Shown in pieces: positions 1 through 64,000 of a stretch of DNA of 64,000 nt. How positions within the stretch are numbered: the stretch's first letter is position 1; each line of letters starts with the position of its first letter. The stretch lies in assembly GCA_018389105.1 (NCBI GenBank), contig JACATO010001730.1:1-64000 (forward strand), in the 5' to 3' direction. The notes below the pieces were generated by a model, which had not been told where the DNA came from, ran no database searches, and saw nothing but the letters and a program-made list of their open reading frames with translations. The position numbers and the translations under genes are program-made. The stretch is from Nautilus pompilius (taxonomy: Eukaryota > Mollusca > Cephalopoda > Nautilida > Nautilidae).

Positions 1-197
1 CTCGTAATTAACCTATAAAGTAAAGTGAATTCCATGCAAAGGGTCATGTTATTTTAGCTGAACTAAGAGAGGCAGAATATTGGTCATATTTTCTTAAGGA
101 GTTTTCGCTTATGCTTCGATTTATTGAAAACGATGCTTCTGAAAATCGAAAGCTTACAAATATTCAAAATTTTTAGAAAAAAAATAATAATGTATCA

Positions 198-268
198 GGT
201 CCCACCGAGATTCGAACTCAGATCGCTGGAATCAAAGTCCAGAGTGCTAACCGTTACACCATGGAACC
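198..268 (-). tRNA. tRNA-Gln (TTG), unit 1
   Basis: 71 bases. Read on the minus strand it begins GGTTCCATGGTGTAACGG and carries anticodon TTG in the context GGACTTTGATTCC. The B box is GAGTTCGAATC. The seven-pair acceptor stem contains one T-G wobble, and the T arm also pairs with one wobble. An A8 run on the plus strand at 177-184 gives a T8 terminator about 13 bases past the 3' end. A TATA-like element starts 24 bases upstream (283-292). Expected to decode CAA. Confidence 0.95.
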
Positions 269-282
269 AAGTCGCAACCTGC

Positions 283-292
283 TTTTACTATA
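283..292 (-). promoter_or_regulatory. TATA-like element of the TTG tRNA gene (unit 1 representative)
   Basis: TATAGTAAAA on the minus strand beginning 24 bases before the tRNA. It lies at -22 to -24 in 14 units. The two exceptions, unit 3 (about -28) and unit 16 (TACAG), are also the two units whose tRNA bodies are mutated. Confidence 0.5.
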
Positions 293-295
293 ACA

Positions 296-318
296 GTAAA
301 GATATTTGCTATCTTTAC
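296..318. repeat. Short inverted repeat upstream of the TTG tRNA gene (unit 1 representative)
   Basis: GTAAAGATA, five-base loop, TATCTTTAC: a perfect 9-base stem lying 28-50 bases upstream of the TTG tRNA. It recurs in all units, usually as GTAAAAGATA with the same right arm. It may be a protein-binding dyad or a cruciform; function unknown. Confidence 0.6.
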
Positions 319-662
319 ACATCATCAAATTTACTATCGCCTCATCAATGGTATTAAAAATTTCTCAGACAATTTTACAAAAGCGCGTCTCTTCGTTTAG
401 ATCAAACTATTCATATTTCTTTCTTATGTTTGTATAATCGGTATTAATGTTTCTGACTGCTTTTTGCTATGTGCTCAGCGTTATAAAGGAAGGACTTTCA
501 GTTCGCATTCTTACTATTCATTCAATGTTTAATTTCAATCTACCACAACGTGAAATTTATCTGTTCCGGGATAAGATTCTCAGGCGAACGTTATGTCTCG
601 AAAATTTGTAATGTATCAAACAAAATTAAAAATCACAATTGATTCAAACAATTCTACACTGG

Positions 663-666
663 AAAA
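663..666 (-). terminator. Pol III terminator of the CTG tRNA gene (unit 1 representative)
   Basis: TTTT on the minus strand directly abutting the 3' end of the tRNA, the first T being the discriminator position. The same arrangement is present in every unit. Confidence 0.7.
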
Positions 667-736
667 GGTCCCACCGAGATTTGAACTCGGATCGCTGGAT
701 TCAGAGTCCAAAGTGCTACCATTACACCATAGGACC
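667..736 (-). tRNA. tRNA-Gln (CTG), unit 1
   Basis: 70 bases, starting GGTCCTATGGTGTAATGG on the minus strand, with anticodon CTG in GGACTCTGAATCC and B box GAGTTCAAATC. The D loop is one base shorter than in the TTG gene. TTTT follows directly after the 3' end (663-666), a minimal Pol III terminator. TATAAAA begins 25 bases upstream (755-761). Expected to decode CAG. Confidence 0.95.
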
Positions 737-754
737 AACTACTTCCATCCAATA

Positions 755-761
755 TTTTATA
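755..761 (-). promoter_or_regulatory. TATA-like element of the CTG tRNA gene (unit 1 representative)
   Basis: TATAAAA on the minus strand, first base 25 bases before the mature 5' end. It is conserved in essentially every unit (TATAAAT in unit 11). Upstream TATA elements near -25 are known to stimulate Pol III on some insect and plant tRNA genes; a role here is inferred. Confidence 0.55.
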
Positions 762-1503
762 ACTTCTTTTTTATATCGATTGACCTTTCATTTTTCATTT
801 TTCTTTTCTCTAAATTCTTATGTTTATACTATTTCCTTTCTGTATGTCCATTCTCTTCCTCTGACATTAGAATATATATTATTCTAGTATGTATTACTTC
901 ATAAGCATTCACATTCGTTCCATATTACAATTTTGGCTACAATCTTTACTTTCTTTGAATAGAATTTTTCTTTTTAAATTTTTCCATCCATTTTTCACCC
1001 AAGCGAAATTTTAAATATTCACTGTCCACAGTTATGTTGAAATGAAATACTTTTCCATAAAAATTGGATGCACCATTTCAGCGACGCTACCATGTGCACA
1101 CCTGAAAGCTCTCGATCATTTTAATTACCTTTGACTCAACAGTTCTGAAGCATGAGCCTTCTGCCTCATGTCACAGATTCGTTGGGATGTCCTTATGTTC
1201 TTCCGTAAATATTAATGCATTGAATACATTCTATAAAACGGAAGGTAAATGGATCAAAATTCCCATAAATATTGGAATATATTTGAATGATGTATCACTT
1301 TTCTAATCTCGTAATTAACCTATAAAGTAAAGTGAATTCCATTCAAAGGGTCATGTTGCATTTTAGCTGAACTACAGAGAGGCAGAATATTGGTCATATT
1401 TCTTTAAAGGAGTTTCGCTTATGCTTCGATTTATTGAAACGATGCCTCTGAAAATCGAAAGCTTACAAATATTCAAAATTTTTAGAAGAATAATAATGTA
1501 TCA

Positions 1504-1574
1504 GGTCCCACCGAGATTCGAACTCAGATCGCTGGAATCAAAGTCCAGAGTGCTAACCGTTACACCATGGAACC
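1504..1574 (-). tRNA. tRNA-Gln (TTG), unit 2
   Basis: Body identical to the unit 1 TTG gene, and the 5' leader is the same as in unit 1. Confidence 0.95.
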
Positions 1575-1980
1575 AAGTCGCAACCTGCTTTTACTATAAC
1601 AGTAAAAGATATTTGCTATCTTTACACATCATCAAATTTACTATCGCCTCATATCAATGGTATTAAAAATTTCTCAGACAATTTTACAAAAGCGCGTCTC
1701 TTCGTTTAGCTCAAACTATTCATATTTCTTACTTATGTTTGTATAATCGGTATTAAATGTTTCTGACTGCCTTTTGCTATGTGCTCAGCGTTATAAAGGA
1801 AGGACTTTCAGTTCGCATTCTTACTATTCATTCAATGTTTAATTTCAATCTACCACAACGTGAAATTTATCTGTTCCGGGATAAGATTCTCAGGCGAACG
1901 TTATATCTCCGAAAATCTTTGTAATGTTATCAAACAAAATTAAAAATCACTATTGATTCAAACAAATCTACACTGGAAAA

Positions 1981-2050
1981 GGTCCCACCGAGATTTGAAC
2001 TCGGATCGCTGGATTCAGAGTCCAAAGTGCTACCATTACACCATAGGACC
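1981..2050 (-). tRNA. tRNA-Gln (CTG), unit 2
   Basis: Body identical to the unit 1 CTG gene, with TTTT immediately 3' and TATAAAA upstream. Confidence 0.95.
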
Positions 2051-2815
2051 AACTACTTCCATCCAATATTTTATAACTTCTTTTTTATATCGATTGACCT
2101 TTCATTTTTCATTTTTCTTTTCTCTAAATTCTTATGTTTATACTATTTCCTTTCTGTATGTCCATTCTCTTCCTCTGACATTAGAATATATATTATTCTA
2201 GTATGTATTACTTCATAAGCATTCACATTCGTTCCATATTACAATTTTGGCTACAATCTTTACTTTCTTTGAATTAGAATTTTTCTTTTTAAATTTTTCC
2301 ATCCATTTTTTACCCAAGCGAAATTTTAAATATTCACTGTTCACAGTTATGTTTGAAATGAAATACTTTTCCATAAAAATTGGATGCACCATTTCAGCGA
2401 CGCTACCATGTGTACACCTGAGAAGCTCACGATCATTTTAATTACCTTTGACTCAACAGTTCTATAGCATGAGCCTCTGCCTCATGTCACAGATTCGTTG
2501 GGGATGTCCTTATGTTCTTCCGTAAATATTAATGCATTGAATACATTCTATAAAAAAGGGTAATGGATCAAAATTCCCATAAATATTGGAATATATTTGA
2601 ATGATGTATCACTTTTCTAATCTCGTAATTAACCTATAAAGTAAAGTGAATTCCATTCAAAGGGTCATGTTGCATTTTAGCTGAACTACAGAGAGGCAGA
2701 ATATTGTCATATTTCTTTAAAGGAGTTTCGCTTATGCTTCGATTTATTGAAACGATGCTTCTGAAAATCGAAAGCTTACAAATATTCAAAATTTTAGAAA
2801 AATAATAATGTATCA

Positions 2816-2886
2816 GGTCACACCGAGATTCGAACTCATATCGCTGGAATCAAAGTCCAAACTGCTAACCGTTACACCATGGAACC
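2816..2886 (-). tRNA. tRNA-Gln (TTG), unit 3, probably decayed
   Basis: The anticodon TTG is kept, but there are several changes in the body: one base in the 3' acceptor strand (TGTGACC for TGGGACC), two near the 5' side of the anticodon stem, and one in the T stem that breaks a pair. The upstream TATA-like element sits about 28 rather than 24 bases from the gene because of a 4-base insertion in the leader. The number of lesions suggests a pseudo-tRNA; expression cannot be judged from sequence. Confidence 0.8.
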
Positions 2887-3296
2887 AAGTCGCAGCCTGT
2901 TTTCTTTTACTATAAGCGTAAAAGATATTTGCTATCTTTACACATCATCAAATTTACTATCGCCTCATATCAATGGTATTAAAAATTTCTCAGACAATTT
3001 TACAAAAGCGCGTCTCTTCGTTTAGCTCAAACTATTCATATTTCTTTCTTATGTTTGTATAATCGGTATTAAATGTTTCTGACTGCTTTTTGCTATGTGC
3101 TCAGCGTTATAAAGGAAGGACTTTCAGTTCGCATTCTTACTATTCATTCAATGTTTAATTTCAATCTACCACAACGTGAAATTTATCTGTTCCGGGATAA
3201 GATTCTCAGGCGAACGTTATGTCTCCGAAAATCTTTGTAATGTTATCAAACAAAATTAAAAATCACAATTGATTCAAACAATTCTACACTGGAAAA

Positions 3297-3366
3297 GGTC
3301 CCACCGAGATTTGAACTCGGATCGCTGGATTCAGAGTCCAAAGTGCTACCATTACACCATAGGACC
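3297..3366 (-). tRNA. tRNA-Gln (CTG), unit 3
   Basis: Intact body although its TTG partner in this unit is damaged. The leader has one substitution (ACTACC for ACTTCC on the plus strand). Confidence 0.95.
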
Positions 3367-4122
3367 AACTACTACCATCCAATATTTTATAACTTCTTTT
3401 TTATATCGATTGACCTTTAATTTTTCATTTTTTCTTTTCTCTAAATTCTTATGTTTATACTATTTCCTTTCTGTATGTCCATTCTCTTCCTCTGACATTA
3501 GAATATATATTATTCTAGTATGTATTACTTCTTAAGCATTCACATTCGTTCCATATTACAATTTTGGCTACAATCTTTACTTTCTTTGAAATAGAATTTT
3601 TCTTTTCAAATTTTCCATCCATTTTTCACCCAAGCGAAATTTTAAATATTCACTGTTCACAGTATGTTTGAAATGAAATACTTTTCCATAAAAATTGGAT
3701 GCACCATTTCAGCGAAGCTACCATATGCACACCTGAAAAGCTCACGATCATTTTAATTACCTTTGACTCAACAGTTCTGAAGCAAGACCCTCTGCCTCAT
3801 AAAAATGTCACAGATTCGTTGGGGATGTCCTTATGTTCTTCCGTAAATATTAATGCATTGAACACATTCTATAAAACGGAAAGGATAAATATTCGAATAT
3901 ATTTGAATGATGTATCACTTTTCTAATCTCGTAATTAACCTATAAAGTAAAGTGAATTCCATTCAAAGGGTCATGTTGCATTTTAGCTGAACTACAGAGA
4001 GGCAGAATATTGGTCATATTTCTTTAAAGGAGTTTCGCTTATGCTTCGATTTATTGAAACGATGCTTCTGAAAATCGAAAGCTTACAAATATTCAAAATT
4101 TTTAGAAAATAATAATGTATCA

Positions 4123-4193
4123 GGTCCCACCGAGATTCGAACTCAGATCGCTGGAATCAAAGTCCAGAGTGCTAACCGTTACACCATGGAACC
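4123..4193 (-). tRNA. tRNA-Gln (TTG), unit 4
   Basis: Canonical body. The leader is the ACATAC variant rather than the ACCTGC of units 1-2. The downstream T run is only four bases long, the shortest in the array. Confidence 0.95.
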
Positions 4194-4598
4194 AAGTCGC
4201 AACATACTTTTACTATAACCGTAAAAGATATTTGTTATCTTTACACATCATCAAATTTACTATCGCCTCATATCAATGGTATTAAAAATTTCTCAGACAA
4301 TTTTACAAAAGCGCGTCTCTTCGTTTAGATCAAACTATTCATATTTCTTCCTTATGTTTGTATAATCGGTATTAAATGTTTGTGACTGCTTTTTGCTATG
4401 TGCTCAGCGTTATAAAGGAAGGACTTTCAGTTCGCATTCTTACTATTCATTCAATGTTTAATTTCAATCTACCACAACGTGAAATTTATCTGTTCCGGGA
4501 TAAGATTCTCAGGCGAACGTTATGTCTCCGAAAATCTTTGTAATGTTATCAAACAAAATTAAAAATCACAATTGATTCAAACAATCTACACTGGAAAA

Positions 4599-4668
4599 GG
4601 TCCCACCGAGATTTGAACTCGGATCGCTGGATTCAGAGTCCAAAGTGCTACCATTACACCATAGGACC
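4599..4668 (-). tRNA. tRNA-Gln (CTG), unit 4
   Basis: Canonical body. One T is missing in the 3' flank (ACAATCTACAC), beyond the terminator. Confidence 0.95.
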
Positions 4669-5439
4669 AACTACTTCCATCCAATATTTTATAACTTCTT
4701 TTTTATATCGATTGACCTTTCATTTTTCATTTTTCTTTTCTCTAAATTCTTATGTTTATATTATTTCCTTTCTGTATGTCCATTCTCTTCCTCTCACATT
4801 AGAATATATATTATTCTAGTATGTATTACTTCATAAGCATTCACATTCGTTCCATATTACAATTTTGGCTACAATCTTTACTTTCTTTGAAATAGAATTT
4901 TTTTTTGAAATTTTTCAATCGATTTTTCACCCAAGCGAAATTTTAAATATTCACTGTTCACAGTTATGTTTGAAATGAAATACTTTTCCATAAAAATTGG
5001 ATGCATCATTTCAGCGAAGCTAGCATATGCACACCTGAAAAGCTCACGATCATTTTAATTACCTTTGACTCAACAGTTCTGAAGCATGACCCTCTGCCTC
5101 ATGTCACAGATTCGTTGGGGATGTCCTTATGTTCTTCCGTAAATATTAATGCATTGAATACATTCTATAAAACGGAAAGGGTAAATGGATCAAAATTCCC
5201 ATAAATATTGGAATATATTTGAATGATGTATCACTTTTCTAATCTCGTAATTAACCTATAAAGTAAAGTGAATTCCATTCAAAGGGTCATGTTGCATTTT
5301 AGCTGAACTACAGAGAGGCAGAATATTGGTCATATTTCTTTAAAGGAGTTTCGCTTATGCTTCGATTTATTGAAACGATGCTTCTGAAAATCGAAAGCTT
5401 ACAAATATTCAAAATTTTTAGAAAAATAATAATGTATCA

Positions 5440-5510
5440 GGTCCCACCGAGATTCGAACTCAGATCGCTGGAATCAAAGTCCAGAGTGCTAACCGTTACA
5501 CCATGGAACC
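5440..5510 (-). tRNA. tRNA-Gln (TTG), unit 5
   Basis: Canonical body. The leader next to the gene reads AAGTTCCAACCTGC on the plus strand, a variant unique to this unit. Confidence 0.95.
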
Positions 5511-5916
5511 AAGTTCCAACCTGCTTTTACTATAACCGTAAAAGATATTTGTTATCTTTACACATCATCAAATTTACTATCGCCTCATATCAATGGTATT
5601 AAAAATTTCTCAGACAATTTTACAAAAGCGCGTCTCTTCGTTTAGATCAAACTATTCATATTTCTTCCTTATGTTTGTATAATCGGTATTAAATGTTTGT
5701 GACTGCTTTTTGCTATGTGCTCAGCGTTATAAAGGAAGGACTTTCAGTTCGCATTCTTACTATTCATTCAATGTTTAATTTCAATCTACCACAACGTGAA
5801 ATTTATCTGTTCCGGGATAAGATTCTCAGGCGAACGTTATGTCTCCGAAAATCTTTGTAATGTTATCAAACAAAATTAAAAATCACAATTGATTCAAACA
5901 ATTCTACACTGGAAAA

Positions 5917-5986
5917 GGTCCCACCGAGATTTGAACTCGGATCGCTGGATTCAGAGTCCAAAGTGCTACCATTACACCATAGGACC
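5917..5986 (-). tRNA. tRNA-Gln (CTG), unit 5
   Basis: Canonical body, leader and terminator. Confidence 0.95.
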
Positions 5987-6756
5987 AACTACTTCCATCC
6001 AATATTTTATAACTTCTTTTTTATATCGATTGACCTTTCATTTTTCATTTTTCTTTTCTCTAAATTCTTATGTTTATACTATTTCCTTTCTGTATGTCCA
6101 TTCTCTTCCTCTGACATTAGAATATATATTATTCTAGTATGTATTACTTCATAAGCATTCACATTCGTTCCATATTACAATTTTGGCTACAATCTTTACT
6201 TTCTTTGAAATAGAATTTTTTTTTCAAATTTTCCATCCATTTTTTCACCCAAGCGAAATTTAAATATTCACTGTTCACAGTTATGTTTGAAATGAAATAC
6301 TTTTCCATAAAAATTGGATGCACCATTTCAGCGAAGCTACCATGTGCACACCTGAAAAGCTCACGATCATTTTAATTACCTTTGACTCAACAGTTCTGAA
6401 GCATGACCCTCTGCCCTCATGTCACAGATTCGTTGGGGATGTCCTTATGTTCTTCCGTAAATATTAATGCATTGAATACATTCTATAAAACGGAAAGGGT
6501 AAATGGATCAAATTCCCATAAATATTGGAATATATTTGAATGATGTATCACTTTTCTAATCTCGTAATTAACCTATAAAGTAAAGTGAATTCCATTCAAA
6601 GGGTCATGTTGCATTTTAGCTGAACTACAGAGAGGCAGAATATTGGTCATATTTCTTTAAAGGAGTTTCGCTTATGCTTCGATTTATTGAAACGATGCTT
6701 CTGAAAATCGAAAGCTTACAAATATTCAAAATTTTTAGAAAAATAATAATGTATCA

Positions 6757-6827
6757 GGTCCCACCGAGATTCGAACTCAGATCGCTGGAATCAAAGTCCA
6801 GAGTGCTAACCGTTACACCATGGAACC
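6757..6827 (-). tRNA. tRNA-Gln (TTG), unit 6
   Basis: Canonical body; ACATAC leader type as in unit 4. Confidence 0.95.
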
Positions 6828-7233
6828 AAGTCGCAACATACTTTTACTATAACCGTAAAAGATATTTGTTATCTTTACACATCATCAAATTTACTATCGC
6901 CTCATATCAATGGTATTAAAAATTTCTCAGACAATTTTACAAAAGCGCGTCTCTTCGTTTAGATCAAACTATTCATATTTCTTCCTTATGTTTGTATAAT
7001 CGGTATTAAATGTTTGTGACTGCTTTTTGCTATGTGCTCAGCGTTATAAAGGAAGGACTTTCAGTTCGCATTCTTACTATTCATTCAATGTTTAATTTCA
7101 ATCTACCACAACGTGAAATTTATCTGTTCCGGGATAAGATTCTCAGGCGAACGTTATGTCTCCGAAAATCTTTGTAATGTTATCAAACAAAATTAAAAAT
7201 CACAATTGATTCAAACAATTCTACACTGGAAAA

Positions 7234-7303
7234 GGTCCCACCGAGATTTGAACTCGGATCGCTGGATTCAGAGTCCAAAGTGCTACCATTACACCATAGG
7301 ACC
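7234..7303 (-). tRNA. tRNA-Gln (CTG), unit 6
   Basis: Canonical body. The distal upstream spacer has small deletions (7350-7460) that leave the TATA element unchanged. Confidence 0.95.
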
Positions 7304-8069
7304 AACTACTTCCATCCAATATTTTATAACTTCTTTTTTATATCGATTGACCTTTAATTTTCATTTTTCTTTTCTCTAAATTCTTATTTTATACTATTTC
7401 CATTCTGTATGTCCATTCTCTTCCTCTGACATTAGAATATATATTATTCTAGTATATTACTTCATAAGCATTCACATTCGTTCCATATTACAATTTTGGC
7501 TACAATCTTTACTTTCTTTGAAATAGAATTTTTTTTTCAAATTTTTCATCGATTTTTCACCCAAGCGAAATTTTAAATATTCACTGTTCACAGTTATGTT
7601 TGAAATGAAATACTTTTCCATAAAAATTGGATGCACCATTTCAGCGAAGCTAGTATATGCACACCTGAAAAGCTCACGATCATTTTAATTACCTTTGACT
7701 CAACAGTTCTGAAGCATGACCCTCTGCCTCATGTCACAGATTCGTTGGGGATGTCCTTATGTTCTTCCGTAAATATTAATGCATTGAATACATTCTATAA
7801 AACGGAAAGGGTAAATGGATCAAAATTCCCATAAATATTGGAATATATTTGAATGATGTATCACTTTTCTAATCTCGTAATTAACCTATAAAGTAAAGTG
7901 AATTCCATTCAAAGGGTCATGTTGCATTTTAGCTGAACTACAGAGAGGCAGAATATTGGTCATATTTCTTTAAAGGAGTTTCGCTTATGCTTCGATTTAT
8001 TGAAACGATGCTTCTGAAAATCGAAAGCTTACAAATATTCAAAATTTTTAGAAAAATAATAATGTATCA

Positions 8070-8140
8070 GGTCCCACCGAGATTCGAACTCAGATCGCTG
8101 GAATCAAAGTCCAGAGTGCTAACCGTTACACCATGGAACC
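8070..8140 (-). tRNA. tRNA-Gln (TTG), unit 7
   Basis: Canonical body. The leader is one base shorter, moving the TATA-like element to about -23. Confidence 0.95.
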
Positions 8141-8544
8141 AAGTCCAACCATATTTTACTATAACCGTAAAAGATATTTGTTATCTTTACACATCATCAA
8201 ATTTACTATCGCCTCATATCAATGGTATTAAAAATTTCTCAGACAATTTTACAAAAGCGCGTCTCTTCGTTTAGATCAAACTATTCATATTTCTTCCTAT
8301 GTTTGTATAATCGGTATTAAATGTTTGTGACTGCTTTTTGCTATGTGCTCAGCGTTATAAAGGAAGGACTTTCAGTTCGCATTCTTACTATTCATTCAAT
8401 GTTTAATTTCAATCTACCACAACGTGAAATTTATCTGTTCCGGGATAAGATTCTCAGGCGAACGTTATGTCTCCGAAAATCTTTGTAATGTTATCAAACA
8501 AAATTAAAAATCACAATTGATTCAAACAATTCTACACTGGAAAA

Positions 8545-8614
8545 GGTCCCACCGAGATTTGAACTCGGATCGCTGGATTCAGAGTCCAAAGTGCTACCAT
8601 TACACCATAGGACC
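8545..8614 (-). tRNA. tRNA-Gln (CTG), unit 7
   Basis: Canonical body and flanks. Confidence 0.95.
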
Positions 8615-9387
8615 AACTACTTCCATCCAATATTTTATAACTTCTTTTTTATATCGATTGACCTTTAATTTTTCATTTTTCTTTTCTCTAAATTCTTATG
8701 TTTATACTATTTCCTTTCTGTATGTCCATTCTCTTCCTCTGACATTAGAATATATATTATTCTAGTATGTATTACTTCATAAGCATTCACATTCGTTCCA
8801 TATTACAATTTTGGCTACAATCTTTACTTTTTTTTGAAATAGATTTTTTTTTTTCAAATTTTTCATCCATTTTTTCACCCAAGCGAAATTTTAAATATTC
8901 ACTGTTCACAGTTATGTTTGAAATGAAATACTTTTCCATAAAAATTGGATGCACCATTTCAGCGACGCTACCATGTGCACACCTGAGAAGCTCACGATCA
9001 TTTTAATTACCTTTGACTCAACAGTTCTAAAGCATGAGCCTCTGCCTCATGTCACAGATTCGTTGGGGATGTCCTTATGTTCTTCCGTAAATATTAATGC
9101 ATTGAATACATTCTATAAAACGGAAAGGGTAAATGGATCAAAATTCCCATAAATATTGGAATATATTTGAATGATGTATCACTTTTCTAATCTCGTAATT
9201 AACCTATAAAGTAAAGTGAATTCCATTCAAAGGGTCATGTTGCATTTTAGCTGAACTACAGAGAGGCAGAATATTGGTCATATTTCTTTAAAGGAGTTTC
9301 GCTTATGCTTCGATTTATTGAAACGATGCTTCTGAAAATCGAAAGCTTACAAATATTCAAAATTTTTAGAAAAATAATAATGTATCA

Positions 9388-9458
9388 GGTCCCACCGAGA
9401 TTCGAACTCAGATCGCTGGAATCAAAGTCCAGAGTGCTAACCGTTACACCATGGAACC
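9388..9458 (-). tRNA. tRNA-Gln (TTG), unit 8
   Basis: Canonical body; ACATAC leader type with -24 TATA-like element. Confidence 0.95.
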
Positions 9459-9864
9459 AAGTCGCAACATACTTTTACTATAACCGTAAAAGATATTTGT
9501 TATCTTTACACATCATCAAATTTACTATCGCCTCATATCAATGGTATTAAAAATTTCTCAGACAATTTTACAAAAGCGCGTCTCTTCGTTTAGATCAAAC
9601 TATTCATATTTCTTCCTTATGTTTGTATAATCGGTATTAAATGTTTGTGACTGCTTTTTGCTATGTGCTCAGCGTTATAAAGGAAGGACTTTCAGTTCGC
9701 ATTCTTACTATTCATTCAATGTTTAATTTCAATCTACCACAACGTGAAATTTATCTGTTCCGGGATAAGATTCTCAGGCGAACGTTATGTCTCCGAAAAT
9801 CTTTGTAATGTTATCAAACAAAATTAAAAATCACAATTGATTCAAACAATTCTACACTGGAAAA

Positions 9865-9934
9865 GGTCCCACCGAGATTTGAACTCGGATCGCTGGATTC
9901 AGAGTCCAAAGTGCTACCATTACACCATAGGACC
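9865..9934 (-). tRNA. tRNA-Gln (CTG), unit 8
   Basis: Canonical body and flanks. Confidence 0.95.
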
Positions 9935-10709
9935 AACTACTTCCATCCAATATTTTATAACTTCTTTTTTATATCGATTGACCTTTCATTTTTCATTTTT
10001 CTTTTCTCTAAATTCTTATGTTTATACTATTTCCATTCTGTATGTCCATTCTCTTCCTCTGACATTAGAATATATATTATTCTAGTATGTATTACTTCAT
10101 AAGCATTCACATTCGTTCCATATTACAATTTTGGCTACAATCTTTACTTTCTTTGAAATAGAATTTTTCTTTTTAAATTTTTCCATCCATTTTTCACCCA
10201 AGCGAAATTTTAAATATTCACTGTTCACAGTTATGTTTGAAATGAAATACTTTTCCATAAAAATTGGATGCACCATTTCAGCGACGCTACCATGTGCACA
10301 CCTGAGAAGCTCACGATCATTTTAATTACCTTTGACTCAACAGTTCTGAAGCATGACCCTCTGCCTCATGTCACAGATTCGTTGGGGATGTCCTTATGTT
10401 CTTCCGTAAATATTAATGCATTGAATACATTCTATAAAACGGAAAGGGTAAATGGATCAAAATTCCCATAAATATTGGAATATATTTGAATGATGTATCA
10501 CTTTTCTAATCTCGTAATTAACCTATAAAGTAAAGTGAATTCCATTCAAAGGGTCATGTTGCATTTTAGCTGAACTACAGAGAGAGAGGCAGAATATTGG
10601 TCATATTTCTTTAAAGGAGTTTCGCTTATGCTTCGATTTATTGAAACGATGCTTCTGAAAATCGAAAGCTTACAAATATTCAAAATTTTAGAAAAATAAT
10701 AATGTATCA

Positions 10710-10780
10710 GGTCCCACCGAGATTCGAACTCAGATCGCTGGAATCAAAGTCCAGAGTGCTAACCGTTACACCATGGAACC
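10710..10780 (-). tRNA. tRNA-Gln (TTG), unit 9
   Basis: Canonical body. The leader has a C-to-T change (AAGTTGCAAC). The spacer of this unit carries an extra GAGA (10578 region). Confidence 0.95.
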
Positions 10781-11186
10781 AAGTTGCAACATACTTTTAC
10801 TATAACCGTAAAAGATATTTGTTATCTTTACACATCATCAAATTTACTATCGCCTCATATCAATGGTATTAAAAATTTCTCAGACAATTTTACAAAAGCG
10901 CGTCTCTTCGTTTAGATCAAACTATTCATATTTCTTTCTTATGTTTGTATAATCGGTATTAAATGTTTGTGACTGCTTTTTGCTATGTGCTCAGCGTTAT
11001 AAAGGAAGGACTTTCAGTTCGCATTCTTACTATTCATTCAATGTTTAATTTCAATCTACCACAACGTGAAATTTATCTGTTCCGGGATAAGATTCTCAGG
11101 CGAACGTTATGTCTCCGAAAATCTTTGTAATGTTATCAAACAAAATTAAAAATCACAATTGATTCAAACAATTCTACACTGGAAAA

Positions 11187-11256
11187 GGTCCCACCGAGAT
11201 TTGAACTCGGATCGCTGGATTCAGAGTCCAAAGTGCTACCATTACACCATAGGACC
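11187..11256 (-). tRNA. tRNA-Gln (CTG), unit 9
   Basis: Canonical body and flanks. Confidence 0.95.
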
Positions 11257-12026
11257 AACTACTTCCATCCAATATTTTATAACTTCTTTTTTATATCGAT
11301 TGACCTTTAATTTTTCATTTTTCTTTTCTCTAAATTCTTATGTTTATACTATTTCCTTTCTGTATGTCCATTCTCTTCCTCTGACATTAGAATATATATT
11401 ATTCTAGTATATATTACTTCATAAGCATTCACATTCGTTCCATATTACAATTTTGGCTACAATCTTTACTTTCTTTGAAATAGAATTTTTCTTTTCAAAT
11501 TTTTCCATCCATTTTTCACCCAAGCGAAATTTTAAATATTCACTGTTCACAGTTATGTTTGAAATGAAATACTTTTCCATAAAAATTGGATGCACCATTT
11601 CAGCGACGCTACCATATGCACACCTGAAAGCTCACGATCATTTTAATTACCTTTGACTCAACAGTTCTGAAGCATGACCCTCTGCCTCATGTCACAGATT
11701 CGTTGGGGATGTCCTTATGTTCTTCCGTAAATATTAATGCATGAATACATTCTATAAAACGGAAAGGGTAAATGGATCAAAATTCCCATAAATATTGGAA
11801 TATATTTGAATGATGTATCACTTTTCTAATCTCGTAATTAACCTATAAAGTAAAGTGAATTCCATTCAAAGGGTCATGTTGCATTTTAGCTGAACTACAG
11901 AGAGGCAGAATATTGGTCATATTTCTTTAAAGGAGTTTCGCTTATGCTTCGATTTATTGAAACGATGCTTCTGAAAATCGAAAGCTTACAAATATTCAAA
12001 ATTTTTAGAAAAATAATAATGTATCA

Positions 12027-12097
12027 GGTCCCACCGAGATTCGAACTCAGATCGCTGGAATCAAAGTCCAGAGTGCTAACCGTTACACCATGGAACC
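12027..12097 (-). tRNA. tRNA-Gln (TTG), unit 10
   Basis: Canonical body. The leader is two bases shorter, so the TATA-like element lies near -22. Confidence 0.95.
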
Positions 12098-12500
12098 AAG
12101 TCGCAACAATTTTACTATAACCGTAAAAGATATTTGTTATCTTTACACATCATCAAATTTACTATCGCCTCATATCAATGGTATTAAAAATTTCTCAGAC
12201 AATTTTACAAAAGCGCGTCTCTTCGTTTAGATCAAACTATTCATATTTCTTCCTTATGTTTGTATAATCGGTATTAAATGTTTGTGACTGCTTTTTGCTA
12301 TGTGCTCAGCGTTATAAAGGAAGGACTTTCAGTTCGCATTCTTACTATTCATTCAATGTTTAATTTCAATCTACCACAACGTGAAATTTATCTGTTCCGG
12401 GATAAGATTCTCAGGCGAACGTTATGTCTCCGAAAATCTTTGTAATGTTATCAAACAAAATTAAAAATCACAATTGATTCAAACAATCTACACTGGAAAA

Positions 12501-12570
12501 GGTCCCACCGAGATTTGAACTCGGATCGCTGGATTCAGAGTCCAAAGTGCTACCATTACACCATAGGACC
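12501..12570 (-). tRNA. tRNA-Gln (CTG), unit 10
   Basis: Canonical body; shares the one-T deletion in the 3' flank with unit 4. Confidence 0.95.
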
Positions 12571-13346
12571 AACTACTTCCATCCAATATTTTATAACTTC
12601 TTTTTTATATCGATTGACCTTTCATTTTTCATTTTCTTTTCTCTAAATTCTTATGTTTATACTATTTCCTTTCTGTATGTCCATTCTCTTCCTCTGACAT
12701 TAGAATATATATTATTCTAGTATGTATTACTTCATAAGCATTCACATTCGTTCCATATTACAATTTTGGCTACAATCTTTACTTTCTTTGAAATAGAATT
12801 TTTCTTTTTAAATTTTTCCATCCATTTTTCACCCAAGCGAAATTTTAAATATTCACTGTTCACAGTTATGTTTGAAATGAAATACTTTTCCATAAAAATT
12901 GGATGCACCATTTCAGCGACGCTACCATGTGCACACCTGAGAAGCTCACGATCATTTTAATTACCTTTGACTCAACAGTTCTGAAGCATGAGCCTCTGCC
13001 TCATAAAAATGTCACAGATTCGTTGGGGATGTCCTTATGTTCTTCCGTAAATATTAATGCATTGAATACATTCTATAAAACGGAAAGGGTAAATGGATCA
13101 AAATTCCCATAAATATTGGAATATATTTGAATGATGTATCACTTTTCTAATCTCGTAATTAACCTATAAAGTAAAGTGAATTCCATTCAAAGGGTCATGT
13201 TGCATTTTAGCTGAACTACAGAGAGGCAGAATATTGGTCATATTTCTTTAAAAGAGTTTCGCTTATGCTTCGATTTATTGAAACGATGCTTCTGAAAATC
13301 GAAAGCTTACAAATATTCAAATTTTTAGAAAAATAATAATGTATCA

Positions 13347-13417
13347 GGTCCCACCGAGATTCGAACTCAGATCGCTGGAATCAAAGTCCAGAGTGCTAAC
13401 CGTTACACCATGGAACC
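13347..13417 (-). tRNA. tRNA-Gln (TTG), unit 11
   Basis: Canonical body; leader variant AAGTGGCAAC, shared with units 13 and 14. Confidence 0.95.
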
Positions 13418-13823
13418 AAGTGGCAACATACTTTTACTATAACCGTAAAAGATATTTGTTATCTTTACACATCATCAAATTTACTATCGCCTCATATCAA
13501 TGGTATTAAAAATTTCTCAGACAATTTTACAAAAGCGCGTCTCTTCGTTTAGATCAAACTATTCATATTTCTTCCTTATGTTTGTATAATCGGTATTAAA
13601 TGTTTGTGACTGCTTTTTGCTATGTGCTCAGCGTTATAAAGGAAGGACTTTCAGTTCGCATTCTTACTATTCATTCAATGTTTAATTTCAATCTACCACA
13701 ACGTGAAATTTATCTGTTCCGGGATAAGATTCTCAGGCGAACGTTATGTCTCCGAAAATCTTTGTAATGTTATCAAACAAAATTAAAAATCACAATTGAT
13801 TCAAACAATTCTACACTGGAAAA

Positions 13824-13893
13824 GGTCCCACCGAGATTTGAACTCGGATCGCTGGATTCAGAGTCCAAAGTGCTACCATTACACCATAGGACC
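13824..13893 (-). tRNA. tRNA-Gln (CTG), unit 11
   Basis: Canonical body. One T is lost from the upstream element, giving TATAAAT instead of TATAAAA. Confidence 0.95.
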
Positions 13894-14661
13894 AACTACT
13901 TCCATCCAATATTTATAACTTCTTTTTTATATCGATTGACCTTTAATTTTTCATTTTCTTTTCTAAATTCTTATGTTTATACTATTTCCTTTCTGTATGT
14001 CCATTCTCTTCCTCTGACATTAGAATATATATTATTCTAGTATGTATTACTTCATAAGCATTCACATTCGTTCCATATTACAATTTTGGCTACAATCTTT
14101 ACTTTCTTTGAAATAGAATTTTTCTTTTCAAATTTTTCCATCCATTTTTCACCCAAGCGAAATTTTAAATATTCACTGTTCACAGTTATGTTTGAAATGA
14201 AATACTTTTCCATAAAAATTGGATGCACCATTTCAGCGACGCTACCATGTGCACACCTGAGAAGCTCACGATCATTTTAATTACCTTTGACTCAACAGTT
14301 CTGAAGCATGACCCTCTGCCTCATGTCACAGATTCGTTGGGGATGTCCTTATGTTCTTCCGTAAATATTAATGCATTGAATACATTCTATAAAACGGAAA
14401 GGGTAAATGGATCAAAATTCCCATAAATATTGGAATATATTTGAATGATGTATCACTTTTCTAATCTCGTAATTAACCTATAAAGTAAAGTGAATTCCAT
14501 TCAAAGGGTCATGTTGCATTTTAGCTGAACTACAGAGAGGCAGAATATTGGTCATATTTCTTTAAAGGAGTTTCGCTTATGCTTCGATTTATTGAAACGA
14601 TGCTTCTGAAAATCGAAAGCTTACAAATATTCAAAATTTTTAGAAAAATAATAATGTATCA

Positions 14662-14732
14662 GGTCCCACCGAGATTCGAACTCAGATCGCTGGAATCAAA
14701 GTCCAGAGTGCTAACCGTTACACCATGGAACC
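14662..14732 (-). tRNA. tRNA-Gln (TTG), unit 12
   Basis: Canonical body; leader one base shorter (AAGTGCAAC). Confidence 0.95.
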
Positions 14733-15137
14733 AAGTGCAACATACTTTTACTATAACCGTAAAAGATATTTGTTATCTTTACACATCATCAAATTTACTA
14801 TCGCCTCATATCAATGGTATTAAAAATTTCTCAGACAATTTTACAAAAGCGCGTCTCTTCGTTTAGATCAAACTATTCATATTTCTTCCTTATGTTTGTA
14901 TAATCGGTATTAAATGTTTGTGACTGCTTTTTGCTATGTGCTCAGCGTTATAAAGGAAGGACTTTCAGTTCGCATTCTTACTATTCATTCAATGTTTAAT
15001 TTCAATCTACCACAACGTGAAATTTATCTGTTCCGGGATAAGATTCTCAGGCGAACGTTATGTCTCCGAAAATCTTTGTAATGTTATCAAACAAAATTAA
15101 AAATCACAATTGATTCAAACAATTCTACACTGGAAAA

Positions 15138-15207
15138 GGTCCCACCGAGATTTGAACTCGGATCGCTGGATTCAGAGTCCAAAGTGCTACCATTACACCA
15201 TAGGACC
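15138..15207 (-). tRNA. tRNA-Gln (CTG), unit 12
   Basis: Canonical body and proximal flanks. Confidence 0.95.
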
Positions 15208-15978
15208 AACTACTTCCATCCAATATTTTATAACTTCTTTTTTATATCGATTGACCTTTAATTTTTCATTTTTCTTTTCTCTAAATTCTTATTTTTATAC
15301 TATTTCCATTCTGTATGTCCATTCTCTTCCTCTGACATTAGAATATATATTATTCTAGTATATATTACTTCATAAGCATTCACATTCGTTCCATATTACA
15401 ATTTTGGCTACAATCTTTACTTTCTTTGAAATAGAATTTTTCTTTTAAATTTTTCATCCATTTTTCACCCAAGCGAAATTTTAAATATTCACTGTTCACA
15501 GTTATGTTTGAAATGAAATACTTTTCCATAAAAATTGGATGCACCATTTCAGCGACGCTACCAATGCACACCTGAGAAGCTCACGATCATTTTAATTACC
15601 TTTGACTCAACAGTTCTGAAGCATGACCCTCTGCCTCATGTCACAGATTCGTTGGGGATGTCCTTATGTTCTTCCGTAAATATTAATGCATTGAATACAT
15701 TCTATAAAACGGAAAGGGTAAATGGATCAAAATTCCCATAAATATTGGAATATATTTGAATGATGTATCACTTTTCTAATCTCGTAATTAACCTATAAAG
15801 TAAAGTGAATTCCATTCAAAGGGTCATGTTGCATTTTAGCTGAACTACAGAGAGGCAGAATATTGGTCATATTTCTTTAAAGGAGTTTCGCTTATGCTTC
15901 GATTTATTGAAACGATGCTTCTGAAAATCGAAAGCTTACAAATATTCAAAATTTTTAGAAAAAAATAATAATGTATCA

Positions 15979-16049
15979 GGTCCCACCGAGATTCGAACTC
16001 AGATCGCTGGAATCAAAGTCCAGAGTGCTAACCGTTACACCATGGAACC
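15979..16049 (-). tRNA. tRNA-Gln (TTG), unit 13
   Basis: Canonical body. The downstream T run is longer here than in most units (A7 on the plus strand just before ATAATAATG). Confidence 0.95.
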
Positions 16050-16455
16050 AAGTGGCAACATACTTTTACTATAACCGTAAAAGATATTTGTTATCTTTAC
16101 ACATCATCAAATTTACTATCGCCTCATATCAATGGTATTAAAAATTTCTCAGACAATTTTACAAAAGCGCGTCTCTTCGTTTAGATCAAACTATTCATAT
16201 TTCTTCCTTATGTTTGTATAATCGGTATTAAATGTTTTTGACTGCTTTTTGCTATGTGCTCAGCGTTATAAAGGAAGGACTTTCAGTTCGCATTCTTACT
16301 ATTCATTCAATGTTTAATTTCAATCTACCACAACGTGAAATTTATCTGTTCCGGGATAAGATTCTCAGGCGAGCGTTATATCTCCGAAAATCTTTGTAAT
16401 GTTATCAAACAAAATTAAAAATCACAATTGATTCAAACAATTCTACACTGGAAAA

Positions 16456-16525
16456 GGTCCCACCGAGATTTGAACTCGGATCGCTGGATTCAGAGTCCAA
16501 AGTGCTACCATTACACCATAGGACC
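16456..16525 (-). tRNA. tRNA-Gln (CTG), unit 13
   Basis: Canonical body; one extra T in the A/T run of the upstream element. Confidence 0.95.
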
Positions 16526-17305
16526 AACTACTTCCATCCAATATTTTTATAACTTCTTTTTTATATCGATTGACCTTTAATTTTTCATTTTTTCTTTTCT
16601 CTAAATTCTTATGTTTATACTATTTCCTTTCTGTATGTCCATTCTCTTCCTCTGACATTAGAATATATATTATTCTAGTATGTATTACTTCATAAGCATT
16701 CACATTCGTTCCATATTACAATTTTGGCTACAATCTTTACTTTCTTTGAAATAGAATTTTTCTTTTCAAATTTTTCAATCGATTTTTCACCCAAGCGAAA
16801 TTTTAAATATTCACTGTTCACAGTTATGTTCAAAATTAAATACTTTTCCATAAAAATTGGATGCACCATTTCAGCGAAGCTAGCATATGCACACCTGAAA
16901 AGCTCACGATCATTTTAATTACCTTTGACTCAACAGTTCTAAAGCAAGACCTTCTGCCTCATAAAAATGTCACAGATTCGTTGGGGATGTCCTTATGTTC
17001 TTCCGTAAATATTAATGCATTGAATACATTCTATTAAACGGAAAGGGTAAATGGATCAAAATTCCCATAAATATTGGAATATATTTGAATGATGTATCAC
17101 TTTTCTAATCTCGTAATTAACCTATAAAGTAAAGTGAATTCCATTCAAAGGGTCATGTTGCATTTTAGCTGAACTACAGAGAGGCAGAATATTGGTCATA
17201 TTTCTTTAAAGGAGTTTCGCTTATGCTTCGATTTATTGAAACGATGCTTCTGAAAATCGAAAGCTTACAAATATTCAAAATTTTTAGAAAAATAATAATG
17301 TATCA

Positions 17306-17376
17306 GGTCCCACCGAGATTCGAACTCAGATCGCTGGAATCAAAGTCCAGAGTGCTAACCGTTACACCATGGAACC
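17306..17376 (-). tRNA. tRNA-Gln (TTG), unit 14
   Basis: Canonical body; AAGTGGCAAC leader. Confidence 0.95.
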
Positions 17377-17782
17377 AAGTGGCAACATACTTTTACTATA
17401 ACCGTAAAAGATATTTGTTATCTTTACACATCATCAAATTTACTATCGCCTCATATCAATGGTATTAAAAATTTCTCAGACAATTTTACAAAAGCGCGTC
17501 TCTTCGTTTAGATCAAACTATTCATATTTCTTCCTTATGTTTGTATAATCGGTATTAAATGTTTGTGACTGCTTTTTGCTATGTGCTCAGCGTTATAAAG
17601 GAAGGACTTTCAGTTCGCATTCTTACTATTCATTCAATGTTTAATTTCAATCTACCACAACGTGAAATTTATCTGTTCCGGGATAAGATTCTCAGGCGAA
17701 CGTTATGTCTCCGAAAATCTTTGTAATGTTATCAAACAAAATTAAAAATCACAATTGATTCAAACAATTCTACACTGGAAAA

Positions 17783-17852
17783 GGTCCCACCGAGATTTGA
17801 ACTCGGATCGCTGGATTCAGAGTCCAAAGTGCTACCATTACACCATAGGACC
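17783..17852 (-). tRNA. tRNA-Gln (CTG), unit 14
   Basis: Canonical body and proximal flanks. Confidence 0.95.
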
Positions 17853-18623
17853 AACTACTTCCATCCAATATTTTATAACTTCTTTTTTATATCGATTGAC
17901 CTTTAATTTTTCATTTTTCTTTTCTCTAAATTCTTATTTTTATACTATTTCCATTCTGTATGTCCATTCTCTTCCTCTGACATTAGAATATATATTATTC
18001 TAGTATATATTACTTCATAAGCATTCACATTCGTTCCATATTACAATTTTGGCTACAATCTTTACTTTCTTTGAAATAGAATTTTTTTTTGAAATTTTTC
18101 AATCGATTTTTCACCCAAGCGAAATTTTAAATATTCACTGTTCAAAGTTATTTTCAAAATTAAATACTTTTCCATAAAAATTGGATGCATCATTTCAGCG
18201 AAGCTAGTATATGCACACCTGAAAAGCTCACGATCATTTTAATTACCTTTGACTCAACAGTTCTGAAGCATGACCCTCTGCCTCATGTCACAGATTCGTT
18301 GGGGATGTCCTTATGTTCTTCCGTAAATATTAATGCATTGAATACATTCTATAAAACGGAAAGGGTAAATGGATCAAAATTCCCATAAATATTGGAATAT
18401 ATTTGAATGATGTATCACTTTTCTAATCTCGTAATTAACCTATAAAGTAAAGTGAATTCCATTCAAAGGGTCATGTTGCATTTTAGCTGAACTACAGAGA
18501 GGCAGAATATTGGTCATATTTCTTTAAAGGAGTTTCGCTTATGCTTCGATTTATTGAAACGATGCTTCTGAAAATCGAAAGCTTACAAATATTCAAAATT
18601 TTTAGAAAAATAATAATGTATCA

Positions 18624-18694
18624 GGTCCCACCGAGATTCGAACTCAGATCGCTGGAATCAAAGTCCAGAGTGCTAACCGTTACACCATGGAACC
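18624..18694 (-). tRNA. tRNA-Gln (TTG), unit 15
   Basis: Canonical body. The leader is one base shorter, and two extra A enlarge the upstream hairpin region. Confidence 0.95.
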
Positions 18695-19103
18695 AAGTCG
18701 CAACATATTTTACTATAACCGTAAAAAAGATATTTGTTATCTTTACACATCATCAAATTTACTATCGCCTCATATCAATGGTATTAAAAATTTCTCAGAC
18801 AATTTTACAAAAGCGCGTCTCTTCGTTTAGATCAACTATTCATATTCATTTCTTCTTATGTATGTATAATCGGTATTAAATGTTTGTGACTGCTTTTTGC
18901 TATGTGCTCAGCGTTATAAAGGAAGGACTTTCAGTTCGCATTCTTACTATTCATTCAATGTTTAATTTCAATCTACCACAACGTGAAATTTATCTGTTCC
19001 GGGATAAGATTCTCAGGCGAACGTTATGTCTCCGAAAATCTTTGTAATGTTATCAAACAAAATTAAAAATCACAATTGATTCAAACAATTCTACACTGGA
19101 AAA

Positions 19104-19173
19104 GGTCCCACCGAGATTTGAACTCGGATCGCTGGATTCAGAGTCCAAAGTGCTACCATTACACCATAGGACC
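19104..19173 (-). tRNA. tRNA-Gln (CTG), unit 15
   Basis: Canonical body. The more distal spacer of this unit (19415-19450) is strongly diverged from all other units. Confidence 0.95.
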
Positions 19174-19938
19174 AACTACTTCCATCCAATATTTTATAAC
19201 TTCTTTTTTATATCGATTGACCTTTAATTTTTCATTTTTCTTTTCTCTAAATTCTTATGTTTATACTATTTCCTTTCTGTATGTCCATTCTCTTCCTCTG
19301 ACATTAGAATATATATTATTCTAGTATGTATTACTTCTTAAGCATTCACATTCGTTCCATATTACAATTTTGGCTACAATCTTTACTTTCTTTGAATTAG
19401 AATTTTTCTTTTCAAATTTGTCCTTTGATTTTTTCTCCACGAGAAAGTTTAAATATTCACTGTCCACAGATATGTTTGAAATGAAATACTTTTCCATAAA
19501 AATTGGATGCACCATTTCAGCGAAGCTACCATATGCACACCTGAAAAGCTCTCGATCATTTTAATTACCTTTGACTCAACAGTTCTGAAGCATGACCCTC
19601 TGCCTCATAAAGATGTCACAGATTCGTTGGGGATGTCCTTATGTTCTTCCGTAAATATTAATGCATTGAATACATTCTATAAAATGGATCGAAATTCCCA
19701 TAAATATTGGAATATATTTGAATGATGTATCACTTTTCTAATCTCGTAATTAACCTATAAAGTAAAGTGAATTCCATTCAAAGGGTCATGTTGCATTTTA
19801 GCTGAACTACAGAGAGGCAGAATATTGGTCATATTTCTTTAAAGGAGTTTCGCTTATGCTTCGATTTATTGAAACGATGCTTCTGAAAATCGAAAGCTTA
19901 CAAATATTCAAAATTTTTAGAAAAATAATAATGTATCA

Positions 19939-20009
19939 GGTCCCACCGAGATTCGAACTCAGATCGCTGGAATCAAAGTCCAGAGTGCTAACCGTTACAC
20001 AATGGAACC
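19939..20009 (-). tRNA. tRNA-Gln (TTG), unit 16, possibly inactive
   Basis: One change in the body (GGTTCCATTGTG for GGTTCCATGGTG, position 9, at the edge of the A box). In addition the upstream TATAGTAAAA has become TACAGTAAAA. This is the last TTG gene of the array. Activity is doubtful, but folding is hardly affected. Confidence 0.85.
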
Positions 20010-20415
20010 AAGTCCCAACCCGATTTTACTGTAACCGTAAAAGATATTTGCTATCTTTACACATCATCAAATTTACTATCGCCTCATATCAATGGTATTA
20101 AAAATTTCTCAGACAATTTTACAAAAGCGCGTCTCTTCGTTTAGATCAAACTATTCATATTTCTTCCTTATGTTTGTATAATCGGTATTAAATGTTTGTG
20201 ACTGCTTTTTGCTATGTGCTCAGCGTTATAAAGGAAGGACTTTCAGTTGGCATTCTTACTATTCATTCAATGTTTAATTTCAATCTACCACAACGTGAAA
20301 TTTATCTGTTCCGGGATAAGATTCTCAGGCGAACGTTATGTCTCCGAAAATCTTTGTAATGTTATCAAACAAAATTAAAAATCACAATTGATTCAAACAA
20401 TTCTACACTGGAAAA

Positions 20416-20485
20416 GGTCCCACCGAGATTTGAACTCGGATCGCTGGATTCAGAGTCCAAAGTGCTACCATTACACCATAGGACC
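20416..20485 (-). tRNA. tRNA-Gln (CTG), unit 16
   Basis: Canonical body at the array end. The leader has small changes (ACTACCCATCC and CATTATTTTATA on the plus strand) that keep TATAAAA. Confidence 0.95.
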
Positions 20486-21192
20486 AACTACTACCCATCC
20501 ATTATTTTATAACTTCTTTTTTATATCGATTGACCTTTAATTTTTCATTTTTCTTTTCTCTAAATTCTTATGTTTATACTATTTCCTTCTGTATGTCCAT
20601 TCTCTTCCTCTGACATTAGAATATATATTATTCTAGTATATATTACTTCATAAGCATTCACATTCGTTCCATATTACAATTTTGGCTACAATCTTTACTT
20701 TCTTTGAAATAGAATTTTTCTTTTCAAATTTTCCATCCATTTTTCACCCAAGCGAAATTTTAAATATTCACTGTTCACAGTTATGTTTGAAATGAAATAA
20801 TTTTCCATAAAAATTGGATGCACCTTTTCTGCGACGCTACCATATGCACACCTGAGAAGCTCACGATCATTTTAATTACCTTTGACTCAACAGTTCTGAA
20901 GCATGACCCTCTGCCTCATGTCACAGATTCGTTGGGGATGTCCTTATGTTCTTCCGTAAATATTAATGCATTGAATACATTCTATAAAACGGAAAGGGTA
21001 AATGGATCAAAATTCCCATAAATATTGGAATATATTTGAATGATGTATCACTTTTCTAATCTCGTAATTAACCTATAAAGTAAAGAGACTTCCATTCAAA
21101 GGGTCATGTTGCATTTTAGTTGAACTGCAGAGATGCAGAATATAGGTCATCTTTCATTAATGGAGTTTCTCTTATCCTTTCGATGTATTAAT

Positions 21193-24100
21193 TTTAAATT
21201 GTTCTCCTATTTTTTATTACAAAACTGTTAGTAATTAATACCTTTATATTGTTCATACTATAGATTTCCCCATTGATACGCTTTTTTTAATTTCGCTATA
21301 CTCTATGAGAAACCCTTTATATCCTACTTTACGTAGAGTTATTATAGTGAACTTGATTATTTTCCTCTGTAATCTGAATTCTTATATGTTTAACCTTTTA
21401 CTGAAGCTAATGTCTCTGCTGTTTGAAATGTGGAAGTATGGTTCGTCTTGCTGTTATTGTCGTCAGTATGTCTAAGAATATTCCTGAACAGAACTTGAAC
21501 TTTTCCTTACGAATAGAAAGACGAAACCGGACAGTGTCCCGATATGTTATACTCCATCTTGTAATTTCTTCTTTCTTTTATCCTCGTATTCCACCCCCTC
21601 CTTAGTCGGGTCATCGGGTCATCTTCATAGTGATATATGAAACGAAAGTTCAATGAAAACTGCTAAAAAATGTTTCACTCATAGTACCATTAATGTACTT
21701 TTCAAAATCATAATTCTTTTCTCAATGATTTCACAGCTATTATTTGATGTTTCGATTTTTGCTTTCAAAACCTTTCGCCGACTGGCATCGAAAAGCAGGA
21801 GGAGCTAAGTTATTTGAAGGAAAAGCCCAGAATCGAAAGAAGCTGTACACGCCATCTTCACTGGATGATGAAGGATTTCAAGATGAGATGTTTGTGACAG
21901 ACGACGACTTGTTAAACCGAAAGGGTTCCAGGCAGCAGCTGTCTGGCCCCCTGTTCTCTCACTCCACGACAGGGTCTCTCGCCTGCCTGTAACAGCTGAC
22001 TGCACAGTTTTACAGCAGCTCACACCTGCATTCATGTGGGGCTGCCTGACTACTGTTATCTCACCCGACAAAGGAGAAGAAACTAGTGCCAATACCGTAA
22101 TGAGGGTGATGGCTACACGAGAGGAATTCTGAGGACAATACCAATATGAGGCAGTTTATCTGGAGCCTACCTAAAGAGACGGAATGCTGTTCCCAGTGGT
22201 ATTGTAAATCTGGATCCTCAGACGAATTTCAGAGACCGTTTTATCGGGGTTACTTCATTTTTAAAAAAAAAAAAAAATCAGGTTTGTGAATTTTATATAA
22301 GTCCTATTTCGTCTCTTTGCTGCGGGCGGCTTCGGTCCCATGATGTCGTAATCTGCACCAAAAATGCATTAATTATTATAAATACTTAAAATATTCGCTC
22401 TCTACAAAAACCGACGAGACACGACAGTAAAACGTTCGAGCCTGGAAATTTATTCCGCCATTAATAATATGTTCAATAGAAATATCTTTTATTTTTTCTC
22501 GCCATAACTGAGACAGTAGTCTTTCCTGAAGCCCCAGATTTTCTCGGACTCTTTGGCCTGGGGAACGTTAATCCGTCCCTAGATACAGAGAGTATTCGAG
22601 CCACAACGCATTATAGCAGATTAGCTCTTGACAGTCGAACTGATGGCAGAATGAAGTTAACCGGATGTGCTAGTTTACCTTTTACCCTTAATAAATGGTG
22701 TACTTAAACTGACATCGGGAAACGTTTTCATGACAGGGGTGGGCCAGTGTTTCGGATTCCCTTTTATCTTTTTTTTTTTTTGGTGTGTGAATTAGATTCT
22801 GTCTCTGTCCGTCCATAATCCAGGCGATGGCCACAGCTGTACATCGGCATCTCTGCGCCTACGGAACAGCTCTTCGTATTTCGGTGAGGAATCGTGGTCG
22901 CCCTGTCGACAGAACAGGACGAGAAGCCCCAGCTGGTACAGAAGATTGGCGGCCATTTTATTCTCAACCCCCCCCAAAAAAAAACCATAAGTAAATAAGT
23001 GACGCGAAAGTAGCGGTGGAGATAAGGGATAAAGGTTTCCATGGTCAAGTCGAATTAAGCTGGCGAAACGGGACAGGACGATAATTTCACTCCGCGGAGG
23101 CGATAAGAGCAGGAAAGTTCCAATTGCACGCAGTATTTGGCCTCGCGATGGAATGTACCCACTTCTACCTGTGGCCAAATTTCCGAGTCAATTAATTACC
23201 GTTTTGCTTAGAATCGTACTGCACGTTAAGGCAAACAGTACGAATAAAGGCCCCTCCTTTGTTGGATTCAAATCTAATAAGTAGAACAATTCCAGTTCTT
23301 TTATAAGGAGAGACAGTAAAGTGCATCGATATTATATCTACAGGTGACGACGCCCGGGACGCCTGGTTCTTTCCAGAGACGCGTAGATTGCCTTAAAGGG
23401 CCACATCTGTGGGCGATAACAGCGTTGAGCATATTCCGAGATGACTGCAGTAAAAAGCTAACAGTCCGCATCGGCTGCATACCAAAGGTTTACGAAATGG
23501 AGACTGTTAAAGAACCGAAGGACGACATTATTGGATTTCCGTTGGTTGCTCTGCTTATCTCTCAACTCTGAACTTAGCGTTAATATGAGCAACTAGAAAC
23601 CGAAAGGTTAGCACTGAAATATTCACGAAACTATCGGAAAACTCAAACGCTCCAGGTGAAAATAAGTATAATTTCTTCCCCTGACACCGCATCGCGAGAC
23701 CGTTCAACATAGAGAAGTTTGCCTCCCGGTCTCTCGTTCATCATCTTCTCCGGATACATTGTCTTTACTCTCGTCCGCAGCTGTCTCCCGGAATAGACTT
23801 ATTTCCTCCCGTGCCTGTAGTTTCGAGGTATTATCATCTTCGTGGACACCTGAACTCAAGTACATTTCACCTCATCGCCTTTGTCAGGTAAACTGAGCTC
23901 CATACCTTGTTGTGCGGTATTTTTACTTTCGCTTTATACTTGGTTCTCCGTCCTCATGGCCATGGCTTAATCAGTGCGGGTCAGAATGACGCGTCTACCT
24001 TCTGCTTACCTGTGACTTTCACCGATCGCAGCCGCAAAAATTCCTCTACTCGTGTCGACTTTGTACGCCTGACGTAAACTGATCATTTAAACAGGGAAGA

Positions 24101-24362
24101 ATCCTGGAATGTTCTCTGCGCAGTATTTTTGGGAGCTGACAGGTGTGAGCTGCAAATTTGGTTTCTTACGTAGAGAGCCATTAAGGAATTTATTACACAG
24201 AAATTCGTTAATGAGGAACAGTTATCGATGGACAACAGGTGCGTTTAGACGAAGACTGATGGTCTGGCTATCACCATATTACACCTTCACTCCCTAATTT
24301 CATTTTAGTTTCTTTTACTAATAGTAATTTTTTAAAATCTTAACATTCCATTTTTTTTTTTT
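21193..24362. other. Gene-poor stretch between the tRNA array and the SINE
   Basis: No convincing long gene. An 82-codon open frame at 21744-21992 is not recognised. Its end overlaps a segment (about 21930-22080) that shares blocks such as CCCCTGTTCTCTCAC with 29025-29150 and is probably an old interspersed repeat. Bases 22138-22225 resemble 36070-36160 in intron 1 of pseudogene C. An open frame of 75 codons at 23344-23571 is unrecognised. Confidence 0.5.
22792..22956 (-). CDS. Possible small secreted peptide ORF (54 aa), unproven
   Basis: The ORF starts MAANLLYQLGLLVLF, a short hydrophobic stretch of signal-peptide type, followed by a polar region with an RRRR cluster near residues 32-35, then a Trp/Pro-containing tail. 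Peptide precursors often have a signal sequence and basic cleavage sites. However, this ORF is short, sits inside a longer alternative frame, and I know no family for it. It may be chance. No splice sites or promoter were identified. Confidence 0.15.
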   Translation of the reverse strand: MAANLLYQLGLLVLFCRQGDHDSSPKYEELFRRRRDADVQLWPSPGLWTDRDRI

Positions 24363-24619
24363 AATGGCGCAGCGGGTAGCGATTTCGCTGGCCAATCCTT
24401 GTGACGCGGGTTCGATCCCCGGTGTGTTCGAAGGTACGTGTTGCTGATGCGGGCCAAAAGCCCGAAACAGCTGTACAGCCCGGACGCCGACATTCACCTG
24501 GACTCTCAACCTGGAGAAAGAGAGATGGGCTCCGCCGGGTTGTAAAATGCCCTAGACACACCTCTCGAGGTGCCCCCCCAACGACCTATGGATTATGGTA
24601 CAAATGAAGTGAAGTGAAT
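24363..24619 (+). mobile_element. tRNA-derived SINE
   Basis: The head matches a tRNA-like Pol III promoter, with TGGCGCAGCGG (A box) near 24365 and GGTTCGATCCC (B box) at 24409-24419. A tRNA-unrelated body of about 180 bases follows, with a short direct GAAGTGAAGTGAA tail. A 12-base T run precedes the head. Clear target-site duplications were not found. The family name is not recognised. The open frames across it are incidental. Confidence 0.75.
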
Positions 24620-25446
24620 ATTCTAGTACAAGCAAATTCTACTATTTAATTACAATTCCATCCTTTTTTTTTACTTTCATTTCGAAATTTACATTATATT
24701 TAATGTCAGTCCGCGTTTGCACTCATCAATTTAACACCAGGCCACACGTGCCCTTGTTGTTGTCCTTACTATTTTAGCCATCCCTACTAGTCTAATCGGT
24801 CCGTATATCTCCTACCATTTGATCGTGCACACCATTTACTACCTTTTAAACACGTGGAGGACGATCGAGCTTCAGGCTCCCTGTTCGCTTCGATGACTGA
24901 CGCGAGGAATCCTAACGGGTTTTAGTTTGCGCTGTGTTTGAAATCTACCTTTGAAGGAAACCCAGAGAGGGGACCCAATTACCATCACGGCGATCGTACC
25001 CCAGCCCCGTGTATCAAATGAATGCTTCTTGTAGATCTAATTCACGCCCTGTCTCCTTAGCCGTTCTTTTAAGCAATGATAACGAGTGATCACCAGAAAC
25101 CTGCGAATAGTCCTGACTTGTCAGGGAGTTCCTGGCGGTCCGTCTCCTTGCCGAAGACAACAGAAAAGAGATGGGGGACTGGTTTACTCACGGCATATCC
25201 ATTCTAACCAGAGAATAAAAGAATTATAATTCTTCGATGTTTGGCTCTGCTCCACCAATGGAGAAAAATCTGAGCTTTTCTATAGACAGGCCAGATATTC
25301 ATCAACGAAGATCTGCGAGTCGAAATAGGAAGGACTCATACTGTTCACATATCGTGTAACAAAGTCATCCTGAGAAAGAGGAAATAACTGCGTGATTCCT
25401 CTGATGTGGACATAAGATGCAAAGAGTTGGGAAGTTAATCTTTACT
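24620..25446. other. Intergenic DNA
   Basis: I see no gene, RNA or repeat that I can name between the SINE and the microsatellite. Confidence 0.4.
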
Positions 25447-26132
25447 CTCTATATATATATATATATATATCTCTATATCTATCTATCTCTCTATATCTAT
25501 CTATCTCTCGCTATCTATCTATCTCTATCTCTCTATCTCTCTCTATCTATCTATATCTCTCTATCTATCTCTCTATCTATCTCTCTCTATCTATCTATCT
25601 CTATCTCTCTCTATCTCTCTCTATCTATCTATCTCTCTATATCTATATCTCTCTATCTATCTATCTGTCTCTATCTCGCTATCTCTCTCTATCTATCTAT
25701 CTCTCTATCTATCTCTCTCTATCTATCTATCTCTAGCCTCTATCATCTCTCTATCTATCTTCTCTCTATCTATCTCTCTATCTATATCTCTCTATCTATC
25801 TATCTCTCTCTATCTATCTATCTATCTCTATCTATCTATCTCTCTCTATCTATCTATCTGTCTCTATCTATCTATCTCTATCTATCTATCTCTATCTATC
25901 TATCTCCATCTATCTCTCTATATCTATCTCTCTATATCTCTATCTATATCTCTATCTATCTCTCTCTATCTATCTCTCTCTATCTATCTATCTCTATCTA
26001 TCTCTCTATCTATCTCTATCTATCTATCTCTATCTATCTATCTCTCTATCTATCTCTCTATCTATCTCTCTCTATATCTCTCTCTCTCTCTTCTCTCTCT
26101 CTATCTCTCCTCTCTCTCTCTCTCTCTCTCTC
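25447..26132. repeat. Long TATC/TC compound microsatellite
   Basis: About 690 bases of interrupted TATC, TC and TA repeats. The 248-codon plus-strand open frame over it is a run of Ser, Leu, Tyr and Ile caused by the repeat and is not a gene. Confidence 0.97.
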
Positions 26133-26169
26133 CTCCAAACCACAAGCGGAGAGTAACTATTAGTTAATT

Positions 26170-26760
26170 TTATGTACAACTTCAGAACTTGCTTAAAACA
26201 TGAAGTCTTCTTTAGATTAGAAGTGTACAAGTTTAAATTGGTTAATAGTTGAATATTTGTATTTGTAGAATTAAAATTGTCTGAGCACAATACCATTTAA
26301 GCGTTGATCCGAACAGTAGCGACGGTCGGTTAATAGATAAGGACGTTCCTTTTGTTAATTTCTTAAGAAAGTTCTTTAAATCCCTTCGGTTTTCCCCTAT
26401 TACTGGCTGTACGAAAGAGATGGGGACGTGCCTAACAAGCTATCGTTTCTTCACCGTGTCGGTAATACGGAATTCAGTCAGTCCTCAGCGGAAAGTTGCT
26501 TACTTACTGAGCCACATCTGCGACTAGGTCCGACACATCAGTTGTGGGCAGACAAAACCATAATACCCCGAGGCGCCTTATCGTCCAACTTATTTCGTGC
26601 ATAAATCTTCAAATCTTTACTAGATTTCACTTGTGCATTCTAGCTGCAGTCACGGGGATATCACAGAACCTCTTCCAGCAATGGTGGGCAGAACAATTGT
26701 CAATAAAACTACAGGTAGAAAATTGCCATTGAAACTCACTTGTGAATTGCAGCCAAGACT
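26170..26760. repeat. Segmental duplication arm downstream of gene A
   Basis: Aligns by eye in the same orientation with 33340-33995. Shared landmarks are a GTCTTCTTTAGAxT block, a TTAATAGTTGAA/TTAATAGTTAAA block, CACAATxCCA, and an AATTCAGTC block near 26471/33674. Divergence is high. With the gene copies it shows that gene A and its 3' flank were duplicated in tandem to make the gene C unit. Confidence 0.65.
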
Positions 26761-27240
26761 TTCCGGTGAGGCCGGATCACGATAGGGCGCCTATGGAAAT
26801 CACTTGGCTTCACCGCATAACCGATCAGGAGACTTTCTGCCATCAACAGAAGCAGCGTAGTTGAGCGGGTACTGTATCGTCGGATGGGGCTGTTCACTCG
26901 CGTATTTGGCTCTGTGGTATAAAACCTCTAACCGAAGGTAGGAAAATCCTGTCTTGACTTATACCCATAATGTTGCAGACATTAAAAAAGCCATACAAGA
27001 GACTGCACCCGTTGCATTGGAACGAAAGATAAAACATAACCCATCTCATAAGCACCGAAGAGATATTTTGGCCCATGTTTCCATTTCAGGTAATTTTTTT
27101 CGGTTGAAATCGAAATCCCCTAAATATCGTTATTTTATTATTTTTTTTTTACAAAATTAAAACCTAATCTTGATAATCTTCGCGTGCCGTTTTTGAAACA
27201 AAAACCAAAAAAAAAAAAAAATTTTAATAATGAAGTCTGT
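26761..27240. other. 3' flank of gene A
   Basis: No coding potential recognised. On the minus strand an ATTAAA follows the gene A stop within about 20 bases and could serve as a poly(A) signal. Confidence 0.35.
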
Positions 27241-30200
27241 CTATTTAAGCATTTGTTTTTGCGTCGTGCTCTCGTATTTTTCTTGCTTCCCTTGGATGGA
27301 CTTCTGAACTAGGATCGCGAGACAGAGCAACCCGCCGGCGGAGATGGTGACCAAGCCCACGGTGATGAAGGACCAAACGTAGCTGTCCGTGACGTCGGCC
27401 ACGAAGCCTGAAAAAGAAATTGAACGGCAAAAAACGAGCGAGAAAAATCTCTTATGTGAAGAACGATGTACAACGGAAACTCGGGATTGGGGTGTGCCAG
27501 GAGATCATCGGCATTCCCCACAAAGCCGCTGAAAAACAACGTAATTATCTATTCAATTGTAGCACCTGGAAGGTCACTGACGGCACCGCAGTAACTTTCT
27601 TATGTTGCTGGAAACAATTAAGAGTCAACGCAGCAATCCACACCGAAAACAGACCTCATGGGACACCTGACCACAGCAGAACAGTTGGTCGCACTTCGCT
27701 GCTGGTGTTTTACACCTGACAAATTATCGAATGCCAGAAGTTACCAGCGAGACGGGGGGGGCTGAACCCAGAGAGCAGATCACAAGCAACCCACTGTATT
27801 CCAATAAGATTCTTCTTAGCTTCATGTCGAACACTCAGTATAAACTAGTTTATAATACGTAATCCAGGTATACGTGACCCCAAGTTACAATTTACCTCAT
27901 AAATATTAAAAAAAAATAAACGTATGACTTCTCTCAGTGAACAATATTCCTCATATCCACACTTTTTCAAGATATTGCAATTTCCGGTTTGGGGAAAAAT
28001 TTTTATTCTTCGATAGACGAGTGCTCCCCGTCGTCTCTTTTATCGCGTCACTTGGTGATAATAAATACCTGCAAATGGTCCAGACAGAACAAAGGCCAGT
28101 CCGAAGGCCGTGTTCATAGCGCCGAAAGCTGTTGGAAACCGTTCGGTCCCGACGAGATCCAGAGTGATTATGGAAAACATGATTGTATTTCCGGCGAACT
28201 GACTGCCGAAGAACGCGACAGTTAACTGAAGACCGGTGTAGCTCTCCGCGAACGGGAGGAGGAGAGTGGCGATTCCGGCGGTCAGTGACGTCGCGATGTA
28301 TATGGGCATGCCCGAGCAAAACTTGAATGCGTTCAGCAAGAGGACGAAGACGGGACGGAACAGCGTGGCGGCGAGTCGAAACGTCGTCAGCAGAAACACA
28401 CTCCTGACTTCTCCGAAGTCCTTCTCTCTCCCGTAGTCGACGATCATCATGGTGACGAGCGAAAAGGAGAGCGAGATGAAAACCGTCGCGACGAGAATCG
28501 CCCAGAATAACTTAATCCTAAAAACGGAAGCAGGTTTAATTACTTCGCGATGGACAGTAGACGTATCGATACTCTGTCCGGAAACTTGTTGGCTGGTACC
28601 GAGGAGAAGGGAGAGGGGACATATTTGAAGGAGGAGGCCGGAAAGCAAAAGGAAGCATCCGCGCCAGCCATACTGGTGGATGAGGTAGCTCGCGAGAAGA
28701 GGGGCGACAACTCCGCCAATTCCAGCGCTTAGCGAGACCAGCATCATGCTGGAGTATTTCTTCGACTGGAAGCACTGCGTGGATCCTGTATAACAGCCGA
28801 CCATCAGGAGCGAAAACGAGAGCCCTGGAAAATAAAAGTAAAATTAGAAAATGGAAACATGGAAGAATGAAATTTCACGTAAATAAATTTTTTTTAAAAA
28901 AAAATTAACTTTTATTATGTTGCAATTAAGGTAGCTCGACTTGTTGTATCCCTGTTTCAGAGTAAAAGCGAGAACCCTCTTGGTTCTCTGATATTGTATA
29001 TTCACGAATTATTAGACCCACAGGGAGCTTGAACCAGCAGGTGCCCGGACCCCCTGTTCTCTCACCCGCCCGTACGACTTCACATCGGTTGACACGTACA
29101 GTCGCGTGGGGCTTCCTGCTCGACCGGACACAGGCAGAGATGGGTGTCAGTTTAGTCAGACATACAGCGGACGACGATGATCTTACCCGAGATGCCGCCG
29201 ACCAGGGCGATGATGGCGGGGATGTTGTTCACGAAGGCCGCTGCAGACACGAATCCACTCGCGGAACAGCACAGGCGTAGTCCGTATTCTGTGATGACTA
29301 TCGCAGCGAGGGAAGCTGAAGCAAACAAAACCGGGAGATTAAACGGACGGTGGACGTACAGGGAGAAAAATACGGTATTTAAATCAGTTTTACTTATTAG
29401 TGACAAAGGGATTAGGTCCCAGCATTCCTTAAATATGAAATCTTTAAAGTTAGATTTTTGGTGACCCTTCTAGCTGCTATACATTAATGGGTAGGTTCTG
29501 TGGATTATTGTTCAGTATTCAGTGCTGCAAACAAACCTGTATAAGGGACGAAAGGGTTTGTTAAGAGAAAAAGGAAACCGATAATACTCACAACTACCAT
29601 AAGCTATTCCGAAGCAGAGAGCTTGTGTCAAACTTGCGAGGGATCTCTTTGAATCAAAGATCAGCAGAAGTTCCGGGTACGCCACAGCCAGACTGTTCAT
29701 GACCATGGAAGCAAATAGATGAATCGCAAATAACTTTAGAGCCATTCGACACTGATTTGGGGGCCTTCTTCTTTGTTGGAACATTTAATCTGTTAAAGCC
29801 AAAATAGATTTTAGTTAGCAGAGGGGCTTTATGATTACGTCACGCAGAACTACTATAACCGCATAAAAATTCAGTTTTTGACTTTAAAAAAAAAAAAAAA
29901 ACAAAATCAGGAAAATTATATTCCGTTCGTTTGTTGCAGAACATTGTAGAAATGCAATTGATAATCAGGATGGAAATTGTCTCTCCTCAGAATGAGTCAT
30001 ATTATTGATACAGCAGATGCACCATCAACGTTTCAGCTGATCGCATTCGGTCTAAACCGATTCACCTTGCTCCTGTAAATAAAATTGTTTTCCTAATAGG
30101 CGGAAGTATCCGAAATACCCTTTCTGCTGCATAATACGGACCTGAATATGGATAACTTCGTATGTAGACTCCTGAGAAAGATTGCAAGAAACGTCTAGAA

Positions 30201-31813
30201 TACCCACGGAATTATTAATTAAGGGATGTGAGGAGCCGATGTGCAACTCCAGCTGCCATCGGAAAGGTAAGAGTGGACAATACCAAGTTTCTCCGAATGC
30301 AAAGTTCGTTGTTTTATTAGCATTTGTCGCAGAAGTCCGAGTTCTGTTTCCCCCAACAAAAGCTGGCGTCGATAGAGGAGAAGTTCATATTCCCGTGTAA
30401 CTCGCTCGTCAATACTAGACCCTAGATCGCCATATTTAAGAGTGGCAATTCCTCCCTTTGCTCTTGGATAATGCGAACTGCTCTCTAAGACATGCGCGGG
30501 TAGTGTGTGTGCAGTCTGCGAGTCTGTCACCAGGAATATCTCGACCCTATCCTCATTTTAATTACCTGTGCTGGAATCTCCGAATGACATTGTTATCTTT
30601 GATAATTTCCATTAATGTTTATGCAATGAAATGTGGAGAAATAAACACGTTACATTAAAGATCAGATTCTATGTTGCGTACAAACCAAGGATTAATATTG
30701 ATCAAAGCGATGTCCGTCTCTTACCTGTATGAACGAGTGTTTGAATTTCGTGTTGGTCATTCCTCGGCATCATGTTACGTGGGATGGCCGCAGATACTTA
30801 AAGCCAAGTCCACTTTTTAATATCAAAATCTAGCTACTACAAGTGGCACGTAAAACCCTGGCTTCACATAATATTTAAAATTACATAGGAAAGAAAATAC
30901 TTATTTTGTAAAAGAATAGAAAAAGATTTTTAAATAGTAACATCAATGAAACATTCATTACGCCGCCAACACGTCAGCTTTTAACATGGTGACATTAAGG
31001 ATCTTTTAGATATTTTTAATTAGATCACGATATTCAACTCATCATCTGAGACAGATACAAAAATACGGAAATGGAAATTAATCGGGATTTCTTGACGTAC
31101 CGTCGTCTCAATGCCTATAGAGTAGGAACAAAATCGCTGGCCTGAACAATAAACATTTAATATCAACTATATTGTTAATGGAACAAAGGGGATGATACCA
31201 AAATAGTAAATCGCATTTAAGTGTCACAAGGTCATAAATATCCTTGTAATCTCGGCGACGTTGAACCCATTGATATTTATTTCCCCGTTTAGCTCCGATG
31301 TCGTTATATCCGATATTCGCAACTCTACCTTCTAATGTTAGTTTACTAATTACCAATCTTCTACTAAAGAAGATAAGTACATTTCTTTCGCTAGAAACGA
31401 AAAACAAAATACAGTAGCAATCGTCGTGTCTACTTACCCGGCTTTTTTTTAAATTTTGTTTTTGTCCATTTAAGACCGATATTAAAAGTTGTCCCATCCG
31501 TCGAACCTGTGGCGATTACCGCCCTTCTACGTAGTTCGGGACGATTCGCCAAACAGCACTATCTAAACAGGTATTACTTGTGACAGCAGCATTCTAGCAT
31601 ACATAAAGTTTACCTTGAATCTTCTTCTTCTTCATCATCATCATCCCGTGCCGGTGAGTCGTTTCCTCGCCGGTCCACGTCTATCGTGAGAACTTCGTCG
31701 CCTACCGGCGAGTACGGCTTCCCGGTGTCGTTTCCGTGAGTGCCCGTTCTGTCCACGCCCTCGCGAACACGTGACTTCGTGCCAGCAGTCCGACACGCCA
31801 TTCTCTCCGCCAC
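27241..31813 (-). CDS. SLC16-like (monocarboxylate transporter family) gene A, five exons
   Basis: Multi-pass plasma-membrane transporter of the major facilitator superfamily; the SLC16 family moves monocarboxylates, thyroid hormones or aromatic amino acids, mostly with protons. The substrate cannot be inferred here. Exons on the minus strand: 31813-31614 (acidic N terminus ending DDDDEEEED, donor in phase 2), about 29770 or 29784-29592 (helix 1 and start of 2), 29315-29187, 28824-28069 (intact 252-codon core) and 27407-27241 (last helix, charged tail, stop TAG). All later junctions are GT-AG and in frame. Family marks are YGWRG after the first helices and DLVGTERFPTAFG in the C-terminal half. 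Oddity: the exon 2 acceptor homologous to gene B (start 29789) is out of frame by one base. An acceptor before 29770 would restore a 476-residue protein, and starting at the ATG at 29784 gives 414 residues without exon 1. Confidence 0.8.
28029..28853 (-). repeat. Near-identical block shared with gene B (inverted partner 50395-51222)
   Basis: Covers all of exon 4 plus about 30-40 bases of each neighbouring intron. I count only about four differences from the gene B copy, one of them the frameshift there. Outside these limits the introns do not align obviously. Confidence 0.85.
29025..29150. repeat. Possible interspersed repeat in intron 3 of gene A
   Basis: Shares short blocks (CCCCTGTTCTCTCAC; TGGGGCT.CCTG) with 21930-22080, and more weakly with 49796-49880 in intron 3 of gene B. 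It may be a worn SINE; no promoter boxes seen. Confidence 0.35.
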
Positions 31814-31926
31814 GGCCCGAGGATATCATCGCTGATGCTCTCCGTCCTCCATTCAACGCCAGACTTCCGCCTATCCCAGCTCTAATACTGATTTGTGGCG
31901 CGATAAAAACAGAGGTCGAGTCGCTG

Positions 31927-31934
31927 TATAAATA
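31927..31934 (-). promoter_or_regulatory. Possible TATA box of gene A
   Basis: TATTTATA on the minus strand about 115-120 bases upstream of the first ATG (31813). The position is plausible for a core promoter, but no initiator or transcript evidence is available. The upstream stretch 31900-32170 resembles 37900-38040 upstream of pseudogene C. Confidence 0.25.
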
Positions 31935-32476
31935 GGTCAGATCACCTGTAACTGGCAAAGTTCAATTCGAATTGAACAAACCTGATAATCTGGTGGAGAC
32001 AGAGAACGCGTTAATTAATATTTGGTTATTAACCTGTTCTTTTGTTTTATAAAATAAAATTTGTTTTAAAATATAGATTTCTCGCGCGTGGAGTCGAAAG
32101 ACCGGATAGCTTCGGATTCCATTGGTTCACCTTGTGTTTCTATGGTTACCAGCTGTGCGGACAGGTTATGCACCTATCGGGGGCAGTGGCCCAATGAATA
32201 GATCAGGTGAAACAAAAGCTTGAAAGCCATCTCGCGTCTTGCTCAGCAGGGGAATACCGGCAAGATCGTCGAAGGCTTGGAATGGTAGGGAAAAGGGGTG
32301 CCGCGGTGCCCGGTTTAAGCTGACAATGAGATCGAACTGGTGAAAGAACCGTATTTACGTCGTGGCTGGCGACTGACGTCCCATCATCTCGGAGTGACAG
32401 TATTCGGTTAGTATTTGTTAATGCTCTGTTTGTTTGTTTCTTTTAACCTTTTACCTGTAAGATTTTGGACATTTCC

Positions 32477-32787
32477 CGGAGACTTTAAACGCTTGACACG
32501 CATTGATGGTTTAAACATTAACGTTCCCCGGAGACTTTACACGTTTTGACACGCATTGGTGGTTTAAACATTAACGTTCCCCCCAGACTTTACACGTTTT
32601 GACACGCATTGGTGGTTTAAACATTAACGTTCCCCGGGGGCTTTATACGTTTGACACGCATTGGTGGTTTAAACATTAACGTTCCCCGGAGACTTTACAC
32701 GTTTGACACGCATTGGCGGTTTAAACATTAACGTTCCCCGGGGACTTTACACTTTTGACACGCATTGGTGGTTTAAACATTAACGGA
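32477..32787. repeat. 53-base minisatellite, six copies
   Basis: Each unit of 52-53 bases has the order ACTTTACACGTTTTGACACG, CATTGGTGGTTTAAAC, ATTAACGTTCCCC. Copies differ by a few substitutions. Every unit carries the palindrome GTTTAAAC. It lies about 660 bases upstream of the gene A start. Confidence 0.95.
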
Positions 32788-33339
32788 CCCGGAACGTCGC
32801 AAGCCAAGTATCTCTGGGCAGCTTCAAACACAAGACGAAAATCCTTTTTGTCCGCAAAAACAAATCTTTATCGAATTTACTGAACGGGAACTTGTTACCA
32901 GAGAACAATGACCGACGGACAATTTTGAACCCGTGGGCAGGTGGCTACCAGTACAGCGATGCTGTTAATCTTCCCCTGTAGATTGATACTGCATCCGGAT
33001 GTCGTGGCTGTTTGCTAATTGATGACAGTGAAATGATCGAAGCATAGAAATGGGCTTCTTTTGTTACCAGAGAATCCCTCCATCCAATTCCAATTATTAT
33101 CGAAATCAAGAGGAGGAATAAAAAGGCAGAGACTGGATTTTTTTTTTCTTTCTGTGCCCCCAATCAGAAAATGAAACATATCGGTGATATTCTAGTTCTT
33201 TGCTAACCCAGTGGGCTGAATTCAGCCTTTGCTGTAGAGAGCTCTGAACGTTCGTTAACAAAGGACCAAGATTCAAAGTTGGCAAAACCTTATGCTGTTC
33301 TTAAATCACGTGGTAAATCGTCTTGAGAAAGATAACATT
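32788..33339. other. Intergenic DNA between duplication units
   Basis: No gene or known element recognised. The short open frames here are unremarkable. Confidence 0.35.
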
Positions 33340-33995
33340 GAAAACCAGAATATGGTTAAAATGGGAAGTTTTCTTTAGAATGGAAGTATACGTGTTTAAA
33401 TCTGTTAATAGTTAAATGGTTATATGTATAGAATTAGAACTGATAGAGTTATCGTATCCGGCACAATGCCAATGAGACGTTGACCGATTGGTGATAGATT
33501 AGGATTTACCAAGAGCGTTCTTAGTCTCTCGTGAAAGTAGTTTCTACGCATTAACTCTAAGGGATTAAGTAGGCGTGGAGTTCTCCAAATCCCTGCGAGT
33601 TTTTCCATATTGCTGTCTGTGCTGAGGAAATGAAGATGTCTTAGAGGCTACTGTTCATCATGTCTGTTATGCCAAATTCAGTCGGTGCTCCTGGGGGGGG
33701 GGGGGTAACGTCCTGTGCGATGAACCGAATATCTGAATAAGTCAAACGCATTAGTTTGCAGACAAGAAAGATAAACATGAAAACATGGTACCTGTCGTCC
33801 AATTTTTTGGGTCAGCAAACATCTTGGAAATCCTACTAAATTTCGCTTGTGCTTTTTTTTTAAATTTTAGTGGTTGAGAACGTTCGAGGAAAAAAAACAA
33901 AAAAAAACTTCCCGTGATATTTGGAAATACCATTGTCCATAGAAATATATTTACAGGAATTTCAACGAGTCTCCCTGATAAATTGCAACCAAAAT
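33340..33995. repeat. Segmental duplication arm downstream of pseudogene C
   Basis: Partner of 26170-26760 in the same orientation. It also includes the block TTTCGCTTGTGC, matching TTTCACTTGTGC near 26623. Confidence 0.65.
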
Positions 33996-34409
33996 TTCCC
34001 TGCGATTCTGTATGAAAGTGGACCGTGTTCACTTGGAATGTGCGACAGACGCTCTTGTTTCGTGCACGTCTGACCAAGATTTTTGATTTGAAATCCGGAT
34101 AAATCTGTCACGAAGTTATAATTCAATTTATAATTACATCAGTATGATTTTTACCAGACCTAATAAATATTTGTTTGTTTTTTTTTTTACAAACGCACTC
34201 CTTTTTCAAGACATTTTTGAAAATCAAAATTCTATATAATGGCTTTGGGAACATTTTGATGCGAGAACAAACCAACAATCTGAACGCGCTATTTGCGTTA
34301 TGGTTAGTGCGGACACGTGCTATTCACCCAACCATTAAACTCATATTGTTGTTACTTTGAAGCTACCATTTTAAAAGTTTCAAGGTGTTTTATTAATAAT
34401 AACAAATAC

Positions 34410-36498
34410 CTGCAAAAGGTCCGGACAAGGCAGAAACCAGTCCGAAGGCCGTATTCACAGCGCCAATCCAGAATAACTATGGAAGGCATGACTACCTGAA
34501 AATCCACGTAGCTTTGCAGAAACGGAAGTAGAAGGACGCCACTTCCTTCCGCCAGTGACGTCAGAATGTTTATGAACGTTCCTGAACAGAAACCGGAACA
34601 CGTTCAGCGCGATGACAAAGACGGGACGAAACAAAGGTTGCAACAAGTTTACACACCGTGAGTAAAACTACACTTTGGTCTTCTCCGAAGTCCTTCTCTC
34701 TCTCTCTCTCCCGTAGTCGACCATCATCGTGGTGACGACTGACAACGAGAGCGAACTGAAAAGTGAGGAAAAAAAAGAACCAACCAGAATAATTTAATTT
34801 TAAAAAAACGGAAGCTGGGTTTAATGCGTTCAAGGCGATTATTTGACGTATCGATGATTTCTTTGGGAAAATGTTCTTCCTGAACGTCGAAGAGCAAGGA
34901 CAGCCGGCATACATGAAGGATGAGACCGCGAAAACCAAAAGAAAATTCCCACGCCAGCCATATCGGCTGATGATGAAGCAGTTAGGAAGAAGAGGGGCGA
35001 TAACTCCGCCAAGTGCAGCTCCGAAGGAAATCGGGGTGATGCAGTAATCTCTCTTTGACCGGTAACATTTTGCGGCTCCTACATAACAACCGACCCTAAC
35101 CCTGACGGCTACACGGGGTTAACCGAGATCCGAGATGAGGCCGACCAGGACGATGATGTGAGGATGCTGTTCGCGAAGGCAGCAGCAGCAGACATGCAGC
35201 CGCTTACGGAACAACACAGACGTAGCCCGTATCTTGTGATGGGCATCACAGCGAGGGAACCTGAGAAACAAAACCGGGAAATATGAAATTAAACGGACGG
35301 TGGACTTACAAGGGGAAAAACCTGGAAGTAATATCATTGTTTTATTTATTGGTTTCGAGAAAATACAAGGCCTCGGTAATCTTTGAATAGGAAATCCTAA
35401 AGATTAAAATTGTAATGTAAGTTTTCGACAAATACACATCATTAAAAATGTTTTTGTTTTTTTTTACGGTTAATTGTTCAGTATTGAATACTGTGAATAA
35501 ACTGATATGTCGGACAAAAGAGCGGAGACTCACCATTACCATCAGCTGATGCGAAGCAGAGAGCTTGTATCTATATCAAACTTGTGAGAGTTTTTTTTTC
35601 CGAATGGAACGCCAGCAGAAGTTCCTGGTAGGCCACAACCAAACTGTTCGTGGCCATGGACGCCAACATATGATTTATGAAACAGGGAAATAACTTCAGT
35701 GCCACTCGATGCCCACTTTCCGCTCTCTTCTCTGTTCGATGCTCGGGCTGAAGAAACCGAAATCGATCTAATTTTGCAAATATGTTTGACGATGATAACG
35801 TACCTAGCAACTATTTCAACACCAAGTACCAGTGCTTTACCTATAAATGAAAGATGCACACCACTTATTCTTATCTTGTTCTTACTTTTGAAATAATCTT
35901 TATATTCATAATTCCTTAATCACTGCATTTGTCAAAGTCATTTTGTTCTAAAAATGTGTAGGTCTCTTGGTTCCTGGTGATGAATAATTTACACTCTTTT
36001 CTTATAAATTGGTTATTTACTACGATGTTAACTTAAATACGTCAGAAAAACATTTTGAAATATTTCAAGGACAATGAAAATGTGAAGTAATTTATCTGGA
36101 GTTTATCTAAAATAATGGAATGATATTCCCAGTGGTATGGAAGCACTGGATCTCATGATTGTTTTAATAGAGATCTGTATCCTACAAGCAAACGGTTATA
36201 ATTTCTAACTTCCTGCTTCTCGGACTTGCTTAAACCTTATAAGAGAGGCGAGGTGAGTGTCAGATTATACTGTTGGATGCTTGCCGTGATTTCTGATAAT
36301 AATCTTCATTTTCTCTTGACACTTGCACAGGTAAAGTGCAATAATCCGTGGCTGTTTCGTCAGAAAGAGCTGGACCTATTCCTTGTTTTGATGACGTGTG
36401 CTGAAACCTCCGAATGACATAATTTCCTTTTACCGTGCGTTCTGTGTTTGGTGAATATGAACTGGTTGCTATAGTTTTATAAAGGGGTAGCGCGCTCT

Positions 36499-36550
<52 letters not shown>

Positions 36551-37758
36551 AGAGAAGAGAGAGATGGAGAGAGAAGCGAGATGAAGGAGAGAGAGAGAGA
36601 GAAGAGAGATGAAGAGAGAGAGAAGAGAGATGAAGAGAGAGAGAGAAGAGAGAGATGGAGAGAGAAGAGAGATGAAGAGAGAGAGAAGAGAGATGAAGAG
36701 CGAGAGAGAGAAGAGAGATGAAGAGAGAGAGAGAGAGGTAAAAACGTTGGCCACCACAATGAAGTCGCGAGTTCTACCGGGTTTCTGACCTGATCTCCGC
36801 AGAAATTTGGGCGCGGTTTGGCCACAGTTCTCTGTTAATTGCGACTAAAGAGAGAAAATCTGCTTCGGCAGAAGAAAAATCGATCAACGTCCAATAACAT
36901 CTTGCAGTTTTCTGTCAAACTTTAAAACCAACCGCTTGGGAAGACGATTTTTAAGACTGCAGGCCCTCGCCTCCTTCATACAGGTCGGCATCAAATCCGT
37001 CAACGATATCTCGAAGATTTTGCTTGATTTGGATCCATTTGCACGGCCCCTTCTTCCTCAGATGTCTACCGTCTTCTAGGTCTCATTCATGTTTATAAGT
37101 CTCAGGCGCAAACTCAGAGCGTTCGCTTTCCGATCTACGAACACTGAAGACACGGCTTAGATCCACCCTGACACGATCACGATCAACACTTAACCCGGCC
37201 TTACTTTCAGCCTTCGATTGGTACTGATTGCGAAGAATTCATTACGGCTTTATTCAGTAAATTAAACCAAACGCAGATCTATGCGCAGAATATTTAACGG
37301 TCGACTGCATCTTCACTTAAATATGGTTCCGGCGCACTGGACAAACATGGAGGGAAAATACAGAAACATTTTCCGCGTCTACTCGTTTTGTTGCTGCTGT
37401 TCATTTAAGATGGAGTCACACTGTCCGTCGACCTATGGCCGTTATCGACCTTCCAAGTTGTCTAGCAGCAGTGACAGCTCCAAAAAATAACATTATATAA
37501 GCCATTAATGCTAAATATACCGTAATTTAATCATACATTAAGTCACCTTACCTCGCTTCTTCTTCTTCTTCATGCTGTGCAGGTGTCTCCGTTTCTCGCT
37601 GAACCACGTCTATCACGAGAGTTCTGCCATCCTCCAGCAGCTGTAGCTTCTCGACGTCATCTCCGTGGATGTCTGATCTTTCGGCGTCCTCTCTTACTTA
37701 CGAGATCCGTGCTACGGGTTTCATCTTCATCCTGCCCGCTGTGGGCCATCGCCCACAT
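34410..37758 (-). pseudogene. SLC16-like pseudogene C
   Basis: Decayed paralog of gene A in the same orientation. Exon 1 (37758-37552) keeps the acidic end EEEEEAR and a phase 2 donor, but a duplicated GTAA breaks the frame. Exon 2 (35747-35534) keeps ALKLFPCFINHML.. but has an in-frame TAG. Exon 3 (from 35260) is frameshifted near its end, and intron 3 has shrunk to a few tens of bases. Exon 4 (about 35092-34410) keeps a YGWRG motif and NTAFGL but has several frameshifts, one an 8-base GA expansion. No last exon was found downstream, so the gene cannot make a full transporter. Confidence 0.8.
36499..36741. repeat. GA microsatellite with GATGAA interruptions
   Basis: Pure GA followed by repeated GAGATGAAGAGA blocks, inside intron 1 of pseudogene C. 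The Ser/Leu-rich minus-strand open frames are by-products. Confidence 0.95.
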
Positions 37759-39167
37759 TGTGCAACTTCCATTTAACGCTGACGTCAGCCGGGTCCCGGC
37801 TGTAAAATGAGAAAGACCGCAGCCGAGGTGGTGGGGGGGGGAGGAAGCCCCCTCTCCCCCCCTGAGTCTCGTAATGACAAGGGCACAGGTCAAATTTTAA
37901 GTAGGTCATTCTGTGTAACCGGCAGGATCCATTTCGAATATGAGGGGGTGCACGGTTTTGTAGAGACGGAGAACCCGCTATCGGGTTTCGAATGAGCGCC
38001 CACCCCCCCCCCACGATGGTCACGTGTGCGGATATGTCGGCTCGTCCTGGGGTTACTGAGGGTCGCTTAAGTGATTGTGGCGCACCACGGCAGGCCGCGC
38101 CCGCCCTCCTATCTTACCGGACTATAAAATAATCAGGTGTTGGCGCGCTTCCAGACAACAAGACAAACAAGGCAGGTGCGGCGCTTCAGCTTCACCTGAG
38201 AGAACACCGAGCTTAGGTGATGTTTTCCTAACAAGAGGTGGGGGGGGCCTTCCTCTCTCCCCCCCCCCCACCGATGTTTGGGAACTGTTCTATTTGTTTT
38301 GTTTTTTTTTTAAATTATTAAATAAACATATTTCAATTTCAGTTTTACCAGACACACATCGACCCCATTACATACCAACAAATAACTCCGCTCAACAGGC
38401 ACTTTCAGATAACCTAGGGGGCGCGGTAACCGATCGCGGAAGAATAGGGACAGCGTGCGAGCCTTTTCAGGGTGGGACTTTACGGGGTATGGCATTTAAG
38501 AGCACGAAATATGACACCATTAGATTTTTGGGTTGTTGCTCGCATTAGCTTTGGACTCTGAACGTTGGCATTTACGTGGTAACCCAATTGGCACAGGATT
38601 TACACCGAACCGTTCCCAAATAATCGCACACCTGTTTTCTGTGTGTGTGGATGAAGTCTCGAGTCTACTTTCTCTACAGAGAAAAGTTCCAGCAAATGTG
38701 TTACCTAGAACGTCTACAGACTGCAAACTCCTTCGGGATGATGGGACTACCGACGCAATACAGAGTGACTGATAAATCTTTTGTTTGCTGATGCCACCTA
38801 TTCGCTTTTTATTTATTTATATATTTATTTATTTATTTACTATTTCAGTAACATTAAATGTCCTCCTCATTAATTTTTTTTTTTTTTCATTAAGATTTTG
38901 GGGGTTTTGTTTTAAAAAGAATAATAAATAACGAGTAGTTATCGCTTTGTTGCGGCTATGGAGGTGAAGGGTTAACTTTGCATGCACGATTTCCCACCAC
39001 CTCGCTTTTATAGGCGGGGGGGGTCAGAGGAACAACTGTTCCCAGGATGATTTTTCTGAGGGGGGGGTAGTTTCACGACTCACGAGCCGCCCCGCAGGAC
39101 CAGTTTTCCTAAAGAACGAGTCAACCCGTCTTCGATCATCCGGACTGGCCCCACGGCCCAAACGAGC
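37759..39167. other. Upstream flank of pseudogene C and intergenic DNA
   Basis: 37759-38100 is the diverged counterpart of the gene A 5' flank. Several runs of 8-10 C or G occur. A 157-codon open frame at 38075-38548 spans low-complexity G and C runs and matches nothing I know. Confidence 0.4.
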
Positions 39168-39561
39168 AGTCCGAGTTTCCGTCTTCTCCCCCTCCCTCCC
39201 TCCCGCATCAAACAGCAGTAGAACACGTGGACATGTTACAATAGTAAGAGCCCTACAGACTGACATTAAGCCAGTAGGAAGACAGAACGAGGGAGTCGAC
39301 TAGTCCGAGTTTCCGTCTTCTCCCCCTCCCTCCCGCATCAAACAGCAGTAGAACACGTGGACATGTTACAGTAGTAAGAGCCCTACAGACTGACATTAAG
39401 CCAGTAGGAAGACAGAACGAGGGAGTCGACTAGTCTGAGTTTCCGTCTTCTCCCCCTCCCTCCCGCATCAAACAGCAGTAGAACACGTGGACATGTTACA
39501 ATAGTAAGAGCCCTACAGACTGACATTAAGCCAGTAGGAAGACAGAACGAGGGAGTCGACT
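39168..39561. repeat. ~130-base tandem triplication
   Basis: Three nearly identical copies starting at about 39168, 39302 and 39432. Each has a CT-rich stretch, a block ending ACACGTGGACATGTTACA and a GACAGAACGAGGGAGTCGAC end. The first copy has four extra bases in the CCCTCC tract. High identity points to recent expansion. Confidence 0.93.
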
Positions 39562-40194
39562 CCGAGCTACTAAAGAAAGGTGGCACACGTCGACCAGCGA
39601 TGCTATAGCACGAATAACTGCCGACGGGTGTCGACGCCATGAGAAAAGAGGATGCGGACTCGTATTAATTCTTTCACATAACAAATTTGGAATAGTAGTA
39701 AAATAGCGAGAAAAATCATAGACTCTTATTAGAAGGTAAGAAAGGCCACACATTTGTATAGGGAGCAGGTTAATAAAAACTCTATTAAAGAAATGAATAT
39801 TAATAAAGTAGTTAATCTGCCGAGCCCAATTTCAGGAGAAAAATCAAAACCTAGACTTATATGAAACTACAAAATTAATTTAAAGGAAATAATGTTGATA
39901 AAATGGTCTTTACATTCGTGGGAAACGATACTGTCTGCTGTTACTCTTCCAACGGCAGTTTGAATTGTGCATCAGCTTCTCACATCCTTTACATACTAAT
40001 TCCATGGATGTCTTGGACTCATCTTTGAGCCATTCACAGACGCCCACATAAAAAGTTACCCGAGTTCACGTCTTTGAATGGTAACACAGCGCAGTTTATC
40101 TGCTGTGTCAATGATATCATTAGATTTCGAAGATGAGACAAAATGGTTACTCACAAAAATCGATTGCATTTCTATGAGGTTCTGTATCGAACAA
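39562..40194. other. Intergenic DNA
   Basis: Nothing recognised apart from short open frames. Confidence 0.35.
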
Positions 40195-40381
40195 ACTGAT
40201 GCAGAGTTACGCCGCTCTTCAGCTAATAGTTGCATTTGTCGGAGAGTCAATTTGCTGGGAATACAGTTAGTGTCATCTATAATCGCTCCGGATCTCGTTG
40301 GAACCGAGCAGTTTCCAGTAGCTTATGACGCTATGAACACGATCTTTGGACTAAGTTTCGTTCTGTCTGGACTATTTGCAG
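40195..40381 (+). pseudogene. SLC16-like exon 4 fragment D
   Basis: Matches the 3' part of exon 4 in genes A and B: a GCAGAGTTACGCC block corresponding to GCGGAGAGCTACACC, then DLVGTEQFPVAYDAMNT and VLSGLFAG just before a former donor site (GCATTTATT, where A and B have GTATTTATT). A one-base frameshift lies upstream of DLVGTE. No other exon of this copy is visible, so it is a relic. The long open frame running on into GA repeats is not a gene. Confidence 0.75.
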
Positions 40382-40479
40382 GCATTTATTGTTACAAGAA
40401 ATGTAATCGAAAATATGTAAACCCTAAAAATGGTAACTCCGGGCAGCTGGAAAATCTGGCAGCGATTTATAAGTTTCGG

Positions 40480-40481
<2 letters not shown>

Positions 40482-40540
<59 letters not shown>

Positions 40541-40597
40541 ATGGAGATGGAGATGGAGAGAGTTGGAGGGAGAGAGAGAGAGATGGAGATGGAGGAG

Positions 40598-40637
<40 letters not shown>

Positions 40638-40709
40638 TAGAGAGGAGAGAGAGGAGAGAATTGAGATGGAGATGGAGAGAGTTTTGAGGGAGAGAGAGAG
40701 AGAGAGTCC
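40482..40709. repeat. GA/GATGGA microsatellite
   Basis: GA runs interleaved with GAGATGGAGATGGA blocks directly 3' of fragment D. Confidence 0.95.
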
Positions 40710-40933
40710 CTTTGGACGAAAAAAACGCCTCTCGGTATTGCAAGAAGAGTGTATGTATACAGTATTCCCGCCACTAGCGGAACTTGGTAGACTTCCAGGT
40801 GTTTGCACGCAGTAAATTGGACGAAATGTACTTCGGGTCAATTGTTCTCCTGCGGACGAATCACGCACTGGACCTATTCAGATATTTGGCACAGTGCATA
40901 ACGAGGTGTCCCGAGCTGGGGTGGGTGGGGTAG

Positions 40934-41135
40934 AAGACGGTAGACTGAAATTACCTTCGAAAGAAGAACCGAAAGCAGCTCTTAGAAATTCCTGATCTAC
41001 TAGAAACATTCAATTAGAAGACAGTAGACCAAAGTTAGCAGACTGGAATTACCCTCGAAAGAAGAACCGAAAACAGCTCTTAGAAATTCCTGATCGTGGC
41101 AGTTGAATGTTTCTAGTAGATGAGGAATTCCTAAG
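40934..41135. repeat. Mixed direct and inverted duplication
   Basis: A segment with TTCGAAAGAAGAACCGAAA, CAGCTCTTAGAAATTCCTGA occurs twice in direct orientation (about 40957-41000 and 41055-41095). The piece CTACTAGAAACATTCAA then returns inverted (TTGAATGTTTCTAGTAG) near 41103-41119. Confidence 0.8.
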
Positions 41136-41882
41136 AGCACGTGGCTGAAACACGGTCCATCACCTTAATGGTATCCGGCCCGTAGGTTTTCTTTGGATGC
41201 GAACTTCAAACCGTTTCGCATGAAGGTAACAAAGGAATCTTTTCTACAGGAAGAACGATAAACTTTGCGCCAGTTTTCAGTACACACAGGGAGAGAAAGG
41301 TTCTCTAGAACTGTAGGAAACTTACGGACTGATATAAAAAGGAAGAGCAAGATAACAAGAATGGAATCGAATAATATTTTGGGGGTCTGAGAAATGATGG
41401 GGGAGGAACTGGCATTGAGAATTTCGAAATAATAGTAAAATAGTGAAGAAGAAAAAGGAAAGGTAAAACGAAATTATATATTTAGGGAGGAAAATTGTGA
41501 TGCATTGACCGTCACATCAGCAGCTTCGTTCGATCGCGTTTATTTCCCCAGTCGATAATTGTTTTTGTCGTTGTCGAGTTCCTTCCTGTGCAGTAAATTA
41601 CATGATGGTTTTGTACCGGGATAAACGAGATCTGTGGCTTCAACCTGACACCCCCTTCAAAAAAAACGCATTGGACTCTCCGGGTTTGCCATGAATAACC
41701 ACCGTCCACTGACATCGACTCTTCGGCGAACAGTGTTCGCGTGTAGGTTGGTGGTGAGGACAGGGGCTGGGGGCGGACGACGAGAGTCAGTCATCCTTCT
41801 TACCTACGCTGACGACGGCCTGGCGGGGTGAGAACGGGAAACGGAGAGTAAGATGGACGAGTGAGAGAGAGAGAGAGAGAAA
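41136..41882. other. Upstream region of gene B
   Basis: No gene recognised. The last 150 bases before the gene B start are GC-rich with CGACGACGG-type motifs and a GA run just before the ATG. No TATA box is seen. Confidence 0.3.
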
Positions 41883-44800
41883 ATGACACTGGGTTCGTCC
41901 GTGAGGGACGATGAGGCTGAACGTCCCGGAAGTTCAGGCAGTCAGGGCGATGGCGGCTCCACGGAGGCGCAGCTGGAAAACAGTCTGTTCCCGGAAACAG
42001 CTGGGGACGCTGGTGGAGATGGCGTATGCAGAGAGGATGATGAGAAAGAAGTCGGAAGGTAAGCGAATATCCTATATTGGGCGGGCTGGCTACATCGGAT
42101 GAGTGGGTGGAGAGCTCTGTGTGTGCAGTACACTGGGTTTATTCTCTTTAAATTACTTAGAGTTTTAAAAAATCGTGCAAACAGTTTCGCGATGCTTCTA
42201 TATCGTGATCATCAGCTTATAATATATAATCAGGTTATTATATATAATATGATTAGGGTATCATATATAAAATATAATTAGGTAACCATGGATATAACAT
42301 ATAATCAGGTTATTATATATATATATATATAATATAAATGATATGATTATGGTATCATATATAAAATATAATTAGGTAACCATGGATATAACATAATTAG
42401 GTTATCATATATGTATAAAGTAATATAATTAGGTTATCACATATAATGATATGATTAGGGTATCATATATAAAATATAATTAGGTAACCATGGATATAAC
42501 ATAATTAGGTTATCATATATGTATAAAGTAATATAAGTTCAGAGTTCAAAGATGATAGCAACCAACGAAAATCTCATAGTGATTTCACTTGCTGTTCTAA
42601 CAGTTTGATTCGTAAGCTTATTAGACGGAGTGCCAGCCCCTTATGTGGTTATGCTAAAGTACCTTGTACCTTGTCAGTATCCACCTTGAGGACCTGTAAT
42701 TATGACCTTTAAAGGTGATCTACGTGCTACTACCTGAAATAACCTAGGGGATATTATATAAATATATAAGATATTCGATACACTTTTATAGTCTCTCCCT
42801 ACAAAAGAACTGGAATATTTCTATTCATTAATTTAAATATTAACAATTGTTTATAACGAAGGTTACTTTTCCTTCTAACAAACAGAATTTAAAAAAGAAA
42901 AAACCCCAGTAATTAATAACCCCGAAATATGATCGCAAATATGAAAGAATTGAATGCATTCCGTTGAGATAAGAAGCAAGATTCTGATCTCTTACACGTG
43001 ACCCGACACACAAAGACGCGGTCCCTGCTCTAGTTCGTGGGTGCCGCCGAGACCAGTTAATGTACGGAATACGCCACCTGAGAATCTATTTTTTTATTAT
43101 TATCGAGTTTTCGGTGAAAGAATCAATCTGTCTGCGTTTTATTATTCTAATGTCTGTCGGAAGATGTAATTCTCTTGTTTAACAAATGAAATATCATCAA
43201 CTAATATACGAAAATAGGTTTTTGGAATACCTGATGTGGTCACAAGGCAGCTACAGAAGGAATAAGCTTTACCGCTGAGGACAAGTGGGTATCTATCTAC
43301 CTACCACCCTGTACTGCTGCAGGACGGATAACTGGGAGGGGAATAGTCACGCCTCCTCTCACCAACACGGGATATCAGAACTCCGTCGCATCTGCCAACT
43401 GGCATGCACATACATTTGTAAGAACACTAAACGGCAACAATCTCAGAATAGTCCGATTAATAATCATCTTCCTATTTTTGCATCGTTCTTAGAGATGGAG
43501 AGTGGAATACGTATATTTAAAGACGTAATAAGAACATATTAGTTTATATTACAATGATCTTGCCACCGGAACACTGCCACGCCCACTTTGTAGCATTTCG
43601 CACGCTGATTTCAAATCTGAAAAAAAAACTGTTTTGCTCTAGGACGTCACGTTTGTTTTTTTTTTAGTTATGGCGAAAATTGTATATCCCGATTGTCCTT
43701 CTGCCTTGAAAACAGCCCTTCGTGACATGGAAGATCCCGTTCCGCTTCCTCCAGCACCTCCTGCCCTAGAAAGTGATGAAAGTTCAGATGTCGAGTGCGA
43801 TGATACTGATATGGGGTGAGCCATATGAGCCCGCATTGGATGAAGAGAAGCAGCACTTGCTAAACCGAGGAGAGCTCAATTGTTTGGTGAGAGATTTATC
43901 ACTGTCAAAGGAGAAGGCTGAAGTGTTAGGCTCTAGACTGAAGGAATGGAATCTTTAACAAAAGGGTACGAATATTTCCCATTTTCCGTGATCGTCACAC
44001 AAACCTGGCTGCTTTTTCTTTTTCGAATAGGAAATGGTGTTAGTTTCTGTATTGATGTAAACGATCTCATGAGTGAATTTTGATATAAACGTGTGACTGG
44101 TGAATGGAGGTTATTCATAGACTCTAGAAAACTAAGCCTTAAAGCTGTGCTGTTACATCATGGTAACCAAAAACCTTCGGTTCCTATAGCTCATGCAGTT
44201 GGCTTGAAAGAGACATAAAAATCGATGGAACTCCTTTTGAAAGTGAAGAGTTATTCGGATCATAAATGGAAAATTTGTGGTGATCTCAAAGTTATTTCTC
44301 TGCTCCTCGGATTGCAGTTAGGGTACATAAAACACCTGTGCTTTTTGTGTCTTTGGAACAGCCGTGAGGATGCCAACCATTACACTCGAAAAGACTGGCC
44401 TAAACGACAAGGCCCTATAGTTGGCGGGTACAGTGCGCAACATATGCCATTGGTAGACCCTCAGAATGTCTACCTTCCGGCACTTCATATCAAACTCGGC
44501 CTTATGAAAAACTTTGTCAAAGTCATGGACAAAGACAGCGATGGCTTCAAGTACCTAAGAGAAGAGATTGGTGCTGACAAAAGTGAAGCTAAACTCAAAG
44601 AAGGAATTTTTGTGGGGCCTGAAATTCGAGAACTCACGCCTGATGACGGGTTCAAAAAGAAGCTGAATCCATTGGAGTCTGCAGAATGGGAAGCATTTAT
44701 TTTAGTTGTACTGAGTATGTGGAAAACATGCTAATGGCGTATCAGCGAATGGGGGCCAGGATGTCTTTAAAGATGCATTTTCTACATCCACATCTTGGTT

Positions 44801-47719
44801 TTTTTTCCAACCAATCTAGGGGATGTCAGTGATGAGCATGGTGAAAGGTTCCACCAAGACATAAAGGTGATGGAAAATAAATATCAGGGCAAACTCAATC
44901 CCAACATGATGGGGTGATTACTGTTGGTTCCTCCAAAGGGAACCTCAAATAAACGCAAGAACAAGTGTCTGAAACAATTTTTGAACATTTTGAATGTACC
45001 TACTATGCAAGTTAAATGCGTTAATATCTTGCATACTGCTTTTATCAGTCTTTCTCATGCATCTGTTGTCTGATCATGGCAAATATATTTCACATTAAAC
45101 ATGTAAATACCAAATGTTGTTGTTTAAGCTTTATACATAAGTCATAATATAGGGTTAGTGGTGAAATTCCTCCTGATGCATATCTCAAAAACCTGACGAC
45201 CTGGCCAAATTCTGATTTCAGATATGAAATCAGAATCCAGAATCTAGCTAAGACCACCCACATTTTGCTCGGTGGCAGACAAAGTTTCACTTTGTTGTCC
45301 AGTGTGATCAGTACATTTTTTTTTTACTTAGAGAAACCATGCCTTTAATATTTTAAAATCCATTACGAATTCATTAAAACATTGTAAACAATATTTAGTT
45401 TTTATAACGCAAGGAAAGAACACGAAGCCAACTTGTGCCAGGTTTTGGTGAACTGTTCAGCTGTGAATACGCTGACATTGGTCTACATTTAAGAACTTCA
45501 TTACTGCGTGGCCATACCAATCCCAGCATTTTAATAATTAATTAGTTATATTAACTTTCTGTTTGTTCAATGAAATTATGTATATGCAAAGCCGCGGCCA
45601 TTCTTTACCAGCACATCCCTCATATTGGATGACACTGCGCCTCTTGGCCTGTCTCCCTGAAGAAGGTTACACATTGCAGCTATGATTTTAATGTGGGGGG
45701 AGGGGGAAAAAGCGGATAATTATCTCGTATTATTTATGTTACAGGGCTTAGTCCGACAGTTACATAAAAAAAAAAAACTCAGAAAATCTTCCGTCTTGAT
45801 ATCCTTGCCAACGAGTCCTCTTCATCCACTATTAATCTCATCTTTGGTTAGTACACAACACTGAGTTTGTAATCTTTAATTCTATTTTATCTGCATAATC
45901 TAACCTGCTTGTATCTCCATATTTCTCTACCTAAACATAGCAAGCAACGATGAAATAAATTGATATCATTCCGGATGTGAGCCCAGATCATCACAGCAAG
46001 GACTGGACACAGTTCTTCCTGGCGATACAGCTACAGATTGGATGCACCTAACCCCGTGACAACTCATCCGCAGGGCAGTTAGCGCTGTGAAAAGGGAAAG
46101 AAGAGATCGCCATTTTAAATCAGGGCAAGCACGAACACAACCAACCGAAACTTCCTCCGCCTAGAAGGGGCGCGGATTTATGGCCCAGTATTGACGAAGA
46201 GAATCACGCAGAAATCTGGACTTTCGTGTCGGAAATAGTATTATGCCACCGAAGCCAACTGTTGGAACAACTGACACGAAAGAACTAATACTGATAGAGC
46301 GTTCCTTACGATCCTATAAATCTAATATCGTCCATTGTTAATGAGATTGAGACCGAGCATCGGCCTCTCACATCTTTTATATACCAATTCCATGGATGTC
46401 TTAGATTCATCTTTGTCTTTCAGAGAGGTCTTCATATAAAGTTATTCGAGATCAGGCCTGTCTAAGTAGTAGCAAGAATACTTCGGTTGCCTGTACCTCT
46501 TCAGAAAACATAATTCTGATTACTGAATCTAGGTGCATCATTCACGTGCTCCATTAAATATATGGTCACATCCCTACGATGGGAAACGGTGTTCGTCAAG
46601 ATTGCAGATTACATTTCTATATGTTTTTGCAAAGAACGAGTAGAATAAATATGGCTTCATTTACTTTAGGTTAAAAACTGAACTTCTATGAAGTTATAAG
46701 TTTCTGTGGCAGGAATTCTAAGGAATTGAAAACCACTCAGCCGCTAGCAACAATCGCTCTCTTAAAACCATCTGAAGATCCAGGTGTTACAAAAACTACT
46801 GGGATTATCATATTCCATCATTTCAAATAACTTAGCGACAAACTGCTTCGTTCGAAGTTGCATTGGTCTTGAAATGTGTAAAAATGAAGTTTTGAGTGAG
46901 TGTCGAAGTTAACGACAAGTTAATAAGCGCCCTGTATCAGAGAGGTGCGAGCTACTTCAGCTTCAGCCATCTACAGATCCACACACTCAGAACCGATGGG
47001 GTTACAAATAGTGATGGATGAATTCAAAAACTTAAACCTTATTAAAGAGTAAAATGAGCACGAAGTGATTGTTAAGCATGGTGTGGCCGCGGAGTCCTTC
47101 GCTGGTTTTAATACATTTTGGGGTTTTTGGGGGGTGTTTTGCAGGTCGGATGTACCGAAAAAGAAGAGAGACGTAAGTAAGCACCGAAAGGCACTCAAGT
47201 TATTCGCCTGCTGCACGATTTATTTCCTGGCTTCCATCGCCCTGAACAGTCTGGGTGTGGTCTACTCTGAGCTTCTCTTGGTGTTTAATTCGAAAAGATC
47301 CCTGACAAGTTTGATACAAGCTCTCTGCTTAGGAATAGCTTTCGGTTGTTGTAAGTGTTATTCTCGTTTTTCGTATTTTAACCCACTTTCGTGTCCACCG
47401 GTGATTTTCTTTTTTTTTTAGCTGCGCGCATGCGCGGTCGAGCATCGGCCGGTCGGGTTCCGTGAACGTCCTGTCCTGGTCGAGATGTTTGCGCGAGGGT
47501 ATCTGCCACTGACGTCACTTCCTAGGAAGTTTCACTGCTTCTTTAAGCTTCATCGCGTTTAGTCTATCTTTTAAAGGGTTACGTTTTGCTTTGCCCCTAA
47601 ATTTAATTAATTAAAGCAGTTGTCAAGGTAACCAGCGTGCGTTCACAGCTAGGAAGAGGAAGCAACACCAGAGAGAGAGAGAAAAGATGACGTCAGTACA
47701 GGAGAATTGATGTCAGTAC

Positions 47720-47757
<38 letters not shown>

Positions 47758-47784
47758 TGATGGCAGTACTAGAGATAGAGACAC

Positions 47785-47817
<33 letters not shown>

Positions 47818-47844
47818 TATGATGGCAGTACTAGAGATAGAGAG

Positions 47845-47895
<51 letters not shown>

Positions 47896-47916
47896 GGCAG
47901 TACTAGAGATAGAGAG

Positions 47917-47978
<62 letters not shown>

Positions 47979-50900
47979 AGTTGGGGATGTTTAATAGAAA
48001 AAAATTCAATTGATCATCAGATAAAAAATCTTAAAGCAGAATTTGGTGATAGACAATGAATGTTAATAACTTTACATTTGAAAATCAGTTTCACCTAAAA
48101 GAAGAGGTAATCTTTCGTTTAGTTGAATTTTTGTTAACTTGATAAGATAAATAAATAATTATATTAATTATAGTGTGTTTTTGTTGATTAATATTAAAAT
48201 AAAGAGTTCAGTTTTTTTTTAAAAATGCAACCTGTTAAGTGAAATCAAATAAGAATCCAGGTAAAACTCAATCTTTTCAGTCTGTTGTTTTAATTTATCA
48301 GGTGTTTCAGACCATGATAAATAACATATCAGAAGACCGCTGGCCGCAATAGCTATGTCTAAGCAGAAGGCAACACCGTGAGCCAACAATCGGGCGAGAG
48401 CTAATGAAGAATGCCTCACATTCCAGGAAGAGTAGCTTAATAAAATCGTAGTGACACGATCTCGAGAATCAAGAAGCAAGATCTGCGTACAGGTGAGCAA
48501 AATGTGTGCTGGTGATTTTCTCTACTGGCACGAAACAGAAAGACGGATGGAAGATGCGCTATATGAAAAGTAACGTATGAAGCTAATTACATAAATGTGC
48601 TGTGGTTGTTTTGAAAACAGGAATTCTCGCCTATTTGGGACTTGGTTTTCGGAATGTGTTGACAGTAACTGCTGCTGACAGAGGGGAAGGGGATAGAAAG
48701 AACCTCTTTGGAGAAACAGCGATCGAAGCCAGATGAAATAAAGGTTCTCGTAGACGATGTGCTGCTTGGGTACCGATGAAAAATTGTATGCACTCTGAGC
48801 AATACTATCTACATGACCACATGGCTAAATACCTCCTGGTGCCAGCGAGCGAGCTGATGTGGCAAGAACTATTCGCTTGAACTTGTGTAATCGATGAACA
48901 GTGTCGTCCATGCAGGAATTATGCCGGAGTTTCGTTAGTCGTTATTCCGTCACTCAGCAAGGTGCTTGTCTTTTTGTGTAGAGTTCGTGGACCGGCGGCC
49001 GAGGAACTGCTGCGATACCGTCTCTGGCAATTTCGAATTACCCGGAGACGATGGAAATGGGGATGTTCACTTCAGATGGTTCTTGCGTCTCGCAGAAACG
49101 GATATAGTGTTGGTGCCACGCGGCTTAAGCAGTCGCTCCCGCGTTCAATAGAGCGAAAGGAAAATGTGGGGTCCATCGACAAGACTTGACAATAAATGAT
49201 GCCTGGAACAGTAAACAGAGACATTGCCGAACGATGCTCATGCAACCTTCATCCGCGCATCTTCGGTTAGCCAGGGTGAGGATATATCAGTATTGGAAGT
49301 GCGGGGGAGGAAACAGAAAAGAAACACATATGAACCAGACACAGTCACTTTCTTCTTCTCCATCACCTGGCCCGCCCGGAGTTTCTGATCCCTCTGGTGG
49401 CACACTGTCTATAAGCAGTAATCTATTTATCGTAGCAGGGCGAATACGCCAACCCGGCCGATCAGCCATCTTTCTCGAACCGGCGAAGATGCCAACATGA
49501 CAGAGATGTGTGGCGGGGTGGGGAGAGGAAGGAAGGCGGCCAATCTTTAGAGGAGCTGATGGATTCTTGCTATGCCTTCCGTTTAAATTTCACAATTTTT
49601 TTTTTTTTTTTTTTGTGCATTGTAGCTTCTCCCGCTGCGATATCCATCACGAAATACGGGCTGCTTCTGTGCTGCTTCGTGAGCGGCTGCGTGTCCGCGG
49701 CGGGCTTCATGGCGGCCGCCTTCGTGAACAGCATCCCCGCCATCATCGCCCTGGTCGGCGGCATCTCGGGTAAGATCATCGTCGTCCGCCCCGCGCAGCA
49801 GCTGTCGGGCCCGTCGCCTTACCCAGGCGCTCCTTTCTCTGCCGCCGGCTGGGATAACGGCTGTTACAGGCGGGTGAGAGTTAATTGATCGCGCGGGGCC
49901 GGCCTGACGAGACGTGTCCGCAGAGTTCGCCGGTGGGGGGAGACCACGTGCCGACGACGACGTCGCTGGTTGGTCCACTTTGATTTGACCCCCGTGCAGA
50001 GCTTCCGCGCCAGCGATGACCCCAAAAATGGCTTCTCCTTTCTTTTTTTTAAAATTACGAACGAATAATTTGCCTTTCTTTCTTTTTTAACACCGATATT
50101 TTTAGGCCGTTCATTACAAACTGTAAACTACATTTTTAAGTAACTCAAAACTATGGGATAAAAACCATTGGTTCCAAGAAACAATGAGAGCGCCTGAATT
50201 AAGAGGGTTAACCTACGTATTTAGGGAGTGCTCTGTTGACTGCCTACATGGACAAAGCTTTTGTCAATCTATCCGCTTTCTTATCCATACATTTACTGTA
50301 CATATAGTAAAAAAGGCAAATATTTATTATACCTTATGGGAAATTCCGTTGTTCTGTATATTTATTCTGACGGCTTTCGGTTTCTCTCTAATTCCATTTT
50401 CTAATTTTACTTTTATTTTCCAGGGCTTTCGTTTTCGCTCCTGATGGTCGGCTGTTATACAGGATCCACGCAGTGCTTCCAGTCGAAGAAATACTCCAGC
50501 ATGATGCTGGTCTCGCTAAGCGCTGGAATTGGCGGAGTTGTCGCCCCTCTTCTCGCGAGCTACCTCATCCACCAATATGGCTGGCGCGGATGCTTCCTTT
50601 TGCTTTCCGGCCTCCTCCTTCAAATATGTCCCCTCTCCCTTCTCCTCGGTACCAGCCAACAAGTTTCCGGACAGAGTATCGATACGTCTACTGTCCATCG
50701 CGAAGTAATTAAACCTGCTTCCGTTTTTAGGATTAAGTTATTCTGGGCGATTCTCGTCGCGACGGTTTTCATCTCGCTCTCCTTTTCGCTCGTCACCATG
50801 ATGATCGTCGACTACGGGAGAGAGAAGGACTTCGGAGAAGTCAGGAGTGTTTTTTTCTGCTGACGACGTTTCGACTCGCCGCCACGCTGTTCCGTCCCGT

Positions 50901-52263
50901 CTTCGTCCTCTTGCTGAACGCATTCAAGTTTTGCTCGGGCATGCCCATATACATCGCGACGTCACTGACCGCCGGAATCGCCACTCTCCTCCTCCCGTTC
51001 GCGGAGAGCTACACCGGTCTTCAGTTAACTGTCGCGTTCTTCGGCAGTCAGTTCGCCGGAAATACAATCATGTTTTCCATAATCACTCTGGATCTCGTCG
51101 GGACCGAACGGTTTCCAACAGCTTTCGGCGCTATGAACACGGCCTTCGGACTGGCCTTTGTTCTGTCTGGACCATTTGCAGGTATTTATTATCACCAAGT
51201 GACGCGATAAAAGAGACGACGGTTTTAAAAAAAATGGTAGCTGGTTCGTAAAAAAGAGAAGGCCCCTCTCCCACACACACGGGCTCAATGTCTGAGTATA
51301 TATTTCTTGTTGACAATAATCATGAATTAAACGGTCTTGCAGGTTTTCTTTAAAAATCTTATCACTACAATAAAAATACGACAGCCGTTAAAGATGGAAA
51401 TTTTTATTTAAAGCAAAAACCGATTGATGTAATTATAAGTTAAATTGAGATTATCTGACTGTTATGTCCTCATTTCGAGATTAAAAACCGGCTAAAGCTA
51501 ACAGCCAGATACGGAGTGGAGACAATTCCTAAGAGAGTTCGCTGGATTACTGATGATGTTCTCAAGAAATTCCTGCCCTCCTTTTTTCTTCCGGTGACGT
51601 TTAGCATTCGATGGGTTGTCGGGTATGAAAGAAAATAAGCTGATGACGTGGATAACAGAAACGCAATCAGGAGCTGCCGTAGATTAAGACAAATCGAGTC
51701 AACGATGCATCATTAGGGGGTCTGCTGTATCTCGCCATGGCCAGCCGCCACACGGTGACTATTTCGCTGCATCATTATAACAGCTGACTGTCAGCAGCAT
51801 CGCGAAGTTTCTTTCTCCGTAGAATTCCACAATATCTTAAGTCATAGAGTGAAAGTAGTCTATAGCCCTGTCGGCGACCTTATTGATGCCGCAATTAGAT
51901 AAATCATCGTGTTCTTCGTTTTCTGAGGCCTGGCATCGAAAGTGTTTTTTTTTTTTGTTTTTTTGCCTTTCTGTTAGTAGATGACACCTAATCCTCATCT
52001 TTCTTCGACACCCTTCTCTACATATTTACTCACGAAATCGTCGTCACGTTTTTGGTCGTTCATTTTCTTTTTCAGGCTTCGTGGCCGACGTCACAGACAG
52101 CTACGTTTGGTCCTTCGTCACCGTGGGCTTGGTCACCATCTCCGCCGGCGGGTTGCTGTGTCTCGCGATCCTAGTTCAGAAGTTCATCGAAGGGAAGCAG
52201 GAAAGGAAGGACGACACGGAGGGGGAGGAACGAGAAATGTTTGAAGAGAAAGCGTTATCTTAA
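41883..52263 (+). CDS. SLC16-like transporter gene B, five exons, frameshift in exon 4
   Basis: Inverted paralog of gene A, same family and likely the same membrane role. Exons: 41883-42058 (acidic N terminus, donor AAG|GTAAGC, phase 2), 47145-47350 (helix 1), 49626-49769 (five residues longer than in gene A), 50424-51181 (core helices, YGWRG, VDYGRE, DLVGTERFPTAFG) and 52076-52263 (last helix, long acidic-basic tail, TAA). Exons 1 and 2 join in phase, giving VGR|SDVPKKK, which supports the exon 1 assignment. If exon 4 were in frame the product would be about 489 residues, normal for SLC16. As written, exon 4 has two extra bases at a T7 run (about 50848-50854), ending the frame at 50863. This is either a true pseudogene mutation or a sequencing error. 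Intron 1 is 5.1 kb and holds a transposon relic. An AATAAA lies about 430 bases past the stop. Confidence 0.72.
42215..42535. repeat. AT-rich tandem repeat with ATTAGGTxA core
   Basis: Irregular repeats of TATATAAAATATAATTAGG, GTAACCATGGATATAACATA and GGTTATCATATATGTATAAA occur three times or more, with a TA microsatellite near 42317. It lies in intron 1 of gene B. Confidence 0.9.
42536..43667. other. Intron 1 of gene B, unannotated part
   Basis: No recognised element in this part of the intron. Confidence 0.35.
43668..45075 (+). pseudogene. Transposon-like repeat protein relic in intron 1 of gene B
   Basis: Three frames together read like a protein I recall as very abundant, unnamed and repeated in arthropod and other invertebrate genomes. 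The pieces are MAKIVYPDCPSALKTALRDM from 43668; ELNCLVRDLSLSKEKAEVLG near 43873; an open core 44225-44734 containing KICGDLKV, LCLWNSRE, LPALHIKLGLMKNFVK and GIFVGPEIREL; then MSLKMHFLHPHL and SDEHGERFHQDI up to about 44960. Frameshifts at about 43816 and after 43950, a stop near 44217, breaks at 44730-44840 and a TGA near 44916 make it non-functional. The enzyme class is not certain; a transposase-like or domesticated role is a guess. Confidence 0.7.
45076..47144. other. Intron 1 of gene B, distal part
   Basis: AT-rich with scattered short open frames. Nothing recognised. Confidence 0.35.
47720..47975. repeat. Composite GA minisatellite in intron 2 of gene B
   Basis: A cassette of TGATGGCAGTACTAGAGATA, GAGAGACAGATA and a GA run of variable length is repeated about four times. 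An older relative (TGATGTCAGTACTAGAGAGA) is at 47709. Confidence 0.92.
47976..49625. other. Intron 2 of gene B, remainder
   Basis: No recognised gene. An open frame of 104 codons (49186-49500) has no detectable family and is probably chance. A pure T tract precedes the exon 3 acceptor. Confidence 0.35.
50395..51222 (+). repeat. Near-identical block shared with gene A (inverted partner 28029-28853)
   Basis: Identity begins in the intron at TTTTCTAATTTTACTTTTAT, runs through exon 4, and ends 41 bases into intron 4 at GAGACGACGG. Visible differences include CTTTCG/CTCTCG at the exon start, CCAATATGG/CCAGTATGG, and the T-run change. Confidence 0.85.
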
Positions 52264-54710
52264 CGACGAGATTACATTTGTGCTTACCTCATTACAGTAG
52301 ACGGTCAAGATATTTCAAAAAAAAGGTTTTCCCAGCGTCTAGTAGAGGGTCCATTTAGGACTCGATAAGCATTGGTGTGGGGGGGGGGACATAGCGTCTA
52401 CCGAACTACGCTTCAGTTATAGATGCTGGCTTCTCTGTTGCTTAGATACACGGTAAAACCAAACGTTTGCCACGTGCTGACAACACACGATCTAGCTTCT
52501 TGCAATCTTCGGTTGCAGTTACGAGCAGGTGAGGCGGCTGTAACATGTGGTCACACCCTTTCGGACTCTTGAAATATTCTGACGGCGTCATTTTTTAGAA
52601 TCCCTGTCGTCAGTGCTTATGTGGCGACGTATGGGGATGTTAGTAGATTAAAGAAATCTAAGCTCGTACGTGCTGTTGCATAGGAATCAATAAAACAATG
52701 AAGACCAATCAACCAAGAGATCGAAGACATTTAGGATTCGAGGTAATGAAGACAATCCTCAAGTCTCTGGTGTTTTTTTTAAATAACTGTATCGAATTCA
52801 AAGATACAGAAGATTAACCACTGCGTTGATATCCATGTTTTATTGAACTGCCCACTCTAATACTGTGTAACCTGGTCAGGGTTTCAGCACCTATTCCCAT
52901 TACCTGAACGCGGCTATTTTCCCCCGGCAGATGGATAACACAGTTGCCGTATGTGATCCGTAGAGACTGGGATCGAGCGGAACCGGAAAGCCGACGTTAT
53001 AGCAGATGGAAAGAAGAAAAAAATGGCTGCGCTCTTGCGTATAGGTCTGAGTTAATCGGACGTCCAGCTCTTACCTGTTGGGTTGACCGGTCTTCGCTGC
53101 CATCACGCACGAACAAGACTTTGGATGACGTATTGGTCATTCCTCGGCGGCGCCAAGACGCTGTCGTTTAGAAACCAAAAGACACTTAAAGCCGCGTCCA
53201 CTCTTTTTAAATGGCGACTATAACTGACGCGTGATATCTCGGCCGCGCCATTTCCCCCCCCTTTTTTTTTTTAATTTCAAAGAGCAGAAAGGTGAGCTAC
53301 GGGAGCCGTTTCCAACGTTAGCCGCATCACCATACCTGGAAAAACACACGGTAAACCAAAGAATACAAAACCTGAACCAGTCTACAGACGCTAGCCTTAC
53401 TCTACCCCCAAAAGTCAGTCGTTAAATAGTAATTTGTTATGCATTTTATACCGAACGACATCACGCGAAGACGCAGTGGAGACATCGTGGAGGATACCCT
53501 GCTTGCCAGTAATCCCTTTGAACATGCGAAAAGTTATGTATAATCAACTAATCGCCTTTTCTCGGTGGTACGTCAGTACGAACACCAGTAGGCTTACCGA
53601 CCCACAGTAAGAGGCAGTTGTTTGCATAAAGAGTGGTATCTTCAGGGAAAAGGTCCATCGAAATTAACCTCCCAAGAAGTACGTACGTCTATCTGTATTA
53701 TGGGGTTTGGGGGGGCGCAAATGTGTGGTTCTCTGTTCAAAATTGTACATTTTCGTTAACAACGAAGCATTGAAAAAGCAAATAGTAAAGATTTTAACCC
53801 ATGACTTTAGACGCCGGTGCTTACAGCTCTTAGTGATCAGAAGAGAGGAACATTCACGAATGCCTCCTCTTCGCTTTACAAACAGCAGCAAGCTCATTCA
53901 TAAACAATTGACGCCTTCAGCATCATCCACCCAACTTGCATGCATTTCAAGTACTTACCATCAGTCTGCTAACGGGAGCTTATCTCGCGTTTATCCTCTT
54001 GTTTTTCTGTGTGTGTTGGGAGGGGGTAGTACTGTCGGGACGTATTGCTCACCCCACACCTGGTTCCGCCGCGCGCAGCTGCTCCCTCTAGTGTCCATTA
54101 TTCAAATAGACACGACAAAAGCTTTTCTCTCGAGTTTGGTTCTGCGCAGTCGTCCAGTCCAAGCAAAAACATCTCCCGCTTCCGGTTGATTAGCTGACCG
54201 GCTGACCAACCCACCCACCCCCCTCCCAAGTAGACCGACCGTCTCCTTTGGAGGGAGAATGCGCGGGACCAACCGGTGAGATGCCAAGTATAATCCCAAA
54301 TCGGAGCAGAGAGAGCCCGACAGACCTGCCGCTTACATCAAAGTAAAATAGAGCGGAGCAGGGTTGCTCGATTTTAAGGGCGTAATATGCACGAAAAGAG
54401 ATTAAGAAGCTAAAACTGTATAAATAAAGGAAAGAAAAGATTATCTGACAAAGTATTTTTTTTCCTTCTTTCTGATTATTCGACAACGGTGAAAGCAACA
54501 TTGAAAAATACTGACGGAAGATGGGCAGACCGCTGACCAGAGAGAGAGACGACGTCATTACAGAGAGAGTGTGTTGTATAAATTGTGTCAACGGTTTGTT
54601 ATAAACATACTCGTACAATGGAGACCCCGCGCTTCAGTCAAGAATACAGAGAAAAAATAAATATCAGACGTCGAGCAGCTAATAATAGATGTCATTTAGT
54701 GCTGCAACAA
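52264..54710. other. 3' flank of gene B and intergenic DNA
   Basis: 53096-53215 resembles 30725-30825 in intron 1 of gene A (shared TTGGTCATTCCTCGG; CTTAAAGCC.xGTCCACT), probably a remnant of another SLC16 unit. A 160-codon open frame at 53707-54189 is not recognised and has no splice or codon support. Confidence 0.4.
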
Positions 54711-54862
54711 AGTCTCTCTCTCTCTCTCTCCTCTCCTCTCTCTCTCCCTCTCTCTCTCCTCTCTCTCTCTCTCCGCCCTATCTCTCCATCTCTCTCTCCA
54801 TCTCCATCTCCATCTCCACATCTCTCTCTCTTCATCCCTACCCCCCCCCATTTCTCTCTCTC
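54711..54862. repeat. TC microsatellite
   Basis: Interrupted TC/CCATCTC repeats ending in a C-rich tract. Confidence 0.93.
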
Positions 54863-55339
54863 AATCTGTAAATCTCATCCAAGGGAAAACGAAATGCTAT
54901 CGGTTTGATTTTAAATCTTTCTTAAAGATGCATTAAACGTTTATTATACCAGTCTACTGAAACTCAAATTTTAAAAAAAAATGTTTAATTCATCTTTAAA
55001 TTGTATAACTTTACAGAATAGACTCGGTGTACTGATTTTACGACATTTTGTTTAGAGCTTATTAGCTAGACGGCAACAGCGCAGGTATAGACAGACAACT
55101 TTCTGTACACTTTGGGTCACAAAATATCACCCTATAGTGGAGTAGGCTGGGCTAATCTACTTACATGGATAACTTCTAGTGCATCACATTCCATTCAAAC
55201 TTGTTCACCTCTGCAGCGAAATCGTTGATGACAAACTACTGATAGACGCCATTCTGCCCATTACATTTAGAGTTCTTTAAATAAAATCATTTGCTTTCTG
55301 TATATATTTTTTCAAATGTTTTTCATGCAGTATGAGGTG

Positions 55340-56230
55340 TTATTCGAACAAACTCACCTAGGACTTGACTACTAATAATACATTTACTACACTTTCCCTG
55401 AAAGTAATTTATTTCATGCGCAAATATACAAAAATAAAACATTATTATTCTTAATACTCTGAATATTGCGCTGTAATACTGACTTTTATCTCAACATCCA
55501 GCCATGCTGAGCAAATAAAGATGAAATTATACAATGGCAAAGCAGTTAACAAGGGAATACCGTGACGTCACAAGCAGATAGCAATCAACCAAGCACCGTG
55601 ATGTCACTAGGGATTAAAAACGAGAAAATACCGTGACGTCACAAGCAGATAACAATCAACCAAGCACCGTGATGTCACTAGAGGTTAACAACGAAATAAT
55701 GAGAGGTCAGAAGCACTTATGTTGACTAATAAAACGTTCCTTTCTTTACTTTCTTTCAAAGCACGTTCAGTGAAGATCGTTCGCAAACTCAGCTCTGTCG
55801 ATAAATGTTGTAATTAGCTTATTTATGCATATCTAGATGGATGGTTTAACCTATTAGGGCAAGAGATATTTAGAGTAACTGCTTATATTTTTCATGGCGA
55901 TTATTTCAATACATTCCAGATTTCAATAGGCTTGGGTCTCTTTTTAGATGATTTTAATCATCATTCGGTATAACGAATACAATTTTTTTTTAAATTATGT
56001 ATTGGAAAGATTGTTTCTTTCTTTTACAGACGAATTTAATTAGAATCCTTTCAACCGTTAACGTCATCAATTAATCGAACCAGCTGGTTTTTTAATCTTA
56101 ATTTGAATCTAATTTCTACCATCTTAACTCGCCTTTGCTTAGTTTTATAACGGAGTTAATGTTATCCCATCTTCAAACTATCTTCATTTCCAACGGAAAT
56201 TATATTTAAATTGAACAGACAACTTTCGAT
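55340..56230. repeat. Segmental duplication, copy 1
   Basis: Aligns with 60690-61905 in the same orientation. Shared blocks include a GACxTGACTACxAATA stretch, TTTCTTTACTTTC.TTCAAAG, and TTTCAACCGTTAACGTCATC (TTTCAACCGTTAAGGTCATC in copy 2). It is more AT-rich than copy 2. Confidence 0.75.
55554..55695. repeat. Low-copy precursor of the CRE-like minisatellite
   Basis: Two ~70-base repeats, each made of two related half units: AATACCGTGACGTCACAAGC and a diverged AGCACCGTGATGTCACTAG. It corresponds in position to the large minisatellite in copy 2 of the segmental duplication. Confidence 0.8.
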
Positions 56231-59200
56231 TTTTAATCAACTGCTGTTGACTTAAAAAACTGATCCCGTTATGTGATCGCTGCATCGGCCAGAAACTCCA
56301 CCTGTTCTCAGAAAAGTATCATTCAGAAGATCACACTTCCTACAGAGTTGTTAGATTCTGTTCTTTTCTTAGTTAAGGTAAGTATGAGTCTTCAAAACTG
56401 GGATGTCAGCGTGAAGTAATTTCACCTCCATATCATTGATAAATTATGTAAAATATTAACTGACCTCTGACGAGAAAAAGTCTTGCCTTTATTATACTGG
56501 TTTGCCATTATCATTTTTTAATTCTGTTCAACAATCTGCGAACTCCACGAGCGGAAGAAGACGAATGTTTACTTGGTTGTTACTAACTCACGGAGATGTA
56601 AACACCGTCAGTACGTGACAGTCACACGGCAGTAAATATGAAACATTAGTAACGACGTGCAAATTCCACACAAAGATGGTCCTTTAGATCTTCGGGTCAG
56701 TAATTAAAGATAAAAGGGCAAAAAACAATATTTCTGACAATCTGATGTTTTTGACGATATGGTAACTGTGCCCCAGCAGCTTATCTGAAAACGGATAAAA
56801 ATGTCGAAAAGAACGAAACTGACATCAGTTATTACGGTTAGCGTCAGACAGGGTGGACATACTCATTGTACCATATACACGGTCCTGTTGGGGAAATACT
56901 CTAAACGTCTGTGGAACTGGACTATGACGGAGGCGAGAAGGCGATACACGGTTCTCGACAGCCATCTGAGGAGCCGGCGACGACGACATCAGTTCTCTGA
57001 GAAACCACGCGGTGCCGGTCCTTGCTCTGGTTATAATTTGTGGACTTGTACGAGTCCTCGGTTTTCCTCTCGCTGCTGACCGATGCCTTAAAGCCGCTTC
57101 CGGTACGAACGCTGAGTTTGCTGTGAGACCAGATGGCCAATGCAGATCCATAACTCCACGATTCACCTGGTGCTAGTCTAAAGAGTTAGACTTTTGCAGT
57201 GAACACAGACGGTAATATCCTCGATCCTTTTCGACACAGAAAGCTGATCACTTTGCAATGCGATCTCGCCGAGCCTGTAAACCGAAAAAGCCTTCAGCCC
57301 CTTCCGAATAAAGAACTGCGCGCCCTGACTCATTCTATAAAAGACTGCAATTCATCGCATTTAGAAACCGGCGTCTGTGAGGGGTTAACACGTCAGACAG
57401 AAAACATCCAGCAGCGGCAGCAAATACGTTGGATTCTGCGACATGTGAATAATCACGTGAAGAATTTGTGTTGCCAAAGGTTGCTATAGTGTTTCAGCCT
57501 AGCGTCATGTCTTCATTCCTGGTCTTATCTGTTTCTCCAAGAGAATACGATGATAGACCGGCATTAGATATGGTAGATAGAGCAGAAATGAAGGCTAGGA
57601 ATCAGCCAAAATGTGCAGGGTTGGCCGATCAGTTTTACCGATTTTTCGGACTTGTAACCAAAAAGACGTCTCAAGAGTCGCGATTTACGATTATTCTGAT
57701 TGTATCCATTCACAGTCAGATCTGATCTACCGCCGGTATAATTAATTCATATCTATGTCCTAACTACAACCAGTAATGGATTCCCGATGAAACTGACTCT
57801 TCACCTAAAACCACTGAGATTTGAAAGATATAATGGATTTGGCGTTAATTGTATCCACTGTCTACAATTTCAAACAAGAGAGATTTTGGGAGTTCTTTTT
57901 CTGTTTCATGTAGAATAAAGTTGTTCTGGGTGACCAAGGTTCATCTGATCACGCAAGCTGTTGGTTCTGGGAATTAGAAGATATAAACTGTTTTCGTACT
58001 TCACTCGTCACATGGGCAAATAGTTTGAGTTTTGAAAATTTGTTTGACAAATAATTCTTTACTGATTTCACGTTCGTTCCTCCTGTGTAGGGTCCAGCAA
58101 ATTTCGTTCACTAGAACAACTTTGCAAGATCAGCGCACTCAACCATAATTCGGAATGGTAATACACCGTCTTCTTTAGAACTCTAATGCGTGTTAGGATG
58201 GGCAACTGTGGATAGATCTCTTCTCATGAAAAGTTGCAGCTTTTTAAAATTAATCAAAAGGAGTATTTCAGTTCTTCTTTCATAAAAAAGGGGGCAGAAA
58301 GAGTTCACCGAACTCTGTATTATGCCCCTGACTAGCGTTTTCCTCGATATGTCTTTGAGTCTCTCATCCAACCTTAATGGACGTAATTACTGGTCGTGAA
58401 GGCTGGATACGGACAACGGAGGATGAGGACAAAACCCCGAACACAACAGTGACGCAGCATTCTAAATAAACCATGTAAGAGTCCAATGTGCAGTATTTAT
58501 GTGATAGCCTCAATAAGTTGGTGTTTATCGCGTCCGTTCGTTGACCTCTCAGAGAAAACAGATACTGTGGATGGAAACCTCTCGCCCGCTGCCGCTTCGT
58601 CATAAAGTAGCTCACCTTGTCTTTTCTCATCCGGCATCCTCTCCAGACCCCTTTCTCTGACTAAAGAAGCCTTTTATCGGATTTATCATATAACAGAGAC
58701 TATTTTCGGGACAGTAAACTCGTTCAGACCGAGGCGATGACCTATAACTCTCTCCCCTCCCACACCTGACTTAATTCTAAGGCGCAAATGTACAAGCGAT
58801 GCTGAGGTTTCTTTTTAAAAAAAACCAACAACAACAAGCGAGCAGCATCACTGGCGGATGAAGACGGGGGCCAGGACTTCCCGGGCAGAGCCACGTGACG
58901 TGATGGAGCGTGACGGTGCGAGACCGCGGCCATCGACGCTGAACAAACTGCACTGCAAATCGTTGGCAGGTTTTCCTCGAGACCCGGATTTTTTTGGGAG
59001 GGGTGGGGGGCGGGGCCATGAAAGAGGCTGTCTGTCCGACTTGCCAGGGATCACGAGGTCTGACGGGGTCGGGGATACGGCGACCGAGAGCCTTTCACCT
59101 GGACGGCATCGGGGGAACTCGAGACGCCGGACTACTTGTGTCACAAGACAAGCGGACTAATGGCATCCGGCCAAACTTGTCCTATTTATAGCACCAACCT

Positions 59201-60070
59201 CGACTCGATTCTATTATCTCAGTACCGCTGCATATTTTCCTCAGCAATTGACTAATGTCCCCAAATTTATCTACAGCCTAATATCACCCCGCATTCTCCT
59301 TCACTACGCTAGCCCCTAGCTTCCCATTATCCGTCCCGTATCATTACTGACTGGCATGTCGTTCGTTTCTGCTATGCTACCTGCACTTCCCGCTCGTTTA
59401 ATATCAGTCCGCGCGTTTCTTACAATTCTAGTATGTCCACATCTTGCACTACTTTTTGATGTGGTGGGAAAACTGAAGCTCAGACCCCGCATGGGCCGAA
59501 GACCAGAGCCAACGTAGAGAAATGTTCGTTATTCTTTGTGCAGAAAATTTCATTCGTTGCGCTCATGTAAAACTGTTTGATGTTCTACGAAGAAAACCCG
59601 CGGGGTGCGGATACATTTACTCCGATGTTATTCCAGCAAGGTATCGTTTGAACGTCCTGAGTAGGTCGAATGCACCGCACACCTGGCTGTCGTAGCTGCT
59701 CTTAGATGATGATAATGAGCAATCACAGAAACCTGTAAGTAGATCCAAGCGGCGGGGGGAATAGCACGAGAATTGTACCCACTTTTTTAAAAATATTTTT
59801 CAATCTAGAACATTTATTAAACACAATGTAAATGGTTCTGCAAGACCAGGATATGCTTGCGGCAATCAGGTTATATTCGTACGGAATGTAGAACTTTACC
59901 TTTTGTTAGATGTTGAAGAGTTAAATGCGATGGATTTGAATTTCTTGAGTCACTGTATCCGGGTATATTATTAGTTAGCTGTCGGTCTGGGAAGTACCCC
60001 TATTTCTGAAGTTAGAATTACTGAGATCTTTCTTGGCTCGTAATTTTCATATAACAAAGTGATAATGCAT
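56231..60070. other. Intergenic DNA
   Basis: About 3.8 kb without a recognisable gene. Several open frames of 60-115 codons (56801-57079, 57199-57489, 58858-59160) have no known family; the last lies in GC-rich, CpG-containing sequence. Not supported as genes. Confidence 0.35.
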
Positions 60071-60300
60071 GTGTAGCTCTCCACAAACGGAAGTAGAAGG
60101 ATGGCATTTCCGGTTGTCATCGACGTCAGAAGTATATGCACGTGCCTGTACAAAATTTGAAAAAGTTCAGCACGATGACAAAGACGGGACAAAACAGTGT
60201 AGCAGGAAGTATATATATATATATAGTAAAAGTACACTTTGGAATTCGAACTGATTTGTTCCAGTCCACAGTCTACAACCATGACGGTGATGTGTGTGTC
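60071..60300 (-). pseudogene. SLC16-like exon 4 fragment E
   Basis: On the minus strand it reads ITVMVVDCGLEQ, matching VTMMIVDYGREK of gene A. An insertion with a TA microsatellite follows, then the equivalent of LFRPVFVLLLNAFKFCSG as far as the ESYT region, where one missing base shifts the frame. The neighbouring exons are absent, so it is a relic. It lies inside the larger duplicated region. Confidence 0.7.
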
Positions 60301-60689
60301 CGCGTTCTGCTGTATCACATAGTAAGGAAATAAAATTCATAGAGAATACCAAAGGTCAACGTGTGGATTATTCCGTTTCTCGTCTACTTAAACCACCAAC
60401 ATTTACGTCGTCAGGGTTACAAACAGAATAAAAGAAAGAAGTTTGAGATAAATGGGGTGATGGAGAATTATGAGAGGGAGGGAACCACCGGCTGAATCCC
60501 AGCATTCGATCTTATCCCGCTCTATTTTAAATAAGGCCACCATCAATACTTAATATACTAGAATCTCTTATGGTAAGCTACTGGCGAGCGCCTCCCTTTT
60601 TATCGTATTTAGAGGGGAATTTATAACGAAGGGGTTTTGCTATCTCTGTAATTTTACATCAGATTCTTTAAACTTGTTATTCTGGTTTC
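60301..60689. other. Intergenic DNA
   Basis: Nothing recognised. Confidence 0.3.
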
Positions 60690-61905
60690 TTGGCGCAGTA
60701 TAAAGTAACTAGCGCACGACCTGACTACCAATAGCATATTTACTGATGCTGTCATTAAAATGACTGCATATTTCACGGGAAAATCGTGGCGAACTATTAA
60801 AGGTAGCGAGCCGTTTACAACAAAATACCGTGACGACACAAGTGGTTATCAACAAAATACCGTGACGACACAAGTGGTTATCAATGGAATACCGTGACGT
60901 CACAAGTGGTTATCAATGGAATACCGTGACGTCACAAGTGGTTATCAATGGAATACCGTGACGACACAAGTGGTTATCAATGGAATACCGTGACGACACA
61001 AGTGGTTATCAATGGAATACCGTGACGTCACAAGTGGTTATCAATGGAATACCGTGACGACACAAGTGGTTATCAATGGAATACCGTGACGACACAAGTG
61101 GTTATCAATGGAATACCGTGACGACACAAGTGGTTATCAATGGAATACCGTGACGACACAAGTGGTTATCAATGGAATACCGTGACGACACAAGTGGTTA
61201 TCAATGGAATACCGTGACGACACAAGTGGTTATCAATGGAATACCGTGACGACACAAGTGGTTATCAATGGAATACTGTGACGTCACAAGTGGTTATCAA
61301 TGGAATACCGTGACGGCACAAGTGGTTATCAATGGAATACCGTGACGACGCAAGCTGCGGACAACGGGATATTGTGACGTCAGCAGCAGTTCTGGTGACT
61401 GCAAAGCGATAGTTTCTTTACTTTCCTTCAAAGTCTGTCCAGTAAGATCTGCAGGCTGTTCGTGAACTCGACTCCATCTGTGAATAATGGGCTTATAACT
61501 CGTGTGTGTGTGTGTAGCTTTCTCCGATGATTTCATCTTTTTTCGAAATTTAAACTTTTGTGACCGCTAAGACCCAATCCGTCGGCAGATCGAACCCTGC
61601 GACTGAATCCGATTCCTACCATCTTGTCTTCTTTCATTTCTCGGTGTGACCTCCGCAAATAGACTGGGACCTTTTCAACCGTTAAGGTCATCACTAATCG
61701 AACCCGCGGATTTTTTGAAATTTTGATTGGAAACCGATTCCTGCCATCTTATCCAGACACTACGCTCGGTGCCCCCCTTCGTTAGTCTGTCGCAGCTAAC
61801 AGTTTACTTCATGTTTAACTTTATAACAGAATTTATCTCACCCCACCTTCAATCTCCATTCACATCCAGCAGAAATTTCCTCGACAAATTTAACTTCAGC
61901 AGGCG
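60690..61905. repeat. Segmental duplication, copy 2
   Basis: Partner of 55340-56230; longer because of the expanded minisatellite it contains. Confidence 0.75.
60824..61350. repeat. 32-base minisatellite with CRE-like core, 17 copies
   Basis: Unit AATACCGTGACGACACAAGT plus GGTTATCAATGG. The core is TGACGTCA (full CRE palindrome) in copies 3, 4, 7 and 15, TGACGACA in most others, TGACGGCA in copy 16 and TGACGACG in copy 17. A diverged TGACGTCA follows at 61375. Spacing is very regular (four units in exactly 128 bases). Confidence 0.96.
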
Positions 61906-62302
61906 CAGATCGTCTTTAAATCCCCTCCACTGAATACTTTTCCATTGGACTTCTCTCTATCAGGCCAGTTATGCGAAGAATTTTCCCGAATTTCACCAGT
62001 TCCCTTCCTGTGCCAAGCAAAAGAACCCAGCTGCTCCATCACGTTCTGTTGCCCACGGGTTCGTTGGGACTCAGACATCTCACAAATGACCCCTAAAGCA
62101 CCTGTACTCACAAACATGGGTGCTTCCTTTAAATTTACTTGGGGGACATTAACGTTTTGGACGCAAAAGAAGACAACCAAAAACCGGTGGAAAAACATTT
62201 TTGTTCACAGAACCTACAGGGAAATATCAGATTTTATGGAACCTGGATTTTATCAGAAGTTTATATACTATTTTTTGCTGTTAAGATAAATGTTTCTGGT
62301 CG
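61906..62302. other. Downstream flank of exon F
   Basis: An open frame of 114 codons (61945-62289, plus) is not recognised. Otherwise nothing identifiable. Confidence 0.3.
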
Positions 62303-62457
62303 TCATATGCAGGGATCTTCTTTCCTTCTCGATTTCTTTTTCTCGACGCACTTCCGTACGTTGATGACGAAACAGAGAAATCCGGCCGCCGAGATGGTGA
62401 TCGAACCCACTATAACGAAGGACAACGAGTAACTCCTGGTAACATCGGCCATGAACC
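62303..62457 (-). CDS. SLC16-like last exon F (partial gene)
   Basis: A TTTTCAG acceptor is followed in phase 1 by GFMADVTRSYSLSFVIVGS, then a final hydrophobic helix and a Lys/Arg-rich tail ending in TGA. It matches GFVADVTDSYVWSF of genes A and B residue for residue in the first part and is open throughout. The upstream exons should lie to the right on the minus strand, but none is seen before the window ends. They may be beyond the edge, or the exon may be an orphan relic. Confidence 0.65.
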
Positions 62458-62590
62458 CTGAAAATATTTTTTAAAAAAAAAAAAAAAAACAAAGCAGAAA
62501 ATGTAAAGGGCGGCGCAGGCGAGAAGCGATTAGAAATTCTTCGGGAGATAATACACGTTTTCTTAAATGAGATAGTCTACGAATTACGGT

Positions 62591-62911
62591 ACAGGAAAGG
62601 GCAGGTAATAACGTGGAATACAAGGTTTGCGCAGGCAAGAGCAGGTAATAACGAGGAATACAGGGTGTGCGCAGGCAAGGGCAGCTAATAACGAGGAATA
62701 CAAGGTGTGCGCAGGCAAGAGCAGGTAATAACGAGGAATACATGGTGTGCGCAGGCAAGGGCAGGTAATAACGAGGAATACAGGGTGTGCGCAGGCAAGA
62801 GCAGGTAATAACGAGGAATACAGGGTGTGCGCAGGCAAGGGCAGGTAATAACGAGGAATACAGGGTGTGCGCAGGCAAGAGCAGGTAATAACGAGGAATA
62901 CAGGGTGTGCG
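62591..62911. repeat. 40-base minisatellite with alternating dimer structure
   Basis: Eight copies of GCAGGCAAGAGCAGGTAATA plus ACGAGGAATACAGGGTGTGC. The copies alternate strictly between AAGGGC and AAGAGC, so the true unit is an 80-base dimer. The minus-strand open frames of 129 and 156 codons here arise from the repeat. Confidence 0.95.
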
Positions 62912-63317
62912 AGAATTACGTGGTGCCAAGGACACCTGCAAAGCGATCGTATGATATTAAATCCATTAGGCATCGCGAAAAATACCGCAACAGATCCCTT
63001 AGTATTATTTGCTTTTTACACTTTCTTTCCGTTGGAAAACCGTGTCCAGGTTTTGTAAATCTAATGCAGAAAATCACCTTTAACCACTTCTCCGATATAT
63101 CTCGGGAAAACTCACTCGTACTTAAACCATCAGGTCGTTCCAAACGTTTTGTCGGTTTTTACATAATGCTAATTTGGGGTTCGTGTATTGCATGCTTGTG
63201 AAGGTGTGTGTACATAAGTTATAATAGTTTTGTAGCATCTGATTTTGCACACATTACGCAAAACCTACCTTTTTAAAAATCATAAAACGGATATTTGTTT
63301 CAGGGTTTCAGTGAAGC
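62912..63317. other. DNA between minisatellite and mariner
   Basis: No gene seen. I could not identify a mariner terminal inverted repeat in this stretch. Confidence 0.3.
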
Positions 63318-64000
63318 ATGAATAAAGTTTTTCGTGCCATTTTGCTTCACGAGTTCAAACTCGGCCACAAAGCGAGTGAGGAAACTCGTACCATTAAGCA
63401 GGCATGGGGCGAGGACACAGCGAATGAGTGGGCAGTACAGCGATGGTTTGCAAAGCTTCGATCAGCAGATGCGAGCCTCGAAAATAAGGAACATAATGGA
63501 CGTCCTTCCATCTGTGATGACAACCATCTGAAAGCCTCAGTTGAAGCCATTCGAAGAAAAACAGTGTGAGAAAATGCTGGAGAGTTTGACATAAGCACTT
63601 CAACTGTTTTCCGGCATCTTGACACAATTGGCAAGGTGAAAAAACTTGACTGGATGCCTCACAAGTTAAATGAACAACAACAAAATCGTCGATTGGAGAT
63701 CTGCTCTTCACCTGTCATAAGAAACAAAAACCATCACAGCTGAAAGGTATGGTTGTGAATTAAATGTCGTTCATCAGAAACTCTCCCAACGACACCCGGT
63801 AGGTATTGGTGAATCAAAGAGGCCCAATCTTGCTCCACAATAATGCTTGTCCTCATGACTCTTCAGAAACCGAACACGTTGGGGTACGAAGTTCTCCCTC
63901 ACCTAGCCTATTCACTGGACCTTTCTCCCACAGACTACCACCTTTCCAAACACCTCGACAGCTTCCTCCGTAGAAATTCTTCCCCATCCAAGCGGCAACT
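63318..64000 (+). mobile_element. Mariner transposase remnant, truncated by the window edge
   Basis: From the ATG at 63318 the N-terminal helix-turn-helix region is clear (HEFKLGHKASEETRTIKQAW, then WAVQRWFAKLRSADASLE and GRPS), as in mariner/Tc1-family transposases. A TGA at 63567 interrupts the frame, which continues as VFRHLDTIGKVKKLDW. Near 63725 the sequence jumps to TITAER, so the stretch that normally holds the first catalytic aspartate is deleted. The downstream part is frameshifted (LHDNARPH-like region, then SLDLSPTDYHL). The element is dead and continues past 64000. Confidence 0.88.

Follow-up and report, generated by a model that had tools for sequence, protein, structure and literature searches.

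The first 21,189 bp of a 64,000-nucleotide stretch of Nautilus pompilius DNA (hereafter the window) was made up of 16 units arranged head to tail, about 1.31 kb in length and each carrying one tRNA-Gln(TTG) gene and one tRNA-Gln(CTG) gene. The array is likely a single-locus, multicopy RNA polymerase III array that supplies both Gln isoacceptors and whose units were multiplied and kept uniform by unequal crossing over.

Organization of the array

ARAGORN detected 32 tRNA genes in the window, all of them tRNA-Gln and all on the minus strand. Their anticodons strictly alternated between TTG and CTG (16 of each) from 197 to 20485, and the same 32 genes were above the gathering score with Rfam RF00005. 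These results confirmed the preliminary description of 16 tandem units, each with one TTG and one CTG gene in the same orientation. The array it had placed at 1..21192, with a unit of about 1.32 kb, was real, but unit similarity stopped at 21189 and the unit was slightly shorter: TTG-to-next-TTG lengths were 1306–1327 bp in the 15 full units. The last unit was about 65 bp short. The two genes of a unit were co-oriented and separated by about 400 bp, and all 31 spacings between adjacent genes were below 800 nt by ARAGORN coordinates.

The window started at base 1 of contig C1652 (160,885 bp), and the array ran to the contig end. Bases 1–164 matched the end of one more unit by the spacer probe; the array probably continues leftward, as had been predicted. 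Beyond 21189, the following 1.2 kb aligned to the unit no better than shuffled sequences on either strand. The GC content of the array was 32.6%, versus 0.427 in the in-window flank; AT-rich sequence persisted beyond the array to about 21,750.

No other RNA family reached the gathering score in the 64-kb window with Rfam, and none was found in the spacer at E values up to 2 in 9300–12000 (about two units). Stop-to-stop frames of 113–130 aa were present in 3 of the 16 units; the one frame tested, 7933–8274, had no Pfam match. No short tandem repeats were scored in 1–21189.

Table 1. Coordinates of the tandem array and its tRNA-Gln genes in the window.
Feature	Position	Strand	Evidence or remark
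Tandem array	1..21189	-	End of further unit (1-164), 15 full units, one cut at 21189
tRNA-Gln(TTG), unit 1	197..268	-	ARAGORN + RF00005
tRNA-Gln(CTG), unit 1	666..736	-	ARAGORN + RF00005 + CTG pattern search
tRNA-Gln(TTG), unit 2	1503..1574	-	ARAGORN + RF00005; sole TTG copy without T4 run <=20 bases downstream
tRNA-Gln(CTG), unit 2	1980..2050	-	ARAGORN + RF00005 + CTG pattern search
tRNA-Gln(TTG), unit 3, probable pseudogene	2815..2886	-	38 bits, three stem pairs broken
tRNA-Gln(CTG), unit 3	3296..3366	-	ARAGORN + RF00005 + CTG pattern search
tRNA-Gln(TTG), unit 4	4122..4193	-	ARAGORN + RF00005
tRNA-Gln(CTG), unit 4	4598..4668	-	ARAGORN + RF00005 + CTG pattern search
tRNA-Gln(TTG), unit 5	5439..5510	-	ARAGORN + RF00005
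tRNA-Gln(CTG), unit 5	5916..5986	-	ARAGORN + RF00005 + CTG pattern search
tRNA-Gln(TTG), unit 6	6756..6827	-	ARAGORN + RF00005
tRNA-Gln(CTG), unit 6	7233..7303	-	ARAGORN + RF00005 + CTG pattern search
tRNA-Gln(TTG), unit 7	8069..8140	-	ARAGORN + RF00005
tRNA-Gln(CTG), unit 7	8544..8614	-	ARAGORN + RF00005 + CTG pattern search
tRNA-Gln(TTG), unit 8	9387..9458	-	ARAGORN + RF00005
tRNA-Gln(CTG), unit 8	9864..9934	-	ARAGORN + RF00005 + CTG pattern search
tRNA-Gln(TTG), unit 9	10709..10780	-	ARAGORN + RF00005
tRNA-Gln(CTG), unit 9	11186..11256	-	ARAGORN + RF00005 + CTG pattern search
tRNA-Gln(TTG), unit 10	12026..12097	-	ARAGORN + RF00005
tRNA-Gln(CTG), unit 10	12500..12570	-	ARAGORN + RF00005 + CTG pattern search
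tRNA-Gln(TTG), unit 11	13346..13417	-	ARAGORN + RF00005
tRNA-Gln(CTG), unit 11	13823..13893	-	ARAGORN + RF00005 + CTG pattern search
tRNA-Gln(TTG), unit 12	14661..14732	-	ARAGORN + RF00005
tRNA-Gln(CTG), unit 12	15137..15207	-	ARAGORN + RF00005 + CTG pattern search
tRNA-Gln(TTG), unit 13	15978..16049	-	ARAGORN + RF00005
tRNA-Gln(CTG), unit 13	16455..16525	-	ARAGORN + RF00005 + CTG pattern search
tRNA-Gln(TTG), unit 14	17305..17376	-	ARAGORN + RF00005
tRNA-Gln(CTG), unit 14	17782..17852	-	ARAGORN + RF00005 + CTG pattern search
tRNA-Gln(TTG), unit 15	18623..18694	-	ARAGORN + RF00005
tRNA-Gln(CTG), unit 15	19103..19173	-	ARAGORN + RF00005 + CTG pattern search
tRNA-Gln(TTG), unit 16	19938..20009	-	ARAGORN + RF00005; single change, position 9
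tRNA-Gln(CTG), unit 16	20415..20485	-	ARAGORN + RF00005 + CTG pattern search

Integrity of the tRNA genes

The CTG genes were mutually identical and scored 64.8 bits with RF00005 in all 16 units. The TTG genes were identical in 14 of 16; their score was 61.2 bits in 14 units, 57.9 in unit 16, and 38.0 in unit 3. No cloverleaf mismatches were present in the CTG gene, the consensus TTG gene, or the unit 16 TTG gene. The unit 3 TTG gene had four changes, all within stems, and three of them disrupted pairs. Judged by sequence, 31 of the 32 genes look intact, the exception being this copy; the count of 32 reported earlier held, with one member damaged.

By eye, all 16 CTG genes were preceded by a TATAAA motif, about 25 bases away, and all 16 led into TTTT (the gene's own last base counted). 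A run of at least four T starting within 20 bases downstream of the TTG gene was seen, also by eye, in 15/16.

Divergence among units

Pairwise identity among units 1–15 was 97.0–99.7% over genes and spacer, too high to be coincidental, and no two of the 16 units were identical. Unit 16 differed from units 1–15 by a mean of 2.9%; the lower pairwise identity figures for this unit take in about 65 flank bases. Private substitutions were found in 13 of the 16 units: 20 in unit 16; 12 in unit 15; 4, 8, and 7 in units 1, 2, and 3; and 0–3 in each of units 4–14. Among units 1–15, seven of the eight closest pairs (0.3–0.6% apart) were among units 8–12. Divergence increased with inter-unit distance (Spearman 0.37, units 1–15; the pairs are not independent and the p-value was not used). 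Inner units were thus most alike and outer units most diverged, a pattern that unequal exchange would give.

Across the 16 copies, 0/71 columns of the CTG gene were variable versus 105/1204 columns of the spacer (Fisher p 0.003). The corresponding value for the TTG gene in all 16 copies was 5/72 (p 0.83), and this gene was conserved above the spacer only when unit 3 was excluded post hoc. The uniformity of the CTG gene is good but non-unique evidence of selection, because 36 of the 1063 71-column windows in the spacer were equally invariant.

Confinement to one locus and other Gln genes

The 727.6-Mb assembly was searched with two patterns, a 481-bp spacer probe and the CTG gene. The counts are lower bounds, and common words were skipped by the search. 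The spacer probe was found in at least 17 places, 17/17 within the C1652 array, and the CTG gene (≤3 mismatches) in at least 16 places, 16/16 within the same array. The suggestion that dispersed single pairs had been collapsed here did not hold, since both patterns were confined to the array and no units were identical. Dispersed copies, as expected of a tRNA-derived SINE or transposon, were not found outside the array by the spacer probe in the assembly search, common words being skipped. This argues, as a weak test, against the selfish RNA polymerase III array also proposed earlier. No exact match to the unit or the gene (one pattern each) was found in viral or prokaryote contigs, as expected.

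Single Gln tRNA genes were present at other sites, including a TTG gene on C565 and a CTG gene on C1806; therefore the array is not the sole source of Gln-tRNA. Position 38 in the anticodon loop was T in 16/16 array TTG genes versus A in the C565 TTG gene. The array CTG gene was 71 nt long with a short D-loop, and was found in the array only (≤3 mismatches, assembly). The two array genes had 9 differences over 73 columns. The C565 gene had 5 differences from each of the two array genes; the C1806 gene had 6 from the array CTG gene and 7 from the array TTG gene.

An origin of the pair by internal duplication plus anticodon change was considered and rejected: the unit halves shared the genes only (next best match E 0.17). 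These comparisons do not support a recent duplication within the unit, although five short sequences are too few to decide how the pair arose.

Proposed origin and alternative explanations

The array probably started from a co-oriented pair of tRNA-Gln genes, one per anticodon, separated by about 400 bp, and head-to-tail amplification of this 1.3-kb block followed. Judging from the divergence pattern, unequal crossing over together with gene conversion would account for both the amplification and the homogeneity of the units. Every gene would be its own RNA polymerase III unit, with an internal promoter and a separate terminator. The product would be ordinary Gln-tRNA, with the two genes in a ratio near 1:1, and its effect would therefore be one of dosage. 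Copy number probably varies among individuals, and precise tuning of it would not be required.

A chance expansion of little benefit is a real possibility, if a somewhat doubtful one. Unequal exchange would grow and shrink the array, copy number would be near-neutral, and many copies may be silent. The diverged edges, the one broken copy, and the lack of another RNA family within the scopes given above are consistent with it; the Entamoeba authors considered many arrayed copies more likely to be inactive (PMC2652664). The identity of all 16 CTG copies despite variable spacers argues against it.

Selection may instead keep copy number because of a high demand for Gln decoding, as the preliminary description also suggested, for example by Gln-rich secreted, adhesive, or silk-like proteins. 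This is unlikely: the 31 intact-looking genes for one amino acid and the retention of both anticodons in 15/16 units favor it, but the broken TTG copy of unit 3 has been tolerated, and single Gln genes are present elsewhere. It is improbable that the array is a dedicated Gln isodecoder pair distinct from the single-copy Gln tRNAs, a reading suggested by the array-only 71-nt CTG gene and by T38 in the array TTG genes. Such a pair might be active in a particular tissue or stage, in the translation of Gln-rich proteins, in the tuning of decoding, or as a source of tRNA fragments.

A structural role, also raised in the preliminary description, would make the array a chromatin element or a boundary; a role of this kind has been proposed for the tRNA repeat at human 1q23.3, which is the precedent for it (PMC4041453). 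The GC contrast with the flank fits this role. The human repeat is CTCF-bound, whereas the Gln array held none of the 8 matches in the 64-kb window (8.1 expected) to a CTCF-like core, a vertebrate motif (≤2 mismatches) that may not apply here. This test is weak, and a structural role is very improbable. Multiplication of a few units by the assembler is hardly credible: the array occupies the extreme tip of a contig, where assemblies are weakest, but all 16 units differed, 13 had private substitutions, and unit similarity ended at 21189, before sequence aligning no better than shuffles.

Comparison with known tRNA arrays

As stated earlier, some animals are known to have tandem tRNA arrays, among them Hydractinia and human. 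Such arrays occur in Hydractinia and in Nematostella, and those of Hydractinia comprise tRNAs of all 20 amino acids plus other RNAs (PMC11067881). Both that system and the Nautilus array are animal; the array described here is one for Gln.

Entamoeba arrays have head-to-tail units of one to several tRNA genes with AT-rich spacers and are mostly uniform within an array (PMC2652664). The head-to-tail tRNA units and AT-rich spacers resemble those of the Gln array. Entamoeba, however, is a protist, and E. histolytica has 25 distinct array units. Its Gln units mix amino acids ([TQ], [SQCK], [TQQ], and others), and Table 1 of that paper lists none that consists solely of two isoacceptors for the same amino acid. 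Short tandem repeats are present in the spacers of E. histolytica, whereas the Gln array scored none.

The human 1q23.3 locus, likewise in an animal, is a tandem repeat whose every unit contains tRNA genes; inter-unit identity is 98%, and there are 9–43 units per allele (PMC4041453). Its unit, by contrast, is 7.3 kb long and GC-rich and contains five tRNA genes for four amino acids on both strands.

Bermudez-Santana et al. 2010 (PMC2888827) define a homogeneous tRNA cluster as parallel neighbors for one amino acid with gaps under 1000 nt. The Gln array fits this definition (Gln only, parallel, 31/31 gaps), but those clusters are delimited by distance instead of a repeated unit, and most are small (PMC2888827). 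The organization of the Gln array resembles that of an rDNA or 5S array. As in Entamoeba/Hydractinia-type arrays, the repeated unit includes the spacer, the genes are intact (16/16 CTG and 15/16 TTG genes above 57 Rfam bits), and the array is confined to one locus by the spacer probe and CTG gene (lower-bound counts).

An array combining the two Gln isoacceptors was not recognized among the matches listed in the open-licence literature. The Gln array is a new example of the uncommon, already known tRNA tandem arrays and not a new kind. It adds an animal example of an rDNA-like tRNA array, here limited to one amino acid and bearing its two anticodons in every unit. Because their sequences set the arrayed genes apart from the single Gln genes elsewhere in the genome, tRNA sequencing could reveal the use of the arrayed copies.

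Array structure and extent

In the 64-kb window, ARAGORN and Rfam returned an identical set of 32 tRNA-Gln genes and no other tRNA gene, and no further RNA family reached the Rfam gathering score. All 32 genes were on the minus strand, with 16 TTG and 16 CTG genes in strict alternation. They formed head-to-tail units of 1306–1327 bp (15 full units), numbered 1–16 from left to right, and unit similarity ended at position 21189. Since position 1 of the window is also the first base of its contig (C1652; 160,885 bp) and bases 1–164 match the end of one further unit, the array occupies the contig end. Its length here is what the contig end leaves visible, and the full length may exceed it. The remaining 96,885 bases of the contig contained no tRNA gene by ARAGORN and no match to the array unit. 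Just beyond the array end, AT-richness persisted without detectable similarity to the unit.

Signals flanking the genes were inspected by eye. The CTG gene, its last base included, led into TTTT in all 16 copies, and TATAAA was found about 25 bases before it in 16/16. For the TTG gene, a run of at least four T started no more than 20 bases downstream in every unit except unit 2 (15/16). Pol III is served by upstream TATA-like elements and by T runs.

Divergence among units

No two of the 16 units were identical. Private substitutions numbered 0–3 in each of units 4–14; 4, 8, and 7 in units 1–3; and 12 and 20 in units 15 and 16 at the right edge. The eight closest pairs were 0.3–0.6% apart, and seven of them fell within units 8–12. 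Divergence increased with distance between units (Spearman 0.37 for units 1–15, the pairs being non-independent). Such a pattern would arise in a real array through unequal exchange. Duplication of one unit by the assembler would hardly yield it.

The CTG genes were identical in all 16 units, with 0/71 variable sites versus 105/1204 spacer columns (Fisher p = 0.003); invariant 71-column windows also occurred in the spacer (36/1063). The TTG genes were identical in 14 of 16 units. With all copies included, their variability (5/72) was the same as that of the spacer (p = 0.83), and four of the five sites fell in unit 3. When units 3 and 16 were left out, an exclusion chosen post hoc, the two genes together had 0/143 variable sites versus 82/1204 in the spacer (p = 0.0001). 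In the unit 3 TTG gene, four of the 72 bases were changed; all four lay in stems and together they broke three pairs. The gene's Rfam score was 38 bits versus 61.2 in the 14 identical TTG copies. It was a decayed gene amid an otherwise uniform array. Individual copies would seem dispensable, given one broken TTG copy and a diverged unit at the edge.

Other Gln genes and origin of the pair

The assembly (727.6 Mb, 2558 contigs) was searched with very common words skipped, and pattern counts are lower bounds. A 481-bp spacer probe, about a third of the unit, was found at no fewer than 17 places. A 70-base pattern from the CTG gene, with as many as three mismatches allowed, was found at 16 or more. 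All of these places were within the array. A 1400-base query, whose listing lacked the array itself and may be incomplete, gave at least four places elsewhere, each matching a gene only. Thus, the array comes on top of single Gln genes located elsewhere in the genome.

Position 38 of the anticodon loop was T in all 16 array TTG genes versus A in the single TTG gene of contig C565, and this T may affect modification or decoding. The D-loop of the array CTG gene was one base shorter than that of the CTG gene on contig C1806. These two features would let array products be told from single-gene products.

The two array genes differed at nine columns, the C565 TTG gene differed from each of them at five, and the array and C1806 CTG genes differed at six. 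The two halves of the unit had no significant similarity outside the genes. Recent duplication within the unit was thus unsupported as the source of the pair. Linkage of two pre-existing genes followed by amplification of the block would fit better, although the data are thin.

Mechanism and comparison with known arrays

Judged from sequence, the array is most likely a Pol III locus of many gene copies, which unequal exchange has amplified and kept homogeneous. Such exchange would both multiply the units at one locus and keep them alike, and both Gln isoacceptors would be supplied at a near-fixed gene ratio. The copy number may have been selected for Gln demand, or it may be a product of drift. 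A boundary role was not supported, as none of the eight CTCF-like matches in the window fell in the array, though this motif is a vertebrate one.

In Entamoeba histolytica, nearly all tRNA genes are in arrays with 25 kinds of unit; unlike the present array, no unit in Table 1 of that report is made up solely of an isoacceptor pair for a single amino acid (PMC2652664). Tandem tRNA arrays outside Entamoeba have been termed unusual, with one mammalian example (PMC11067881). The human 1q23.3 repeat has 9–43 units of 7.3 kb, each with five tRNA genes (PMC4041453). Arrays in the Drosophila simulans complex expand and contract (PMC7919458). Bermudez-Santana et al. described mostly homogeneous tRNA pairs in drosophilids, Tetrahymena, and Monosiga, usually in parallel orientation, and in 2010 gave E. 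histolytica as the only known case of tRNA gene tandem repeats (PMC2888827). Since tandem tRNA arrays are reported in Entamoeba, human, and others, the present array joins an established kind. Among the literature matches listed, no earlier report of a Gln-only isoacceptor pair array was found.

Genomic setting

The GC content was 0.427 in the right flank within the window versus 0.326 in the array. This flank contained exons resembling monocarboxylate transporters, microsatellites, and minisatellites. The 831-bp copies and their diverged matches suggest a local family.

Features of the array, its flank, and other contigs of the assembly
Feature	Location	Remarks
Decayed TTG gene, unit 3	2815–2886	7 private substitutions in unit 3 overall
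Spacer probe	10200–10680	
AT-rich stretch	21190–21750	
Inverted 831-bp copy pair	28028–28856 and 50392–51222	99.4% identical; exon resembling monocarboxylate transporters (MFS_1)
Weaker matches to 831-bp copies	34553–35095, 40203–40390, 60073–60242	69–77%
Minisatellite	60824–61354	32-bp unit, 16.6 copies
Repeat	55556–55694	shares similar words with the 60824–61354 minisatellite; GTGACGTCAC in its unit
Single TTG gene	C565	93% to array query
Single CTG gene	C1806	91% to array query
Single CTG gene	C624	89% to array query
Gene-like stretch	C325	83% to array query; no ARAGORN call

Further along the contig, C1652:64001–160885 contained a 770-aa stop-to-stop frame and another transporter-like frame.
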